From: an uncultured Mycoplasmatota bacterium | Lineage (GTDB): Bacteria > Bacillota_I > Bacilli_A > RF39 > UBA660 | Assembly (NCBI GenBank): GCA_949288035.1 | Contig: CASEIJ010000046.1 | Location: forward strand, 1-58,577 | Direction of reading: 5' to 3' | DNA: 58,577 nt | Shown: one piece after another, positions 1-58,577 of the stretch | Numbering within the stretch: the stretch's first letter is position 1 | Layout of the letters: each line of letters opens with the position of its first letter | Position numbers and translations under genes: made by a program | The notes under the pieces: generated by a model | What the model was told of the DNA's origin: nothing | Databases searched by the model: none | What the model saw: the letters and a program-made list of their open reading frames with translations, nothing else

Positions 1-24
1 CAAGATCCATATGTCATTGAATAA
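1..24 (+). CDS. Possible C-terminal tail of an upstream gene (partial)
   Basis: In frame 1 the window opens with seven sense codons (QDPYVIE) and a TAA stop. A strong terminator follows at once, so this could be the last codons of a plus-strand gene beginning outside the window. Seven codons are too few to identify it, and another frame also stays open for a few codons. Confidence 0.3.
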   Translation, partial: QDPYVIE

Positions 25-59
25 AAAATAAAGACTTACGAATAAGTCTTTATTTTTTT
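23..59. terminator. Bidirectional intrinsic terminator
   Basis: A perfect 10-bp stem (29-38 with 43-52) with a CGAA tetraloop. It has seven T on its plus-strand 3' side and six A on its 5' side, so it can stop transcription from both directions. The stop codon of the converging minus-strand gene lies inside the stem. Confidence 0.85.
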
Positions 60-812
60 GTTTTGGTATTGATCTATCATGTGGTGTATTAAATGTTTTA
101 AATATTGATTTCTATGTTTTTTCCACTGAAAGTTATTATGTATTAGCATCATTTTCTCATCTAATAAACCGGCTTTATTAAGTGATATATAAGCATCTTG
201 GTATGCTTTACGATATAGTTCATGATTGGTTGTATTGATTTCGTTTTTTCTTTTTTGTAATGATTCATTCATACGTTTTGTACTTCTCATAACTAATAAA
301 AAATATTCATCTTCATTTTTGTGGATTCTTTGATATACTTGTTTTAGTCTATTTTCTTTTGGTAGTTGTAAAATATTTTGATTAGAGAATACTTCTGGAT
401 CTCTATCTTGTGCTACAACACCTTTTTTTATAAAATAACGAACAATTGATGATTTACCTGTTCCTTTGGCTCCTTCTACAATGATTCTAAAAGGTTGTAT
501 ATGTTCTAAAATAGATTCATTTGATTGATAATATTCATGGTTTGTTACATCAATCAGTCCTTTTTTATTTGTGTTTCTTGTCTGTTCTGGAATGAATGTA
601 CTTAAGTCATCTGTTTCACTTGTCACAGTAACAAGGACTAAATGGTGTGGTAATTTATAGTAATCGATTATGACATTTTTATCATTATCTAAAAAGAAAT
701 AACGGTTATAATCTTCATATTCTTCCATTTTTATATATTGAATTGTTTTTAAATAGCTGTCAATTCCTCCAGAACATCCTATTCTAGTTGCAACATATTT
801 TTTCTGATACAT
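36..812 (-). CDS. P-loop NTPase/kinase-like protein of unknown function
   Basis: A 258-residue soluble protein. Its only clear motif is a Walker A P-loop, G-A-K-G-T-G-K-S-S at residues 114-122, after a ~110-residue N-terminal region I do not recognise. The arrangement (beta strand, P-loop, helix, then a charged helical C-terminus) resembles small nucleotide or nucleoside kinases, but no substrate can be named. The ATG at 812 has an AAGGGGG ribosome binding site and a TTGACA-17-TAGAAT promoter upstream, divergent from rdgB. It is a single-gene unit ending in a bidirectional terminator. The ORF and P-loop are certain; the biochemical role is not. Confidence 0.8.
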   Translation of the reverse strand: MYQKKYVATRIGCSGGIDSYLKTIQYIKMEEYEDYNRYFFLDNDKNVIIDYYKLPHHLVLVTVTSETDDLSTFIPEQTRNTNKKGLIDVTNHEYYQSNESILEHIQPFRIIVEGAKGTGKSSIVRYFIKKGVVAQDRDPEVFSNQNILQLPKENRLKQVYQRIHKNEDEYFLLVMRSTKRMNESLQKRKNEINTTNHELYRKAYQDAYISLNKAGLLDEKMMLIHNNFQWKKHRNQYLKHLIHHMIDQYQNKKIKTYS

Positions 813-839
813 ATGTTATTCCCCCTTTTTGCACATAGT

Positions 840-868
840 ATTCTAATAAAAAGTGCCTTTTTTGTCAA
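840..868 (-). promoter_or_regulatory. Sigma-A promoter of the P-loop gene (minus strand)
   Basis: On the minus strand, TTGACA (863-868) and TAGAAT (840-845) are 17 bp apart. The element overlaps the region leading into the divergent rdgB gene, whose own -10 (TATAAT) is at 876-881 with no good -35. Confidence 0.65.
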
Positions 869-898
869 ATTGAGGTATAATGAATTTGAGGTGATTGT

Positions 899-1456
899 GT
901 GAAAAAAATTGTATTTGCAACTACGAATCAGTTAAAGTTGGATATGGCCAGATATGTATTAGAGCCACTTGGTTTTGAAGTAATCGGACAGAAGATGAAG
1001 AATTTACCAGAAATTCAAGCAGAATCAATTGAAGAAGTAGCGATTTATTCATCTCAATATGCGCATCGTGAATTAAAGTGTGCGGTTTTAAAGAATGATT
1101 CTGGATTGGTCATTCCAGCTTTGAATGGATTTCCATCTCTTTATAGTAATTATGTGGAAAAAACTTTAGGAGAAGATGGTATTTTAAGATTAATGGAAGG
1201 AATAGACGATCGAAAAGCTTATTTTTTAGATGTATTAGCTTATACAGATGAAGAAGGTAATACAAAAACATTTGAATCAAAGTCATGGGGTACGATATCT
1301 AAAAATAAAGAAGGTAATATGGGAATAGGGTATGATTTTATTTTTATTCCTGATGGACAAGAACATACTCTAGCTTGTTTTACAGATGAAGAGAAATTAC
1401 CACTCTTTAATTGTGATGCATATTCTAAATTAGGAGAATGGTTAAAAGAGAAATAG
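899..1456 (+). CDS. rdgB: Non-canonical purine NTP pyrophosphatase, RdgB/HAM1 family
   Basis: 185 residues, close to the usual ~190-200. The N-terminus carries the HAM1 substrate-binding signature (A-T-T-N-x-x-K at residues 7-13). A central D-S-G-L segment follows, then G-F-P-S-L-Y-S, which corresponds to the family's G-x-P-G-x-x-S loop. The family hydrolyses dITP, XTP and similar damaged purine nucleotides to monophosphates, keeping them out of DNA. Translation begins at a GTG (899) behind GAGGTGATT; the -10 TATAAT lies at 876-881. The divergence (P-S instead of P-G) means it could be a variant HAM1-like enzyme, but the fold assignment is solid. Confidence 0.82.
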   Translation: MKKIVFATTNQLKLDMARYVLEPLGFEVIGQKMKNLPEIQAESIEEVAIYSSQYAHRELKCAVLKNDSGLVIPALNGFPSLYSNYVEKTLGEDGILRLMEGIDDRKAYFLDVLAYTDEEGNTKTFESKSWGTISKNKEGNMGIGYDFIFIPDGQEHTLACFTDEEKLPLFNCDAYSKLGEWLKEK

Positions 1457-1474
1457 TAGTCTATTTCTCTTTTT
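1444..1474. terminator. Bidirectional terminator between rdgB and the DUF4186 gene
   Basis: A perfect 13-bp stem (1444-1456 with 1461-1473) and a TAGT loop, A-rich on one side and T-rich on the other. It contains the stop codons of both converging genes. Confidence 0.85.
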
Positions 1475-1802
1475 GAATCCATGTCATAATGATATTTATA
1501 ATATATTCTTGTTCTTGTGGTGTTAATGGATGTCCTTTTTTGATATGATGCCATTTTTCTAAACATCCTCTACAACATGTTGCTGTCGCATGCTGTGCGA
1601 TAAATACAGGATGTCCTTTCATGGGTGTTTGTTTTCCATCATTTGGAATGACTGCCGGAGCTAGTCTTTTTTTAATAAAGTCTCTGGCATGACTTTCGAT
1701 GGTATCCATTCCTTTTTCTTGGATATATATTTTTTCTTTCTCATGGAGATGCCATTTACTACGAAATTTTGATTTTTCTAATCGATACCAAATATCGTTC
1801 AT
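1461..1802 (-). CDS. DUF4186 family protein
   Basis: 113 residues. The core HPVFIAQHATATCCRGCLEK (residues ~64-83), with a C-C-R-G-C cysteine cluster and conserved histidines, is the hallmark I associate with DUF4186. An S-K-F-R-S-K-W-H-L segment near the N-terminus fits too. Cysteine and histidine spacing suggests metal binding, but no function is established. The ATG at 1802 is preceded by an AGGTGG site and by an extended -10 (TGTTATAAT on the minus strand, about 1818-1826). The gene stands alone between rdgB and the dus operon. Confidence 0.75.
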   Translation of the reverse strand: MNDIWYRLEKSKFRSKWHLHEKEKIYIQEKGMDTIESHARDFIKKRLAPAVIPNDGKQTPMKGHPVFIAQHATATCCRGCLEKWHHIKKGHPLTPQEQEYIINIIMTWIQKEK

Positions 1803-1874
1803 ATTACCACCTTTTACATTATAACATTTTCTTGGTAATTTTTTCTATTTGTGGTATCATATAACGTACGTTTA

Positions 1875-1903
1875 TTGATATCAAGGGGAATTTATATTAT
1901 AAT
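1875..1903 (+). promoter_or_regulatory. Sigma-A promoter of the dus-RDD-lysS-ackA operon
   Basis: TTGATA (1875-1880), a 17-bp spacer and TATAAT (1898-1903), followed 16 bases later by the start codon of dus. No other good promoter is seen until after ackA. Confidence 0.8.
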
Positions 1904-1919
1904 GAAAAGAGGTGGTTTT

Positions 1920-2892
1920 ATGTGGCAGATTGGTGATGTGAAGATACAAAATCAAGTTGTACTTGCTCCTATGGCAGGGGTGTGTAATAGTGCTTATCGG
2001 AAAATTGTTAAAGAAATGGGTTGTGGATTAATCTATGCGGAAATGGTTAGTGATAAAGCCATTACTTATGGAAGTAAAAAGACCCGTGAGATGCTATTTA
2101 TGGAAGAAGTAGAAAGACCAATTACCCAACAGATTTTTGGAAGTGATAAAGAATCTTTTGTTACTGCTGCCAAATATATTTATGAAACCATGAAACCAGA
2201 TATTATCGATATTAATATGGGATGTCCTGTTCCTAAAGTTGCGGTAAAAGCACAAGCAGGAAGTGCTCTTTTGAAACATCCTGAAAAAGTAAAAGAGATT
2301 GTCAAAGCGGTTGTCGATATTGTTCCAATTCCAGTGACGGTAAAAATACGTATTGGTTGGGATAGTGAACATATCAATGCAGTGGAGATTGCAAAAATAT
2401 GTGAAGAAGCTGGTGTCAAAGCAATTGCTGTACATGGTAGAACAAGAAGCCAAGGATATTCTGGAACAGCTGATTGGAATATTATTAAACAGGTAAAAGA
2501 AGCTGTTTCTATTCCTGTGATTGGGAATGGAGATATTAAAACTTGTTATGATGCGAAAAAGATGTTAGAAGAAACTGGTTGTGATGCAGTAATGATTGGT
2601 CGTGGTTGTCTTGGTAATCCGTGGTTGATTAGAGATTGTGTAAATTATTTAGAACATGGTACAGAACCAATACCAGTTACGATAGAAGAACGTTTTTTGA
2701 TGATTGAAAAACATATGAATTATTTATTACAAATCAAACCTGAGAAAGTTGCAATCTTAGAACTTCGTACTCATGCAGCTTGGTATTTAAAGTATGTACC
2801 TCATAGTAATCAATTAAAACAGGCATTATTTGGGGCCAAAACCAAAGAAGAAGTGTTAAAATTATTAAAAGAATTTAAAAAGGAGAATGGCT

Positions 2893-2909
<17 letters not shown>
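1920..2909 (+). CDS. dus: tRNA-dihydrouridine synthase (DusB-like)
   Basis: An FMN-dependent TIM-barrel enzyme that reduces uridine to dihydrouridine in the tRNA D-loop. The sequence shows the N-terminal L-A-P-M-A-G-V-x-N-x-x-Y-R motif and the catalytic-cysteine motif D-I-N-M-G-C-P-x-P-K. It also has V-T-V-K-I-R-x-G-W, H-G-R-T-R, G-N-G-D-I and [10 protein letters not shown], in family order. I chose ATG 1920, giving 329 residues, because AGAGGTGG lies just upstream and the longer reading frame to 1851 would run through the promoter. A dus gene next to lysS also occurs in Bacillus. Its 3' end overlaps the RDD gene. Confidence 0.93.
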
Positions 2910-4979
<2,070 letters not shown>

Positions 4980-4993
4980 AAAGAAGGAAAATT

Positions 4994-6172
4994 ATGAAAA
5001 TATTGTCAGTAAACTGTGGTAGTTCATCTTTAAAGTTTCAAGCTTATGAAATGCCTGAAGAAAAAGTATTAATTCAAGGTACATTTGAACGTATTGGAAT
5101 TGATGGTGGATTTTATACATTAAAATTAAATGGTGAAAAGATAAAAAAAGAAGTAGATTTATCAAATCATGAAGTAGCGGTACAAATTTTAGTACAAGAA
5201 TTATTAGATCATCATATTGTAGAATCTCTAGATGAGATTAAAGGAATTGGACATCGTACTGTACATGGTGGAGATAAATTTAATTCAAGTGTTTTAATTA
5301 ATGAAGAAGTAATGGAAAAATTACAAGAATTAATTCCACTTGCACCTCTTCATAATCCTGCTGGAATTACAGGAATTCGTGCATTTGAGAAAATGATTCC
5401 AAATGCGAAAGCAGTTGCTGTATTTGATACTGCTTTTCATCAAACAATGCCAAAGGAAAATTACTTATATTCTGTACCAATGGAATGGTATGAAAAGTAT
5501 GGAGTACGTAAATATGGATTCCATGGAACAAGTCATAAATATGTATCACAACGTATGAATGAAATTTTAGGTAGAACAGATACAAAACTTATTACTTGTC
5601 ATATTGGTAGTGGAGGAAGTGTTAGTGCTGTATTAAATGGTAAATGTATTGATACTTCTATGGGATTTACACCAAATGCAGGCATTATGATGGGAACACG
5701 TTCTGGAGATATTGATTATTCAATGATTCCATACGTAATGGAAAAATCTGGTATGTCTTTACAAGAGGTAGATAATATTTTAAATAAACAAAGTGGTCTT
5801 TATGGTATTAGTAAAGGAAAAAGTGATGCAAGAGATATTGAAGATGGTATGGCAGCTGGAGATGAATTATGTAATCTTGCACAAAAAATGTATGTAAAAC
5901 GTGTTGTTGAATATATCGCAAAATATTATGTATTATTAGATGGATGTGATGCCATTGTATTTACTGCTGGACTAGGTGAAAACTCTAGTTTAACAAGAAA
6001 ACAAATCATGGATTCTCTACATGCACTTGGTGTAAAAGTAGATGAAAAAGAAAATGATATGCGTGGAGAAGAAAAGATGGTAAGCGCACCTGATTCTAGT
6101 ATTCCATGTTATGTGATTCCAACAGATGAAGAAGTTATGATTGCTAGAGACACTTATGATTTAATTAAATAA
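4994..6172 (+). CDS. ackA: Acetate kinase
   Basis: 392 residues, about the family length of 400. It opens with V-N-C-G-S-S-S-L-K, the ASKHA-fold phosphate-1 loop. F-D-T-A-F-H-Q-T-M-P, the H-I-G-S-G-G-S loop and T-P-N-A-G-I-M-M-G-T-R-S-G-D-I-D follow. The enzyme converts acetyl phosphate and ADP to acetate and ATP, giving substrate-level ATP during fermentation. It is the last gene of the dus operon, 14 bases after lysS, and ends in a terminator. No phosphotransacetylase gene is in this window. Placement behind lysS is unusual, but it has a good AGAAGGA site of its own. Confidence 0.97.
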   Translation: MKILSVNCGSSSLKFQAYEMPEEKVLIQGTFERIGIDGGFYTLKLNGEKIKKEVDLSNHEVAVQILVQELLDHHIVESLDEIKGIGHRTVHGGDKFNSSVLINEEVMEKLQELIPLAPLHNPAGITGIRAFEKMIPNAKAVAVFDTAFHQTMPKENYLYSVPMEWYEKYGVRKYGFHGTSHKYVSQRMNEILGRTDTKLITCHIGSGGSVSAVLNGKCIDTSMGFTPNAGIMMGTRSGDIDYSMIPYVMEKSGMSLQEVDNILNKQSGLYGISKGKSDARDIEDGMAAGDELCNLAQKMYVKRVVEYIAKYYVLLDGCDAIVFTAGLGENSSLTRKQIMDSLHALGVKVDEKENDMRGEEKMVSAPDSSIPCYVIPTDEEVMIARDTYDLIK

Positions 6173-6198
6173 AGGCTTGTAGATACAAGTCTTTTCTT
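6171..6198 (+). terminator. Terminator after ackA
   Basis: A 10-bp stem (6171-6180 with 6185-6194, one G-U pair) and AGAT loop, then a short T-rich tail. The tail overlaps the -35 box of the next promoter. Confidence 0.65.
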
Positions 6199-6225
6199 GA
6201 CACTAAAAATAATATCATTTAAAAT
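6197..6225 (+). promoter_or_regulatory. Sigma-A promoter of the NrnA-like gene
   Basis: A consensus TTGACA (6197-6202), a 17-bp spacer and TAAAAT (6220-6225), 24 bases before the start codon. Confidence 0.75.
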
Positions 6226-6248
6226 GAGAGATAGAGAAGAGTGAAATT

Positions 6249-7217
6249 ATGTTTAAGAGGTCTATTTATCAAAAAATATATAAGAAAATTAAGAAGTATC
6301 ATACGATTGTCATTGCTAGACATGTAGGGCCAGATCCTGATGCTTTAGGTTCTTCTTTAGGATTAAAACAAGCTATTTTAAATACATTTCCAAATAAGAA
6401 TGTATATGTTGTTGGATGTCCTGCTAGTAAGTTTCGTTATTTAGGGACATTAGATAATTTTTCTGAAGAAATGTATCAAGATAGTTTGTTGATAGTATTA
6501 GATACTCCAGATGCGAAAAGAGTAGACGGTGTAAATCCACATAAATTTCAAGATAGTATTAAAATTGATCATCATCCATATGTTGAAACATTTTGTCAAT
6601 TAGAATGGATCGGAGAAGATTATAGTAGTGCATCAGAAATGGTGTTGGAATTAATATTTTACTCTAAATTAAAAATGAGTTTAGAAGCTGCAGAAAAGTT
6701 ATATGTTGGACTTGTTGCAGATACGGATCGTTTTATGTTTAAAACATCAAATGCTCGTACTTTTGCAAATGTATCAAGATTGTTAAAAGAAACTGATTTA
6801 GATATTACAAAGATATATCCTCATTTATATATTAGACCATTAAAAGAAATTCAATTTCAAGGATATCTAGCGAGAAATTTAACTGTTACAGAACATGGCT
6901 TTGGTTATGTAAAATTACCACAAGAAATATTAGATGAAGAACATGTAGATGCTGCAACCGCTGGAAACGCAATTAATAATTTTAATTTTATCGATGAAAT
7001 TGTTGCTTGGGGCTTTTTTTCCTATGATAAGACAACTGGATTAATTCGTGGTAGTCTTCGTTCTAGAGGGCCTGTGATTAATGAGATTGCGCAAGAATTT
7101 GGTGGGGGAGGCCATGCTATGGCAAGTGGATGTCGCTTACATAGTTTTGAAGAAGTCGATGAGATGATAAAAGCATTAGATAAGGTATGTGAAGACTATC
7201 AAGAAGCTAGTAAATAG
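6249..7217 (+). CDS. nrnA: DHH/DHHA1 phosphoesterase, NrnA-type nanoRNase/pAp phosphatase
   Basis: 322 residues with a two-domain DHH-DHHA1 structure. Motif I is R-H-V-G-P-D-P-D-A-L-G-S (residues ~24-35), the D-P-D form also found in Bacillus NrnA. The D-H-H triad is in K-I-D-H-H-P-Y, a D-T-D-R motif lies mid-protein, and the DHHA1 signature is F-G-G-G-G-H-A-M-A-S-G near the C-terminus. This family degrades 2-5-nt RNAs and often dephosphorylates 3'-phosphoadenosine 5'-phosphate. Some close relatives act on cyclic dinucleotide breakdown products (pApA), so the exact substrate is not certain. It is monocistronic with its own promoter. Confidence 0.88.
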   Translation: MFKRSIYQKIYKKIKKYHTIVIARHVGPDPDALGSSLGLKQAILNTFPNKNVYVVGCPASKFRYLGTLDNFSEEMYQDSLLIVLDTPDAKRVDGVNPHKFQDSIKIDHHPYVETFCQLEWIGEDYSSASEMVLELIFYSKLKMSLEAAEKLYVGLVADTDRFMFKTSNARTFANVSRLLKETDLDITKIYPHLYIRPLKEIQFQGYLARNLTVTEHGFGYVKLPQEILDEEHVDAATAGNAINNFNFIDEIVAWGFFSYDKTTGLIRGSLRSRGPVINEIAQEFGGGGHAMASGCRLHSFEEVDEMIKALDKVCEDYQEASK

Positions 7218-7255
7218 TTTCTTTTTTGAAAGCCAAAAAATTGTATACTTACTAC

Positions 7256-7284
7256 TTGCAAAATGTTTATAAATCAGTTATAAT
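7256..7284 (+). promoter_or_regulatory. Sigma-A promoter of the 7310-7762 gene
   Basis: TTGCAA (7256-7261), a 17-bp spacer and TATAAT (7279-7284), followed by AGAGGTG and an ATG at 7310. Confidence 0.8.
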
Positions 7285-7309
7285 ACCCTCTTAAGAAGAG
7301 GTGATTGTA

Positions 7310-7762
7310 ATGGCAGAATATACTACACGTACTAAAACAAATGTCAAAAAGATGGATCAAAAAGAAATTTGTCAAAAGATGGATACACCTGCAGTAAGAG
7401 AGAGTGCATTATCATATATGACAAAAATCACACAACAACAAGTACAAGATTGTGGTTATTATTTTGTAAAGCAATATGAAAAGGTAAAAGATCAAGGCAA
7501 GAATGTTTCAAAAATTCAATTAAAACGTTATAATCCAGAGGTAATGATGTATGGAAGCCAAGGAACAGATTATATTCCATACCCAGATGAATTTCTTTTA
7601 ACGGATATAGAAGCAAATAGAGGAGAAGGAAACCCAAAATTATATCAAAAGATATCATTTAAGAATACTGCTGCCTATCTTTTATATCAAGTATATTATG
7701 GTAATATTGTTCCAGATGGATATACATATGATAGTTCAAAACAACGTGTTAAAAAATTGTAA
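7310..7762 (+). CDS. Small soluble protein of unknown function
   Basis: 150 residues, charged, with no membrane segment, signal peptide or recognised motif. The N-terminal half is predicted helical and rich in K, Q and M; the C-terminal half is rich in Y, G and P. ATG 7310 is chosen because AGAGGTG ends 6 bases upstream; the longer frame from GTG 7301 would start inside that site. A perfect sigma-A promoter and an 18-bp terminator frame it as a single-gene transcript, so it is a real and probably well expressed gene. I do not recognise the family. Confidence 0.75.
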   Translation: MAEYTTRTKTNVKKMDQKEICQKMDTPAVRESALSYMTKITQQQVQDCGYYFVKQYEKVKDQGKNVSKIQLKRYNPEVMMYGSQGTDYIPYPDEFLLTDIEANRGEGNPKLYQKISFKNTAAYLLYQVYYGNIVPDGYTYDSSKQRVKKL

Positions 7763-7763
7763 T

Positions 7764-7808
7764 AAAAACTAGGATATGATTCTATAGTAAAATCATATCC
7801 TAGTTTTT
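7764..7808. terminator. Strong bidirectional terminator
   Basis: A perfect 18-bp stem (7764-7781 with 7791-7808) and a 9-base loop, with A and T runs at the ends. It is shared by the converging genes; the minus-strand gene's stop codon lies in the right arm. Confidence 0.9.
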
Positions 7809-8666
7809 GTATGCATTTACTTGTAATGTTTCTAGATTGATAATAATTGTTTCATCTTCTGTAGAAAAAGTTTTCGCATCTTTTCTAAATTGTTTTATTC
7901 TTTTTAAATAAGTAGATGTATTGATAATATAGTCTTTGGTATTCGTTGTAACAGTAATTGTGGGTAATAGTTGTTCTAATGTTTTATTTGTATTACAATT
8001 ATCTAATCCATGATGTGCTGATTTATAGACATCTACGTTTTTTATTTTTTTAGCAATCTCATAATTACATAATATTAGTTTTTTTTCTTCTGTTTCATAA
8101 TCAGTAAGATCACTTGCTAAATATATTTTTTTATCTTGATATGTTAATAAAATACCACAACTATTAAAATTTTCACTAATTTTATATTGATGATAATATG
8201 GATGGTTTTTGTCTTCAAAAATGCTTTTTAGTTTATTTTCTGTATTGTATAAATGAAGCTTTATTTGTTTCCAATTTATTATTTTTAATGTATGGGTAAT
8301 TTCGATGAAATGACTCTTTTTTTGTATTTTTTGACATAATTTTTGGTAATAATTCATTTCATTTTGACGATAATGCTCATCGGAAATTTGTCCAGTGGCA
8401 GTTTTACCATCTAATCCACTATATGGTTTTATATATACTGTTTGAATGAAAATGGTGTCGAGAAGTGCTTCTAAACTGCCATAATGATCGCGATGAAAAT
8501 GAGTAATGAAAATAAAGTCTAATGATTTAATATTCCTTTCTTTTAAATATTCAATGATTTCTTCTTTTTGATTTTCATAACCCGTATCGATCAGTGCATA
8601 TGTATTATCTTGTTCTAATAAAATGATATCACTCCATACGGTCTTTAAAAAATGGATACGTTTCAT
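7800..8666 (-). CDS. Metallo-beta-lactamase-fold hydrolase (ComEC C-terminal-like)
   Basis: 288 residues. The metal-binding signature T-H-F-H-R-D-H-Y-G-S (residues ~56-65) fits the MBL consensus HxHxDH. An upstream D-T-G-Y and later S-A-H-H-G-L-D correspond to the second metal-ligand region, and L-A-S-D-L-T-D supplies the bridging aspartate. The architecture resembles the stand-alone or ComEC-linked competence-type MBL domain rather than a true beta-lactamase. No signal peptide is seen, so it is probably cytoplasmic; the substrate is unknown. It is a lone minus-strand gene between the terminator and prfB. Confidence 0.85.
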   Translation of the reverse strand: MKRIHFLKTVWSDIILLEQDNTYALIDTGYENQKEEIIEYLKERNIKSLDFIFITHFHRDHYGSLEALLDTIFIQTVYIKPYSGLDGKTATGQISDEHYRQNEMNYYQKLCQKIQKKSHFIEITHTLKIINWKQIKLHLYNTENKLKSIFEDKNHPYYHQYKISENFNSCGILLTYQDKKIYLASDLTDYETEEKKLILCNYEIAKKIKNVDVYKSAHHGLDNCNTNKTLEQLLPTITVTTNTKDYIINTSTYLKRIKQFRKDAKTFSTEDETIIINLETLQVNAYKN

Positions 8667-8797
8667 ACTTTTATTCTAACATGCTTTTTTCAAACTAATA
8701 CTTTTTTTCACATTCTTATTTACTTTTTATTGACAAATGCCATAAAAAAAGAGTTATTAGTAGATGTGAATTGGTGCTTTTTCTTTTATAAAAAACA

Positions 8798-8806
8798 TGT
8801 TATAAT
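8798..8806 (+). promoter_or_regulatory. Extended -10 promoter of prfB
   Basis: TGTTATAAT (8798-8806), an extended -10 element with no strong -35 at the matching distance. It lies 26 bases before the prfB start codon. Confidence 0.6.
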
Positions 8807-8832
8807 GGTATATGAATGATAGGAGAGATGCT

Positions 8833-9937
8833 ATGGAGATTTATGAAATAACAAATAACTATCAAGATTTTAAAAAAAGAATATTAGATTTATGGAGGTC
8901 ACTTTGAAGCAAATCATACATCTGATAGAGTGAAAGAATTAGAAGAAAAAACAACTGATCCTCATTTTTGGGATGATAGAAAAAAAAGTCAAGCTGTTTT
9001 TGATGAATTAAATGCATTGAAGAAAAGTGAAGAATTAGTAACAAAATTAAAACAAGAGATTGAAGATAATATAGAAATGATTCAATTGTTAAAAGATAGT
9101 CCGGATTCTGAATTACAAGAGATGTTATCTTCTTCGGTATTAGATGTAAAAGAGCGTTTAGAATCATTAGAAATTACTTTGTTATTAGATGGTAAATATG
9201 ATAACTTGGGAGCTATTTTAGAAATTCATTCTGGTGCTGGTGGAACAGAAGCTTGTGATTGGGCTAATATGCTTTATCGTATGTATACGAGATGGTGTGA
9301 ACAACATGGTTTTAAAATAGAAGAAGTGGATTTAGAACACGGAGATGAAGCGGGAATTAAAAGTGTAACAGCTTTGATTACTGGTATCAATGTCTATGGA
9401 TATTTAAAAAGTGAAAGAGGTGTTCACCGTCTAGTACGTATTTCCCCATTTGATTCAAATAGTAGAAGACATACATCATTCGCATCGGTTGAAGTAACCC
9501 CTTTATTTAATGGAAATGATGTTGATATTGAAATCAAAGACTCCGATTTAAAAATCGATGTATATCGTTCCAGTGGAGCAGGTGGACAACATGTAAATAA
9601 AACGGAAAGTGCAGTAAGAATTACGCATATTCCAACAGGTATCGTTGTTACTTGTCAAAATGAGAGAAGTCAAATCCAAAATAGAGAACGTGCGATGGAA
9701 GTATTAAAAAATAAATTATATCAATTAGAATTACAGAAAAGAGAAGAAAAACTACAAGAGATGAAAGGTGATATGAAAAAAATTGATTTTGGTAGTCAAA
9801 TTAGAAGTTATGTCATGCATCCTTATAGTTTAGTAAAAGATCACCGTACGAATGCTGAAAATACAAATGTACAAGATGTATTAGATGGAAATATTGATTT
9901 GTTTATCAATGCTTATTTAAAAAGGAGGAAGGGATAA
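8833..9937 (+). CDS. prfB: Peptide chain release factor 2, programmed +1 frameshift
   Basis: RF2 reads UGA and UAA stops and triggers peptide release. Zero-frame translation from ATG 8833 gives 24 codons and hits an in-frame TGA at 8905-8907. Skipping one base there joins the long downstream frame, giving about 367 residues, the normal RF2 length. The product has the RF2 stop-recognition tripeptide S-P-F (in R-I-S-P-F-D-S) and the catalytic G-G-Q in S-G-A-G-G-Q-H-V-N-K. An annotation beginning at 8930 would miss the first ~32 residues. The downstream gene overlaps the stop as TAATG. Confidence 0.95.
8892..8908 (+). promoter_or_regulatory. RF2 programmed +1 frameshift site
   Basis: The internal Shine-Dalgarno-like GGAGG (8894-8898) lies just before the slippery CTT followed by TGA at 8902-8907. 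This is the arrangement known from other bacterial prfB genes, where low RF2 stalls the ribosome at UGA and favours a +1 slip. It autoregulates RF2 supply. Confidence 0.92.
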
Positions 9938-10818
9938 TGTTCTTTCAAAAAAAGAAATTATTTGATGAAAATATTATAAAAAATATTTATAAAAAAGATC
10001 GTGTTGTGAGATATTTTCAGTTTTTTGTTGGAGCATTGTTAGTAGCACTTTCTTTTAATTTATTTATTTTGCCTAATAAAATCGTATATGGAATGAGTGG
10101 TGTTGGTGTTATTTTAAATGCCACATTAGGCTTAGATCCATCGATGGTAATTTTAATTGGTTCTTTGATTTTATTAGTTATGAGTTATTTTCTTTTAGGA
10201 AAAGAAAAAACTATGAATTCTATTTTAGGATCAATTATAGTTCCTATTTTTATGAAAGTAACGGAATTTGTTCCTCAGTATATTCAAATAGATACAACAG
10301 ATCCTTTGTTATTAACTTTGTTTGGGGCAACTATTACAGGTTTTGGAATGGGGCTTGTATTTAAAGCAGGATATACAACAGGTGGAACTGATATATTAAA
10401 TCAAATTGTGTCAAAATATTTTCATATGTCACTTGGAAATGCCATGTATTGTACGGATGGATTAATTGTTGCTAGTTCATTCTTCTTCTTTGGAGCAACA
10501 AAATTACTTTATTCTATTATGTCTTTATATATTGTTAGCATTATGACAGATAAAGTAATTCTTGGTATTTCTAGTTCTAAGGCATTTTATATTATTACGG
10601 ATCATGAGACAGCTGTTAAAAAATTTATTATGGAACATTTATCTCATGGGGTAACTGTTTTAGATGGTAGGGGAGGATTTACTGGCAATCATCAAAAAGT
10701 AATTATGTGTATTATTCCTACCAAAGAATATTTTGTTGCCAAGGAAGGAATTCGTGAAATAGATAACAATGCCTTTTTCCTTGTTACAGATGCTTATGAA
10801 GTAAATGGTGGAGAATAG
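9937..10818 (+). CDS. YitT family membrane protein (DUF161-DUF2179)
   Basis: 293 residues. The N-terminal two thirds hold five to six hydrophobic segments with the YitT features N-K-I-V-Y-G-M-S-G-V-G and G-L-V-F-K-A-G-Y-T-T-G-G-T-D. The C-terminal ~90 residues form a soluble domain (V-T-V-L-D-G-R-G-G-F-T-G) matching DUF2179. The transported or sensed molecule is unknown. Translation is coupled to prfB by TAATG overlap with AAGGAGGA before it. Confidence 0.88.
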   Translation: MFFQKKKLFDENIIKNIYKKDRVVRYFQFFVGALLVALSFNLFILPNKIVYGMSGVGVILNATLGLDPSMVILIGSLILLVMSYFLLGKEKTMNSILGSIIVPIFMKVTEFVPQYIQIDTTDPLLLTLFGATITGFGMGLVFKAGYTTGGTDILNQIVSKYFHMSLGNAMYCTDGLIVASSFFFFGATKLLYSIMSLYIVSIMTDKVILGISSSKAFYIITDHETAVKKFIMEHLSHGVTVLDGRGGFTGNHQKVIMCIIPTKEYFVAKEGIREIDNNAFFLVTDAYEVNGGE

Positions 10819-10876
10819 AAAATATTGGAAGTAAAGAATTGATAAAAGGATAGTATAATGAAAGATGGGTGGTTAT

Positions 10877-11572
10877 ATGGATTTAATACGTATGAAGAAT
10901 GTAAAAAAGAAGTATCGTAATGGTGTGACAGCAATTTATGATCTAAATTTAAAGATAAAAAAAGGTGAATTTGTCTTTGTAATTGGTTCTACCGGATGTG
11001 GTAAATCGACATTAATTAAGATGCTTTATCGTGAAGAAAAACCAACAAGTGGACAAATCATTGTCGGTGGTTTAGATGTAGGAAAATTAAGAAATAGTAA
11101 AGTTTATAAATTACGTCGTAAGTTAGGTGTTGTATTCCAAGACTTTAAATTATTACCAAAGAAAACTGTGTATGAGAATGTAGCATTCTCATTAGAAATA
11201 TTTGGTTTACCAAAAGATGAGATATATTCTAAAGTTGTAAAAGTACTAGATCTTGTTGGATTAAAAAATAAAGCTAAGAATTATCCAAATCAATTATCAG
11301 GAGGAGAACAACAACGTGTTGCAATTGCTAGAGCCATTGTCAATGGGCCGAAACTTCTAATTTGTGATGAGCCAACTGGTAATTTGGATGAAGCAACAAG
11401 CATGGAAATAATGAATGTCTTAGATGCAATTAATAAAATGGGAACAACAATTATTATGGTAACGCATGATACAGAAATCGTAAATAAGATGAAAAAAAGA
11501 GTCATTTTATTAGACACTGGTCGTGTTTTGAAAGACTATAAGGAGGGAACATATACACATGAAGGCATTTAG
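10877..11572 (+). CDS. ftsE: Cell division ATP-binding protein FtsE
   Basis: An ABC-type ATPase of the FtsEX complex, which transmits ATP hydrolysis through FtsX to peptidoglycan hydrolases outside the membrane. Walker A is G-S-T-G-C-G-K-S-T (residues 37-45). The ABC signature is L-S-G-G-E-Q-Q-R and Walker B is L-L-I-C-D-E-P-T-G-N-L-D. A switch histidine lies in V-T-H-D. Length is 231 residues from ATG 10877, preferred to the upstream ATG at 10865 because the GGGTGG site falls between them. A -10 TATAAT is at 10854-10859 with no clear -35. It overlaps ftsX by 14 bases. Confidence 0.96.
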   Translation: MDLIRMKNVKKKYRNGVTAIYDLNLKIKKGEFVFVIGSTGCGKSTLIKMLYREEKPTSGQIIVGGLDVGKLRNSKVYKLRRKLGVVFQDFKLLPKKTVYENVAFSLEIFGLPKDEIYSKVVKVLDLVGLKNKAKNYPNQLSGGEQQRVAIARAIVNGPKLLICDEPTGNLDEATSMEIMNVLDAINKMGTTIIMVTHDTEIVNKMKKRVILLDTGRVLKDYKEGTYTHEGI

Positions 11573-12458
11573 AATATTAAGTAGAAATATTAGAGATTCA
11601 TTTCAAAGTGTATTTCGTAATTTCTCTTTGTCACTTGCAAGTATTTCTTGTATTACCATTACATTGTTAGTTGTATCTATTTCGATGATTTTATCTGTAA
11701 ATGTCAATAATTTTGCTACACTAGTAGAAAAAGATGTAACAATTGTAACATTTCTAGATGTAAATATTTCAGATGAGAAAATTAAAGTAGTAGAACAGGA
11801 AATTAAAAGATTAAGTAATATTGAAAGTATTACATTTCAATCAAAAGATGAAATTACAGAAGATATGAAAAGTTCTTCTGATACATTTAAAGCGATTATG
11901 GATGAATGGAGTGAAGATGAAAATCCACTTCAAGATACTTATTTAGTAAAAGTAGAAGATATTAACAAAATTGCTAGTACTGCAAAAAAGATTAGAGCAA
12001 TTGATGGTGTTGATGTAATTAAATATGGAGAAGGAATGGTAGAACAGTTAGTTGCTGTATTTGATGTTGTTCGCAAAATTTGTCTAGGAATGGTAGTTGC
12101 TCTGATTATTGTAACGGCATTCTTAATTTCTAATACAATTAAAATTACCATTTTCTCACGTAAACGTGAAATTGAAATCATGCGTCTTGTTGGAGCAAGT
12201 AATTTAAATATTAAAATACCATTTATATTTGAAGGATTATTCCTTGGAGTGATCGGATCCATTATTCCAATTATCGCAACAATATATGGTTATACAGTAT
12301 TATTTGATAACTTTAATGGTCAGTTATTCTCACCATTTATTAAATTAGTAGAGCCACAACCATTTATTTTCTTATTATCAGGTATTTTAGTTATCATTGG
12401 TATTTTAGTAGGTATGTTTGGTAGTTGGCGTGCAGTTAGAAAGTATTTAAAAATTTAG
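11559..12458 (+). CDS. ftsX: Cell division membrane protein FtsX
   Basis: 299 residues with the FtsX topology. There is an N-terminal cytoplasmic stretch, a TM helix (~25-45), a ~120-residue extracytoplasmic domain with V-T-I-V-T-F-L-D, and three further TM helices in the C-terminal half. The segment S-R-K-R-E-I-E-I-M-R-L-V-G-A-S is the conserved coupling region that contacts FtsE. It starts inside ftsE behind AAGGAGGG. In spore formers FtsEX can also act at the asymmetric septum; here the two genes form their own unit ending in a UUCG terminator. Confidence 0.95.
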   Translation: MKAFRILSRNIRDSFQSVFRNFSLSLASISCITITLLVVSISMILSVNVNNFATLVEKDVTIVTFLDVNISDEKIKVVEQEIKRLSNIESITFQSKDEITEDMKSSSDTFKAIMDEWSEDENPLQDTYLVKVEDINKIASTAKKIRAIDGVDVIKYGEGMVEQLVAVFDVVRKICLGMVVALIIVTAFLISNTIKITIFSRKREIEIMRLVGASNLNIKIPFIFEGLFLGVIGSIIPIIATIYGYTVLFDNFNGQLFSPFIKLVEPQPFIFLLSGILVIIGILVGMFGSWRAVRKYLKI

Positions 12459-12477
12459 AAGCTTCGGCTTCTTTTTT
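12457..12477 (+). terminator. Terminator after ftsX (UUCG tetraloop)
   Basis: A 6-bp stem AGAAGC/GCTTCT closed by a stable TTCG tetraloop, followed by five T. It overlaps the ftsX stop codon. Confidence 0.85.
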
Positions 12478-12522
12478 GTTCTAAAAATATATTTATAACA
12501 TATTCTGAAATGGGGGTATGTT

Positions 12523-13311
12523 ATGGAACTTTCAGTCAATGATTTAGTAACTCGTATTTCATATAATCATGATATGGTATTTCGTATTATTAGAATTACG
12601 GAGGATGGAAACTATATTTTAAAAGGGGTTAATATTCGTTTGATTGCAGATAGTCCAAAAGAAGATTTAGTATTATATGATCGTGAAGAAGACATTGAAG
12701 AAGAGAGAGAATTTCTAAATCGTGTCAAACCGGAATTTCATCTGAATCGTAATGATTATTTTTATTTACCAGGTAAAATATTGCACATAGATGCAGATCA
12801 GGACTATTTACAAAGATGTTTAGACTATTATCATGATGCATCTTTAAAAGTGGTAGGAGTACATATGGATGAGGAAGAAGTAGCACGTAAAATTAGAGAA
12901 TTGTTAGAAGAGACAAATCCTAGTATTGTAATTATTACAGGGCATGATGCTTATTATAAGAGAAAAGGAAAAAAGAATGAGGTTAATTCTTATAAGAATA
13001 GTAAATATTTTGTAGAAGCAGTAAAAGAAGCAAGAAAGTATGAGAAAAGCCATGATAAGTTAGTAATTATTGCCGGTGCTTGTCAATCTGATTATGAAGA
13101 TTTAATTCAAGCTGGGGCTAATTTCGCATCTAGTCCTAAAAGAGTGAATATTCATGCTTTAGATCCTGCGATTATTGCAACTAGAATTAGTTTAACAGAA
13201 TCTAGTGAAGATATTGACTTAAAAGGAATATTAGAAAAAACAAAATATGGTTCTTCGGGGATAGGGGGAATTAAAACAAAGGGTACTATGTACTTAGGAT
13301 ATCCTAGATAG
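12523..13311 (+). CDS. yabG: Sporulation-specific protease YabG
   Basis: 262 residues, peptidase family U57. Conserved segments are V-I-I-T-G-H-D-A-Y-Y, followed by I-A-G-A-C-Q-S-D-Y-E-D-L-I-Q-A-G-A-N-F-A-S-S-P-K-R and N-I-H-A-L-D-P-A, with the presumed catalytic Cys and His among them. In Bacillus and Clostridium, YabG processes spore coat proteins late in sporulation. ATG 12523 follows GGGGGT by 5 bases. Upstream is a CATATTCT (12499-12506) that resembles sigma-E/K -10 boxes but lacks a matching -35, so its sigma factor is unclear. It lies 8 bases from veg, as in Bacillus. Confidence 0.95.
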   Translation: MELSVNDLVTRISYNHDMVFRIIRITEDGNYILKGVNIRLIADSPKEDLVLYDREEDIEEEREFLNRVKPEFHLNRNDYFYLPGKILHIDADQDYLQRCLDYYHDASLKVVGVHMDEEEVARKIRELLEETNPSIVIITGHDAYYKRKGKKNEVNSYKNSKYFVEAVKEARKYEKSHDKLVIIAGACQSDYEDLIQAGANFASSPKRVNIHALDPAIIATRISLTESSEDIDLKGILEKTKYGSSGIGGIKTKGTMYLGYPR

Positions 13312-13319
13312 GAGATAAT

Positions 13320-13538
13320 ATGATTGGAAAAGTAAAAGAGGAGTTAGAAAAACACATTGGAGAAGAAGTATTTATTCAATATCATTTAGGACGGAATAAG
13401 TATGAATCATATCAGTGCGTGATTCGAGAATTATATAATAATGTATTTTTAGTAGAAATGAAGGAAAATGAAGGACTACCAATCAAATCTTTTTCTTATA
13501 CAGATATTATTACAAAAAATATTCGAATTCATTTTTAA
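13320..13538 (+). CDS. veg: Veg protein
   Basis: 72 residues, slightly shorter than Bacillus Veg (86). The match lies in the N-terminal K-V-K-E-E-L-E-K-H-I-G and the segment L-G-R-N-K-Y-E-S-Y-Q-C-V-I-R-E-L-Y-N-N-V-F-L-V-E, then S-F-S-Y-T-D-I-I-T-K. Veg is abundant and, in Bacillus, stimulates biofilm matrix genes including those for TasA fibres, which is notable given the TasA-like locus at 24-45 kb. The link here is inference. It follows yabG with a good AGGAG site. Confidence 0.88.
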   Translation: MIGKVKEELEKHIGEEVFIQYHLGRNKYESYQCVIRELYNNVFLVEMKENEGLPIKSFSYTDIITKNIRIHF

Positions 13539-13540
13539 AC

Positions 13541-13569
13541 TTGCAAAAAGAAAATCTTTAGTATATAAT
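13541..13569 (+). promoter_or_regulatory. Sigma-A promoter of spoVG
   Basis: TTGCAA (13541-13546), a 17-bp spacer and TATAAT (13564-13569). Bacillus spoVG uses sigma-H; no sigma-H-like sequence was noticed here. Confidence 0.8.
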
Positions 13570-13606
13570 GTAAGTGTATCATAGTATACCGAAGGGAGAG
13601 ATTTAC

Positions 13607-13939
13607 GTGGAAGTAACATCTGTTAGAGTAAAACTTGCTCATAACAAAAATGGAAAGGTTAATCCAAAAGCATTTGTAACGATCGTGATTGATAATTGGT
13701 TAGCAATTCGCGATATGAGAATCATTCAAGGAAAAGAAAGATTATTTGTAGCTATGCCGAATCGTAAAAAAGGTGGAGATGTAAAAGTAGCTACAGAAGA
13801 AGTTACTACAGCACCAGAAAATGTAGAAGAAGAAAGATTAGACATTGTATATCCAATCAATAAAGAGGGAAGAAAAATGATTGAAGATGCAGTGTTAGCT
13901 GAATATGAAAAGGTATTAGAAGAGGATCCTGAAGAATAG
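13607..13939 (+). CDS. spoVG: SpoVG, septation and sporulation regulator
   Basis: 110 residues from GTG 13607, giving the conserved start M-E-V-T-S-V-R-V; GGGAG lies about 8 bases upstream. Family features are D-N-W-L-A-I-R-D-M-R-I-I-Q-G, L-F-V-A-M-P and the C-terminal D-I-V-Y-P-I-N followed by I-E-D-A-V-L-A-E-Y. SpoVG is a small site-specific DNA/RNA-binding protein affecting septation, capsule and sporulation. Compared with the compact Bacillus protein, the loop after V-A-M-P is longer by roughly a dozen acidic and hydroxylated residues. The C-terminus ends in an acidic tail. Confidence 0.94.
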   Translation: MEVTSVRVKLAHNKNGKVNPKAFVTIVIDNWLAIRDMRIIQGKERLFVAMPNRKKGGDVKVATEEVTTAPENVEEERLDIVYPINKEGRKMIEDAVLAEYEKVLEEDPEE

Positions 13940-13951
13940 GATCTTTTTTTT
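13924..13951 (+). terminator. Terminator after spoVG
   Basis: A 7-bp stem GGATCCT/AGGATCT (one G-U pair), a 7-base loop and a long T-run. The stop codon lies in the loop region. Confidence 0.8.
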
Positions 13952-13952
13952 G

Positions 13953-13980
13953 GTATATTTATATTCATTGTTCATATATT
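13953..13980 (+). promoter_or_regulatory. Candidate sigma-E promoter of yabP-yabQ(-divIC)
   Basis: A -35-like GTATATT (13953-13959), a 13-bp spacer and the -10-like CATATATT (13973-13980). This fits the Bacillus sigma-E pattern (about GKCATATT-N13/14-CATACANT). In Bacillus yabP and yabQ are sigma-E dependent, which supports the call. Confidence 0.68.
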
Positions 13981-13998
13981 TTAACAGGAGGAAGAAAT

Positions 13999-14298
13999 AT
14001 GGACAAGGATCATTCAAATGTCATAGGAACTGTAGTAGGAAATCATAATGTAACAATTAGTGATAGAAAAACATTAGTGATTACTGGAGTAAAAAAAATA
14101 GAAAGTTTTGATAATGAAGAGTTTTTAATGGAAACAACCATGGGATATATTATGTTAAAAGGAGAAGGTTTAGAAATTATTAAATTAGATACTTATCAAG
14201 GAAATGTTTCTATTAAAGGAAAAGTAAATAGTTTAAGTTATATGGATACTGCTAAAAAGGAAAAAGAAGATAGTATGTTTAGTAAGTTATTTAAATAA
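13999..14298 (+). CDS. yabP: Sporulation protein YabP
   Basis: 99 residues. The YabP/YqfC-type core is visible in N-V-T-I-S-D-R-K-T-L-V-I-T-G-V-K-K-I-E-S-F-D and in the later M-E-T-T-M-G-Y-I-M-L-K-G-E-G-L-E-I-I-K-L-D. YabP is made in the mother cell under sigma-E and is needed with YabQ for spore formation. AGGAGGAAG precedes the ATG, and a sigma-E-like promoter precedes that. It overlaps yabQ by one base (TAATG). Confidence 0.93.
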   Translation: MDKDHSNVIGTVVGNHNVTISDRKTLVITGVKKIESFDNEEFLMETTMGYIMLKGEGLEIIKLDTYQGNVSIKGKVNSLSYMDTAKKEKEDSMFSKLFK

Positions 14299-14600
14299 TG
14301 AGTTTAAAAGTACAAATCATTACTTTAGTATTTTCCCTTTTATATGGCTCTTTTTTTTCCTTTTTATTAACAATTCAATATCGATTTATATATGCAAAAG
14401 AGAAATGGTTTCAATACTGTTTTACTATTCTTTTTGTTCTTGTTATGACCTTTCTTTATTTTTTAATATTGAGAAAGATTAACTATGGAATTCTTCATCC
14501 ATATGCATTTCTCAGTATGATGGCAGGTTATTCAGTCGAACATCTGATTCATTTACATTTATTGACTTCTAAGCATATTGTCAAGAAAAAAGAAACATGA
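14298..14600 (+). CDS. yabQ: Spore cortex protein YabQ
   Basis: 100 residues with three hydrophobic segments (about 8-26, 38-56 and 66-80). This is the YabQ layout: a small polytopic protein that localises to the outer forespore membrane and is needed for cortex formation. The identification rests on topology plus the fixed position between yabP and divIC, as in Bacillus. Translation is coupled to yabP by a TAATG overlap. Confidence 0.85.
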   Translation: MSLKVQIITLVFSLLYGSFFSFLLTIQYRFIYAKEKWFQYCFTILFVLVMTFLYFLILRKINYGILHPYAFLSMMAGYSVEHLIHLHLLTSKHIVKKKET

Positions 14601-14627
14601 TACACTATAAAATAGTAGGTGATAAAG

Positions 14628-15047
14628 ATGGCAAAGAAGAAAAAAGTAAGTAAAAGTGCAAAAAAAAGACTTTTATTATTTGGAACACTTTCTTTTGCTG
14701 TGATTATTTATTTCTTTATTACACTTACTACTTATACATTAAATATTATTGATTTAAATCATGAGAAGAAAGAATTGAAAAAACAATTACTTGTGTTAAA
14801 AGAAGATGAAGAAAATTTAAATATTGAATTAAAAAAATTACAAGATCCTGATTATATTGCTCGTTTTGCAAGAGAAAATTATTTATATTCTAAAAATGGA
14901 GAATATATTATTAAAATACAAGATAATAAAAAAGCAACGAAAAAGACAAGTATCAATCATGAGAAAAGTATTCGCTATATTGTAATTGGTGTTGGTTCTT
15001 TTTTAACTATTTTAGGTATTTATGTATTGCGTCATATGACAAAATAA
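14628..15047 (+). CDS. divIC: DivIC/FtsB-like septum formation initiator
   Basis: 139 residues. A basic N-terminus (K-K-K-K-V-S-K-S-A-K-K-R) precedes a TM helix (~16-38). A coiled coil follows (H-E-K-K-E-L-K-K-Q-L...L-K-E-D-E-E-N-L), then the FtsB/DivIC motif L-Q-D-P-D-Y-I-A-R-F-A-R-E-N-Y. DivIC partners with FtsL and DivIB at the division site. Unusually, a second hydrophobic helix ends the protein (about residues 116-133). ATG 14628 is used because TAGGTGAT lies just upstream. Position after yabQ matches Bacillus. Confidence 0.9.
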   Translation: MAKKKKVSKSAKKRLLLFGTLSFAVIIYFFITLTTYTLNIIDLNHEKKELKKQLLVLKEDEENLNIELKKLQDPDYIARFARENYLYSKNGEYIIKIQDNKKATKKTSINHEKSIRYIVIGVGSFLTILGIYVLRHMTK

Positions 15048-15073
15048 ATCCACATTGCAGTGGATTTATTTTT
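15042..15073 (+). terminator. Terminator after divIC
   Basis: A perfect 12-bp stem (15042-15053 with 15060-15071) with a 6-base loop and a short T tail. The divIC stop codon lies in the left arm. Confidence 0.85.
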
Positions 15074-15105
15074 ATGTTATATTAATATTAGAAAGTAGGG
15101 ATAGG

Positions 15106-15828
15106 ATGACAAGTATTATTATTTTGGTACATAATGCTTATGACTATGTAAAAAATACGATAGAGACATTACAAATGACAAAAAATAAAGACTACGAAGT
15201 GATTGTCTTAGATAATGCATCTGAGAAGAAAGTACAAAAGTTATTATTAAAATTATATCAAGAAAAGAAAATCGATAAGTTAATCTTTTCACAGGAGAAT
15301 ACTTTGTTTGCTAAAGGAAATAATATCGCCTTTCGTTTTTGTGATCCGAAGTCAGATCGTGTTTTATTATTAAACTCTGATATTGATATTCGTAATCCTG
15401 AATGGTTAGATGAAATGAATCGTATTTATGAAAAGGGGATTACATCACTTGGAATTGTGGAAGGTAACCCATATACAAGAGTAGATGGTTTTTGTTTTAT
15501 GATTGATAAAGAACTATACCAAAAGTATTTATTAGATGAAAACTTTGAATGGTGGTGGTCTATTACGAAATTACAGGCAGAAGTATTAAAAGATGGATAT
15601 CCTGTAAAAGGTGTAAAAGATTATCAGAACTTGATTTTTCATTATGGAGGTATGTCAGGAACTGACTTTAGAAATGCCAAAGGAATGCAGATTGATGGAG
15701 AAAAAGTCGTTTCATGGTTTGCAAACCATGAAATCAATATAATAAATCATATTGATAATACTAATACAATTTATAAACCAAATAGTAAAGCAAATCGTAT
15801 TTATCGTAAGTTAAAGAATAAGAAGTAA
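15106..15828 (+). CDS. Family 2 glycosyltransferase
   Basis: 240 residues from ATG 15106 (AGTAGGG 5 bases upstream; earlier in-frame starts would lie in the terminator). The GT-A fold shows I-I-I-L-V-H-N-A-Y-D-Y-V at the N-terminus and E-V-I-V-L-D-N-A-S, the usual V-V-D-N-x-S nucleotide-sugar motif. The D-x-D region is L-L-N-S-D-I-D. A C-terminal segment E-W-W-W is followed by a loop with H-Y-G-G. The acceptor cannot be predicted. It is a single-gene unit between two terminators and has no membrane helix. Confidence 0.85.
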   Translation: MTSIIILVHNAYDYVKNTIETLQMTKNKDYEVIVLDNASEKKVQKLLLKLYQEKKIDKLIFSQENTLFAKGNNIAFRFCDPKSDRVLLLNSDIDIRNPEWLDEMNRIYEKGITSLGIVEGNPYTRVDGFCFMIDKELYQKYLLDENFEWWWSITKLQAEVLKDGYPVKGVKDYQNLIFHYGGMSGTDFRNAKGMQIDGEKVVSWFANHEINIINHIDNTNTIYKPNSKANRIYRKLKNKK

Positions 15829-15848
15829 TAAATACTTCTTATCTTTTT
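15818..15848 (+). terminator. Terminator after the glycosyltransferase gene
   Basis: A 10-bp stem (15818-15827 with 15833-15842), a 5-base A/T loop, then C and five T. It overlaps the gene's 3' end. Confidence 0.7.
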
Positions 15849-15864
15849 AGAAAGTAGGCTTATT

Positions 15865-16722
15865 ATGAAAATAATTCAATTAGAAAATATTCAATCTTAT
15901 TTTAGAAAACGAGAGAAAGATGTGAATAAAGGTGATTTTGGGAAAGTAGGCTTTATTGGCGGCTCTAAGAGTTATTCTGGGGCTTTAAAATTAGCTATGT
16001 TAAGCCATGCTTCTTTACGTAGTGGATGTGGTATTAGTCGTGTATTGATACCTGAAGAATTAGCCCCTTTATTAGCTCCTCACATTTTAGAACAAACTAT
16101 GTTTTTTTATCATAATTTAGAAGAATTAAAAGAAGGAATCCATGATTTAGATGTACTAGCAATTGGTATGGGGTGGGGAAAAGATACATCTCATTTATCC
16201 ATATTAAAAGAAATATGTAATGATTATTCTGGTGTTATGGTAATTGATGCTGATGGATTAAATACACTAGTAGGTCATTTAGATATGGTAAAAGATCATA
16301 GGGTGGTATTAACACCTCATTTAAAAGAATTCTCCCGTATTTCACAATTATCCATTGAAGAAATTAAACAAAATCCAATTGAAATCGTTAGAGAATTTGC
16401 GAAAAAATATGGAGTAATTTTACTTTTAAAAGGTTCTACGACGATTATTTCTGATGGAGTGGATGTGTATCTTGTAAAAAGGGGTTGTCCAGGAATGGCT
16501 ACGGCAGGTAGTGGAGATGTGTTATCTGGTGTATTAGCTGGTTTATTAGCATATCATCCATTTCATATATTAACAGTCGCAGCAGGTGCCTATTTAGCAG
16601 GATTAGCAGGTGAGTTAGCCGAAAATGAGAAAACAGATATTTCCATGATTGCCAGTGATACGATTGAGCATATACCAAATGCGATTACTTGGATTAGAGA
16701 ACAAGAAAAAAGTTCACATTAA
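15865..16722 (+). CDS. nnrD: ADP-dependent NAD(P)H-hydrate dehydratase
   Basis: 285 residues, a ribokinase-like enzyme that repairs hydrated NAD(P)H. The signature regions are K-G-D-F-G-K-V-G-F-I-G-G-S at the N-terminus, then L-T-P-H-L-K-E-F-S-R. L-L-L-K-G-S-T-T and the nucleotide/catalytic loop G-M-A-T-A-G-S-G-D-V-L-S-G near residue 215 follow. This is the dehydratase domain alone, without the fused YjeF epimerase. It starts behind AGTAGG and ends in a bidirectional terminator shared with the converging PBP gene. Confidence 0.93.
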   Translation: MKIIQLENIQSYFRKREKDVNKGDFGKVGFIGGSKSYSGALKLAMLSHASLRSGCGISRVLIPEELAPLLAPHILEQTMFFYHNLEELKEGIHDLDVLAIGMGWGKDTSHLSILKEICNDYSGVMVIDADGLNTLVGHLDMVKDHRVVLTPHLKEFSRISQLSIEEIKQNPIEIVREFAKKYGVILLLKGSTTIISDGVDVYLVKRGCPGMATAGSGDVLSGVLAGLLAYHPFHILTVAAGAYLAGLAGELAENEKTDISMIASDTIEHIPNAITWIREQEKSSH

Positions 16723-16737
16723 TGTGAACTTTTTTTA
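16706..16737. terminator. Bidirectional terminator between nnrD and the PBP gene
   Basis: A near-palindrome of about 12-bp stem with loop ATTAAT (16718-16723), flanked by A-runs left and T-runs right. The PBP stop codon overlaps its right end. Confidence 0.85.
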
Positions 16738-19700
16738 TTCTGTTGGTGTTCCACCACTTGTTTGATTATCGACAACTGTCACTTTTCGTGTAATTGTTTT
16801 TGTATAATCTTCGTAGGTAATTGTATAGCTAATGGTATAAGTTCCAGCAGTAGAAGTGAATGTATCTAAGGAAGCAGGGATTCCTGCAGCATTTGTAATA
16901 CTTGTTTCAACTTCTGCACTGGTTGTGACATCTTTTCCATCTTCTTTTACTACAACTCCTTGATCACGATAAGTACCATTTAAACTTACTGTCATACTAG
17001 CACTACCAACGAGACTTACTGTAATCTCTCCTTGGACATTAGAAACATTGACTGTTGTTTCTACACCTGGTGCTTCAGCAGCCTTAAAGTTAGAATAACA
17101 TGTTTTAACAATATAAGTACCATTATCGGTTGATTTAGCAGTAAAGGTAATACTTGTATTATTCGTAAATTGAATTAATCTTAGACTACCATCTTTTTGT
17201 TTTGCATAAATATTATAACCAACACTTCCTAAGATACTTTGGTTTTGACCTAATCTAGATTGTAAATAACTGTTTTTATAACCACTATCTGTAAATACTT
17301 TACCAATCCAGCTAGATAAACTGTTGGCATCTAATTCAGCGGGAGTCTTAATTCCATTCCATGAAATTGAAACAGAATTTCCACTAATACTACTTTTTAC
17401 ATTAGAAACATCACTTAACTGAGCAAATCTACTAGATACTTCTGTAGGTTCAGTTCCTTTCTTAAATAGCTCTGTAATACGCATATTAGCAGGTGTATTT
17501 GCACTTGGTAATTTTACTGGATACGTTTCTCTTTCTACTTCGACAGAAACAACACCATCTGGCTTTGTAAATTCAGATTTATCGGTAAAGAAATGTCCAG
17601 CAATTGCTTTAAATAAATTTCTATGACCACCTGTATTGGTTGTACTTACATATTTATCATCTTGTTTGTCATATCCATACCAAACAGAAATTGCATATTG
17701 GGTATTAATTCCATCTACCCATAAATCATTTACTGCATTTGATGGATAACCTTTTTTCTTAATTAGATCTTCTGTAAAGTTAGAAGTACCTGTTTTCGCA
17801 CCATAGTGTACACCATTTAAATAAGAAGTACCAATTCCATAATCAGCAGCATTATATAATACATTACTAATCATATATGCCGTTTCAGGACTCATCACTT
17901 TTTTCTTTTCTGCATCTACTTCTTCTGTTTTATCATCTTCGCGGTAAACAATTTTTGTATATGTATATGGTTTTGTATAGTATCCTCCATTGGCAAATGC
18001 AGCATAAGCACCGGCCATAGTTAATGGAGCTTCTCCATCGTAACCACCTAATGCATGTGATTCGTAAACCATACCATTTTCTACTTGTGGATGTAATCCT
18101 AAACTTTCTGCAAAGTTTTTAATATCGGAATTTTTATTTTGTTGGAATGCTTTTAATGCTGGAATATTTCTAGATTCTGCTAAAGCAGTACGTAGTGTCA
18201 TCCAACCTTGATAAGTTCTATTCCAGTTTTCAATACCTCCATCATCTGTATCTGTACCAGAATATGAGTGAGGTTCATCAGCAAATGGAGTAGCAGTAGA
18301 CCAACCTTGGTATTCAAAACCTGGACCGTAATCGTAAATTGGTTTTGCTGTTGAACCAATTTGACGTTTTACTTTGGTAGCACGTCCTAATTGATTTGCA
18401 CCACTAATATTTCTACCATTACTAATTGCGGTTAACGCTCCTGTTTTTACATCGACAACAGCAACAGCTCCTTGAACAACATCGTTTTCCCATTTAAAGG
18501 TTTTTCCGTTCATAATATCTTCAACAGCTTCTTGTTTATCTTTATCCATTGTTGTATAGATTTGCATTGATACATTATAAGGGTTATTACCAGTTCTCTC
18601 TGTAACATCTTCTACGACAGCATCGATAAATGATTGATATTTAAAACGATCTGTTTGTTCACCATCTTCTGTAGAAATTGTTTTTACAATTTTATCAACA
18701 CTTAAATTGAGTGCTGCTTTATATTCTGTTTCATCAATATAATTATGACGTTTCATCAAATATAGTACTGTTTGACGTCTTTTTTCTGTTAAATCAGGAT
18801 TAATATTTGGGTCATAAGTATTTGGCGCTTGGAACATACCAGCAATCATTGCAGCCTCTGCTAAGTTGATATCTTTTGCACTTTTACCAAAGTAGGTTAA
18901 ACATGCTTGTTCTACTCCCCATGCACCACTACCTAAATATGGAGCATTGACATAGAATTCCATAATTTCTTCTTTGGTATAATGTTTTTCAATCTGGAAG
19001 ATAGACATATAAATATCTGTAAATTTACGTGTAATACTACGATTCGTTGAAGTAAAGTGATTCTTTGCTATTTGCATCGTTAAAGTAGAAGCACCACCGG
19101 CATTCTTACCGAGAAGTGTTCCAAACCCAGCACGCATAAATCGTGGTAAGTCAAATCCATTATGTTGGAAGAAACGTGAATCTTCTGTTGCTACAATCGC
19201 ATCTACCAATACTTCTGGCAATTGATCATAAGAAATCTTTTCACGGTTTTCACTTCCCAGTTTCTTAATAACAGAACCATCACTACTATATAAAATAGAA
19301 GCTTCTTGATGATATAACTTATCAGGACTAAATTCTGGTGCATCTTTAATAATAAAGAACATAAAAATGCCAAATGCAACAAGGCAGATAATTCCTAAAA
19401 TAAGTAATACCATTAAAATCTTTTTCCCAATTTTCTTTTTCTTATTTTTTCCTTTCGTAGTTCCTTTTTTATTTCTTGTCATACGTGCTGAACGAGTACT
19501 TGCTACATGTGCTCCTTTGGTATAATCAGTTGGTTTCGCATGTCCCGTACGTGCATGTCTTGCTTCAGTTCTTTTCTTTTCCATCGTAACCTCCATATTC
19601 TTTTTACTCATATTACTAATTAGACTAATTAAATTAGGACTAAATAGAATGCCATCTAATATGAGAATAATGATTAAGGCCTTTAAAAAGCCAACTGCAA

Positions 19701-19806
19701 ATATTCCGACAATGAATGCAAGAATACTAACAAACATAATTGCTATTTCATATTGATGCTCATTGATATATTGAAATATCTTATGATATTTTTTCAGAAG
19801 CTTCAC
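16735..19806 (-). CDS. pbp1A: Class A penicillin-binding protein (PBP1A-type)
   Basis: 1023 residues; builds peptidoglycan by glycan polymerisation and peptide cross-linking. The GT51 domain has its catalytic Glu at 208 (A-T-E-D-S-R-F-F) and G-G-A-S-T-L-T-M-Q-I-A-K-N. The transpeptidase domain has S-T-A-K (Ser485, Lys488), S-R-N (545-547) and K-T-G-T (671-674). A fibronectin/Ig-like tail of about 200 residues follows, ending in a DUF5011-like repeat (Y-R-D-Q-G-V). The usual signal anchor is at ~129-153, but a further hydrophobic hairpin occupies residues ~21-60, joined by a basic linker. The GTG start at 19806 overlaps recU by 26 bases; an internal start near residue 66 cannot be excluded. 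Confidence 0.93.
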   Translation of the reverse strand: MKLLKKYHKIFQYINEHQYEIAIMFVSILAFIVGIFAVGFLKALIIILILDGILFSPNLISLISNMSKKNMEVTMEKKRTEARHARTGHAKPTDYTKGAHVASTRSARMTRNKKGTTKGKNKKKKIGKKILMVLLILGIICLVAFGIFMFFIIKDAPEFSPDKLYHQEASILYSSDGSVIKKLGSENREKISYDQLPEVLVDAIVATEDSRFFQHNGFDLPRFMRAGFGTLLGKNAGGASTLTMQIAKNHFTSTNRSITRKFTDIYMSIFQIEKHYTKEEIMEFYVNAPYLGSGAWGVEQACLTYFGKSAKDINLAEAAMIAGMFQAPNTYDPNINPDLTEKRRQTVLYLMKRHNYIDETEYKAALNLSVDKIVKTISTEDGEQTDRFKYQSFIDAVVEDVTERTGNNPYNVSMQIYTTMDKDKQEAVEDIMNGKTFKWENDVVQGAVAVVDVKTGALTAISNGRNISGANQLGRATKVKRQIGSTAKPIYDYGPGFEYQGWSTATPFADEPHSYSGTDTDDGGIENWNRTYQGWMTLRTALAESRNIPALKAFQQNKNSDIKNFAESLGLHPQVENGMVYESHALGGYDGEAPLTMAGAYAAFANGGYYTKPYTYTKIVYREDDKTEEVDAEKKKVMSPETAYMISNVLYNAADYGIGTSYLNGVHYGAKTGTSNFTEDLIKKKGYPSNAVNDLWVDGINTQYAISVWYGYDKQDDKYVSTTNTGGHRNLFKAIAGHFFTDKSEFTKPDGVVSVEVERETYPVKLPSANTPANMRITELFKKGTEPTEVSSRFAQLSDVSNVKSSISGNSVSISWNGIKTPAELDANSLSSWIGKVFTDSGYKNSYLQSRLGQNQSILGSVGYNIYAKQKDGSLRLIQFTNNTSITFTAKSTDNGTYIVKTCYSNFKAAEAPGVETTVNVSNVQGEITVSLVGSASMTVSLNGTYRDQGVVVKEDGKDVTTSAEVETSITNAAGIPASLDTFTSTAGTYTISYTITYEDYTKTITRKVTVVDNQTSGGTPTE

Positions 19807-20371
19807 CTTCTTTCTCCAATTCGTCTATTATTTTTAAATAATCGAGACGTGGAGCATATTTTGTTTCAATTATTTTTCCTTCTTTTTGAAAAAAAGAAAT
19901 AGGAATTGATTTTCTGTTGTTGTTTTCAATGAATGATATCAATTTACTACCATCTAAAAAATATGTCAAATTATAGTGAGTAAAGCGAACGATTAAAAAT
20001 CCAATTCCACCATGTTCTATAATCTTTTTTATGTGTTTAATTTGATGGGTATGAATGTTTGCGAGAGGAAAATAACTTTTGTTTCTTGTTTCTTTCGCTT
20101 CAAAATCAATATATTTTCCTTTATATACACCATTGTAATCTGTTGTCGATGGTGTTTTATAATATGCTTCTTTAATAACCGCGTCCATACGAGATTTAAA
20201 ATCTACTTTTACAACTGTAATTGGCGTTGGTTTTTTATAAATGACAGCAATATCATGAACAAGATAATATTCATTTGTCACATTGATGTCATGTTCTAAA
20301 CTCATCCCTCGGTTACCATGTAATATATAGGATTGTTTTACTTTTGTTCCGTTTGGATAATTCACAAGCAT
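19781..20371 (-). CDS. recU: Holliday junction resolvase RecU
   Basis: 196 residues with RecU hallmarks. These are N-Y-P-N-G-T-K near the start, N-R-G-M-S-L-E-H-D-I-N, and I-A-V-I-Y-K-K-P-T-P. The nuclease core is K-E-A-Y-Y-K-T-P-S-T-T-D-Y-N-G-V-Y-K-G-K-Y-I-D-F-E-A-K, whose Asp, Glu and Lys bind the metal. The C-terminal A-P-R-L-D-Y-L-K-I-I also matches. It cuts Holliday junctions in recombination and chromosome segregation. recU followed by a class A PBP, with overlapping ends, is the Bacillus arrangement. A minus-strand TATAAT lies at 20383-20388. Confidence 0.96.
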   Translation of the reverse strand: MLVNYPNGTKVKQSYILHGNRGMSLEHDINVTNEYYLVHDIAVIYKKPTPITVVKVDFKSRMDAVIKEAYYKTPSTTDYNGVYKGKYIDFEAKETRNKSYFPLANIHTHQIKHIKKIIEHGGIGFLIVRFTHYNLTYFLDGSKLISFIENNNRKSIPISFFQKEGKIIETKYAPRLDYLKIIDELEKEGEASEKIS

Positions 20372-20435
20372 TCACCATCTCTATTATACTATAAAGTATT
20401 CAATTTTTCTACTAGATTTTCTTATCTTTCATACT

Positions 20436-20465
20436 TTGACATATAAAAGAAATACGTGTTATAAT
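20436..20465 (+). promoter_or_regulatory. Sigma-A promoter of ysxC
   Basis: A consensus TTGACA (20436-20441), an 18-bp spacer and consensus TATAAT (20460-20465). It is divergent from recU. Confidence 0.85.
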
Positions 20466-20490
20466 GAATCTGTGAAATTTAGGTGATATC

Positions 20491-21078
20491 ATGAAAATTA
20501 ACCATGTCAATTTAGAAATATCAGCGGTCAGACGTAGTCAATATCCGACTGATAATAAACCAGAATTTTTATTAGTAGGACGTTCTAACGTTGGAAAAAG
20601 TAGTTTTATCAATACATTAATTCATAGAAAAAACTATGCGCGTACTTCATCACAGCCGGGAAAAACACAAACGATTAATTTTTATTTAGTCAATGATGAA
20701 TTTTATTTAGTAGATGCACCAGGTTATGGATTTGCAAACGTCAGTAAACCAATGCGTAAGAAATTTGGATTGATGATGGAAGATTATTTAATTAATCGAC
20801 CTAATTTAAAAAATGTGTTTATGTTAATTGATTTTCGTCATAAACCAACCAGTGATGATTTAATGATGTATCAATTTTTAAAATATTATGATATTCCAGT
20901 TACAATTGTGGCTACAAAAGTAGATAAAGTAGGAATTACAAATCGTCAAAAACAGCGTAATTTAATTTTAGATCAATTAGATCTTGTCGTTGGTGATGAT
21001 TTTGTGATGTTTTCTAGTGTTACTAAACTGGGAAAAGAAGAAATTTACGATCGAATTGAAAGAACTACCGAAATATAA
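20491..21078 (+). CDS. ysxC: Ribosome biogenesis GTPase YsxC/EngB
   Basis: 195 residues, standard for this TrmE-Era-EngA-like GTPase. G1 is G-R-S-N-V-G-K-S-S, G2 lies in R-T-S-S-Q-P-G-K-T-Q-T-I-N-F-Y, G3 is D-A-P-G-Y-G-F-A, G4 is T-K-V-D-K and G5 is S-S-V-T. It helps assemble the 50S subunit and is usually essential. It has its own perfect promoter; a second small gene follows 47 bases later and der lies beyond, so this is a ribosome-assembly neighbourhood. Confidence 0.96.
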   Translation: MKINHVNLEISAVRRSQYPTDNKPEFLLVGRSNVGKSSFINTLIHRKNYARTSSQPGKTQTINFYLVNDEFYLVDAPGYGFANVSKPMRKKFGLMMEDYLINRPNLKNVFMLIDFRHKPTSDDLMMYQFLKYYDIPVTIVATKVDKVGITNRQKQRNLILDQLDLVVGDDFVMFSSVTKLGKEEIYDRIERTTEI

Positions 21079-21125
21079 GGAACAAAAGCATATTCTTACA
21101 ATAGACTAATACTAGGTGATTGATT

Positions 21126-21620
21126 TTGAAACTAGTATTTCTAGATAAAGAGAATATGCTTCTTTTTTTGAACGCTGTTCAAACGCATCAATTATCTTTT
21201 GAACAAAGAGACAAATTAGAACCGCAACTAAAATCATTACTATTAAAACTAAAACATATTTATCATCTTTCTTTTTGTGGTTATTATACAATTTATGTAT
21301 ATCAAGATCCTTTATATGGAAACATTTTAAAAATACATCGTGAAAATTTAGATGAGTTTGATTATTTACAAGATGAAATAGAATTATGTTTACATATTGA
21401 AAAAAATAGTAAAATATTATATCGAATTGAAGATCCATGTGATGTCAGAAAAAAGTGGCATAAAAAAACAAAACTATATTATTACGATCATCAATTCTAT
21501 TTTTATATGATAGAAAATATGTCACAATTAGAATTAGGTCAATTTCTCGAATTTACAGAACCTTGCTTTCAAAACACACGTGAAATATTAACTTATGGAA
21601 AAGTATTAGATAGTTGGTAG
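21126..21620 (+). CDS. Unknown protein, weakly MecA-like in its C-terminal half
   Basis: 164 residues from TTG 21126, chosen because AGGTG (21114-21118) is then 7 bases away. No membrane segment or catalytic motif. The C-terminal pattern (K-L-Y-Y-Y-D-H-Q-F-Y-F-Y-M, a variable stretch, then I-L-T-Y-G-K) recalls the C-terminal domain of MecA-type ClpC adaptors, and the N-terminal L-F-L-D-K-E-N could match its start. I see this by eye only. It lies between ysxC and der. Treat as hypothetical. Confidence 0.6.
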   Translation: MKLVFLDKENMLLFLNAVQTHQLSFEQRDKLEPQLKSLLLKLKHIYHLSFCGYYTIYVYQDPLYGNILKIHRENLDEFDYLQDEIELCLHIEKNSKILYRIEDPCDVRKKWHKKTKLYYYDHQFYFYMIENMSQLELGQFLEFTEPCFQNTREILTYGKVLDSW

Positions 21621-21642
21621 AATAAAAAAAATGTGTTATAAT
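21614..21642 (+). promoter_or_regulatory. Sigma-A promoter of der
   Basis: TTGGTA (21614-21619), a 17-bp spacer and TATAAT (21637-21642). The -35 overlaps the end of the preceding gene. Confidence 0.75.
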
Positions 21643-21667
21643 ACCGGAAGAAAACGAGGGGATACTT

Positions 21668-22981
21668 ATGAGAAAACCAGTTGTCGCATTACTTGGAAGA
21701 CCAAATGTCGGGAAAAGTACATTATTTAATCGTATGGTAGGAAAGAAAATTTCTATTATTGAAGATACACCAGGAGTTACTAGAGATCGTATCTATGGAA
21801 ATGTAAAATTTAAAGATTATACATTTCATTTGATCGATACTGGAGGAATTGATCTAGCAGATGAACATTTTAATGATTCGATTAAAGTACAAGCAGAATT
21901 AGCGCTCGATGAAGCAGATTTAATTTTATTTGTTGTCGATGGAAAAGAAGGTCTTACCGCCAATGATTACGCAGTAAGAGATATGTTATTAAAATCACAG
22001 AAACCGGTTATCGTTGTAATCAATAAAATGGATTCTAAATTAGCCAAAGAAAATATTTATGATTTTTACGAATTAGGTTTAGATACTTATATGCCAGTGA
22101 GTGGAGAACAAAACGAAGGTATCTATGATTTATTAGAAGAAATTACAAAAGACTTTCCTGAAATGGAAGAAGAATACGAAGATGGAATTGTTAAATTTTG
22201 TGTCATTGGAAGACCAAATGTTGGGAAAAGTAGTTTAGTAAATGCGATTGTAGGAGAAGAGCGCGTCATTGTTTCAGATGTAGCGGGAACAACCAGAGAT
22301 GCGATTGATACAAGATTTCGTTATCACGATCATGATTATGTTGTGATTGATACTGCTGGTATGAGAAAACGTGGAAAAGTATATGAAGCAGTTGAAAAAT
22401 ATAGTTTATTACGTTCTTTAAAAGCGATTGATCGAAGTGATGTATGTTTAATTGTAATCAATGCAGAAGAAGGAATTATAGAACATGATAAGCATATTGC
22501 AGGTTATGCTTTAGATGCTGGAAAAGCAGTTGTATTAGTAGTCAATAAATGGGATACAATTGATGATAAAGATTCTAAAATGAAAGAGTTTAAAGAATTA
22601 TTAAAGTATGAATTTCAATTTATGACATATGCTCCAATTGTATTCTTAAGTGCGAAAACAAAAAAAAGAATACATACTTTAATGCCAGAAATTTTAAAAG
22701 TATATGAAAATAGTAGAAGAGAAATTAAAACAAGTGTATTAAATGATGTTATTCGTGATGCCTATGCACTTAATTTGCCACCTAGTTATAAAGGTAAAAG
22801 ATTAAAAATTTATTTTTCTAACCAAGCATCAACACAACCACCAACATTTAATATCCAAGTAAACAGTAAAGGATTAATCCATTTCTCTTATGAAAGATAT
22901 TTAGAAAATAAATTACGTGAAGCATTTGATTTTGAGGGAACACCAATTATCCTACAATTTAAAAATAAAGGAGAACAATAA
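21668..22981 (+). CDS. der: GTPase Der (EngA)
   Basis: 437 residues with two tandem GTPase domains and a C-terminal KH-like domain, the unique Der layout. First G1 is G-R-P-N-V-G-K-S-T and G3 is D-T-G-G. Second G1 is G-R-P-N-V-G-K-S-S and G3 is D-T-A-G-M. G4 motifs are N-K-M-D and N-K-W-D. It is essential for 50S ribosome maturation. The start ATG 21668 has GAGGGG upstream. Its own sigma-A promoter and a terminator delimit it. Confidence 0.97.
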   Translation: MRKPVVALLGRPNVGKSTLFNRMVGKKISIIEDTPGVTRDRIYGNVKFKDYTFHLIDTGGIDLADEHFNDSIKVQAELALDEADLILFVVDGKEGLTANDYAVRDMLLKSQKPVIVVINKMDSKLAKENIYDFYELGLDTYMPVSGEQNEGIYDLLEEITKDFPEMEEEYEDGIVKFCVIGRPNVGKSSLVNAIVGEERVIVSDVAGTTRDAIDTRFRYHDHDYVVIDTAGMRKRGKVYEAVEKYSLLRSLKAIDRSDVCLIVINAEEGIIEHDKHIAGYALDAGKAVVLVVNKWDTIDDKDSKMKEFKELLKYEFQFMTYAPIVFLSAKTKKRIHTLMPEILKVYENSRREIKTSVLNDVIRDAYALNLPPSYKGKRLKIYFSNQASTQPPTFNIQVNSKGLIHFSYERYLENKLREAFDFEGTPIILQFKNKGEQ

Positions 22982-23047
22982 AAATTCTTTCATGTATATG
23001 AAATGTTTCAAATGTTTGGTCAATAGGACTCGTAAAGATTTATTATG

Positions 23048-23077
23048 AGAAAGTTACATGGTAGCTTTCTTTTTTTG
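23048..23077 (+). terminator. Terminator after der
   Basis: A 10-bp stem (23048-23057 with 23061-23070, one G-U pair), a tight loop and a run of T. Nothing else was seen in the 66 bases between der and this hairpin. Confidence 0.75.
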
Positions 23078-23078
23078 A

Positions 23079-23105
23079 ACTTCTAAAAAAGTATGACATA
23101 TACTA
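23079..23105 (+). promoter_or_regulatory. Candidate sigma-K promoter of spoVIF
   Basis: A -35 AC (23079-23080), a 16-bp spacer and CATATACTA (23097-23105), matching the sigma-K consensus AC-N16/17-CATAnnnTA. Bacillus spoVIF is a late mother-cell gene, which supports the reading. Confidence 0.62.
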
Positions 23106-23126
23106 TCATAGAAAGAGGGTAGTAGT

Positions 23127-23369
23127 TTGAAATTTACTGATAGTTTTTTTGATAAAGTGGAAAAGAAAACCAATGTAAAGAAAGATACTATTTTAGATCT
23201 TGCGAAAAAATTACAGCAAAATGATTTAAAAAATGAAGGGACGTTACGTGAAGTCATTCAAGAATTAGGAAAAATGACTGGAAAAGAAGTGTCAAAAGAG
23301 AAAGAAGATAAGATTGTAAGTGCAGTAATGAATGATAAAGTACCAAAAGACATGAATCAGTTTTTTTAA
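23127..23369 (+). CDS. spoVIF: Stage VI sporulation protein F
   Basis: 80 residues, close to Bacillus SpoVIF (YjcC). The match includes F-F-D-K-V-E-K-K-T-N-V and L-D-L-A-K-K-L-Q, then T-L-R-E-V-I-Q-E-L and the diagnostic V-S-K-E-K-E-D-K-I-V. In Bacillus it is needed for assembly of late coat proteins. It begins at TTG 23127 behind AGAGGG. It sits immediately upstream of the TasA-like locus, a hint that the locus may concern the spore. Confidence 0.88.
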   Translation: MKFTDSFFDKVEKKTNVKKDTILDLAKKLQQNDLKNEGTLREVIQELGKMTGKEVSKEKEDKIVSAVMNDKVPKDMNQFF

Positions 23370-23401
23370 TTGTTAATTTGTGTCAATTATGATGAAATAG
23401 C

Positions 23402-23430
23402 TTGCTCAACTTTTTTTTGAATGATACAAT
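23402..23430 (+). promoter_or_regulatory. Sigma-A-type promoter of the 23454 gene
   Basis: TTGCTC (23402-23407), a 17-bp spacer and TACAAT (23425-23430). Confidence 0.6.
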
Positions 23431-23453
23431 GAGTATTGTAGGAGAGTGAAGAT

Positions 23454-24098
23454 ATGGATGAAGTTGTTATATTACAAGATCAATACAACAAATTAAGAGA
23501 ACATATTTTAACAACTGCAATCGGGTTATTAAAGTCATTCTCTACATTGGAATTAGAAGAAATTACCAAAAAGATAGAGAGATGTTCTCCTGTACCCTTA
23601 CAAGAGGAAGAAAAAGAGTTTATCACTAATACGTTAATTACTCATTTTAATGATTGGTGTGTAGCTCGTAAAGAAGCGGAAGCAGAAGATGAAATAGAAA
23701 AATTAGATCGGGATAAAAAAGTACCTAAAGGTTTGACAGAAGTTGGAAAACAAAAAGTAGTACTTAATATTCAAAAGAATTTAAATCAGTTACAAGCATG
23801 TATTTATGAATTTTATGTTCCATCTAATACATCTGCTTATAATGATTTTACTTCTCGTAGTACAGAAGATATCGTCAATTATTTTATAGAACATGACCGT
23901 ATGGATTTTTTTGAAATCAATCAATTAAAAAAAGATATTTCAATGTTGTTAGATCAGTATTTAACGAATTTTGATGATTCTTATCACCAAATTTATAGTC
24001 AGTACTTTTTTAAATTAGATATGGGAATTCAGAAATATTTAAATCGTGAAAAGAAAAGTCCCAAAACTGAAAAAAAGAAAGTGAAAGTCAGTCGATAA
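23454..24098 (+). CDS. Helical cytoplasmic protein of unknown function
   Basis: 214 residues, almost entirely predicted alpha-helix, with no signal peptide or membrane segment and a lysine-rich C-terminal tail (K-K-K-V-K-V-S-R). No catalytic motif is visible and I recognise no family. It has its own sigma-A-type promoter and a terminator, so it is separate from the sip-like operon that begins 60 bases later. Its position at the left edge of the TasA-like locus makes a functional link possible but unproven. Confidence 0.72.
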   Translation: MDEVVILQDQYNKLREHILTTAIGLLKSFSTLELEEITKKIERCSPVPLQEEEKEFITNTLITHFNDWCVARKEAEAEDEIEKLDRDKKVPKGLTEVGKQKVVLNIQKNLNQLQACIYEFYVPSNTSAYNDFTSRSTEDIVNYFIEHDRMDFFEINQLKKDISMLLDQYLTNFDDSYHQIYSQYFFKLDMGIQKYLNREKKSPKTEKKKVKVSR

Positions 24099-24114
24099 AA
24101 TACTGGCTTTTTCT
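24084..24114 (+). terminator. Terminator after the 23454 gene
   Basis: A 9-bp stem AAAGTCAGT/ACTGGCTTT (one G-U pair) with a 9-base loop holding the stop codon, then a T-rich tail. Confidence 0.75.
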
Positions 24115-24159
24115 TTGCAAACAAAAATATTTATGATATGATTATAATGGTGATAGTAG

Positions 24160-24669
24160 ATGAAAATCTTGAAGTATATTTTTCTTATTTGTTATATGTT
24201 GTTGGTATTCGCTACTACTTTTTTCTTGTTTACTTTTAATCAATTTTCTAGTAGTCAAATCGGTGATGTAACCATTATGGGACTTAAAAAAGATGTTGGT
24301 TCTTTTAATAAGGGAGATTTATTAATTGCTGTAAAAAAGAAAGAGCAAGTAAAAAAGAACGATGAAATTATCTATTACAATACAAAACAAGGGAAACATG
24401 AAGTTACTTTGGAACGTGTTGAAGATGTGATGAAAACAAATAAGAATGAGTATACTTATGTGATTCAAGATGGACTTTTTCTATCAAGTGAATATTTAAT
24501 TGGAGAAGTAAATCATATTACGGCAATACCTTTCTTAGGATATTGTTATCTATTATTTACAAGTAAGATTGGATATCCTGTGTTAATTATACTTCCTATT
24601 ACCATTGCGTTTATCTTTTTTATAAGAAAATATAGAGGAACCATGAAACATGAGAAAAATAAGAATTAA
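24160..24669 (+). CDS. SipW-like signal peptidase homologue lacking catalytic residues
   Basis: 169 residues with the layout of archaeal/SipW-type signal peptidases: an N-terminal TM (7-27), a periplasm-facing beta domain and a C-terminal TM (~143-160). The position of the catalytic Ser (eight residues before the conserved G-D at 52-53) is Lys44. The T-H-R-V catalytic-His motif is replaced by L-E-R-V (84-87). The S-S-E-Y-L-I-G-E-V segment of the family is kept. It is therefore predicted to be inactive as a protease, perhaps a scaffold or regulator. The stop overlaps the next gene, an exported protein, by 20 bases, as in working sipW-substrate pairs. Confidence 0.78.
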   Translation: MKILKYIFLICYMLLVFATTFFLFTFNQFSSSQIGDVTIMGLKKDVGSFNKGDLLIAVKKKEQVKKNDEIIYYNTKQGKHEVTLERVEDVMKTNKNEYTYVIQDGLFLSSEYLIGEVNHITAIPFLGYCYLLFTSKIGYPVLIILPITIAFIFFIRKYRGTMKHEKNKN

Positions 24670-25579
24670 GAAATTAACCCGATTTCAACGTCGTGTTTTT
24701 CTTATTGTTGGTATTTGTGTTTTTTTAACCATTGGTTTTACTTTAGGAAGATATGTTTATCACAAAGTGTTAGACTTTTATTTCAGAACACAAAACTTTT
24801 ATTTTGAAAGTGATAAATTAACTGCAGATGGTGCTTATTATTCTTTGGATTATTGGAATGGGGTTGACCCATATCAAATTGTTGTCAATGTAAATAGTTT
24901 TAAAAATAGTGAGTTAAAAAGTAATAGTGATATTGAATATGAAGTGAGTTTGAATTGTTCTGATACGATTATTTGTAGTAGTACCAAAGAAAAGGGAACT
25001 ATCTACCATGATTCAAATACAGATTATTTCATTGTTACATTGACACCGAATCAAGCATTTAAAGATGGTGATAGTGTTGTTGCGGAAATTATCGCGACTT
25101 CTACCAGTCCTTATCAGAAAAAACTATCTGCTCAATTTAAATTAGTAGTTGGGACTTATGGTTTAAGTCATGAGATTACCGACCATGAAAACGATGTTTA
25201 TTTAGAAGTAAAAATTACGAATACATTACTTACTTATACAGTCAAAGAAGCATTTGGTAGTTATCAAGTAGGTGCTCAATTATCTATTTCAGAATATAAT
25301 GCCCTGAGTGATGAAGATAAAAAGAAATGTGTATCTGCAAGTATTACTTTAGAGTTTGATCCCAATGTTGTCTATATAAATAATAACAGTACAACGTTTT
25401 TACAGGCATATCAAATTAAAACAGAAAAATTAAATGGTTATGATTATGTCAATCAATTTACATTTGATATGGAAGCATCTAGTAGTAGTGTTGTAAAATT
25501 CTATAAAAAAGATGCATCAAAAGATTATTCTAGTAATGGAGATTCTGATGGTGTTGTAAAAGTACATTATGATTATTAG
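24650..25579 (+). CDS. Membrane-anchored extracytoplasmic protein, TasA-locus type
   Basis: 309 residues. A basic N-terminus precedes one hydrophobic helix (~15-33), after which the sequence reads L-G-R-Y-V-Y, then Y-F-R-T-Q-N-F-Y-F-E-S-D-K-L. That F-Y-F-x-S-D-x-L pattern follows the signal region of many SipW-dependent proteins. The rest is beta-rich, with a Cys pair (C-S-D-T-I-I-C-S) and an N/D/S-rich C-terminus without a sorting motif. The residues after the helix do not show a clear cleavage site, so it may stay anchored. Its start lies inside the sip-like gene, implying co-translation with that protein. Confidence 0.72.
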   Translation: MRKIRIKKLTRFQRRVFLIVGICVFLTIGFTLGRYVYHKVLDFYFRTQNFYFESDKLTADGAYYSLDYWNGVDPYQIVVNVNSFKNSELKSNSDIEYEVSLNCSDTIICSSTKEKGTIYHDSNTDYFIVTLTPNQAFKDGDSVVAEIIATSTSPYQKKLSAQFKLVVGTYGLSHEITDHENDVYLEVKITNTLLTYTVKEAFGSYQVGAQLSISEYNALSDEDKKKCVSASITLEFDPNVVYINNNSTTFLQAYQIKTEKLNGYDYVNQFTFDMEASSSSVVKFYKKDASKDYSSNGDSDGVVKVHYDY

Positions 25580-25590
25580 GAGTTGGTTAG

Positions 25591-26571
25591 ATGAGTTGCA
25601 ATATTGTACAAGAATATGTCTCATTTTCACAAAAAGCAATTAAAAAGTATTTACAATCTATTTTGGGTCATTATTTTGATCAAGATATTTACGATGATTT
25701 GATTAATGCTTATGTAAATACACGCTATTATAATTTATATCCTGAAGTACATACACGATTTGAGGCAAATATTGTTTATTATTTGAAAAAAGCATTAGCT
25801 GGAGTCAAAGATGATAAAAGATATCAAAAGAAAGCAAAATATATGTTTTCTATGTTTAAATATATTTTGTATTTTGATCATGTTTGTGAATGTGATTCTG
25901 TCCGTACTTTAATTTCCGAGATTGCGAAATATCGAACAGAAGAGTTAGGAATTGAAGATGATCAATTTGAAGTAAACTTTTATCACCAATTAAAAGATGA
26001 TTTAACTGCAAAAGAAGAATTTATCGATAAGTTTCAAGATAAGAACTTTAGTATCAACTATGTAAAAGTAAATCAAAATCAAATTTTTGATTGTCAGTTA
26101 GAACATCATTTGAAGTTTTCTAAATTATATAGTGAATATGCCATTACAAAAGTATTTAATAATAAAGATATGCAGGAACAGAAATTGTTTGTGACATATT
26201 CTTTGGTTGGTGTCAAAATATTACAAGATATTATTAAAGGGATTTTTCACAAATGTTATTTAGTGGATTATAAATTAGAGTTAAAAGATAAACAGAAGAA
26301 GAAAAAAAGATTATTGACGATGATTGATAATGATATTACAAAAGAAAAGTTAGCTTTAAAGATATTGTGGAAAGATTATGTAACAGCGAAAGAAGAGGTA
26401 TATGAATTAACGAGAAATGGATTTCATGTTGCTATTGTATTGGATGATTCTTTCTTATTAAATGATGAGACAATGGTATTATTGAAAATATTTACTTATG
26501 TGATTACTAATCACAATGAAATGTTTGAAAAATTAAAAGGGCAATTCGATGTGTTATATATACCAAGTTAG
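25591..26571 (+). CDS. Unknown cytoplasmic protein upstream of the AAA+ ATPase
   Basis: 326 residues, predicted mostly helical (V-Q-E-Y-V-S-F-S-Q-K-A-I-K-K-Y-L at the start). A more mixed C-terminal part has a hydrophobic strand pattern (H-V-A-I-V-L-D-D-S-F-L). No signal peptide, membrane helix or known motif was found. It lies 11 bases after the preceding gene and 11 bases before the McrB-like ATPase gene, so the three are probably one transcript. It may be a subunit or adaptor of that ATPase; this is inference from gene order only. Confidence 0.72.
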   Translation: MSCNIVQEYVSFSQKAIKKYLQSILGHYFDQDIYDDLINAYVNTRYYNLYPEVHTRFEANIVYYLKKALAGVKDDKRYQKKAKYMFSMFKYILYFDHVCECDSVRTLISEIAKYRTEELGIEDDQFEVNFYHQLKDDLTAKEEFIDKFQDKNFSINYVKVNQNQIFDCQLEHHLKFSKLYSEYAITKVFNNKDMQEQKLFVTYSLVGVKILQDIIKGIFHKCYLVDYKLELKDKQKKKKRLLTMIDNDITKEKLALKILWKDYVTAKEEVYELTRNGFHVAIVLDDSFLLNDETMVLLKIFTYVITNHNEMFEKLKGQFDVLYIPS

Positions 26572-26582
26572 AAGGTGGATGA

Positions 26583-28106
26583 ATGGATACAGTATTTCGA
26601 TTTTTATATGAGTTTTTAAGTCAGTTTTTTGGAAGTATATTAACTGTTTTAATTGCTTGTGTACAAGGTTTAAAACAGATGTTTGATTGGAAAGCTTATC
26701 TTCGTATCTTAGATTTTTATAAAGATGATTTTAATGGCCCAGAATGGTTATTTGTAGCGTTAGTAATTATCTTTTTAGTCTTAATCGTTGTTGGCTTTGT
26801 CCTTTTAATCGTCTTTTTGATTCGCAAGTATATTCGCTTCCGTAAAACACTCGTAGAACAAGAAGAATTATTAAACGAGGTGGCAAAATTAAATGATGAA
26901 GTATCTAGTTTGGTCAAAGAAAAAGAAGATATTCTAGCTATGAAAGTATCTCACTTAGGATTGAAACCAAATGAAACAGATACGGAAGGAGTAGAAGAGA
27001 AACAAGAAGAAAATGTCAGTGCCGATGGTATTCGTTTTGCGAAATTAAATGAAGTAGATTTATTGTATGCGAATTATGCGGTTAAGAATTACAATGATAG
27101 TTTCTCATTACCGGAATTAGTAGAACTATTTCGTAATTTTGCAGCGAGTCAATTAAAATTATATTATAAGACAGAAATGATTCGAATATTTATATCAGCA
27201 CTTGCTTCTACGAAGTTAATTATCTTACAAGGTATTTCTGGTACCGGTAAAACTTCCTTAGCTTATGCTTGGGGAAAATTCTTAAAACATGATTCTTGTA
27301 TTGCCTCTGTACAACCATCATGGCGTGATCGTACTGAGTTATTTGGTTACTTTAACGAATTTACGAAGAAGTTTAACGAAACAGAAGTGTTAAAAACGAT
27401 TTATGAAGCAGGATATACAGATGATGTTTATACTGTTATCCTCGATGAAATGAATATCGCCAGAGTAGAGTATTACTTTGCTGAAATGTTATCTATTTTG
27501 GAAATGCCAAATAAAGATGAATGGGTTGTAGAACTCGTATCTAGTAGTTGGCCAAATGATCCAAAAAAATTAATTGACGGAAAATTAAAAATCAGTCCAA
27601 ATACATGGTATATTGGTACTATCAATAACGATGACTCAACATTTATGGTAACAGATAAAGTATATGACCGTGCTATGCCAATTGATATCAATGATAAAGG
27701 GGAAGTTTTTGAACCGATTGATACACCGGCCCAAGATGTCAATTACTCTTATTTAGATCGTTTATTTCAAGATGCTATGGAACAAAATCCAATGAGTGAT
27801 GAAGTACTAAGAAAAATAGAAGAAATGGATAATTATGTGATTAAACATTTCCGTATTGCTTTTGGTAACCGTATTGTTGCTCATATGAAGAAGTTTGTAC
27901 CTGTTTACGTAGCTTGTGGTGGTGATGAAGTAAGTGGAGTAGACTACTTTATTGCCAAGAAAATTTTACGTAAATTCGAACAATTAAACGTTTCATATAT
28001 CCGTGATGAAATCGATGGTTTTGTCGAATTTTTAGACAATACATTTGGTAAAGGAAAAATGAAAGAGTGTGAAGAATACGTTCTTAGATTGAAAAAATTA
28101 ACATAG
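26583..28106 (+). CDS. Membrane-anchored McrB-like AAA+ ATPase
   Basis: 507 residues. The N-terminus has two hydrophobic helices (~14-30 and ~55-80) and a coiled coil (~85-125). A C-terminal AAA_5/McrB-type ATPase follows. Walker A is G-I-S-G-T-G-K-T-S (217-225). The adjoining McrB-type segment is V-Q-P-S-W-R-D-R-T-E-L-F-G-Y, Walker B is V-I-L-D-E-M-N (Asp288-Glu289), and the sensor region reads G-T-I-N-N-D-D-S-T then D-K-V-Y-D-R-A. McrB proteins of restriction systems are soluble; two membrane helices suggest another use. It sits amid surface-protein genes, followed after 12 bases by a DUF2357-like gene. Confidence 0.87.
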   Translation: MDTVFRFLYEFLSQFFGSILTVLIACVQGLKQMFDWKAYLRILDFYKDDFNGPEWLFVALVIIFLVLIVVGFVLLIVFLIRKYIRFRKTLVEQEELLNEVAKLNDEVSSLVKEKEDILAMKVSHLGLKPNETDTEGVEEKQEENVSADGIRFAKLNEVDLLYANYAVKNYNDSFSLPELVELFRNFAASQLKLYYKTEMIRIFISALASTKLIILQGISGTGKTSLAYAWGKFLKHDSCIASVQPSWRDRTELFGYFNEFTKKFNETEVLKTIYEAGYTDDVYTVILDEMNIARVEYYFAEMLSILEMPNKDEWVVELVSSSWPNDPKKLIDGKLKISPNTWYIGTINNDDSTFMVTDKVYDRAMPIDINDKGEVFEPIDTPAQDVNYSYLDRLFQDAMEQNPMSDEVLRKIEEMDNYVIKHFRIAFGNRIVAHMKKFVPVYVACGGDEVSGVDYFIAKKILRKFEQLNVSYIRDEIDGFVEFLDNTFGKGKMKECEEYVLRLKKLT

Positions 28107-28118
28107 TAGGTGAGAAAA

Positions 28119-29255
28119 ATGGAAGACATTGTAAATTTATATAATCGTACTTCGCCAAGTCAGAAAGAACAATTCCAAAAAAATTTAGTTTCTAATTTGC
28201 ACGTTAAAGAAAAATCAAATTCTTCAACTTATGATGATACTTGGTTAGTAAAAATGGAAGAAACAATTCGTTATTTAGATAATATCTTGAGAAACCCAAA
28301 TCGTTTTATTGTCAATGAAGAAGAGATTGTAAAAATTGAATTAGCGCGTCGTATTACCGTTGATAGTATTAAACACTTATCTAGAAATACCAATTTAATT
28401 CAAGATTACAATCAAAAAACAGGAGAAGTACGTCCTTCTAAGATTTTAAATATTAATAAAGAAGAGACCTTTAATACTTATGAGAATCGTTTTATTTATA
28501 CTTTGATTAATAATATGAAGTTATATATTGAACGTAAGAAGAAAGAAGATATTGCTGATAACCAGTTAAATGAATATAAGAACTTTACTTATCAAGGAAA
28601 AGGTAAGATGAATGACGAGACGGTAGAACTATCACTACAATTGACGGGAAAAAAAGAAAAGGGAAAAGAAAAAAATCAAGTAGATTCTATCCCCAATCGT
28701 ATTGCGAAAGTAGAGGAAAGAATCCGTGATTTATGTTCTTCTGATGTATATAAAAGTATTGCTAAATTGCATGTCGCACCGGTTACTTCACCGATTAAAA
28801 AAACCAATTTAATTTTAAAAAATGTGAACTTTCAATACGCATTAGATTTGTGGAATTTTATGCAGATGAATATGGAACCAAGTGTGAAGAGTAATCATAC
28901 CAATAAGGACTATCAAGATCAAGGGAAATTAAAAGAGATGATGGATCAATCATTCTTATTGAATTGTCTGATTATGAATACTATGAATCAACCGGAAGTC
29001 ACAAAAGAAGAACAGGAAAGTTTACAGGAAGAAGTTGTCAATCAATCTGTGAATCAGCTGATGAATATCAGTGACCAATTATCATTAGAAGAACTGATGA
29101 AATTAGTTGGTGATCAATATGTGAAAGTAAAATATAAGAAAGTATTAGATACCAGTGAAATAGAGCGCATTTATAAAAAAGCAATCCGTGAATATATGGA
29201 TAAAATAGAACATTTGAAGGTGAGAAAAAATGAAAGTGATCAAGAAGATATTTGA
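28119..29255 (+). CDS. DUF2357-like partner of the AAA+ ATPase
   Basis: 378 residues from ATG 28119 (AGGTGAG upstream; the GTG at 28110 is part of that site). The segment I-E-L-A-R-R-I-T-V-D-S-I-K-H-L, then R-P-S-K-I-L-N-I-N-K-E-E-T-F-N-T-Y-E-N-R-F-I-Y, resembles DUF2357/DUF524 proteins. Those pair with McrB-like ATPases and sometimes carry a C-terminal PD-(D/E)XK nuclease. I see no D...E-x-K nuclease motif here; the C-terminus is charged helix. It likely forms a complex with the ATPase. It overlaps the next sip gene by 26 bases. The DUF match is by eye. Confidence 0.68.
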   Translation: MEDIVNLYNRTSPSQKEQFQKNLVSNLHVKEKSNSSTYDDTWLVKMEETIRYLDNILRNPNRFIVNEEEIVKIELARRITVDSIKHLSRNTNLIQDYNQKTGEVRPSKILNINKEETFNTYENRFIYTLINNMKLYIERKKKEDIADNQLNEYKNFTYQGKGKMNDETVELSLQLTGKKEKGKEKNQVDSIPNRIAKVEERIRDLCSSDVYKSIAKLHVAPVTSPIKKTNLILKNVNFQYALDLWNFMQMNMEPSVKSNHTNKDYQDQGKLKEMMDQSFLLNCLIMNTMNQPEVTKEEQESLQEEVVNQSVNQLMNISDQLSLEELMKLVGDQYVKVKYKKVLDTSEIERIYKKAIREYMDKIEHLKVRKNESDQEDI

Positions 29256-29811
29256 TAATCCAATTGTCCGTTTTTTAGTAGGATTGGTAAAAGTAGTTAT
29301 ATGGGTGTGTGTGATTCTGATTGTTTTATTAATTGCACTTCAACGACTATTTAATAACCAAGTAAGTTTAGGTAGTTATCGTATGTTTACAGTAGTAACA
29401 GGAAGTATGTTACCTGAATATCAAATATACGATGTAATCGTTGTAAAAGAAGAAGATCCAAAAGAGATTGAAGTAGGGGATGATGTTGCCTACTTAGGAG
29501 AAAAGGATGATTATAAAGATAAAATTATTACCCATAGAGTCATTCAAAAACGTGAAGAAAATGGAACTTATTATTTTACAACACAAGGAATTGCGAACCA
29601 AGTAGCAGATCCAGAAATCCGTTCTGACCAACTATACGGAACTGTTTCTTATCGACCAAAAGTATTAAGTTGGTTTAGTCATATTTTAAATAATTCTTAT
29701 GGTTTATATTTCTTAATTATTGTACCAATCGCATTTTTAATACTATTAGAAATTTTAGATTATATCAATCGTAAAGAAAGTGAACTAGAAGAAGATGGCC
29801 AAGAAGAATAA
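29230..29811 (+). CDS. sipW: SipW-type signal peptidase, catalytically complete
   Basis: 193 residues. It has an N-terminal TM (~15-38), a catalytic domain with Ser59 in T-G-S-M-L-P, His102 in I-T-H-R-V-I and the later A-D-P-E acid region (Asp127), and a C-terminal TM (~160-180). Use of Ser/His instead of Ser/Lys marks the archaeal/ER/SipW class. Bacillus SipW cleaves TasA and TapA. The start overlaps the preceding gene by 26 bases behind AAGGTGAG. The next gene, an exported TasA-like protein, begins inside its 3' end and is its most likely substrate. Confidence 0.93.
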   Translation: MKVIKKIFDNPIVRFLVGLVKVVIWVCVILIVLLIALQRLFNNQVSLGSYRMFTVVTGSMLPEYQIYDVIVVKEEDPKEIEVGDDVAYLGEKDDYKDKIITHRVIQKREENGTYYFTTQGIANQVADPEIRSDQLYGTVSYRPKVLSWFSHILNNSYGLYFLIIVPIAFLILLEILDYINRKESELEEDGQEE

Positions 29812-30397
29812 AATCAAAAAGATAAAACGTAAAGTTCGTCGTAGTACACTCTTTTTCTTGATTTTTGCCTTTATGGCAAATGCGTTTGCTTGGTTTATAT
29901 ATAGTAATAAAGTTTCTAATCAGCTTACAACAGGTGTTAAATCATGGAAAATAACCTTTGAACAAGATGGAAATGATCTTACAGATAATGTATTTTTTGA
30001 AATCGATTCTATTTATCCTGGAATGGAACCATTTCAAGAGTCCATTGAAATTAAAAACTCTGGAGAACTTCCTGCATATATTACCTATACTGTGAAATCA
30101 GTAAAAATATTAGATGAGACTTATACAGATGAAGATTATACCAGTGATAAATTATTGGAAATACTACGTACTCGTTATCCTTTTCAAGTTACATTTACAA
30201 TCGATCAACCTGAAATTCCAGTCGGGACAGTTGGAACATTTTCTGTTCATCTCGATTGGCCATATGAGTCAGGAAACGATGAATTAGATACTTACTGGGG
30301 TAAGAAATCTTATCAATATCAACAAGATTACCCTGATGAAAAACAAATCCAAATCAATGTTAAATTAGTTGCTAGTCAAAAAAAACCACAAAATTAA
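29795..30397 (+). CDS. SipW-dependent TasA/camelysin-like exported protein
   Basis: 200 residues. The basic start (K-K-N-K-I-K-K-I-K-R-K-V-R-R-S) is followed by a hydrophobic core and A-N-A-F-A-W-F-I-Y-S-N. This fits the SipW-class signal peptide, with cleavage expected around A-F-A-W-F. The mature part is a single beta-rich domain with P-G-M-E-P-F-Q-E-S-I-E-I-K-N-S-G-E-L-P-A-Y, typical of TasA-like jelly-roll proteins. It is co-translated with the sip gene and is last in its operon, ending at a bidirectional terminator. A fibre or surface-coat subunit is the natural guess. Confidence 0.85.
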   Translation: MAKKNKIKKIKRKVRRSTLFFLIFAFMANAFAWFIYSNKVSNQLTTGVKSWKITFEQDGNDLTDNVFFEIDSIYPGMEPFQESIEIKNSGELPAYITYTVKSVKILDETYTDEDYTSDKLLEILRTRYPFQVTFTIDQPEIPVGTVGTFSVHLDWPYESGNDELDTYWGKKSYQYQQDYPDEKQIQINVKLVASQKKPQN

Positions 30398-30409
30398 TTG
30401 TGGTTTTAT
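30382..30409. terminator. Bidirectional terminator between two TasA-like genes
   Basis: A perfect 10-bp stem AAAACCACAA/TTGTGGTTTT (30382-30391 with 30398-30407), loop AATTAA. The stop codons of both converging genes touch it. Confidence 0.85.
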
Positions 30410-31002
30410 TGTGCAACTTGGGTAAATGATAAATTTACTTTTAACTTCGCATTCTGTCCTTGGATAGAAGCATTGGTATCACTGGCATTATCCATTGTTT
30501 CTCCAGCTCCATCAATCCATTCAAAATAAACACGAATCTTATTTAACTTGGTTGGATTATTGTAATAAATCGTATCGTGAATATTATTTAATTCATCATT
30601 GACAGGAATGAGTGTTCCATCATTGATTTGATAACCTGTAATTTTTAAATCTTTGACTGAACTATTTTCCGAATTCATGATCGAAATATTGTATTGAAAA
30701 GACACTTCAGTATTACTAGAATCAATCATCAAATCAAAATAACCTTTTCTTCCTGGAGCAATGACTCCATCTTTCATATGTTCATTGGCAATATAAACAG
30801 GAGTAATTAAAGATGACATAGTTGCAGCTTCTGTAATATCTTGATCATTGACTAAAATTTTCCACTGAGCTACTTGAAAGTCTGTATCTCCTTCTTTGCT
30901 ATCTAAATACTTCGCATATGTCTGTTGGATTTGTGTGATACAAATGACTAAAGCACAAATCGCAATCACTAATTTCCATTTTTTTACTCGAATCAGATGC
31001 AT
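30406..31002 (-). CDS. TasA/camelysin-like exported protein, minus strand
   Basis: 198 residues from ATG 31002. The signal region is basic, then hydrophobic (~10-25), then Q-T-Y-A-K-Y, a SipW-type cleavage context. The mature start D-F-Q-V-A-Q-W-K-I-L-V-N-D-Q-D-I closely matches the protein encoded at 42627 (E-V-A-K-W-H-I-F-V-N-Q-Y-D). Both also share A-P-G-x-x-G and D-S-S-N-T-E-V-S-F-Q-Y (D-P-K-D-T-E-V-S-F-Q-Y there). They are paralogues. It is the only minus-strand gene in the locus and has no signal peptidase beside it. Its upstream region holds an extended -10 and three TGTCAA repeats. Confidence 0.84.
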   Translation of the reverse strand: MHLIRVKKWKLVIAICALVICITQIQQTYAKYLDSKEGDTDFQVAQWKILVNDQDITEAATMSSLITPVYIANEHMKDGVIAPGRKGYFDLMIDSSNTEVSFQYNISIMNSENSSVKDLKITGYQINDGTLIPVNDELNNIHDTIYYNNPTKLNKIRVYFEWIDGAGETMDNASDTNASIQGQNAKLKVNLSFTQVAQ

Positions 31003-31023
31003 CACCCCTTTTTCTCTAATTTC

Positions 31024-31032
31024 ATTATATCA
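31024..31032 (-). promoter_or_regulatory. Extended -10 of the minus-strand TasA-like gene
   Basis: On the minus strand, TGATATAAT (31024-31032) is an extended -10, about 20 bases upstream of the ATG. No -35 is found at 17 bp; TTGACA repeats lie at other distances. Confidence 0.55.
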
Positions 31033-31039
31033 TCTGCAC

Positions 31040-31087
31040 TGTCAAACGAGTGTAGGATGTGTCAAAAAAAAGAATAGGTAGTGTCAA
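31040..31087. repeat. Three TGTCAA direct repeats (TTGACA on the minus strand)
   Basis: TGTCAA occurs at 31040-31045, 31060-31065 and 31082-31087, with 20- and 22-bp periods. The repeats sit between divergent promoters. They could be a phased operator, or degenerate 0A boxes (consensus TGTCGAA); chance in AT-rich DNA is possible. Confidence 0.4.
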
Positions 31088-31121
31088 TAGTTGTAAAGTT
31101 TATAATTCTTTGAGGAATCGA

Positions 31122-31150
31122 TTGCGATAAAAAAACAGTTATGATAAAAT
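31122..31150 (+). promoter_or_regulatory. Promoter of the 31183 gene, with shared -10 motif
   Basis: TTGCGA (31122-31127), a 17-bp spacer and TAAAAT (31145-31150), within the longer TATGATAAAAT (31140-31150). The same 11-mer precedes the genes at 31570 and 44427. Confidence 0.68.
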
Positions 31151-31182
31151 TGTTATAGTCTAGAATAGAGGGGTGATACAAG

Positions 31183-31494
31183 ATGAACATGATACTAGTG
31201 CTTTCATTTATTTTAATCATTACTATTTTTGTGATTGCTGTTGTTTGTCTGTTTTACTTTACGAAAAAACATCACCCAAAGACACCAAAACCATCTAATG
31301 AAGAAATTGAAATATTAATCTATCAAGATGAAATGCCAAATAAAGAAGCAAGTAAAGAAATACCTCATGAAACAGTGAGTGATGATACTTTAAATTTAGA
31401 TGATTTATTTAAAACAATGTCCATTCATGTGTTAAAAGATGATCCTGATTTTGACTTTGGATTACGTCGTACTCAAAACGTTAAAAAACATTAA
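31183..31494 (+). CDS. Small membrane-anchored protein of unknown function
   Basis: 103 residues. One strongly hydrophobic N-terminal helix (~3-27) ends in T-K-K-H-H, followed by an acidic, proline-containing tail of ~70 residues with no recognised motif. By the positive-inside rule the tail is probably cytoplasmic. It starts 8 bases after GAGGGGTG, has a promoter sharing the locus-specific -10, and is followed by a strong terminator, so it is a one-gene unit. It could be a regulator or membrane linker of the surface-fibre system; nothing in the sequence decides this. Confidence 0.72.
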   Translation: MNMILVLSFILIITIFVIAVVCLFYFTKKHHPKTPKPSNEEIEILIYQDEMPNKEASKEIPHETVSDDTLNLDDLFKTMSIHVLKDDPDFDFGLRRTQNVKKH

Positions 31495-31504
31495 CGTTTT
31501 TTTC
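31475..31504 (+). terminator. Terminator after the 31183 gene
   Basis: A perfect 10-bp stem AAAACGTTAA/TTAACGTTTT (31475-31484 with 31491-31500), loop AAAACA, then T-rich. The stop codon lies in the right arm. Confidence 0.85.
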
Positions 31505-31512
31505 TTGTATAA

Positions 31513-31542
31513 TTTACAAAAAACGACAAAATATGATAAAAT
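31513..31542 (+). promoter_or_regulatory. Promoter of the 31570-42045 surface-protein operon
   Basis: TTTACA (31513-31518), an 18-bp spacer and TAAAAT (31537-31542) inside the shared TATGATAAAAT (31532-31542). Confidence 0.62.
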
Positions 31543-31569
31543 TATATTAATATAAAGGGTAGTGAAACT

Positions 31570-32286
31570 ATGGCTGTTAGTACTGTAAAAGTAACCGCAA
31601 AAAAAATAGAAGCAAAAAAGAAAAGAGTAAAGTATACAAAGAGAATAGTTATTTTCCTCTTTCTCTTTTTGTTGGCCCTTTTTTTTGTACTGATGGTAAT
31701 TTATAAAGGTGGTAATTTTACAGTTACATTAGACCCGAACTTTTCTTTAAAAAGTGGTATTGTCTTATACGATAATTTAGAAAATAAAACACCGCGAAAT
31801 AAGTTATATGCCAAAGAGTTAGAATTTATGGATAATATTTCTGTGAATTGGTTACCATCTAATCTCAATGAAGAAGCAGATGGTGCTCATAATGGAGATA
31901 ATTATATCGCATATACATTTTATGTTGGTAATGAAGGGGAGAGAACGATTCATTATTGGTATCAAATTAATATTTTAGATGTCATTAAAAATGTAGATGA
32001 AGCTATTCGCGTTATGGTATATCAAAATGGACAGAGAACCATTTATGCGAAGAAAAATAGTATGACAAATGAAAAAGAAGAAAATACGACACCATTTTAT
32101 TCAGATGAAATCGCAGTCTTACAACAACGTAAGGAATTTCACCCAGGTGATATTGATAAATATACAATTGTGATTTATTTAGAGGGAGATGACCCTGATT
32201 GTGTCGACGCGATTATCGGTGGCGAAATTAAATTAAATATGAAAATAACAGAGGAGCATGTGGATAATGAAAAAGAAGGCAGATAA
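31570..32286 (+). CDS. Membrane-anchored beta-rich protein of the TasA-like locus
   Basis: 238 residues. A long basic N-terminus (K-K-I-E-A-K-K-K-R-V) precedes one hydrophobic helix (~27-45). The beta-rich extracytoplasmic part ends with Y-L-E-G-D-D-P-D-C-V-D-A-I-I-G-G-E-I-K-L-N-M. That ending parallels W-L-E-G-Q-D-V-D-C-E-D-N-A-S-Y-G-D-I-S-F in the next protein, so the two share a domain, including the cysteine. No clear cleavage motif; it may be an anchoring subunit. It is first in an operon whose next gene overlaps it by 20 bases. Confidence 0.76.
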   Translation: MAVSTVKVTAKKIEAKKKRVKYTKRIVIFLFLFLLALFFVLMVIYKGGNFTVTLDPNFSLKSGIVLYDNLENKTPRNKLYAKELEFMDNISVNWLPSNLNEEADGAHNGDNYIAYTFYVGNEGERTIHYWYQINILDVIKNVDEAIRVMVYQNGQRTIYAKKNSMTNEKEENTTPFYSDEIAVLQQRKEFHPGDIDKYTIVIYLEGDDPDCVDAIIGGEIKLNMKITEEHVDNEKEGR

Positions 32287-33247
32287 GAGAAGAAAATTAG
32301 CGCTATTCCCATTATTCTTTAGTTTTATTTTATTTATTACAACTTCTTATGCATGGTTTTCTAGTAATCGTGTTGTGAGTGTTGATTCCTTAGATGTACA
32401 TGTTCAAGCAGATGGGGGATTAGAAGTTAGTACTGATGCGATTAATTGGAAACAAGTAGTGACTGTGCAAGATATTATGGATGCTCATCAAAACTATCGT
32501 AATAGTGTGAATCAAATTCCATATCAATTAAATCCAGTCTCATCTGGAGGAACAATTAATGGAGGCTATTTAGAATTATTTAAAGGACAAGCAACCAATA
32601 CGAATTCTACCGATTTCATATTAGTTGTTGAAAGAAGTCAAGAAACAGAAAGTTTTGGAGAAGAGAGTGAAGGTGATTTTATTGCTTTTGATCTTTTCTT
32701 CCGTACGACAAATAATAAAGAGTTATATTTATCTAGTAATTCACAAGTAACTTATTTAGGAGAAACTAGTAAGGGAATTGAAAATGCAACCCGTGTTGCA
32801 TTCTTGAATGAAGGAAATTCTGGAGATTCAGCAGGGGTAGCCCAAGGTTTAAATGGAGCCAATAAAGCTTATATTTGGGAACCTAATTATGATACTCATA
32901 CTGCTTATGGAGTTGAAAATGCTCAAAATATTTATGGTATTACAACTTCTCAAACAGGAGGTAGTTTACTACCATATGATGGTGTGATTCGTGAAATACC
33001 AACTAGTAGTCATGTATTATTACAAAATGCGAACAGTGCTACTTATCCAGATTTATTTCGTAGAGTGAATGTAGATATATCTACACCAAAGAGTGGCAGT
33101 ACGAATCAAAAAGTATTTGATTTAGAACCTTCTATTACTAAAGTAAGAATTTATATGTGGCTAGAGGGTCAAGATGTGGATTGTGAAGATAATGCTTCTT
33201 ATGGAGATATTAGTTTTCGTTTAGAATTTACAACTAATCCAGCATAG
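32267..33247 (+). CDS. Secreted SipW-class protein (Y-A-W-F signal motif), paralogue of 44427
   Basis: 326 residues from ATG 32267; GAGGAG is 10 bases upstream, whereas ATG 32258 would be one base away. The signal peptide is basic, then hydrophobic, then T-S-Y-A-W-F-S-S-N, the SipW-cognate class. The mature protein is N/S/G-rich and shares with 44427 the segments N-W-K, G-I-x-N-A-T-R-V-A-F, and I-W-E-P-N-Y-D-x-H-T-x-Y-G-V-x-N-A. Both also have Y-D-G-x-I and W-L/I-E-G-Q-D-V-D-C-E. It lies directly before the giant repeat protein and is probably exported by the same route. Confidence 0.85.
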   Translation: MKKKADKRRKLALFPLFFSFILFITTSYAWFSSNRVVSVDSLDVHVQADGGLEVSTDAINWKQVVTVQDIMDAHQNYRNSVNQIPYQLNPVSSGGTINGGYLELFKGQATNTNSTDFILVVERSQETESFGEESEGDFIAFDLFFRTTNNKELYLSSNSQVTYLGETSKGIENATRVAFLNEGNSGDSAGVAQGLNGANKAYIWEPNYDTHTAYGVENAQNIYGITTSQTGGSLLPYDGVIREIPTSSHVLLQNANSATYPDLFRRVNVDISTPKSGSTNQKVFDLEPSITKVRIYMWLEGQDVDCEDNASYGDISFRLEFTTNPA

Positions 33248-33262
33248 AAAAGGAGGGGTAAT

Positions 33263-36200
33263 ATGCGAAGAAAGTGGCAGAAGAAAAAACAAGCATACTT
33301 ACTTGCTCTTTTTGCGTGTATTATTCCTATTACAACAATCGCATTTACTTATGGAGCTCTAAAAACAGCTAACCCAACAGATACAATATCACGTGGTATA
33401 GCTGGTGATACTGTTTATATCGATGATTCTATGAGTGATTATTATTACTATACTGGACAGAATTATACAAACAGTGATAATGGTAGTTTACCAACCCTAA
33501 GTAATAAAAATATATATGGAGATACCAATTTAGTAAAAACAACGGTTATCTATGATGGAACGAGTTATGATGGAAAACATACTGGTTATGTTTCTTTCAA
33601 TGAAAAACAGCGTAAATTTGTATATGAGAAATATTATCCAGTTGAAAATGGATATATTGAAATTGAATTAATTGACAACCCTTTTTCTGATGCCCCTAAT
33701 GATTTAGCGTTCAATGGTTGGATGACAAATTATCGTGGAGCAGAAATATCTTATGATGATAATTATTATGTTCGTACTGTTAAAGTGCCAGTGACATATG
33801 CAGGCAACTTACCACAACCAATTGAAATTCATATGTATGCTTCTTGGACAAGAGCAACCGTTGCCTATGTGAATGGTGGTACTGATGTAGATGCCATACA
33901 GTCACAATTAAAAGATAAAGGAATGAATGAGATTAGTACAATTAATTACATTTATGAATATCCAGATGTAGCTGGATATTATAAAGGTGGAACAATTACT
34001 ACCACTGCAACAAAAAGCAGCATTTTTGGTGGAACCGATGTTGATTATGGAACTTGTACAGATTGCTATGATGAGAGTACGAATTACTATGCAGAATATA
34101 CATGTGAAGCTCCTTCGTTTGGATTCTTAGAAACAGGAACAAAAACAAATACATGTCAAGTTTTTTATTTGCAAGATGAAAATGATGAGTATGAATTAGG
34201 TACTACATATTATGAGAAAAGTGGAAGACGTTTTGTAGATGCAAATTTACAACCGACAATTATTGGTACAGAAGAAAGTGATTTGTTCCAAGAAACTTCA
34301 AATATGTCTGGATATTATCGACAAGTAACAATTCCTTATCAAAGTCCTACAACTGGATATTACAATCAAGACGGAGTAGTTCAAAGTGGGACTTGTACAA
34401 CAAGAAATGGTTGCTTGTTATATGAATTGATACAATTTTATAAGGATGATGGTCAGGAAGAGTTACTTGATCCAGATATGAAATATTATTATTTAACTAC
34501 TCGTGATACAAACATTGTTGTTATGAATGGGAACATGTCATCTGCCTGGGATGAATCTAGTACGAAACCATTTACATTAACTGGAATTTATAATGACTAT
34601 GATTATCATCCAATTTGGAATGTAAGTCGTCTTAGTGTGGTTTGCTATGCTGATACACGAATTGAAAATCTAACGATTGTTTCTTCTTCTTATCATGGAG
34701 AAACCAATCCAAGTTCTAGCAATAGTACGAATGCAACATTGTACGGAAATTACTTCAATGTGAAATTAGGACGTAATATTAAAAATGATGGAACTCATGT
34801 CAATTTTAATACGATTCTAGGAGGATTAAATAATACAAGTATATGGGAAAATGGGTCGTTTGGATCGAGATCTAATCCAGAACGATATCGTTTTATCGTA
34901 GAATCTGGTGATTATAATGCCTCTTCTTCGACAATGGGATCTAGAACTGGTACTACAGGAACAGAACTGTATACAGAAACAACGACTATATATGGAAATG
35001 ATTATGATCGAGCAACAGTAAATAATTCTAATTTACGTCTTTACTTCTGTGCCGCTGGAGGATGGGGTGGAAGAATTTATTCTTCTAACGATGATTTGAT
35101 TCCAGCAATTTATACAATTGTTAAAAGTGGAGACTTTGGAACGAATAGTATTGATCATACTTCTGGCGTTTATGTAGGAGGTCGTAATGGTGGAACTCAT
35201 TATGCTCCTCGTAGTGCAAAAATAGAAGGTGGCTCGATTCGTAATTTAATTGGAGGACCATTAACTGCTAGTAGTAAAGGGGACCAAAATGATATATTTA
35301 TCTATATGACCGGTGGAGAAGTAGATATGATTGTAGGAGGAGCAGGTACTTCTACTACTTATGGAAATCGTATTTTACAAATTACAGGAGGATTAGTAAA
35401 TTACAGTGTATTTGGTGGTAGTAATGGATATGATGGTAGTAGTAGCGATGGAACATTAACAGGAGATTCTTATATTTATGTTGGTGGAAATGCTACCATT
35501 GGAAATGATACCATGATGAATAGTAATCAAACATTATGGGGTGCTGAAGCTGGTTCTGTATTTGGTAGTGGAAATGGAAATACGAGATATGCGACAATCG
35601 GGTCTGTTGATCATTCTAATATCATTATTGCCGATCAAGCAGTTGTTAAAAGAAATGTCTATGGAAGTGGAAACTATGGAACAGTAGGTTATAGTGCTTC
35701 TAGTACATCAAGTACAGCCATCCAATTAATTGGTGGTACTGTCAATGGATCTATCTTTGGAAGTGGTAACCATAGTGGTTCAGGACGTAGTGGTCGTGTT
35801 ACTTCGACGATTGATATTACTTTAAATGGAGGGACTGTTCTAGATTCTATTTACGGTGGTAGTAACCAAGAAGGAACAGTTTATGGTAGTAGTAATATTA
35901 CTTTAGTAAATGGAACGATTAAAGATACTTATGGTGGGGGATTAGGTGAAAATACTTATATTAGTCAAGAAGTATCTGTTACAGCAGGAAATGAAAATAC
36001 AAATGCTTTAACTGTTACTGGTTCTGTTTATGGAGGTAGTGCTTACGGAGTCGTAAATAGTACAAGTAAAAGTAATCAAGCAAGTACTTATCCAACCAAT
36101 GTGACTGTCAATGCTGGAACAATTAACGGTGTATTTGGTGGTGGAAAAGGAGATGCTTCTATTACACCATATGTTGCTGGAAATGTTACAGTTACGACCA

Positions 36201-39200
36201 ATGGTGGAACCATTACTAATTTATTTGGTGGAAATGATGCAAGAGGAGAACCAAATGGAAATGTTGTTGTTAATTTAAACGGTGGTACGATTGAAAACGC
36301 TTATGGGGGAGGAAATAATACCCTTGTTACAACAACACAAGTAAATCAAAATGGTGCAACAGTAACAAATTTGTTTGGTGGAAGTAATCGTAGTGGAAAT
36401 GTAAACGCTGCTCATATTGCAGTACGTGGTGGTACTACCATCCAACTTTATGGAGGAAATAATGTTGGTGGTAAAACGACCACAACCGATATTACAATGA
36501 CTGCTGGAGAAGTAACGACCATGTATGGTGGTGGAAAACTAACGGATACAAACAGCAGTGAAATACAAGTATCCAACGGAAATGCAACTACAATTTATGG
36601 TGGTGGAGAACAAGCCAATATGGTAGACGATACGAACATCGATATTACTGGTGGAACCATTGGAACGATTTATGGTGGTTCTAACATGAAAGGGGATGTT
36701 CCAACCTCTCACTTAATGATACAAGGTGGTAATATTCAAGAAGTATATGGTGGAAATAACCAAGGTGGAATTACTGCTACAACGAATGTGTCATTATTAA
36801 ATGGAACCATTGGTAATGTCTATGGTGGTGGTAATAAAACATCGACGACAACTTCTCATGTTACATTAAATGGTTCTAATGTTAGTTATATTTATGGTGG
36901 AGGAAACCAAGCTGGAGTTACGACAACCAATGTCAATTTAATGACTGGAACTGCGGATTATACATTTGGTGGAAGTAATCAGAGTGGAACTGTTCAAACC
37001 GCAAATGTATCGGCTAGTAATCCAAATCAATTAGTTGTTAATAACGTTTATGGAGGAAATAACCAAGGTGGTTTAACCAATGATACATATGTCACATTAA
37101 ATGGAGGAAGTTATATCAACTTGTATGGAGGAGGAAATATGGCTCCAACCGATCGTCCTCATGTCCATGTAAGTGGCATTGAAATGACAGGTGAATTCTT
37201 TGGTGGAGGAAACCAAGCCGAAGTAACAGAAGATACAGAAGTAACATTTGAAAACTCTACCATCAATGGAGATTTATTCGGTGGTGGTAACTTAGGTGTT
37301 GTCTCTGGTAATACCAATGTCTATGTCACGAATTCCTATGTTGCAAGTAGTATTTATGCCGGAGGAAATGGTGCTACGGCAATTGTACTAGGAACGACAA
37401 AATTAGATGTCGATAATAATACAATTGTTGATAAACATGTCTTTGGAGGAGGAAATGCTGCCAATACCGGTAGTGAAGATAAAAATAATTCAGTTAGTAA
37501 AGTAAATATAGCTGGTGCAACAATTCATGGAAATGTCTATGGTGGTGCGAATACAGCTGTATTATATGGAATCGTAGAATTAAATATTGGAAAAGTAGAT
37601 GAACAATTAATTAAATCACCAATCAAAATCGATGGAACAGTCTTTGGTGGAGGAGAAGCCAATGCGAGTGGTGATCCAAACTACGATTATTCATTTATTA
37701 GTGTTACCAAAGGAATCAATATTCAAATTGATGGAGCTGGTTATGATGAATTTTATATCAAAGGTTCTATCTTTGGAAGTGGTAACGCATCTAGTACAGA
37801 AGGATATAGTTATATCGATATTTCAAACTATGGAACATTTGAACAATATCAAGAAAATATTTCTATTCAAAGAGCAGATATTGTCACATTAATCAATTCT
37901 GCTATTAAACTAGAAGGAACAACCGATAGAACAAACGAATTCTCAACAACGAAGTTTAGTATTAGTCGTGTCAAAGAATTTAAAATTGCGAATGATAGTG
38001 TTTTATTCTTAGAAAATGGTACGAACTTATTGGAAAAATGGAATAGTTTAAAAATTGATGGTGATAAAGAAGAAAAAGCAACAGTTACTATTAACGATGA
38101 TGGAACTGTTACGAAAAATGTCAATAATCGTGTCTATATGTTAGAAGGAAAGAACATGAATGTCGCAACTAATGAAGCGGTTACGAGTTATGGAGAAGTC
38201 AGTGGTATGACATTCTTTGGAATGTATCAATTAGATCGTAATGATCGTGTATTTACAGCCTTTTATGATAAGAAATACGAAGCTGGAGATGTAGTTGCTC
38301 CTGGAGAGTTTTATGCCTTTACATCTGGTAGTTATGTATTAGGATTACATAATACAAATCATGATATTACCAAAGATGGTTTCTACAGTAATTATGAAGA
38401 TGAAGAAGTTGAAGGAACGGTTGAAGTAAAATACATTGAACCTACACCAAGTGATGCTAGTTATTACATGTGGGTAATTGGAGAAACAGTTACTACATAT
38501 GAACTGACATTAACAGCTTCTAAATATGCAACATTAGGAACTTATGAATTACCTCTTGTTACATCAGTAGGAGCAAATACCCAATTTGAAATACTTGGAT
38601 TTAACTATCAAAATCTAGAAGAAGGATTCTCTTTAGTAGATCCTGATACCATTGAACGTGTCAATCAAGAAGGTAAAGCAGATGATGTGATGGGACTTCG
38701 TATGGAAGCTTCTAACAATGGATTTGTAACCAAAGGTCATACTGACTTTCAGACCAATGAACAAACACCAGTGGTTGGAACAACCAACTATAAAGCTGAA
38801 AACTCCAGTGCTGTTCCTAGTTTTATCTTCTACTTATATCACTCTAAAAACTTAACAAAACAAAGAGAATTAGGAACTGTCGTTATCTCTCTTTTAGAAA
38901 TTACACCAATTGATGAATTGAATAATGAAGTAACCAGAGTCAATATTAATGTTACTTTGAACTCAGCACTTTATTCTAATAATGAATATGAAGGTGCTAT
39001 GACATCGGGAGAAAAATATGATCTATTTGCTTCAACGCAAACAGATATTACGAATAAATCGACATTGAGTGCTTATTATTCACTTTATATGGAAACAGAT
39101 AAAACATATTATCAACAAGATTATCAACATGCTTTAGTTTCTAATTATGTACTTCCAGAAAAGACAAAAATTACTATGATTGATCTTACGAATGAACCGA

Positions 39201-40387
39201 CTTATTACTATCATGTTATGTCTAGTGAAGATGTTATAAGAGCCACAGCCGAACATCAACAATATGGAGAAAGTTCTTATTTCTTCAAAGACTTTATTAA
39301 GATGGGATCGACAAGCAGTGATAATCACTATCAAGAATGGGAAAATATGCAGAAGTACTATGCTCAGGACTTAGGCATCATTCAAGAAGAATTCATCTTT
39401 ATTGTTGACTTTGGAGATACCAATATCAGAGGTGATCAGATTGGTAATTCTCTTTTAATCGAACTGAGAAATGGTCAGAATCAAACACTACTGAGTGTTC
39501 TTGGTATTCAACATGCCAATCTAACCTACAATTTATACGATGAACAACAAGCGAAAATCGATATTGAAGGTACCTTATCTGATAATCCTGTTTATATTGG
39601 AGATAGTACCAACTTAGAATTAACAACCAACTTTATACAACCAAGTGTCAGTGGTTCAACTGTTGTCGATACAACTTATTTTGATAAACGATTGGGAATT
39701 TATATTACCATTTATGATGCGAATAATAATCAGTTAAACAATAGTAGTTTATTAGGATTAAATTATGAATTAGATGGTGTTACTTATTATCCGCGTATGG
39801 ATGGAAGTGTTCGTATTCCACTGGCTGATAAAGTAGCAAATGTATTCAGTCGTATTAAAATTAATACCAATACAGCCAATCTAATTAGTGGTACTTATAA
39901 ATTAAAAATTGAATCATTTGGTTCACCAGATGGAATTTACTTTGGAAACAATTCATCTGATCAAATTGAAATTCCATTGGAAATTGTAAATAGTAAATAT
40001 GGATTGGATGTTTCTTTAGATGATGAACAATTAACCATCGATAAAGAAACAGGATATACACAAGCAGAGAATAATGCACTCGTATTCCATGTGAAATATT
40101 CATCTAATTTAGCTAACCCAAATATTCGTGTTCGTCTATCACGTAGAACATATGATGATATTTATAGTACGGAATATGTGGATGTCAATTTATTAGATTA
40201 TATTACTAACCAATTAGAAGCAACTGGAGAATATGAATATATGTTTGAAGAAAATCCAACCGGCAACATGGATAAATTTATCTACTTAAAAGATTATCTA
40301 CAAAGTGGAACATATCGATTTGTATTTGCTCTATACGATGGAGATACTTTTATTGGCGATTGTACAGAATATGTTATAATAAAATAG
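33263..40387 (+). CDS. Giant secreted repeat protein, predicted beta-solenoid (2374 aa)
   Basis: A basic start and hydrophobic core (~11-32) form a signal peptide. Residues ~40-240 are beta-rich and end in an InlB-B-repeat-like piece (Y-A-S-W-T-R-A-T-V-A-Y). Residues ~265-380 have several cysteines (C-T-D-C, C-T-T-R-N-G-C). Residues ~540-1525 are tandem ~24-25-residue glycine-rich units centred on [FY]-G-G-[GSN]-N; I count about 29, as expected of a parallel beta-helix. The last ~850 residues are non-repetitive beta-rich domains. No LPxTG, S-layer or choline-binding motif is seen, so attachment is unexplained. Likely an adhesin or fibre/spore-surface protein. Confidence 0.88.
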   Translation: MRRKWQKKKQAYLLALFACIIPITTIAFTYGALKTANPTDTISRGIAGDTVYIDDSMSDYYYYTGQNYTNSDNGSLPTLSNKNIYGDTNLVKTTVIYDGTSYDGKHTGYVSFNEKQRKFVYEKYYPVENGYIEIELIDNPFSDAPNDLAFNGWMTNYRGAEISYDDNYYVRTVKVPVTYAGNLPQPIEIHMYASWTRATVAYVNGGTDVDAIQSQLKDKGMNEISTINYIYEYPDVAGYYKGGTITTTATKSSIFGGTDVDYGTCTDCYDESTNYYAEYTCEAPSFGFLETGTKTNTCQVFYLQDENDEYELGTTYYEKSGRRFVDANLQPTIIGTEESDLFQETSNMSGYYRQVTIPYQSPTTGYYNQDGVVQSGTCTTRNGCLLYELIQFYKDDGQEELLDPDMKYYYLTTRDTNIVVMNGNMSSAWDESSTKPFTLTGIYNDYDYHPIWNVSRLSVVCYADTRIENLTIVSSSYHGETNPSSSNSTNATLYGNYFNVKLGRNIKNDGTHVNFNTILGGLNNTSIWENGSFGSRSNPERYRFIVESGDYNASSSTMGSRTGTTGTELYTETTTIYGNDYDRATVNNSNLRLYFCAAGGWGGRIYSSNDDLIPAIYTIVKSGDFGTNSIDHTSGVYVGGRNGGTHYAPRSAKIEGGSIRNLIGGPLTASSKGDQNDIFIYMTGGEVDMIVGGAGTSTTYGNRILQITGGLVNYSVFGGSNGYDGSSSDGTLTGDSYIYVGGNATIGNDTMMNSNQTLWGAEAGSVFGSGNGNTRYATIGSVDHSNIIIADQAVVKRNVYGSGNYGTVGYSASSTSSTAIQLIGGTVNGSIFGSGNHSGSGRSGRVTSTIDITLNGGTVLDSIYGGSNQEGTVYGSSNITLVNGTIKDTYGGGLGENTYISQEVSVTAGNENTNALTVTGSVYGGSAYGVVNSTSKSNQASTYPTNVTVNAGTINGVFGGGKGDASITPYVAGNVTVTTNGGTITNLFGGNDARGEPNGNVVVNLNGGTIENAYGGGNNTLVTTTQVNQNGATVTNLFGGSNRSGNVNAAHIAVRGGTTIQLYGGNNVGGKTTTTDITMTAGEVTTMYGGGKLTDTNSSEIQVSNGNATTIYGGGEQANMVDDTNIDITGGTIGTIYGGSNMKGDVPTSHLMIQGGNIQEVYGGNNQGGITATTNVSLLNGTIGNVYGGGNKTSTTTSHVTLNGSNVSYIYGGGNQAGVTTTNVNLMTGTADYTFGGSNQSGTVQTANVSASNPNQLVVNNVYGGNNQGGLTNDTYVTLNGGSYINLYGGGNMAPTDRPHVHVSGIEMTGEFFGGGNQAEVTEDTEVTFENSTINGDLFGGGNLGVVSGNTNVYVTNSYVASSIYAGGNGATAIVLGTTKLDVDNNTIVDKHVFGGGNAANTGSEDKNNSVSKVNIAGATIHGNVYGGANTAVLYGIVELNIGKVDEQLIKSPIKIDGTVFGGGEANASGDPNYDYSFISVTKGINIQIDGAGYDEFYIKGSIFGSGNASSTEGYSYIDISNYGTFEQYQENISIQRADIVTLINSAIKLEGTTDRTNEFSTTKFSISRVKEFKIANDSVLFLENGTNLLEKWNSLKIDGDKEEKATVTINDDGTVTKNVNNRVYMLEGKNMNVATNEAVTSYGEVSGMTFFGMYQLDRNDRVFTAFYDKKYEAGDVVAPGEFYAFTSGSYVLGLHNTNHDITKDGFYSNYEDEEVEGTVEVKYIEPTPSDASYYMWVIGETVTTYELTLTASKYATLGTYELPLVTSVGANTQFEILGFNYQNLEEGFSLVDPDTIERVNQEGKADDVMGLRMEASNNGFVTKGHTDFQTNEQTPVVGTTNYKAENSSAVPSFIFYLYHSKNLTKQRELGTVVISLLEITPIDELNNEVTRVNINVTLNSALYSNNEYEGAMTSGEKYDLFASTQTDITNKSTLSAYYSLYMETDKTYYQQDYQHALVSNYVLPEKTKITMIDLTNEPTYYYHVMSSEDVIRATAEHQQYGESSYFFKDFIKMGSTSSDNHYQEWENMQKYYAQDLGIIQEEFIFIVDFGDTNIRGDQIGNSLLIELRNGQNQTLLSVLGIQHANLTYNLYDEQQAKIDIEGTLSDNPVYIGDSTNLELTTNFIQPSVSGSTVVDTTYFDKRLGIYITIYDANNNQLNNSSLLGLNYELDGVTYYPRMDGSVRIPLADKVANVFSRIKINTNTANLISGTYKLKIESFGSPDGIYFGNNSSDQIEIPLEIVNSKYGLDVSLDDEQLTIDKETGYTQAENNALVFHVKYSSNLANPNIRVRLSRRTYDDIYSTEYVDVNLLDYITNQLEATGEYEYMFEENPTGNMDKFIYLKDYLQSGTYRFVFALYDGDTFIGDCTEYVIIK
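34890..37830 (+). repeat. Coding tandem repeats, ~72-75 bp period (beta-solenoid region)
   Basis: The region encodes the G-G-T-I-x-x-I-Y-G-G-G-N units of the giant protein. The protein period is mostly 24-25 residues. DNA copies have diverged, but short blocks recur, such as GGAAATAACCAAGGTGG near 36755 and 37053. That could allow copy-number change by slippage or recombination. Confidence 0.75.
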
Positions 40388-40397
40388 GAGGATTCAT

Positions 40398-40523
40398 ATG
40401 GATGTAGAAAAAGTAAAAACAAGTGAGTTAATCGAATGTTATCAGATCGTTCAAAATTATCTAAAACAGTTAGAAACAGAGAAAAAAGAAGTGGAGAAAG
40501 AATTAAATGAAGGAAAAAATTGA
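40398..40523 (+). CDS. 41-residue helical protein (small ORF)
   Basis: It begins at ATG 40398, six bases after a perfect AGGAGG, 10 bases after the giant gene, and ends at TGA 40521-40523. The product is one charged helix (E-L-I-E-C-Y-Q-I-V-Q-N-Y-L-K near the middle, then K-Q-L-E-T-E-K-K-E-V-E-K-E-L). It overlaps the start of the next coiled-coil gene by 17 bases, suggesting coupled translation. No family recognised; the strong ribosome site is the main evidence that it is real. Confidence 0.7.
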   Translation: MDVEKVKTSELIECYQIVQNYLKQLETEKKEVEKELNEGKN

Positions 40524-42045
40524 AAAAGATATTGAACTAAGTCAAGAAGTATTTCAAAGTCTTCCTACGAATAACATCAAAAATAAAAAGAAATTTTTAA
40601 CTGAAATAGATAAAGAAATTGCTCACTATCAAGAAACATTAAATACCATTTATCAAGAATTAGTAAATAGACAAAAGCCATATATGTCTTTAACAGAACA
40701 TCAATATGAAGAATATGATGATGCTTTATTACAATTGACAAAAGCACTCTCATATACAAATAACTTAAGTACTGCATACGAGAAATTAAAGTTAGATAAA
40801 AATATTTATTGTTTAACCCATTATCAAAATAATGATTTAAAACAAAATAATCAAATATTAAAAAGAATGATCGATCTTTTCCAAAAAGTAGGAATCCCAT
40901 TACAAAGTAAAGATTTCACTTATACCAAGTTTGTTACTCAGTATATGGATTCCTTTTTCTCCTATCAGTATTATTTAGACAGTAAAGATTTAGAAAAAGT
41001 ATTCGAAGATCTTTATTGGAAAGATTCACATATGATTTTGGAAATAGAACTCAATATGAGACATCTATACTTAAAACATCAATCAGAATTTGAAAAATAC
41101 ATAAAAAAAACAAATCAAACATTACTATCTCATTTTAAACAGGGAGAAAAGAATTTAATCGATGATTATTCTTATTTAAGACATAAATTAGAACAAGTAA
41201 AATTAGAAGATAAAAATAATTTACTTTATTATTTTGTAACTGATACTTATCGCGTGGATGACTATGCAGAAAACAAAATAGAACCACTGATTCAGAAGTA
41301 TTTTAGTCACTATCCAAATCAACAATCATTAGAAGAAGTATATCAAGATACATTAAAGTTATTACATTCTCTTCAAGAATATCAAAATTATACGAAATAC
41401 GATTCATTTATTCAAAAAATGAAGAAGTTATATAAAGAAAATTTAGAGAAGAATGTAATTGCGAAACATATGAAGAAAATCAAAGAATTAGAGAAGAAAT
41501 TATGGAAATTAAATAAGAAATCAACACATTCCAGTAAAAAGACAAAAGTAGATAAATTAGAACCAGAAATTAATCAAGTGATTCAAGATATTCATGAACA
41601 GTATACAGAAATTGACCAAGTGATGTTTCAAACTGTGTTAAAAGAAAATATTCGTGATAATTCAACGATATTTAAAGCACTGTTATTATTAAGTCAATAC
41701 TATTGTTTTGTAGCTGATTTATGTCGTGAACAAAATAGTGACATTACTTATGAAGAGATTGATCAAATCCATCAAGAATTAACTTCTTTTGTATTAAATC
41801 CTGATAATACGATGATAAATAATATGACAATATTAGAAGATGTGAATCTTTCTGATATGGTAATTGCCAATTATCAATTGCTTGGTATTCAGATTACAAA
41901 AGATATGTTAGAAGGAAATCAATTAGATCTCTGTATGAGTGATTTAAAGAAAATATTAGTATATTATCAATTACAAAAACAGAAGATTTCTTTACAATCA
42001 TTAGAAGATATGAAGAAGATTCAAAAAATAATGGAAAAGAAATAA
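40507..42045 (+). CDS. Long helical/coiled-coil cytoplasmic protein, unknown
   Basis: 512 residues, almost all helix, rich in K, E, Q, L and Y. It has coiled-coil stretches near the start (~1-60) and around residues 300-360 (K-K-I-K-E-L-E-K-K-L-W-K-L-N-K-K). No signal peptide, membrane helix, P-loop or other motif is visible, so it should be cytoplasmic even though its operon encodes secreted proteins. It is translationally coupled to the 41-residue gene. A cytoplasmic assembly or secretion factor for the giant protein is possible. I do not recognise the family. Confidence 0.75.
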   Translation: MKEKIEKDIELSQEVFQSLPTNNIKNKKKFLTEIDKEIAHYQETLNTIYQELVNRQKPYMSLTEHQYEEYDDALLQLTKALSYTNNLSTAYEKLKLDKNIYCLTHYQNNDLKQNNQILKRMIDLFQKVGIPLQSKDFTYTKFVTQYMDSFFSYQYYLDSKDLEKVFEDLYWKDSHMILEIELNMRHLYLKHQSEFEKYIKKTNQTLLSHFKQGEKNLIDDYSYLRHKLEQVKLEDKNNLLYYFVTDTYRVDDYAENKIEPLIQKYFSHYPNQQSLEEVYQDTLKLLHSLQEYQNYTKYDSFIQKMKKLYKENLEKNVIAKHMKKIKELEKKLWKLNKKSTHSSKKTKVDKLEPEINQVIQDIHEQYTEIDQVMFQTVLKENIRDNSTIFKALLLLSQYYCFVADLCREQNSDITYEEIDQIHQELTSFVLNPDNTMINNMTILEDVNLSDMVIANYQLLGIQITKDMLEGNQLDLCMSDLKKILVYYQLQKQKISLQSLEDMKKIQKIMEKK

Positions 42046-42070
42046 AAAAATACCTAAATAGGTTGATTTA

Positions 42071-42079
42071 TGGTACAAT
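42071..42079 (+). promoter_or_regulatory. Extended -10 promoter of the second sip cluster
   Basis: TGGTACAAT (42071-42079), an extended -10 with no good -35, 20 bases before the ATG at 42100. No convincing terminator separates it from the preceding gene, so read-through is possible. Confidence 0.5.
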
Positions 42080-42099
42080 GAACATAAAGGAGTAGAAAA

Positions 42100-42630
42100 A
42101 TGAAGAAAGTTTTAAAAGCAATATTAGGAATTATAGGAATTTGTTATCTAGTTGTTGTGATCGCTGTAACAGCATGCTTACTTTGTTACAATAAATATAA
42201 AGTAACAGAAATGTTTGGTTATAGCTTTGTGATTATCGACGATAATTCAGATAGGTATCAAGAAGGAGATCTTGTTTTATTTCAAAAAAATGAATTAAAA
42301 GATATACGACGTACCGATGAGATTTTCTTTTATGAAGTAAAAAATGGTGTAGCTAGTATTCGCTATGGAACCATTACCGAAATAGTTCCTGTAAGTACTG
42401 AGGAAAGTACCTTTACAATTAATGATAATCATGATATTTCAAGTGAGAGTTTGATTGGTAAAACTGAAACAGCAAAAGTTTATCCAAAAATTGGAAAAGT
42501 ATTGGCTGTTTTAGAATCTCGTTTTGGATTTTTACTATTAGTAATCTTGCCAACTTTAGTTTTATTCTTATATGAACTATATCGTGTTATCATTGAAATT
42601 AAAACACCAATTGAAGAAGATGAAGAATGA
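42100..42630 (+). CDS. SipW-like signal peptidase homologue lacking catalytic residues (second copy)
   Basis: 176 residues with an N-terminal TM (~8-29), a beta domain and a C-terminal TM (~146-165), the SipW layout. Eight residues before the conserved G-D (56-57), where Ser belongs, is Asp48; the S-M-x-P motif is absent (I-I-D-D-N-S-D-R-Y). T-H-R-V is replaced by I-R-Y-G (~87-90). S-S-E-S-L-I-G-K is retained, as in the 24160 protein. Loss of both motifs in two separate copies argues for a conserved non-proteolytic role. It overlaps the next exported-protein gene by 4 bases (ATGA). Confidence 0.77.
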   Translation: MKKVLKAILGIIGICYLVVVIAVTACLLCYNKYKVTEMFGYSFVIIDDNSDRYQEGDLVLFQKNELKDIRRTDEIFFYEVKNGVASIRYGTITEIVPVSTEESTFTINDNHDISSESLIGKTETAKVYPKIGKVLAVLESRFGFLLLVILPTLVLFLYELYRVIIEIKTPIEEDEE

Positions 42631-43199
42631 AAAAGACACTGATTTTTATTAGTGTTGTCTTTTTGCTTCTCACAGTATTACAGGTGGCAAATAGTTTTGG
42701 ATTATTTGAAACAAAAATTGAAAATGAAACAGATTTAGAAGTTGCAAAATGGCATATTTTTGTCAATCAGTATGATTTGAATGGTGAAGCTCAAACTTTC
42801 TATGTCGATCAGATTACTTATACGGATCGTCAAGGAAATCGTGTGGATCGTTTCGCTCCAGGAGTCACTGGAATCTTTCAAATCGTTATTGATCCAAAAG
42901 ATACCGAAGTATCTTTTCAATATCGAATGAAAATCGATATGAGTCAAAATCAATATACACAAATTCAACTTGATCAAATTGAAGGACTGAACGGAATTCA
43001 ACTAACGGAACAAGATGGTGTTTACAGTCGTATTATGACATTAAATGAAATAGAAAATGGCGTAAAAGATACCATTCAGGTCACGTTTCACTGGGAGTAT
43101 GATGATCAATACAATGAAAGTGATTCCATGTTAGGACAAACCCCTGATAGTCAATTTACAATTCCAATTTCCATTCAGTTTGAACAGTATACAGAATAG
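42627..43199 (+). CDS. TasA/camelysin-like exported protein, paralogue of 30406
   Basis: 190 residues. A short basic start and hydrophobic segment (~4-22) lead to A-N-S-F-G-L-F-E-T-K-I-E-N-E-T-D. The mature region has E-V-A-K-W-H-I-F-V-N-Q-Y-D, R-F-A-P-G-V-T-G-I-F and D-P-K-D-T-E-V-S-F-Q-Y. These match the minus-strand protein at 30406-31002. It starts inside the stop of the inactive sip homologue (ATGA). The active signal peptidase encoded 21 bases downstream may be the one that processes it. Confidence 0.84.
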   Translation: MKKTLIFISVVFLLLTVLQVANSFGLFETKIENETDLEVAKWHIFVNQYDLNGEAQTFYVDQITYTDRQGNRVDRFAPGVTGIFQIVIDPKDTEVSFQYRMKIDMSQNQYTQIQLDQIEGLNGIQLTEQDGVYSRIMTLNEIENGVKDTIQVTFHWEYDDQYNESDSMLGQTPDSQFTIPISIQFEQYTE

Positions 43200-43220
43200 A
43201 ATAAAAAGCGTGGTGACATT

Positions 43221-43793
43221 ATGAAGAGTGGGACAATTTATAAAATTGCGAAAATTGTCGGCAATGTTTTATTTGCCGTTTTAGGTATTATTTTATTAAT
43301 ATGTTTATATTCTTTTGTCAGTATGAAAATACTATCACATAAATATGTCAATTTATTTTCATACACATGCTTTCAAATTGGAAGTAATAGTATGTCACCA
43401 ACCATTACAACGAATGATTTAATCATTGTTCATTTAAATGAAGATATAAAAGAGGGGGATATCCTCACATATGAAGATGGAGATACATTTGTAACCCATC
43501 GTGTGATGGAAGTCAATGATACAGGTTATATTACGAAAGGAGATGCCAATCAAAGTGAAGATCAAGCCATCTTAAAAGAACAAGTAGTAGGAAAAGTTGT
43601 TAAAATATTACCAAATTTTGGTGTTTGGTTTAAAGTGATTACAACACCTAAAATTATTATTTTAATATGTATTACACTATTATGTTTTTCACTGGCATTC
43701 TCTTATACAGGAAAAAAATATTTATCGCGAGATGATGATTTTGGTATTTATTACTCTGGTATCAAAATGAAAAAGGAGAATTCAGATGATTGA
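43221..43793 (+). CDS. sipW: SipW-type signal peptidase, catalytically complete (second copy)
   Basis: 190 residues. It has an N-terminal TM (~12-34), then Ser57 in G-S-N-S-M-S-P, His93 in V-T-H-R-V and the acid motif K-G-D-A-N-Q-S-E-D (Asp108/Asp114). All the expected SipW-class catalytic elements are present, with a C-terminal TM (~144-163). It is therefore an active signal peptidase sitting between two exported-protein genes (42627 and 43786) and near 44427, all plausible substrates. It overlaps the next gene by 8 bases. Confidence 0.94.
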   Translation: MKSGTIYKIAKIVGNVLFAVLGIILLICLYSFVSMKILSHKYVNLFSYTCFQIGSNSMSPTITTNDLIIVHLNEDIKEGDILTYEDGDTFVTHRVMEVNDTGYITKGDANQSEDQAILKEQVVGKVVKILPNFGVWFKVITTPKIIILICITLLCFSLAFSYTGKKYLSRDDDFGIYYSGIKMKKENSDD

Positions 43794-44340
43794 TAAAAAG
43801 AAATTTTTATATTTCAATCGTATTACAGTTGCGGTAATTGGAATTTTTATCTTGTTATCATGTACACGTTTTGCTTTTTCTAAATTTTATACAAATGGTC
43901 AAGGAGAAGCAATCAGTGAAATCGCTTTTTATACCATCAATCCAGGCACACAAACGCAGACATTAAAAATGTTTGATATAAAACCAGATGGAAAAGATTA
44001 TGTTTACGATATAAACGTATCGAATTTTCAAGATAACAATGTCAGTGAAGTAGATATGGAATATCACTTATCATTGCGAACAACAACCAATATACCAATT
44101 GAATATAAGATTTATCTGAATGGTAGTACCATGAATGAGTTCAATCAAAAAGAAGTGATTCAAGACGAAGATGGAATGTACTTTTTCCGTTTTCAAGCAC
44201 CAGTAGGAAATTTCCAAAAAAATGTTGAGAAAACAGATCATTATCAATTAGTTGTTAATTTTCCAAGTATATATAACGAAGAAACGTATCAAGACTTAAT
44301 AGAAAGTGTAGAAGTGACAATTGATGCAGAACAATTGTAA
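43786..44340 (+). CDS. TasA-like exported protein
   Basis: 184 residues. The N-terminal signal region is basic, then hydrophobic (~15-28), then R-F-A-F-S-K-F-Y-T-N, reminiscent of SipW-class sites. The beta-rich mature part includes Y-D-I-N-V-S-N-F-Q-D-N-N-V-S-E-V-D-M-E-Y, a TasA-like strand pattern also seen in camelysin-type proteins. An L-L-S-C in the hydrophobic segment looks like a lipobox, but the following residues favour SipW-type cleavage. It starts inside the active sip gene, so it is that enzyme's likeliest substrate. Confidence 0.8.
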   Translation: MIDKKKFLYFNRITVAVIGIFILLSCTRFAFSKFYTNGQGEAISEIAFYTINPGTQTQTLKMFDIKPDGKDYVYDINVSNFQDNNVSEVDMEYHLSLRTTTNIPIEYKIYLNGSTMNEFNQKEVIQDEDGMYFFRFQAPVGNFQKNVEKTDHYQLVVNFPSIYNEETYQDLIESVEVTIDAEQL

Positions 44341-44367
44341 ATTAATTGTGAAAAATGTGAAAAAATG

Positions 44368-44397
44368 TTGCGATACTGATTTTGATTATGATAAAAT
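44368..44397 (+). promoter_or_regulatory. Promoter of the 44427 gene, with shared -10 motif
   Basis: TTGCGA (44368-44373), an 18-bp spacer and TAAAAT (44392-44397) within TATGATAAAAT (44387-44397). TTGCGATA is also shared with the promoter at 31122. Confidence 0.7.
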
Positions 44398-44426
44398 AGA
44401 AATAGTAGAATAGGTAGGGATTATGT

Positions 44427-45449
44427 ATGAAAAAGAATAATAAAAAGAAGAAAGCACAAATGAAAAAAAGAAGATTATTATTATCGCTTCTTCTATTAGT
44501 AGGAACAGGAGTATTTTTAGGAACTGCAACTTATGCATGGTTTACAGCCAATCAAACAGTAGCAGTTAATCCAATCGATGTAAACGTTGCTGCACAAAGT
44601 GGTTTACAAATTTCTGCGGATGCGAAAAATTGGAAATCAATTTTGACTACAACAGATATTACAAGTGCAAGTGGTAATTATAGTGCTGCTAAGAACCAAT
44701 TGCCAACGCAAATGGCACCAGTATCCACAGCTGGAATTATGAATGCTGATGGAACGATGGAAATGTTCTTAGGAGAAGTAAGTTCTGATGAAGATAGTGG
44801 TAACTTTGTTTTAGCATCTACAAAAGAAACAGATCAAAATGGTACAGTGGGTAACTATGTTGTATATGATATGTTTTTACGTACTGAAACAGCTGGACAA
44901 GTTTATTTAACAACAAACTCTGGAATTACATTTGCAGATGAACAAGATAATGGTATTAAGAATGCAACTCGTGTCGCATTTGCCGTTCTTGGAAATACAA
45001 GAAGTGACGATAAAGTTGAAAATATTCAAAAATTAAATGCTGGAGCTGCTGCACCAGTTACAATTTGGGAACCAAACTATGATGACCATACTTCATATGG
45101 TGTTGCTAATGCTCGTGATACTTATGGCAATAATGATTTAGTTGCTGGTACAGGAAATGAAGCTGTTGCATATGATGGTATTAAAGCTGCATTTGGATCA
45201 GATCAAAATATTACACTTGGAAATGCCAATGCTACATCAGCTGGAGCATATTTCCAAAAAGTAACACCACAAATTCAAACAGAAGTTGGATTTAGTGATT
45301 ATAAAGCATTAGTAAATCTAAGTGCTGGAGTTACAAAAATTAGAGTATACTTCTGGATTGAAGGACAAGATGTAGACTGTGAAAACAATGCATCTGGAGG
45401 AAACATTACATTTGACCTACAAATCAGTAGAAATTCATCAGCTGCTTAA
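44427..45449 (+). CDS. Secreted SipW-class protein, candidate major surface subunit
   Basis: 340 residues. The signal peptide has a very basic start (K-K-N-N-K-K-K-K-A-Q-M-K-K-R-R), a hydrophobic core and T-A-T-Y-A-W-F-T-A-N, the SipW-cognate motif. The mature protein is A/N/T/G-rich and shares several long segments with the 32267 protein (I-W-E-P-N-Y-D, Y-G-V-A-N-A, E-G-Q-D-V-D-C-E-N-N-A-S). The two are clear paralogues. It has its own promoter and terminator, unlike the operon-embedded copy, so it may be made in larger amounts. A fibre-forming subunit is a reasonable inference. Confidence 0.87.
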   Translation: MKKNNKKKKAQMKKRRLLLSLLLLVGTGVFLGTATYAWFTANQTVAVNPIDVNVAAQSGLQISADAKNWKSILTTTDITSASGNYSAAKNQLPTQMAPVSTAGIMNADGTMEMFLGEVSSDEDSGNFVLASTKETDQNGTVGNYVVYDMFLRTETAGQVYLTTNSGITFADEQDNGIKNATRVAFAVLGNTRSDDKVENIQKLNAGAAAPVTIWEPNYDDHTSYGVANARDTYGNNDLVAGTGNEAVAYDGIKAAFGSDQNITLGNANATSAGAYFQKVTPQIQTEVGFSDYKALVNLSAGVTKIRVYFWIEGQDVDCENNASGGNITFDLQISRNSSAA

Positions 45450-45476
45450 AAGAATGAGATTTCATTCTTTTTTTTT
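45448..45476 (+). terminator. Terminator after the 44427 gene
   Basis: A 10-bp stem AAAAGAATGA/TCATTCTTTT (45448-45457 with 45462-45471), loop GATT, and a T-run that runs into the next promoter's -35. Confidence 0.85.
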
Positions 45477-45503
45477 CATATTCTTTTTTCGCACTCATAT
45501 AGT
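45475..45503 (+). promoter_or_regulatory. Sigma-E promoter of spoIVA
   Basis: TTCATATT (45475-45482), a 13-bp spacer and CATATAGT (45496-45503), a close match to the Bacillus sigma-E consensus. spoIVA is a classic sigma-E gene. Confidence 0.78.
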
Positions 45504-45529
45504 TAATTGAAAGAGAAAGTAGGGATTGA

Positions 45530-47005
45530 ATGGAAAAAACAGACATTATTAAAAGTATCAGTAACCGTACAGGTGGTGATATTTATTTAGGAGTAGTGGG
45601 GGCAGTACGTACAGGGAAATCTACTTTTATCAAGAAAGTGATTGAAACTTTAGTTGTCCCTAACATCGAAGATGAATACGAAAAGAAAAGGGCACTGGAT
45701 GAGATTCCTCAAAGTGCTCAAGGAAAGACAATCATGACAACAGAACCAAAGTTTGTACCAAGTCAGGCAGCTACCATTCATATTGATGAAGTAGAAGCCA
45801 AAATTAGATTAGTTGACTGTGTAGGGTATGTCATTCCAAATGCCAAAGGTTATGAGGATGAGAATGGCCCTAGAATGGTAAAAACACCATGGTATGATGA
45901 ACAAATACCATTTGTTGAAGCAGCAGAAATTGGTACAGAAAAAGTAATCAAAGATCATTCTACCATTGGTATTGTCGTAACAACAGATGGCTCTATCGGA
46001 GAATTAACACGTAATGATTATGTAGAAGCTGAAGAAAGAGTCGTCAGTGAATTAAAAGAAATGGGTAAACCATTTATTGTTATCTTAAACTCAACACATC
46101 CAATGTTACCAGAAACAGAACGTTTGAGTGAAAAATTAACAGAAACTTATGAAGTACCAGTACTACCAATTAGTGTAGAAAATATGACAGAACGAGATAT
46201 TTATAGTATTTTAAGAGAAGCTCTTTATGAATTTCCAGTAGCAGAAGTAAATATTAATATGCCTGAATGGATTGGATGTTTATCTAAAGATCATTGGTTA
46301 AAGAAAATATATGTAGAAAAGATTAGAGAAAGTGTGATTGACATTGATAAATTAAAAGATGTTGATCAAATTATTACACCATTTCAAGATTGTGAATATA
46401 TCTCTCGTGCATATTTATCAGATGTTAATACTGAAACTGGTGTGATTACTCTTACATTAGACTGTCCAAATGATTTATATGGTACTGTATTAAAAGAAAT
46501 TATCGGAGTAGACATCACATCAAAATCAGCCCTTTTATCACTCTTCCAAGAATATCAAACAGCAAAAAAAGAATACGATCAAGTAAAAGATGCACTTGCT
46601 ATGGTAAAACAAACTGGTTATGGGGTTGCTACACCAACACTCCAAGATATGAAATTATCAACACCAGAAATTATTAAACAAGGAAGTCGTTATGGTGTAA
46701 AATTAAAAGCAGTAGCTCCATCAATTCATATGATCCGTGTCGATGTTGAATCTACCTTTGAACCAATTATCGGATCAGAATTACAAAGTAAAGAATTAAT
46801 TCAATATCTCATGAAAGATCATGACAATGATCCAGCAAGTATTTGGAAAAGCGAAATATTTGGACGTAGTTTAGATGTTATTGTCAAAGAAGGAATTCAA
46901 GCTAAAATTTCACTATTGCCTGATAATGTACGCTTTAAATTACAAACTACACTCTCTAAATTAGTCAATAAAGGTTCTGGTAATTTATTTGCTATTGTAC
47001 TTTAG
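45530..47005 (+). CDS. spoIVA: Stage IV sporulation protein A, coat-morphogenetic ATPase
   Basis: 491 residues, the usual ~492. The N-terminal TRAFAC-type ATPase domain has Walker A G-A-V-R-T-G-K-S (24-31). K-T-I-M-T-T-E-P-K-F-V-P and the D-C-V-G-Y region follow, then T-T-D-G-S-I-G-E and L-N-S-T-H-P. SpoIVA polymerises on the outer forespore membrane using ATP and forms the base of the coat. The C-terminal part is conserved and forms the polymer contacts. It has a sigma-E promoter and AGTAGGG before the ATG. It borders the TasA-like locus at its right edge. Confidence 0.97.
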   Translation: MEKTDIIKSISNRTGGDIYLGVVGAVRTGKSTFIKKVIETLVVPNIEDEYEKKRALDEIPQSAQGKTIMTTEPKFVPSQAATIHIDEVEAKIRLVDCVGYVIPNAKGYEDENGPRMVKTPWYDEQIPFVEAAEIGTEKVIKDHSTIGIVVTTDGSIGELTRNDYVEAEERVVSELKEMGKPFIVILNSTHPMLPETERLSEKLTETYEVPVLPISVENMTERDIYSILREALYEFPVAEVNINMPEWIGCLSKDHWLKKIYVEKIRESVIDIDKLKDVDQIITPFQDCEYISRAYLSDVNTETGVITLTLDCPNDLYGTVLKEIIGVDITSKSALLSLFQEYQTAKKEYDQVKDALAMVKQTGYGVATPTLQDMKLSTPEIIKQGSRYGVKLKAVAPSIHMIRVDVESTFEPIIGSELQSKELIQYLMKDHDNDPASIWKSEIFGRSLDVIVKEGIQAKISLLPDNVRFKLQTTLSKLVNKGSGNLFAIVL

Positions 47006-47017
47006 AATAAAACAATA

Positions 47018-47048
47018 AAAAATCACCATACTAAAAGTGGTGATTTTT
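47018..47048 (+). terminator. Terminator after spoIVA, overlapping the next gene's ribosome site
   Basis: An 11-bp stem AAAAATCACCA/TGGTGATTTTT (47018-47028 with 47038-47048) with a 9-base loop. The T tail is part of the arm, and the right arm contains the GTGGTGAT preceding ATG 47049. Confidence 0.75.
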
Positions 47049-47555
47049 ATGTATTATTTAAATACATTTTTATTATATTCTATATTGGGATTTCTTTTAG
47101 AAACAGTTCGTTCTTTTTTGGTAAATAGTAAATTTACTAGTGGTATTTTATATGGCCCATGGACACCTATTTATGGCATTGGTATAGTTATTGTGATTCT
47201 TATTTCCAATTATTTATTTGCTCATCTTCATTTATCTAGATGGGTAGAAACATTTATTACTTTTGTGATTATTACTCTTATTTTAACATTATTAGAATGG
47301 ATTGGTGGAATTCTTATTGAAAAAATATTTCATACTGTTTTTTGGGATTATAGTAAAGAAGCATTTTCTATTGGAAAGTATATTTCTCTTAGTAAGAGTT
47401 TGATGTGGGGTGTAGGATCTATTCTCTTTATTTATGTATTAAAACCATTATTAGAAGGCGTTATAAAACATATTCCTATACCAGTTACTATCATTCTTAC
47501 TTTACTTATGTTATCTGATTTCATACTTACCTTTGTAAATAAGAGTAGAATTTAA
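47049..47555 (+). CDS. Putative ABC transporter type IV membrane protein (CmpB-like)
   Basis: 168 residues with four to five TM helices. The N-terminal motif (S-I-L-G-F-L-L-E-T-V, then G-I-L-Y-G-P-W-T-P-I-Y-G-I-G) is the signature of the pfam06541-type putative ABC-transporter/CmpB family. W-D-Y-S in the C-terminal half also fits. Function is unknown. ATG 47049 is used; the longer frame from GTG 47037 begins in its Shine-Dalgarno. The Shine-Dalgarno lies inside the spoIVA terminator arm, so translation could depend on whether the hairpin forms. Its 3' end faces rodA. Confidence 0.85.
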   Translation: MYYLNTFLLYSILGFLLETVRSFLVNSKFTSGILYGPWTPIYGIGIVIVILISNYLFAHLHLSRWVETFITFVIITLILTLLEWIGGILIEKIFHTVFWDYSKEAFSIGKYISLSKSLMWGVGSILFIYVLKPLLEGVIKHIPIPVTIILTLLMLSDFILTFVNKSRI

Positions 47556-47574
47556 AGTATTTTATTTTGATGAC

Positions 47575-47600
47575 ACAAAAAAAGGGAATATTCCCTTTAT
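47575..47600 (-). terminator. Terminator of rodA (minus strand)
   Basis: The palindrome AAAGGGAATATTCCCTTT (47581-47598). Read on the minus strand it is followed by a run of T, but on the plus strand by none, so it serves rodA only. Confidence 0.75.
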
Positions 47601-47608
47601 ACGATTGA

Positions 47609-48742
47609 CTAATTGGTATAGCGTAATGTTTCGTTTGAAATATTAAAGATAATACCAACCATAATCATATAACTAAGAAGACTCGAACCACCATAACTAA
47701 TAAATGGTAGGGTAATTCCGGTAATTGGCATTAATCCAATTGTCATTCCAATGTTTTGAAATTGTTGATATATTAACATTCCTACAATTCCACCAATCAC
47801 ATATTTATTAATATTAGAATTATTTTTAATAGCAATCATAATCAATTTTACATTAAAGAAAATAAGTAATGAGATGAGTGCAAGAGAACCGATAAATCCA
47901 AAGTTACTACCAAATACTGCAAAGATAAAATCAGTCTGTGGTTCAGGAAAATAGACAGGTGTATTGTTAAAACCATGGCCAAATAATCCAGCACTACCAA
48001 TCGCACTAATTCCATTTTCTAATTGATATCCACTTTTATTCGACCAATCTAGTAATCGATCTACACGTAAGAAAAAACTTGTTCCAAATATTTTAACGAA
48101 TAAATCTTGATTAATAAAATAAATACCTAGAATGATAGCAATTACAAATGCACAAATACTAAATAAAAGAGCAAACCAACGATAGCGAATTCCTGATATA
48201 AAAAGCATCACGACAGTAATTAATAAATAGATTAATACAACCCCTGTATCTGGCTGTAAGAAGGTTAAAAGACTAGGAATTCCTACCACAATCCCTACTT
48301 TTATTAAGAACTTAAACTCTTCCATAATACTAGGATTATCAAAATTCTCATTAAATTTCTGAATCATAGAACCAAGTGTCATAATTAAAATAATTTTCAT
48401 AAACTCACTTGGTTGAATGGTACCTAAATTCCAAGGAAGGGTATACCAACATTTCGCATCATTAATCGATGTTCCAAAAAAGAATAAACCAAATAAGGAT
48501 AATACACCAATTCCATATAAGATCCATATATTTCGATATATAAAATCATTTCCAATAAACATAATAAAGTAGGCAAGAGCAAATCCAATGACATACCATA
48601 TCACTTGTTTTAAAGCTAAATTCTGCATATCAGCACCTAGTAAACTCTGAGCACTATATATTGTAATAACACTGATTATGGCAAACAATATCATTGGAAT
48701 TAATACACCTTTATCTACTTTATACTTTGAAATGTTTTTCAT
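47609..48742 (-). CDS. rodA: RodA/FtsW-family peptidoglycan glycosyltransferase
   Basis: 377 residues and ten or so TM helices (SEDS family), which polymerise lipid II into glycan strands with a class B PBP. Family signatures are I-Q-P-S-E-F-M-K and L-Q-P-D-T-G-V. E-P-Q-T-D-F-I-F-A-V-F-G-S-N-F-G-F and the C-terminal L-P-F-I-S-Y-G-G-S-S-L follow. Sequence is closer to RodA (elongation) than to SpoVE by overall feel, but this is not decisive without a tree. ATG 48742 is chosen: AAGGTG lies six bases upstream, whereas the ATG at 48748 abuts it. Confidence 0.93.
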   Translation of the reverse strand: MKNISKYKVDKGVLIPMILFAIISVITIYSAQSLLGADMQNLALKQVIWYVIGFALAYFIMFIGNDFIYRNIWILYGIGVLSLFGLFFFGTSINDAKCWYTLPWNLGTIQPSEFMKIILIMTLGSMIQKFNENFDNPSIMEEFKFLIKVGIVVGIPSLLTFLQPDTGVVLIYLLITVVMLFISGIRYRWFALLFSICAFVIAIILGIYFINQDLFVKIFGTSFFLRVDRLLDWSNKSGYQLENGISAIGSAGLFGHGFNNTPVYFPEPQTDFIFAVFGSNFGFIGSLALISLLIFFNVKLIMIAIKNNSNINKYVIGGIVGMLIYQQFQNIGMTIGLMPITGITLPFISYGGSSLLSYMIMVGIIFNISNETLRYTN

Positions 48743-48825
48743 AAACATCACCTTATTTCATATTACACTAATTTTTCTTTTGTTACAACAAAACTGTTTC
48801 AATATGACAAAAAATATCGATTTCA

Positions 48826-48855
48826 TTGCAATTTCTCTTTGATATGTAGTATAAT
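48826..48855 (+). promoter_or_regulatory. Sigma-A promoter of the EIIB-like gene
   Basis: TTGCAA (48826-48831), an 18-bp spacer and TATAAT (48850-48855), divergent from rodA. Confidence 0.78.
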
Positions 48856-48870
48856 AAGGTCGGTGATAGA

Positions 48871-49188
48871 ATGGAAAACTGGATACAATATTTAATTATT
48901 TTAATTATATTAATTATTATTGGAATTGCGATTACGCGTTCTAAGAAAAAAGACTTTAAAATGGAAGTAAATAAATTAGTAAATTACTTAGGAGGAAAAG
49001 ATAATATTATCGATTATGAATTTCACAAATCTCGTTTTATTGTCAATGTCAAAGATGTAGATAAGGTAAATAAAGAAGGAATTCAAAAACTAGGGGCGCA
49101 AGGAATTGTAGAGATTGAAAACCAATTAAAAATTATCTTAGGCCCTGATACAACCCATATTAAGAAATATATTGATGCATTAAAGTGA
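48871..49188 (+). CDS. Membrane-tethered PTS EIIB-like domain without the phosphorylated Cys
   Basis: 105 residues. One N-terminal TM helix (~4-22) is followed by a domain resembling glucose-type EIIB: V-N-Y-L-G-G-K-D-N-I, then V-K-D-V-D-K-V-N-K-E-G-I-Q-K-L-G-A-Q-G-I-V and L-G-P-D-T-T-H-I-K. In true EIIB a Cys precedes T-R-L-R; here the site reads F-H-K-S-R-F-I-V and no Cys exists in the protein. It therefore cannot carry phosphate the usual way and no PTS genes are near. A sensory or structural use is possible. It has its own promoter and terminator. Confidence 0.8.
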   Translation: MENWIQYLIILIILIIIGIAITRSKKKDFKMEVNKLVNYLGGKDNIIDYEFHKSRFIVNVKDVDKVNKEGIQKLGAQGIVEIENQLKIILGPDTTHIKKYIDALK

Positions 49189-49207
49189 TAAAATATCACT
49201 TTTTTTG
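49182..49207 (+). terminator. Terminator after the EIIB-like gene
   Basis: A perfect 9-bp stem AAAGTGATA/TATCACTTT (49182-49190 with 49194-49202), AAA loop and T-run. Confidence 0.85.
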
Positions 49208-49213
49208 TGCTTT

Positions 49214-49231
49214 TTCGACAAGATTCGACAA
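49214..49231 (-). promoter_or_regulatory. Two tandem Spo0A boxes before the sensor kinase
   Basis: TTCGACAA occurs at 49214-49221 and again at 49224-49231. Each is the exact reverse complement of the 0A box TTGTCGAA, and they are exactly 10 bp apart, one helical turn. The second overlaps a possible -35 (TTCGAC, 49224-49229) with TAGAAA 17 bp further on. Confidence 0.72.
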
Positions 49232-49271
49232 ATATCATTGATATTCTAGAAATGAAAGAAAGGGGATTTGT

Positions 49272-50510
49272 ATGAATTTATTCGAAGGGCTAGTATTAAA
49301 CTTTATATTTATTATTTTTCCAATGTTACTATATTTATTTTATTTAGTGCAAGTTAGTAATACCAAACAGAAAGATCATGATTTATTTTTAGATTTTGCT
49401 TTCATTTCATCTCTTTATTTATGTATTCGTTATGGTATGAGATTATTTCCCATTCCAACGATGTTTTTTATTACCATTCCTCTTTTTCTGGCATATCAAA
49501 AACATCATAGTATATGTGCGATTACATATAGTTTTATTTTACTATCGATTCAAGTTTCTTATTATCAAAGATCTGTATATATATTTATTGGAACATATCT
49601 TCTTTATTTTCTACTTTATGAGTGTTATCACTATAAGAAACTACGTCGTAAGAATATGATGCTTTATTTCTTATTGAGTAATGTTTTTACAACACTATTT
49701 TATATGATATATACGAATAAATTATCAGAAGTAATCGGAATTCAATTACCTATCTTGATCGGTGCAACATTTATTATCACTTATTTAGCATGTCGTTTTA
49801 TTGATAAAGGAAATGAAATCGTCAACTTTCATATTTCTTTAAAAGAAATAGAAAAACAAAAACAATTTCAAAATAGTCTTTTTAAAATAACTCATGAAAT
49901 TAAAAATCCAATTGCAGTATGTAAAGGTTATTTGGATATGTTTGATATCAATAATCAAGAACATAGTCAGAAATATGTTCCTATTATAAAAGAAGAAATA
50001 GAAAGAACATTAGTTTTAATCCAAGACTTTCTAGCTACAAGTCATGTTAAAATTAATTCTGAAGAAATGGATATGAATTTATTATTAGAAGAAGTTATCC
50101 ATAATTTTAAGCCAATCTTAAAACAGAAAAAAATCATATTAGATGCATCTATAGATGATAGGGAATACTATATGATGGGAGATTATTATAGACTGAATCA
50201 AGTCTTGATTAATCTATTAAAGAATGCGGTAGAAGCGATGAAAGAAAAAGGAAAACTCCATATCCATACAGAAGTAGATCATCAAAACTTAATGATTTAT
50301 ATTAAAGATAATGGGGAAGGTATTTCTGATGAGAATTTAAAAAAGATTGCTGAACCATTTTTTACAACAAAAGAACATGGAACTGGACTCGGAGTAGGAT
50401 TATCGATGGAAATTGTCAAAAAACACCACGGTTCCATCCAATATCATTCTAAACTAGGTATCGGAACAACAGTTGTTCTCACATTTCCTTTACTTGCTAT
50501 TTATGAGTAA
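49272..50510 (+). CDS. Orphan membrane sensor histidine kinase, probable sporulation kinase
   Basis: 412 residues. About six TM helices fill residues 8-178, with little extracellular sequence. HisKA follows with His208 in I-T-H-E-I-K-N-P-I-A-V-C-K-G-Y, then HATPase_c with N-box N-L-L-K-N-A-V-E-A-M, G1 D-N-G-E-G-I, F-box P-F-F-T-T-K and G2 G-T-G-L-G-V-G-L-S. No response-regulator gene is adjacent, as for KinA-KinE phosphorelay kinases. The polytopic sensor part resembles KinB, and two 0A boxes lie upstream. Identification as a Spo0A-linked kinase is inference; kinase identity is certain. Confidence 0.92.
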   Translation: MNLFEGLVLNFIFIIFPMLLYLFYLVQVSNTKQKDHDLFLDFAFISSLYLCIRYGMRLFPIPTMFFITIPLFLAYQKHHSICAITYSFILLSIQVSYYQRSVYIFIGTYLLYFLLYECYHYKKLRRKNMMLYFLLSNVFTTLFYMIYTNKLSEVIGIQLPILIGATFIITYLACRFIDKGNEIVNFHISLKEIEKQKQFQNSLFKITHEIKNPIAVCKGYLDMFDINNQEHSQKYVPIIKEEIERTLVLIQDFLATSHVKINSEEMDMNLLLEEVIHNFKPILKQKKIILDASIDDREYYMMGDYYRLNQVLINLLKNAVEAMKEKGKLHIHTEVDHQNLMIYIKDNGEGISDENLKKIAEPFFTTKEHGTGLGVGLSMEIVKKHHGSIQYHSKLGIGTTVVLTFPLLAIYE

Positions 50511-50533
50511 TTGTCAAGTACTTGGAAATTAAA

Positions 50534-50562
50534 TTTACAGAGTTTTAGAATTCATGTATAAT
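50534..50562 (+). promoter_or_regulatory. Sigma-A promoter of the C45-family gene
   Basis: TTTACA (50534-50539), a 17-bp spacer and TATAAT (50557-50562), 16 bases before the ATG. Confidence 0.75.
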
Positions 50563-50578
50563 AACGATAGGTGATACT

Positions 50579-51637
50579 ATGAATCAAAGATTAAAAATTA
50601 TGGCTGTATCTGGTACCTTATATGAAAAAGGAGTACAGATGGGAAAAGCTTTTCGTAAGACAATTCAATCAGAAATAGAATTTATTCCAGAACTATGGAA
50701 AGAAGAAGATATTTGTGATCGCTTTTTAATTGTAAAAAAGAAATTAGAAGAAAAATATGCTGACCTATTAGAAGAAGTATATGGAAGAGCAGATGGTGCG
50801 GAAGTAAAAAGAGATGATTATCTTTTATACCTTTGTAAAGAAATATATACTTATCATGATTCATGTACTGATATTATTGTTAAAAATCATAATCATGAAA
50901 TAGTAGGGGGACATAATGAAGATGGAAATTATCACTTAGATAATACTGCTTTAGTAAAATATCAAACAGATTATGGTTATTTATGTGACTTTTTTTCTAC
51001 GGATACATTAGCAGGTGGTAATTTCTGTTGGAATAGTCATGGTATGATTTTTACAGGAAATTCTATTTATGTAAAACATATGAATCATATTGGTATTCCT
51101 GTTTGGTTTATTTTAAGAAGAGTCGTAGATGCTAGAAGCATGGAAGAAGTTCTTGCTTTATTTGATAATCAAGATGCGGCAAGTGGTTATAATTTAAATA
51201 TCACGGATACCAATGCCAAACGTTCTGTTTCGATTGAGTATCGTTTAGATATTCGTTCCGTGATTGAAATCAATGAGAAATTTGCTCATTCTAACCACTT
51301 TACGACAGAAGTAGGATTACCAATTTCTAAAAAAGGCTCTAACTCGAAATTTCGTCTACAAAAATCATTAGAATTTTTAAATAAATATTCATTGAATTAC
51401 CGCCGTGTCGATGAAAAAGATATCTTAAATATCTTACAATATCGTGGTAAGACTCCAAAAACTTCTATATTAGATACAAAATATCCAGATATTACTGCCG
51501 CTACATTTTTATACAATACCAAACGCCAACTTGTGATTTACTGTTATTTAGACCATTATAAATATCGTATTAGTTATGATATGAGTAATTTATTTTCTGA
51601 TGAATGTGAAAGTAGCATGGAATTATTTTCTATTTAA
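50579..51637 (+). CDS. C45-family autoproteolytic acyltransferase/amidohydrolase
   Basis: 352 residues. The conserved Cys96 lies in H-D-S-C-T-D-I-I-V, the expected self-cleavage point of this Ntn-hydrolase family (acyl-CoA:6-aminopenicillanic acid acyltransferase-like). Later segments G-G-H-N-E-D-G-N (usually G-x-N-x-D), G-N-F-C-W-N-S-H-G-M-I-F-T-G-N-S and H-S-N-H-F follow the family order. Members cleave or transfer linear amide bonds; many gut homologues are unassigned, and bile-salt or N-acyl amino acid substrates are conceivable only by analogy. There is no signal peptide, so it is intracellular. It has its own promoter and terminator. Confidence 0.82.
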   Translation: MNQRLKIMAVSGTLYEKGVQMGKAFRKTIQSEIEFIPELWKEEDICDRFLIVKKKLEEKYADLLEEVYGRADGAEVKRDDYLLYLCKEIYTYHDSCTDIIVKNHNHEIVGGHNEDGNYHLDNTALVKYQTDYGYLCDFFSTDTLAGGNFCWNSHGMIFTGNSIYVKHMNHIGIPVWFILRRVVDARSMEEVLALFDNQDAASGYNLNITDTNAKRSVSIEYRLDIRSVIEINEKFAHSNHFTTEVGLPISKKGSNSKFRLQKSLEFLNKYSLNYRRVDEKDILNILQYRGKTPKTSILDTKYPDITAATFLYNTKRQLVIYCYLDHYKYRISYDMSNLFSDECESSMELFSI

Positions 51638-51652
51638 TATGTGGGTATAATA

Positions 51653-51683
51653 AAAGAATCTATGATTGTTTCATAGATTCTTT
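51653..51683. terminator. Bidirectional terminator between the C45 gene and rnj
   Basis: A perfect 13-bp stem (51653-51665 with 51671-51683) and TTGTT loop. The T tail is clearer on the minus strand. The rnj stop codon is inside it. Confidence 0.8.
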
Positions 51684-53375
51684 CTTGTTTCTTTTAATAT
51701 CCATAATAACTGGTAAAATAATTGGCTTACGTCCTGTTTCTTCATAAATATATTCACTTAAACGTGCTGTAATTTCACCTTTTACTTCTGTATAATTCAA
51801 GTGATTTTTACATTTATTGATAATTGCTTTTTTAGATATATCTTCTAATCTTTTTAATAATTCCATATTATCATTGACTAGAACAAAACCACGTGTCGTA
51901 ATATTTACTTTACCAAGTAATTGATTGGTATTGGAATCGATATTTGCAATTACAACGACAATTCCATCATTGGCCATAATCTTACGATCTTTAATGACAG
52001 CATTCCCAACATCACCAATACGATTTCCATCAATATAGACATCTCCAGCTTGAATATTACCAGCTCTTGTAATTTTCCCTTTATACATAGAAAGAACATC
52101 TCCATTTCCACATACAAAGGTATTTTCTCTTGGTATACCACAAAGTACACCTGTATCCGCATGACGCTTTAACATACGATAATCACCATGGAATGGCATA
52201 AAATATTTTGGCTTTATTAAACGTAACATTAACTTTTGTTCTTCTTGACTAGCATGTCCTGATGTATGAATGGTACTAAGAGAGGTATTGGTAAATACTT
52301 CAACCCCTTTTAAATATAATTTATTAACTGTTCTAGCAATACTTAAAGCATTTCCAGGAATCGGACTAGATGAGAAAACAACTGTATCATTTGGTTTTAA
52401 TTTGATTTGACGGTGTGTCCCATTGGCAATACGAGAAAGGGCAGCTAATGGTTCACCCTGTGATCCAGTACAAAGTAAACATACTTTTTGATCTGGCATA
52501 CGATTTGCTTCTTCGGCAGTAATAAAAATATCTTTATTAGTAATATATCCACCTTGAATAGAAATTTCTATATTCGTTTCCATACTACGTCCAAATGTTA
52601 CAATCTTTCTTCCATTTCTCTGGCAAGTATCTACAATATGTTTTAAACGATAAATATTACTTGCAAATGTCGCAATAATAATTCTTCCCTTATGTTTATA
52701 TCTTGTAAATATTTCACTTAAAGCATTATCTACGGTTGACTCACTGGCACTCATACCTTCATTTAAAGCATTGGTAGAATCACTCATTAAAAGAGTAACT
52801 CCTCTTTCACCAATTCGTGCCATTTTATGTAAATTTGCCATAGGTCCAATTGGTGTTAAATCAAATTTAAAGTCTCCCGTTGTTACAATTGTTCCATTTG
52901 GAGTTGTGATACAAATACCGTGTGAATCAGGAATCGAGTGAGTTGTTCTGAAAAACTCAACTGTAAAGTGTTTAAATTTTACTTTTGTATCTTCCATATA
53001 GGTATACAGTGTTTTATATTGAATATTTCTTTCTTGTAATTTTTTTTGAATTAGCCCAATTGCTTGATTTGGAGCATATATGGCAGGAATATTTACAGTT
53101 TGCAATAAAAAAGGAATTCCTCCAATATGATCTTCATGTCCGTGCGTAATAAATAAAGCTTTAATTTTCTTTTCATTTTTCTTTAAAAAAGTAAAGTCTG
53201 GAATTACATAATCAATTCCCATTAATTCTCCACCAGGAAAAGTAATACCGGCATCTGTAATAATAATTTCATCTTTATGCATGAAACAATACATATTTTT
53301 TCCGACTTCGCCTAATCCTCCCAGTGCAAAGATTTTCGTATCTTCACCTTTCATATCATTTTTTAAAAATTTCAT
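51660..53375 (-). CDS. rnj: Ribonuclease J
   Basis: 571 residues; a metallo-beta-lactamase/beta-CASP RNase with 5'-3' exonuclease and endonuclease activity, central to mRNA decay in this group. The N-terminus has G-G-L-G-E-V-G-K-N-M. The metal site is T-H-G-H-E-D-H-I-G-G, with further motifs S-D-S-T-N-A, A-T-F-A-S-N-I-Y-R and T-S-G-H-A-S. The C-terminal oligomerisation region is shortened and lysine-rich at the end. Whether it is the J1 or J2 paralogue is not clear from this copy. AAGGAGATC precedes the ATG. Confidence 0.95.
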   Translation of the reverse strand: MKFLKNDMKGEDTKIFALGGLGEVGKNMYCFMHKDEIIITDAGITFPGGELMGIDYVIPDFTFLKKNEKKIKALFITHGHEDHIGGIPFLLQTVNIPAIYAPNQAIGLIQKKLQERNIQYKTLYTYMEDTKVKFKHFTVEFFRTTHSIPDSHGICITTPNGTIVTTGDFKFDLTPIGPMANLHKMARIGERGVTLLMSDSTNALNEGMSASESTVDNALSEIFTRYKHKGRIIIATFASNIYRLKHIVDTCQRNGRKIVTFGRSMETNIEISIQGGYITNKDIFITAEEANRMPDQKVCLLCTGSQGEPLAALSRIANGTHRQIKLKPNDTVVFSSSPIPGNALSIARTVNKLYLKGVEVFTNTSLSTIHTSGHASQEEQKLMLRLIKPKYFMPFHGDYRMLKRHADTGVLCGIPRENTFVCGNGDVLSMYKGKITRAGNIQAGDVYIDGNRIGDVGNAVIKDRKIMANDGIVVVIANIDSNTNQLLGKVNITTRGFVLVNDNMELLKRLEDISKKAIINKCKNHLNYTEVKGEITARLSEYIYEETGRKPIILPVIMDIKRNKKESMKQS

Positions 53376-53452
53376 TTGATCTCCTTTCTTTTTAGATTCC
53401 CGACCTATAAAATAAAAAAATTTTTTTCACACGTTTCAAATTTAACGATATC

Positions 53453-53481
53453 ATTATAAACTTTTTTTTTGCTTTTGTCTA
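53453..53481 (-). promoter_or_regulatory. Sigma-A promoter of rnj (minus strand)
   Basis: On the minus strand TAGACA (53476-53481), a 17-bp spacer and TATAAT (53453-53458). The leader is about 70 bases long and very A/T-rich. Confidence 0.72.
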
Positions 53482-53512
53482 GTCAGTGTGTTAATATGAT
53501 AGTGGTGATTGT

Positions 53513-54106
53513 ATGAATTTAAGTACTTTAAAAAGAGAAATTGTTTATTTAGTAGAAGATGAATTACAAAAAAATGGAATTCTTTCTTATGACGGATATC
53601 AAGATGATATTAGAGAACTTTTAACCTTTTTCTTAGATCAAAGAGTAGATTATAATGAGATTCCTAAAATGATTATAGAGATGTTTTTAAACCCTCCAGA
53701 AGTTTATTTTATCAAGCAAGATGGAACATATGACTCTTATAAGTTATCAGCTACAGAACTCCATCAACAAGCGATTTTTGCTTATAGTTTTCAATATTTA
53801 TCTACCCATCCAGAAGACCAAGAATTAGAAAAAGTATTTCACACCGCATCCGTAAATGATATGATGAGATGTCTTTATGAAAGAGGAATTACCATTATGA
53901 GAGTTTTTCACAATGCAATTGTTGGTGAAAGTTTTGCTGTTACAACACCAATTCCTGAAACAGAAGAAAAAGTAAAAGAAACTTATGAGAAGTTAAAAGA
54001 AAAATTAAGCGCTGAGAAAAAAGGAAAAATAAAGTTTGAAACATGTTCTTTAGAAAACTTTGATTATGATTTTGTTGAGGATATGGGAAATAATCATAAA
54101 AAATAA
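53513..54106 (+). CDS. Unknown soluble protein between rnj and ftsY
   Basis: 197 residues, acidic and helical, with no membrane segment or signal peptide. The N-terminus (L-K-R-E-I-V-Y-L-V-E-D-E-L-Q-K) and a central stretch F-A-V-T-T-P-I-P-E-T are the only distinctive parts. ATG 53513 is preceded by GTGGTGAT. A terminator separates it from ftsY, so it is independent. I do not recognise the family. Confidence 0.72.
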   Translation: MNLSTLKREIVYLVEDELQKNGILSYDGYQDDIRELLTFFLDQRVDYNEIPKMIIEMFLNPPEVYFIKQDGTYDSYKLSATELHQQAIFAYSFQYLSTHPEDQELEKVFHTASVNDMMRCLYERGITIMRVFHNAIVGESFAVTTPIPETEEKVKETYEKLKEKLSAEKKGKIKFETCSLENFDYDFVEDMGNNHKK

Positions 54107-54134
54107 GTGAAGTTCTAGTAATTTCACTTATTTT
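54101..54134 (+). terminator. Terminator between the 53513 gene and ftsY
   Basis: An 11-bp stem AAATAAGTGAA/TTCACTTATTT (54101-54111 with 54123-54133) with an 11-base loop and T-rich tail. Confidence 0.78.
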
Positions 54135-54160
54135 CGTGTAAAATGAGAATAGGTGATAAC

Positions 54161-55159
54161 ATGGGATTATTTGACAAATTTAAACGTATTTTAAAAGTAA
54201 ATACAGAAGAAGAAAAAAAAGAATTACAAAGTTATGATAAAGGATTAGAAAAAACAACGAAAGAAATGCAGACAAAACTAACCCAATTAAGTAAAAGACA
54301 TAAGCAAATTGATGATGCTTATTTTGAAGAATTAGAAGATATTTTAATTACAGCAGATATTGGAGTTCATACGGTAATGAGCTTTATGGATCGTTTAAAA
54401 AAACGTGTCAAAGAAGAAGCAATTCAAGATGTAGAAGACTTAAAAGAGATTATTGTAGATGAAATGTTTGTCATTTACGTAAATAATCAAATTTTAGTCA
54501 ATAAAATCAATTATAATCCAGATGGATTAACTGTATTATTATTTGTTGGGGTGAATGGCGTAGGAAAAACTACAACCATTGGTAAACTTGCAAATAAGTT
54601 AAGAAAAGAAGGGAAGAAAGTTTTATTAATTGCTGGTGATACCTTTCGTGCTGGAGCAACAGAACAATTAGTAGAATGGGCGAATCGTACTCATACAGAT
54701 GTTGTATGGAAAGAAAATAGAGATCCCTCTAGTGTCATTTATGATGGTTTAGAAAAAGCAGTCAATGAGAAATACGATATCGCATTAATTGATACCGCAG
54801 GTCGTTTACAAAATAAAGATGGATTAATGAAAGAATTAGAAAAAATGAATCGTGTCATTGGTAAAATCGTACCAAATGCACCACATGAAACATTACTAGT
54901 CATCGATGCGACAACCGGTCAAAATGGGATTCAACAAGCAAAAAGCTTTAAAGAAATTACCAATATTACAGGGATTGTTTTAACAAAATTAGATGGTACT
55001 GCCAAAGGTGGAATCGTTTTAGCAATTAAAGAGGAAGTAGATATTCCCGTTAAATATGTAGGACTTGGAGAAAAAGAAGAAGATCTGAGAGTCTTTGATA
55101 TTGAAAAATATATTTATGGATTATTTAAAGGGTTTGTAGGTGATGATGATGAAAAGTAG
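54161..55159 (+). CDS. ftsY: Signal recognition particle receptor FtsY
   Basis: 332 residues from ATG 54161 (AGGTGAT just upstream; the ATG at 54143 precedes that site). The N domain starts at about residue 20. The G domain has [10 protein letters not shown] (G1), [16 protein letters not shown] (G3) and [10 protein letters not shown] (G4). FtsY docks SRP-ribosome complexes at the membrane. It lacks a long acidic A domain, as in Bacillus. The next small gene starts inside its end. Confidence 0.97.
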
Positions 55160-55433
55160 TTTAGAAGAAACAAAAATTCCTGGTCTTTATACATGGCAAC
55201 AAAAAATGGGACTATTTACACAATTTATTTCATTTGTAATTTTCCTCATTTGTTTTATTTTAAATATTATAGGTAAATTAGATACTGCTTGGTTATTTCT
55301 AATTTTAGTTGTATTATTACTTTCTATGGCTTATAATAATTATAGTATCTTTAAACGTAAATACTTTACCATATGTTATCTTGTGGGCGCTATTTTATGT
55401 TTAGGGTTATTTGGAGGTATGTTACTTGGATAA
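55149..55433 (+). CDS. Small membrane protein between ftsY and ylxM
   Basis: 94 residues from ATG 55149. A short hydrophilic N-terminus ([11 protein letters not shown]) precedes three hydrophobic segments (~20-36, 43-58 and 71-90). No motif is recognised. It overlaps both ftsY and ylxM by several bases, so the three are co-translated. Several in-frame ATGs precede the chosen start (55143, 55146); spacing from GGTG favours 55149. Confidence 0.72.
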   Translation: MKSSLEETKIPGLYTWQQKMGLFTQFISFVIFLICFILNIIGKLDTAWLFLILVVLLLSMAYNNYSIFKRKYFTICYLVGAILCLGLFGGMLLG

Positions 55434-55716
55434 GAGAAGTAAGATCATTATCTTATATGATTATTACAAAGAATTACTAACTAAAAAACAACAAATATAC
55501 TTTGAAGGATATTATTTTGAAAATGAATCATTACAAGAACTCAGCGAAGAATATGATGTAAGTCGTAATGCGATTCATAAACAAGTAAAAGAAACAGAAG
55601 AAAAATTACAAGAATATGAAAATAAACTTGGTTTATATCATAAAAGAATAAAAATATTACAATTAATTGAAAACTTAGATGAGAAAACAAAAGAACAAAT
55701 AGAAACACTAATATAA
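55426..55716 (+). CDS. ylxM: YlxM/UPF0122 family helix-turn-helix protein
   Basis: 96 residues from TTG 55426, 8 bases after GGAGG. It has the region-4-like HTH of YlxM: L-L-T-K-K-Q-Q-I-Y-F-E-G-Y-Y-F-E-N-E-S-L-Q-E-L-S followed by V-S-R-N-A-I-H-K-Q-V-K. A short C-terminal coil ends the protein. In Bacillus ylxM sits between ftsY and ffh and is thought to influence SRP assembly. Here ftsY and ylxM are kept but ffh does not follow. Confidence 0.92.
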   Translation: MDKRSKIIILYDYYKELLTKKQQIYFEGYYFENESLQELSEEYDVSRNAIHKQVKETEEKLQEYENKLGLYHKRIKILQLIENLDEKTKEQIETLI

Positions 55717-55734
55717 AAGGGGAAGGGTGATACT

Positions 55735-57489
55735 ATGTTTGATCATATTAGTTATATTAACAATAATACTGCCGAAGTAAAATTGAAAGAAGGCGTTCCT
55801 CTTCAAGGTAACATTATGAATATGCATGTTATGTTTGAAGATGAAGATAAAAAAATATTAGGAGAAGTAGAAGACATCACAAAAGATAGCGTTAAAGTAA
55901 ACTTTTTAGGAGAAATTGTAAATGGGAAGTTTGTCGGTGGAGTTTTACGTAAACCAAAATTAACAGCTACGATTCGTGTTATTACACCTGATGAAGTGAA
56001 AATGATTGTTGGAGTACCAGCACCTGGTAAATTTTTAATCGGTTATTCACCACTTTATGATGACCAACCAATCTATGTTGATATTAATGATTTATTTAGT
56101 AACCATCTTGCGATTTTTGGTAATACAGGTAGTGGTAAATCATGTGGTGTCGCTCGTATCTTACAAAATGTATTTGAAAATAATTTATTACAACCATATC
56201 GTGCTAACTTCTTTATTTTTGATGCATATGGAGAATATCACAATGCATTTTCTAACTTAAATCAAGTAAATCCAAATTATTTCTTTAAATTTTATACAAC
56301 CAATGAACGTCAAACCGATGGAGAATTACTTCGTATTCCACTTTGGTTATTAGATGTTGATGATTGGGCATTATTACTTCGTGCTACAAACCATTCACAA
56401 ATTCCAATTATCGAAAGAATGCTTAAATTAACACGTATCTTTTCAGAAGATGATGAACAAGCATTAAAATATAAAAATCATTTAATTGCTAAAGCAATTA
56501 TGACAATCCTTTATACCAATCAAACTGCAACTAGTAAAAGAAATGATATTTTTACAATTCTAGAAACTTGTTCAACACCACAGTTTAACTTAGAAGCACC
56601 AGTTCAAGGAATTGGTTATACGAGAAAATTTAGAGAGTGTTTTATTATTGATTCCCAAGGGTCATTTGTTGAAAGTGTTTTAGTTACAAAATATATTTCA
56701 GATTTTATCGATGAAGAATTAGATAAATATGAAACTACAAAACTTAGCTATTTTACTTTAGAAGATGTAGAAAAAGCACTAAACTTTACACTGATTAGTG
56801 AAGGACTTTTAAACAATGATCAGACATATAGTGATGCAGTTACATTAAAAGTAAAATTACATGCGATTGTAATCAGTGAGAATGCGAAATTCTTATCTTA
56901 TCCAAAATTCATTACTATGAATGAATATATCGCATCTTTAGTAGCAGTAGGAAATCATAAAGCACAAATTATTAACTTTAATATGGAAGATATCGATGAT
57001 TGGTTTGCAAAAGTTATTACGAAAATTTATACGAAAATGTTATTTGATTTTACAAAGAACTTACCAAAGCGTGCCTCATTACCATTCCATGTCTTCTTAG
57101 AAGAAGCACACCGTTATGTACAAAACGATTCTGATAAAGACTTAATTGGATATAATATCTTTGAACGTGTTGCGAAAGAAGGACGTAAATATGGTCTTAT
57201 CTTTAATTTAATCAGTCAAAGACCAGTAGAAATATCAGAAACCGTTATCTCACAATGTACGAACTTTATCATCTTTAAAATGAACCATCCTCGTGATCTA
57301 GACTATATTAAAAAGATGTTACCAAATATTAGTGCTGAAATTGTTGAAAAACAAAAAAGTTTACAACCAGGTACTTGTGTCGCATTTGGTAAAGCATTCC
57401 GTGTTCCAATGATTATTCGCATGGAAATGCCAAATCCAGAACCATCTAGTAGTAACTGTGATGTCATCGATACATGGAGTGTTCATTAA
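55735..57489 (+). CDS. herA: HerA-like DNA-translocating ATPase (DUF87)
   Basis: 584 residues. An N-terminal HAS-barrel (~1-95) is followed by a FtsK/HerA ATPase. Walker A is G-N-T-G-S-G-K-S (129-136), with F-D-A-Y-G-E-Y and Walker B V-F-L-E-E-A-H-R-Y. A likely arginine-finger region is L-I-S-Q-R-P-V-E. The C-terminal part is typical (P-G-T-C-V-A-F-G-K-A-F). HerA works with the NurA nuclease in archaeal end resection and with other nucleases in bacterial defence modules. No nuclease gene adjoins it here, so its partner and role are open. It has its own GGGGAAGGGTGA site. Confidence 0.88.
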   Translation: MFDHISYINNNTAEVKLKEGVPLQGNIMNMHVMFEDEDKKILGEVEDITKDSVKVNFLGEIVNGKFVGGVLRKPKLTATIRVITPDEVKMIVGVPAPGKFLIGYSPLYDDQPIYVDINDLFSNHLAIFGNTGSGKSCGVARILQNVFENNLLQPYRANFFIFDAYGEYHNAFSNLNQVNPNYFFKFYTTNERQTDGELLRIPLWLLDVDDWALLLRATNHSQIPIIERMLKLTRIFSEDDEQALKYKNHLIAKAIMTILYTNQTATSKRNDIFTILETCSTPQFNLEAPVQGIGYTRKFRECFIIDSQGSFVESVLVTKYISDFIDEELDKYETTKLSYFTLEDVEKALNFTLISEGLLNNDQTYSDAVTLKVKLHAIVISENAKFLSYPKFITMNEYIASLVAVGNHKAQIINFNMEDIDDWFAKVITKIYTKMLFDFTKNLPKRASLPFHVFLEEAHRYVQNDSDKDLIGYNIFERVAKEGRKYGLIFNLISQRPVEISETVISQCTNFIIFKMNHPRDLDYIKKMLPNISAEIVEKQKSLQPGTCVAFGKAFRVPMIIRMEMPNPEPSSSNCDVIDTWSVH

Positions 57490-57513
57490 AAATCATCATC
57501 AAGATGATTTTTT
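57488..57513 (+). terminator. Terminator after herA-like gene
   Basis: A 10-bp stem AAAAATCATC/GATGATTTTT (57488-57497 with 57503-57512), loop ATCAA, T tail. Confidence 0.8.
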
Positions 57514-57536
57514 CTGTAATTAAGGAGGAAACAAAT

Positions 57537-58124
57537 ATGACTCAGTTTCATATAAAACCGTATCAGCAACATAGAAATAACTGTGCTATCGCATGTATGT
57601 TAATGGCTTTAGAATATTATCAAATCATTCCGAAAGCAAATTATTTTTACGAGCGAGAATATGAGAGAAGATATCATTCAAGATATATGGATGGAACTCC
57701 TTTCTCAGCGATTGCTTATCATCTTTCTAAAAATCATCTGAACGTACAATTAATTCATTCAGAAAAAGAGTATTTTACAAATCAAGCACATTTTTTACCA
57801 GGACCTGCATTTCAAAATACCATGCAAGAATATCAAAGTTATTTAAATGGAGTCATAGAAATGGGTGGAGAAGTAAAAACAGGAGTAGATTTGACTGTAT
57901 CATTTTTAAAAGAACAATTACAAAATGGATATCTAATTATTTCAGCGGGAATGGTAGGAAAAGTATTACACGCCATTTTAATATGTGGATATGAATTAGA
58001 TAAATTTACTGTTTGTGATCCTCTTTGTAAGAGACAACAATCTCTCACATGTGAAGAACTGGAAACATTTATGAGTACTCCTATTGGAAAATGGTGTATC
58101 CTTGTAAAAAATGATGTAATATAA
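57537..58124 (+). CDS. C39-like cysteine peptidase (papain-like fold)
   Basis: 195 residues from ATG 57537, behind AAGGAGG. The catalytic motif Q-H-R-N-N-C-A-I-A-C puts the nucleophile at Cys16, and a C-terminal H-A-I-L-I-C-G-Y-E supplies the histidine, followed by V-C-D-P (often V-N-D-P) for the acid. This is the peptidase_C39_2 pattern seen in stand-alone proteins, not the ABC-transporter-linked bacteriocin type. No signal peptide, so its substrate is probably intracellular. The longer frame from 57474 would pass through the preceding terminator. Confidence 0.8.
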   Translation: MTQFHIKPYQQHRNNCAIACMLMALEYYQIIPKANYFYEREYERRYHSRYMDGTPFSAIAYHLSKNHLNVQLIHSEKEYFTNQAHFLPGPAFQNTMQEYQSYLNGVIEMGGEVKTGVDLTVSFLKEQLQNGYLIISAGMVGKVLHAILICGYELDKFTVCDPLCKRQQSLTCEELETFMSTPIGKWCILVKNDVI

Positions 58125-58178
58125 AAAGATAGTTTTAAATGAAATACATTTGTGTTATTTAATAAAGAGGAGATAATT

Positions 58179-58439
58179 ATGGAGAAAGATAACATGAAAC
58201 AATACGTTCCAACAGATATTCGATTAAGAGATTGGATGACTTTAGATACCAGAGTGTCTCATATATTGAGATTATTGATTGAAACAGAAAATATATTAAT
58301 AGAATTAGATGATTATCAACGTGAACATAATCAATGTTATGAAGATTTAGAAGATTTTAATTTAAAGCTATTTGTTTATAGAAATGAATTTACAAAATAT
58401 ATTGATGAACATCCAGAATTACTAGAAATTGATAAGTAG
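58179..58439 (+). CDS. Small helical protein of unknown function
   Basis: 86 residues from ATG 58179, preceded by AGAGGAGAT. It is acidic and fully helical (L-R-L-L-I-E-T-E-N-I-L-I-E-L-D-D-Y near the middle), with no motif I recognise. It follows the C39-like gene by 54 bases and may be co-transcribed with it. The last 138 bases of the window beyond it hold no gene. Confidence 0.65.
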   Translation: MEKDNMKQYVPTDIRLRDWMTLDTRVSHILRLLIETENILIELDDYQREHNQCYEDLEDFNLKLFVYRNEFTKYIDEHPELLEIDK

Positions 58440-58446
58440 CTGAGAT

Positions 58447-58486
58447 GAAAAAGTAAACGCAACTTTGAAAAGTTAAATGCAATTTT
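58447..58486 (+). repeat. Tandem 20-bp imperfect repeat, possible IS end
   Basis: Two directly adjacent 20-bp units (58447-58466 and 58467-58486) agree at 16 of 20 positions, each with a GAAAA start and a GCAA core. Serial ~20-bp repeats at the ends are typical of IS21-family elements, and the window stops soon after. No transposase is seen, so this is only a candidate. Confidence 0.4.
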
Positions 58487-58577
58487 AAATATGATTTAAT
58501 GTTGATAACAAATAAAACTGAACTTTATTTGGTTTTAAATTGTATCACTTTTATCTCTGTCAAGGGTAAAATGAACG

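Follow-up and report, generated by a model that had tools for sequence, protein, structure and literature searches.

An 18-gene module with an McrB-type GTPase, SipW-type signal peptidases and exported proteins: a candidate surface-assembly system in Bacilli

Gene content of the locus

The window, a stretch of 58,577 nucleotides from an uncultured Mycoplasmatota bacterium of the gut, contains 18 genes, designated A to R, whose open reading frames together span positions 24160-45449 (~21 kb). As first annotated, the genes lie on the positive strand with the sole exception of H, and the two sporulation genes on either side share this orientation: spoVIF (23127-23369), an 80-aa ORF matching PF14069 with 82 bits, and spoIVA (45530-47005), matching TIGR02836 with 728.7 bits. 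Both border genes, which lie outside the module, were correctly identified in the initial annotation, but spoVIF does not adjoin the module directly; gene X (23454-24098, positive strand) intervenes, encoding a 214-aa protein present only in loci of the window's own genus, probably a genus-specific passenger and not part of the core.

D (26583-28106) encodes a predicted McrB-type AAA+ GTPase with a profile match to E. coli McrB (E = 1e-5) and an NxD(D) motif, which reads NNDDST in 88 of the 89 family loci that could be read and N[NKR]DDST in each of the 23 D proteins from other families. Its N-terminus is predicted to form a membrane segment (residues ~54-82, hydrophobic) and a coiled coil (heptad pattern at residues 88-115, judged by eye); an FtsL-type model matched at E = 0.016, and the putative FtsB-like character of D rests on the transmembrane segment and heptad pattern. 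Of the membrane AAA+ pair described earlier, D is a membrane AAA+ protein, whereas E (28110-29255) is a DUF2357 (McrC-like) protein, PF09823 being present in 27/27 members. PD-(D/E)xK nuclease families were absent from these 27 proteins, and family scans of the remaining locus proteins recognised no nuclease. E has no evident long coiled coil in the window's family and is 512-932 aa long in other families. Directly before D, C (25591-26571) encodes a cytoplasmic protein in which no conserved catalytic-type residues were found and for which PDB sequence profiles gave nothing usable; a likeness to a degenerate EAL domain, seen by eye, had no backing in a Pfam scan. An adaptor between signal peptidase and GTPase is proposed for C, however the roles of C, B, J and M are guesses because these proteins have no known relatives. 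M (40507-42045) is a putative coiled-coil cytoplasmic protein of 512 aa with no transmembrane segment, conserved in 25 loci, and I (31183-31494) is a small membrane protein at the genus level, found in few loci, all close relatives.

Four proteins had been described as SipW-like, and A (24160-24669), F (29230-29811), N (42100-42630) and P (43221-43793) do all match the signal peptidase family; with 83.6 and 87 bits, F and P pass the cut-off of TIGR02228 and keep the catalytic Ser/His, but A (E = 9e-7) and N are weak matches that lack both catalytic residues. F and P are thus designated predicted active SipW-type signal peptidases 1 and 2, and A and N pseudo-signal peptidases. The pattern goes with position: Ser/His are retained by the peptidase after E in 74 of 75 loci (the F position) and by that between H/O and Q in 37/37 (the P position), while both residues are kept in 0/44 of those before H/O (the N position) and 0/12 of those before B (the A position). 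The consistent loss of the catalytic pair, as read from the alignments, in two of the four SipW-like proteins is a new observation. Outside the family, the signal-peptidase-like protein preceding D keeps its catalytic residues in every case that could be aligned, and a dead peptidase is therefore not essential to the wider type.

Exported or anchored proteins, of which at least six had been annotated, number nine (B, G, H, J, K, L, O, Q and R), each beginning with one transmembrane segment. R (44427-45449; TYAWF signal) is a candidate main subunit, and K (32258-33247; YAWF signal) is its paralogue with 38% identity; the SipW-dependent signal TIGR04088 was found in 9 of 28 R/K members. G (29795-30397) has an AWF signal region. 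The conserved A-W(-F) lies right at the putative cleavage site, a placement no more than compatible with donor-strand exchange, in which each subunit would be completed by an N-terminal strand of its neighbour. H (30406-31005, negative strand) and its paralogue O (42627-43199) align with G at 98% by hhalign, and Q (43786-44340), a more remote relative, at 95%; when mature domains only were compared, G–H/O (93%) and R–J (92%) held, with B (24650-25579), a membrane-anchored protein of its own family with an N-terminal transmembrane segment, standing apart. J (31570-32286), also membrane-anchored, belongs to the core across families. The 2374-residue repeat protein reported earlier is L (33263-40387), with a repeat of ~24-25 residues (YGGGN...T.V.L.GGTI..I) that may form a beta-solenoid, making L a possible tip or surface adhesin. 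A GC peak lies inside L.

AlphaFold2 gave confident models of R (pLDDT 87.3, pTM 0.82) and G (pLDDT 86.5). The R model had no Foldseek match in the PDB at E<=0.001; a match to archaeal bundling pili (7ueg, rank 32, E = 0.66) was weak and was discarded. The G model gave PapD/ASH-like and Caf1M/PapD-chaperone-like matches with probabilities of up to 0.99 but E>0.001, and PDB sequence profiles for G, H/O and R yielded nothing usable. These models point to Ig-like or novel beta folds. The TasA jelly roll and the TasA/camelysin likeness raised in the initial annotation were not confirmed: TasA was not among the listed PDB matches of either model, no protein of the window's locus matched PF12389 at E 0.1 or better, and mature-domain similarity of TasA to H/O (51%) and Q (44%) was weak. 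G does show remote profile similarity to PF12389-type proteins (94-97%), partly from the signal region, and in one relative's locus a PF12389 (camelysin) gene lies immediately behind G (L050, 15456-16565).

Conservation and distribution of the module

The order C-D-E-SipW-G is near-invariant across 80 GTDB loci compared, and because this order recurs the arrangement is not attributable to chance. C lies immediately 5' of D in 73 of 79 loci and is fused to SipW in a further 4/79, B occupies position -2 relative to D in 66 of 73, a signal-peptidase-like protein follows E immediately in 75 of 78 (as in most loci of other families), and the inverted H stands right behind G in 53 of 70. J adjoins D in other families, and L-related proteins occur in 53/80 loci. 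Gene fusions link SipW to C in six loci in all, to Q in five (L050 and L080 being on the same contig) and to G in two (L097 and L129). Among 145 family genomes, all 34 J-positive and 35 of the 36 R/K-positive genomes are also D-positive (Fisher p ~1e-27 for each pair, uncorrected for phylogeny). The 18-gene set is one real module, its membership well supported, and the recurring order and co-occurrence uphold the earlier proposal of one separate export and assembly module with SipW-type processing.

This core is also common among Bacilli that lack penicillin-binding proteins and SpoIVA, a new observation; both SpoIVA and transpeptidases are missing in 17 of 21 tested carriers from other families.

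Relation to described systems

The initial annotation knew of no described system combining these parts, which is not quite right, since the locus matches the CoCoPALM type; a 2024 eLife paper gave this type its name in a single paragraph, deferring the details and so leaving it undescribed (Bell et al., PMC11090510). The likeness lies in the NxD McrB-like GTPase fused to a transmembrane/coiled-coil segment, the DUF2357 partner and the signal-peptidase-family proteins, and NNDDST in D matches the rule that NxD is usually followed by D/E (the NxD-plus-D rule, PMC11090510). The CoCoPALM partner usually has a coiled coil, however, and E has no obvious long one. The main text of that paper includes neither exported substrates, dead/live peptidase pairs, C nor SipW fusions, and makes no mention of bacteria lacking penicillin-binding proteins, in which the type was found here.

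The tapA-sipW-tasA and sipW-calY loci of Bacillus likewise place a SipW-type peptidase beside exported beta-sheet substrates, but they combine one SipW with two or three substrates and lack a GTPase; the Ser-His SipW of the SipW/TasA (PF12389) system is shared through F and P, whereas its PF12389 substrates are absent from the window. In Streptococcus pyogenes, a surface-filament cluster includes the signal-peptidase-like SipA, in which Ser and Lys are replaced and which is essential for pilus polymerisation (PMC4049620); those pili are built by sortase, whereas A and N are SipW-like and no sortase domain was found in Pfam or NCBIfam scans of the locus. By analogy with SipA, A and N most likely act as assembly chaperones that bind precursors without cutting them. 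PcdA of Staphylococcus aureus (PMC10602043) is similarly an McrB-family AAA+ protein turned from restriction to cell architecture, but it is a division protein with an EVE domain; D, by contrast, is anchored in the membrane and accompanied by a DUF2357 protein and signal peptidases.

Proposed function and alternatives

The reading favoured here, with a probability of roughly 0.6, is a CoCoPALM-type system that processes, releases and assembles dedicated exported beta-sheet proteins into a surface filament or adhesin. D would form a membrane-tethered McrB-like GTPase ring with E as DUF2357 activator and C as adaptor, and this ring would be coupled to the signal peptidases F and P; the substrates R/K, J, G, H/O, Q, B and the giant L would then be processed, released and assembled. 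We infer that GTPase and peptidases are physically coupled, that assembly is driven by GTP and that a filament is the product.

The locus may instead encode a membrane-anchored adhesin or S-layer-like coat with no polymeric fibre, SipW trimming part of the subunits and leaving the rest tethered, and the role of the GTPase being limited to the regulation of processing. The single transmembrane segment of every exported protein and the lack of known fibre subunits among matches to the R model are in keeping with this, as is the benefit that a protein coat could bring to carriers without penicillin-binding proteins. It is nonetheless unlikely, as the ~six R/K paralogues in some genomes, the dead signal peptidases, as in pili, and the Ig-like G with its chaperone-like matches look more like filament assembly.

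Less probable still is anti-phage defence, with the McrBC-like GTPase as the sensor of infection and the envelope proteins as the effector. The McrB/DUF2357 family serves mostly in restriction or defence, the AAA domain of D also matches the candidate defence family PDC-M26A (E = 2.5e-35), and occurrence is patchy (41 of 145 family genomes). However, McrBC type IV restriction systems and CoCoNuTs carry a nuclease, either within McrC or encoded next to it, and CoCoNuTs without the McrC nuclease always have another (PMC11090510), whereas none was recognised in this locus. PADLOC matched D only among ten proteins scanned, exported proteins make up about half of the module, and the viral contigs searched held no relative of it. 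Plasmid searches returned no match covering most of D, and carriage by phage or plasmid was likewise rejected.

The spoIVA neighbourhood had suggested a spore-associated appendage, which the distribution largely refutes and which now seems very improbable. The placement between spoVIF and spoIVA is confined to the window's own genus, and this address is therefore incidental; the two genes adjoin directly with no module between them in L060, L062, L065 and L066, other genera carry the module elsewhere in the genome, and D occurs in 11 of 21 family genomes lacking spoIVA versus 29 of 124 with it. Many carriers, including most of those tested from other families, have no SpoIVA, and a sporulation link was rejected. 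Unrelated genes collected in a hotspot, as the large size, many small genes and GC peak might suggest, are refuted by the conserved order, the co-occurrence of D with J and R, and the gene fusions.

Filament or adhesin assembly by a CoCoPALM-type system thus remains the preferred reading. A more far-reaching form of it, offered tentatively and at somewhat less than even odds, is that the module represents a new class of filament machine, in which a nuclease-less McrBC GTPase, moved to the membrane, powers or gates signal-peptidase-coupled assembly with dead peptidases as chaperones, and which is widespread both in Bacilli without a recognisable peptidoglycan wall and in walled gut Bacilli.

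The CoCoPALM type was named in 2024 with its gene content and function left open, and the present analysis supplies its anatomy; new here are the two dead SipW-like proteins, the SipW fusions of C, G and Q, the folds of the exported proteins and the core in Bacilli lacking penicillin-binding proteins. The fusions, live/dead peptidase pairs and co-occurring substrates make the system directly testable. If the proposal is true, it would provide a clear example of a DNA-restriction motor being recruited to protein export, and bacteria of the Gram-positive lineage would have a nucleotide-powered way to build surface filaments that involves neither sortase nor, apparently, a cell wall.

Layout and borders of the locus

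The 18 open reading frames of the locus (A to R; 24160-45449) are oriented on the positive strand with the exception of H, and are bordered, as described in the initial annotation, by spoVIF on the left (23127-23369, a small ORF with a PF14069 match) and spoIVA on the right (starting at 45530). Genes overlap or abut within the blocks A-G, J-L and N-Q, which fits an organization in operons. Most loci keep H (30406-31005) inverted at a constant position, and the promoters between two transcription blocks may therefore be arranged in a special way that matters. The four SipW-like proteins originally reported are present, two of them enzymatically dead by sequence, and the reported AAA+ pair consists of one AAA+ protein (D) and a DUF2357 protein (E). 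A further correction is that no locus protein has a Pfam match to TasA/camelysin.

Conservation of the module around a McrB-type GTPase

The GTPase D was searched for in relatives, 145 family genomes, 296 class genomes and GTDB species contigs (80 D loci kept of at least 483 found); the ORFs of the D loci were scanned with an iterative profile for each protein, and gene maps were drawn. In the kept loci, the cytoplasmic protein C lies directly 5′ of D in 73/79, with a SipW+C fusion there in four more, and E directly follows D in all 79. The gene after E encodes a signal peptidase in 75 of 78 loci (two of these 75 are SipW+G fusions, and one is dead), the exported protein G is next in 68 of these 75, and H follows G, inverted, in 53/70. 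The exported protein J is present in 34 of the 145 family genomes, all D-positive, and 36 match R/K strongly, 35 of them D-positive (Fisher p ~1e-27 for each co-occurrence with D, phylogeny ignored). Since J and R/K track D and gene order is conserved, these genes are not scattered and independent; the single module first proposed is real, a gene-rich form of a type that has been named but not yet described. Natural fusions also tie its parts together, joining SipW to C (six loci), to Q (five loci, two being the same contig) and to G (two loci).

A profile built from seven D sequences picks up E. coli McrB among the PDB entries (E = 1e-5), and the N-terminus of D carries a long membrane segment as well as residues in a heptad pattern. 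The signature of D, which reads NNDDST in 88 of the 89 readable family loci and N[NKR]DDST in each of the 23 D proteins from other families, fits a GTPase branch marked by NxD, usually then residue E or a second D (PMC11090510). Protein E is a DUF2357 protein in 27/27 members, and a nuclease sought in these 27 was not found. The same paper defines CoCoPALM by such a GTPase bearing an FtsB-like transmembrane/coiled-coil domain, together with signal-peptidase proteins associated with it, and leaves the description for later; no later account was found in the openly readable literature, although one may exist among subscription papers.

In family f10 (L215 and L216; genomes G253 and G301), two D genes with signal peptidases lie ~15 kb apart on either side of a ~2300-aa exported protein, as tandem copies of the system. 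L141 and L144 show a variant in which a giant L-type protein (~2770 aa) comes immediately after D and E and the stretch covered holds no SipW. The window's own genome holds a second SipW-type locus (G000:C2, ~7717-10281; L015, L165), where a polytopic membrane domain is part of the signal peptidase and the neighbouring genes encode small exported proteins (~170 aa); no GTPase lies in the stretch read. In family f14 (L059, genome G056; 4460-6196), the gene immediately before the D fragment looks GGDEF/EAL-like by eye, which hints at c-di-GMP-type control there.

Signal peptidases and exported proteins

The catalytic Ser and His of 214 SipW-like proteins were read off one alignment. Both are kept in 74/75 SipW proteins after E and in 37/37 between H/O and Q (or fused), versus 0/44 before H/O and 0/12 before B, so inactivity, as judged from these residues, goes with particular positions and is conserved there. 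The signal peptidase before D in other families is intact wherever alignable, placing the dead subunit in the variant of the window's family. Streptococcal SipA, whose catalytic residues are replaced, is yet essential for pilus polymerization (PMC4049620).

R and K share a TYAWF region, and the SipW-dependent signal model TIGR04088 matches 9/28 R/K proteins (best E 5e-5), the window's R weakly (0.018). At E ≤ 0.001 the predicted structure of R (pLDDT 87.3, pTM 0.82) matches nothing in the PDB, and R may thus be a new fold. The G model (pLDDT 86.5) hits Ig-like, ASH and PapD-like domains, Caf1M chaperones among them; the probability reaches 0.99, but E is > 0.001. An Ig fold is also found in TapA, which starts TasA filaments in a chaperone-like manner (PMC10151520), so G might act in a TapA-like way. 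Remote relationships link G, H/O and Q, and likewise the C-terminal parts of R and J; at the profile level, G also resembles PF12389-type proteins. A PF12389 (camelysin/TasA family) gene directly follows G inside one relative's GTPase locus (L050, 15456-16565). J and R/K adjoin D in other families, beside further large exported proteins, and so look like conserved cargo.

Proposed assembly, sporulation and the cell wall

Fibre assembly is the best function for the module, but is unproven. Sec would insert the precursors, each by one N-terminal transmembrane segment, and the dead signal peptidase may hold some of them by binding near the cleavage site. D would form rings at the membrane, activated by E and joined by C to SipW at its cytoplasmic face, its GTP use gating or driving release and polymerization; L would be an adhesin at the tip or surface. 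The N-terminal strand is the donor strand in TasA fibres (PMC9674648), a role that the A-W(-F) region, conserved at the putative cleavage site, would fit.

The suggested spore association is not borne out. The module lies between spoVIF and spoIVA only in its own genus and elsewhere in G011, G034, G019 and other genomes, while the two genes directly adjoin, with nothing between, in four relatives (L060, L062, L065 and L066). Within the family, D occurs in 11 of the 21 genomes that lack spoIVA versus 29 of the 124 that have it, and 17 of 21 tested carriers from other families have neither SpoIVA nor a PBP transpeptidase domain; this is not a spore locus.

The transpeptidase domain PF00905 is absent from 66/93 strong D carriers versus 96/203 other genomes of the class sample (p = 1.5e-4, a signal driven by few families, with some assemblies incomplete). 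It is missing from every D carrier in families f7, f10, f14 and f22, which are therefore probably wall-less, as judged from absent genes alone. The lack of this domain in those carriers suggests that wall-less Bacilli commonly have the system, and, to the extent that gene absence marks wall-lessness, it seems to require neither peptidoglycan nor sortase.
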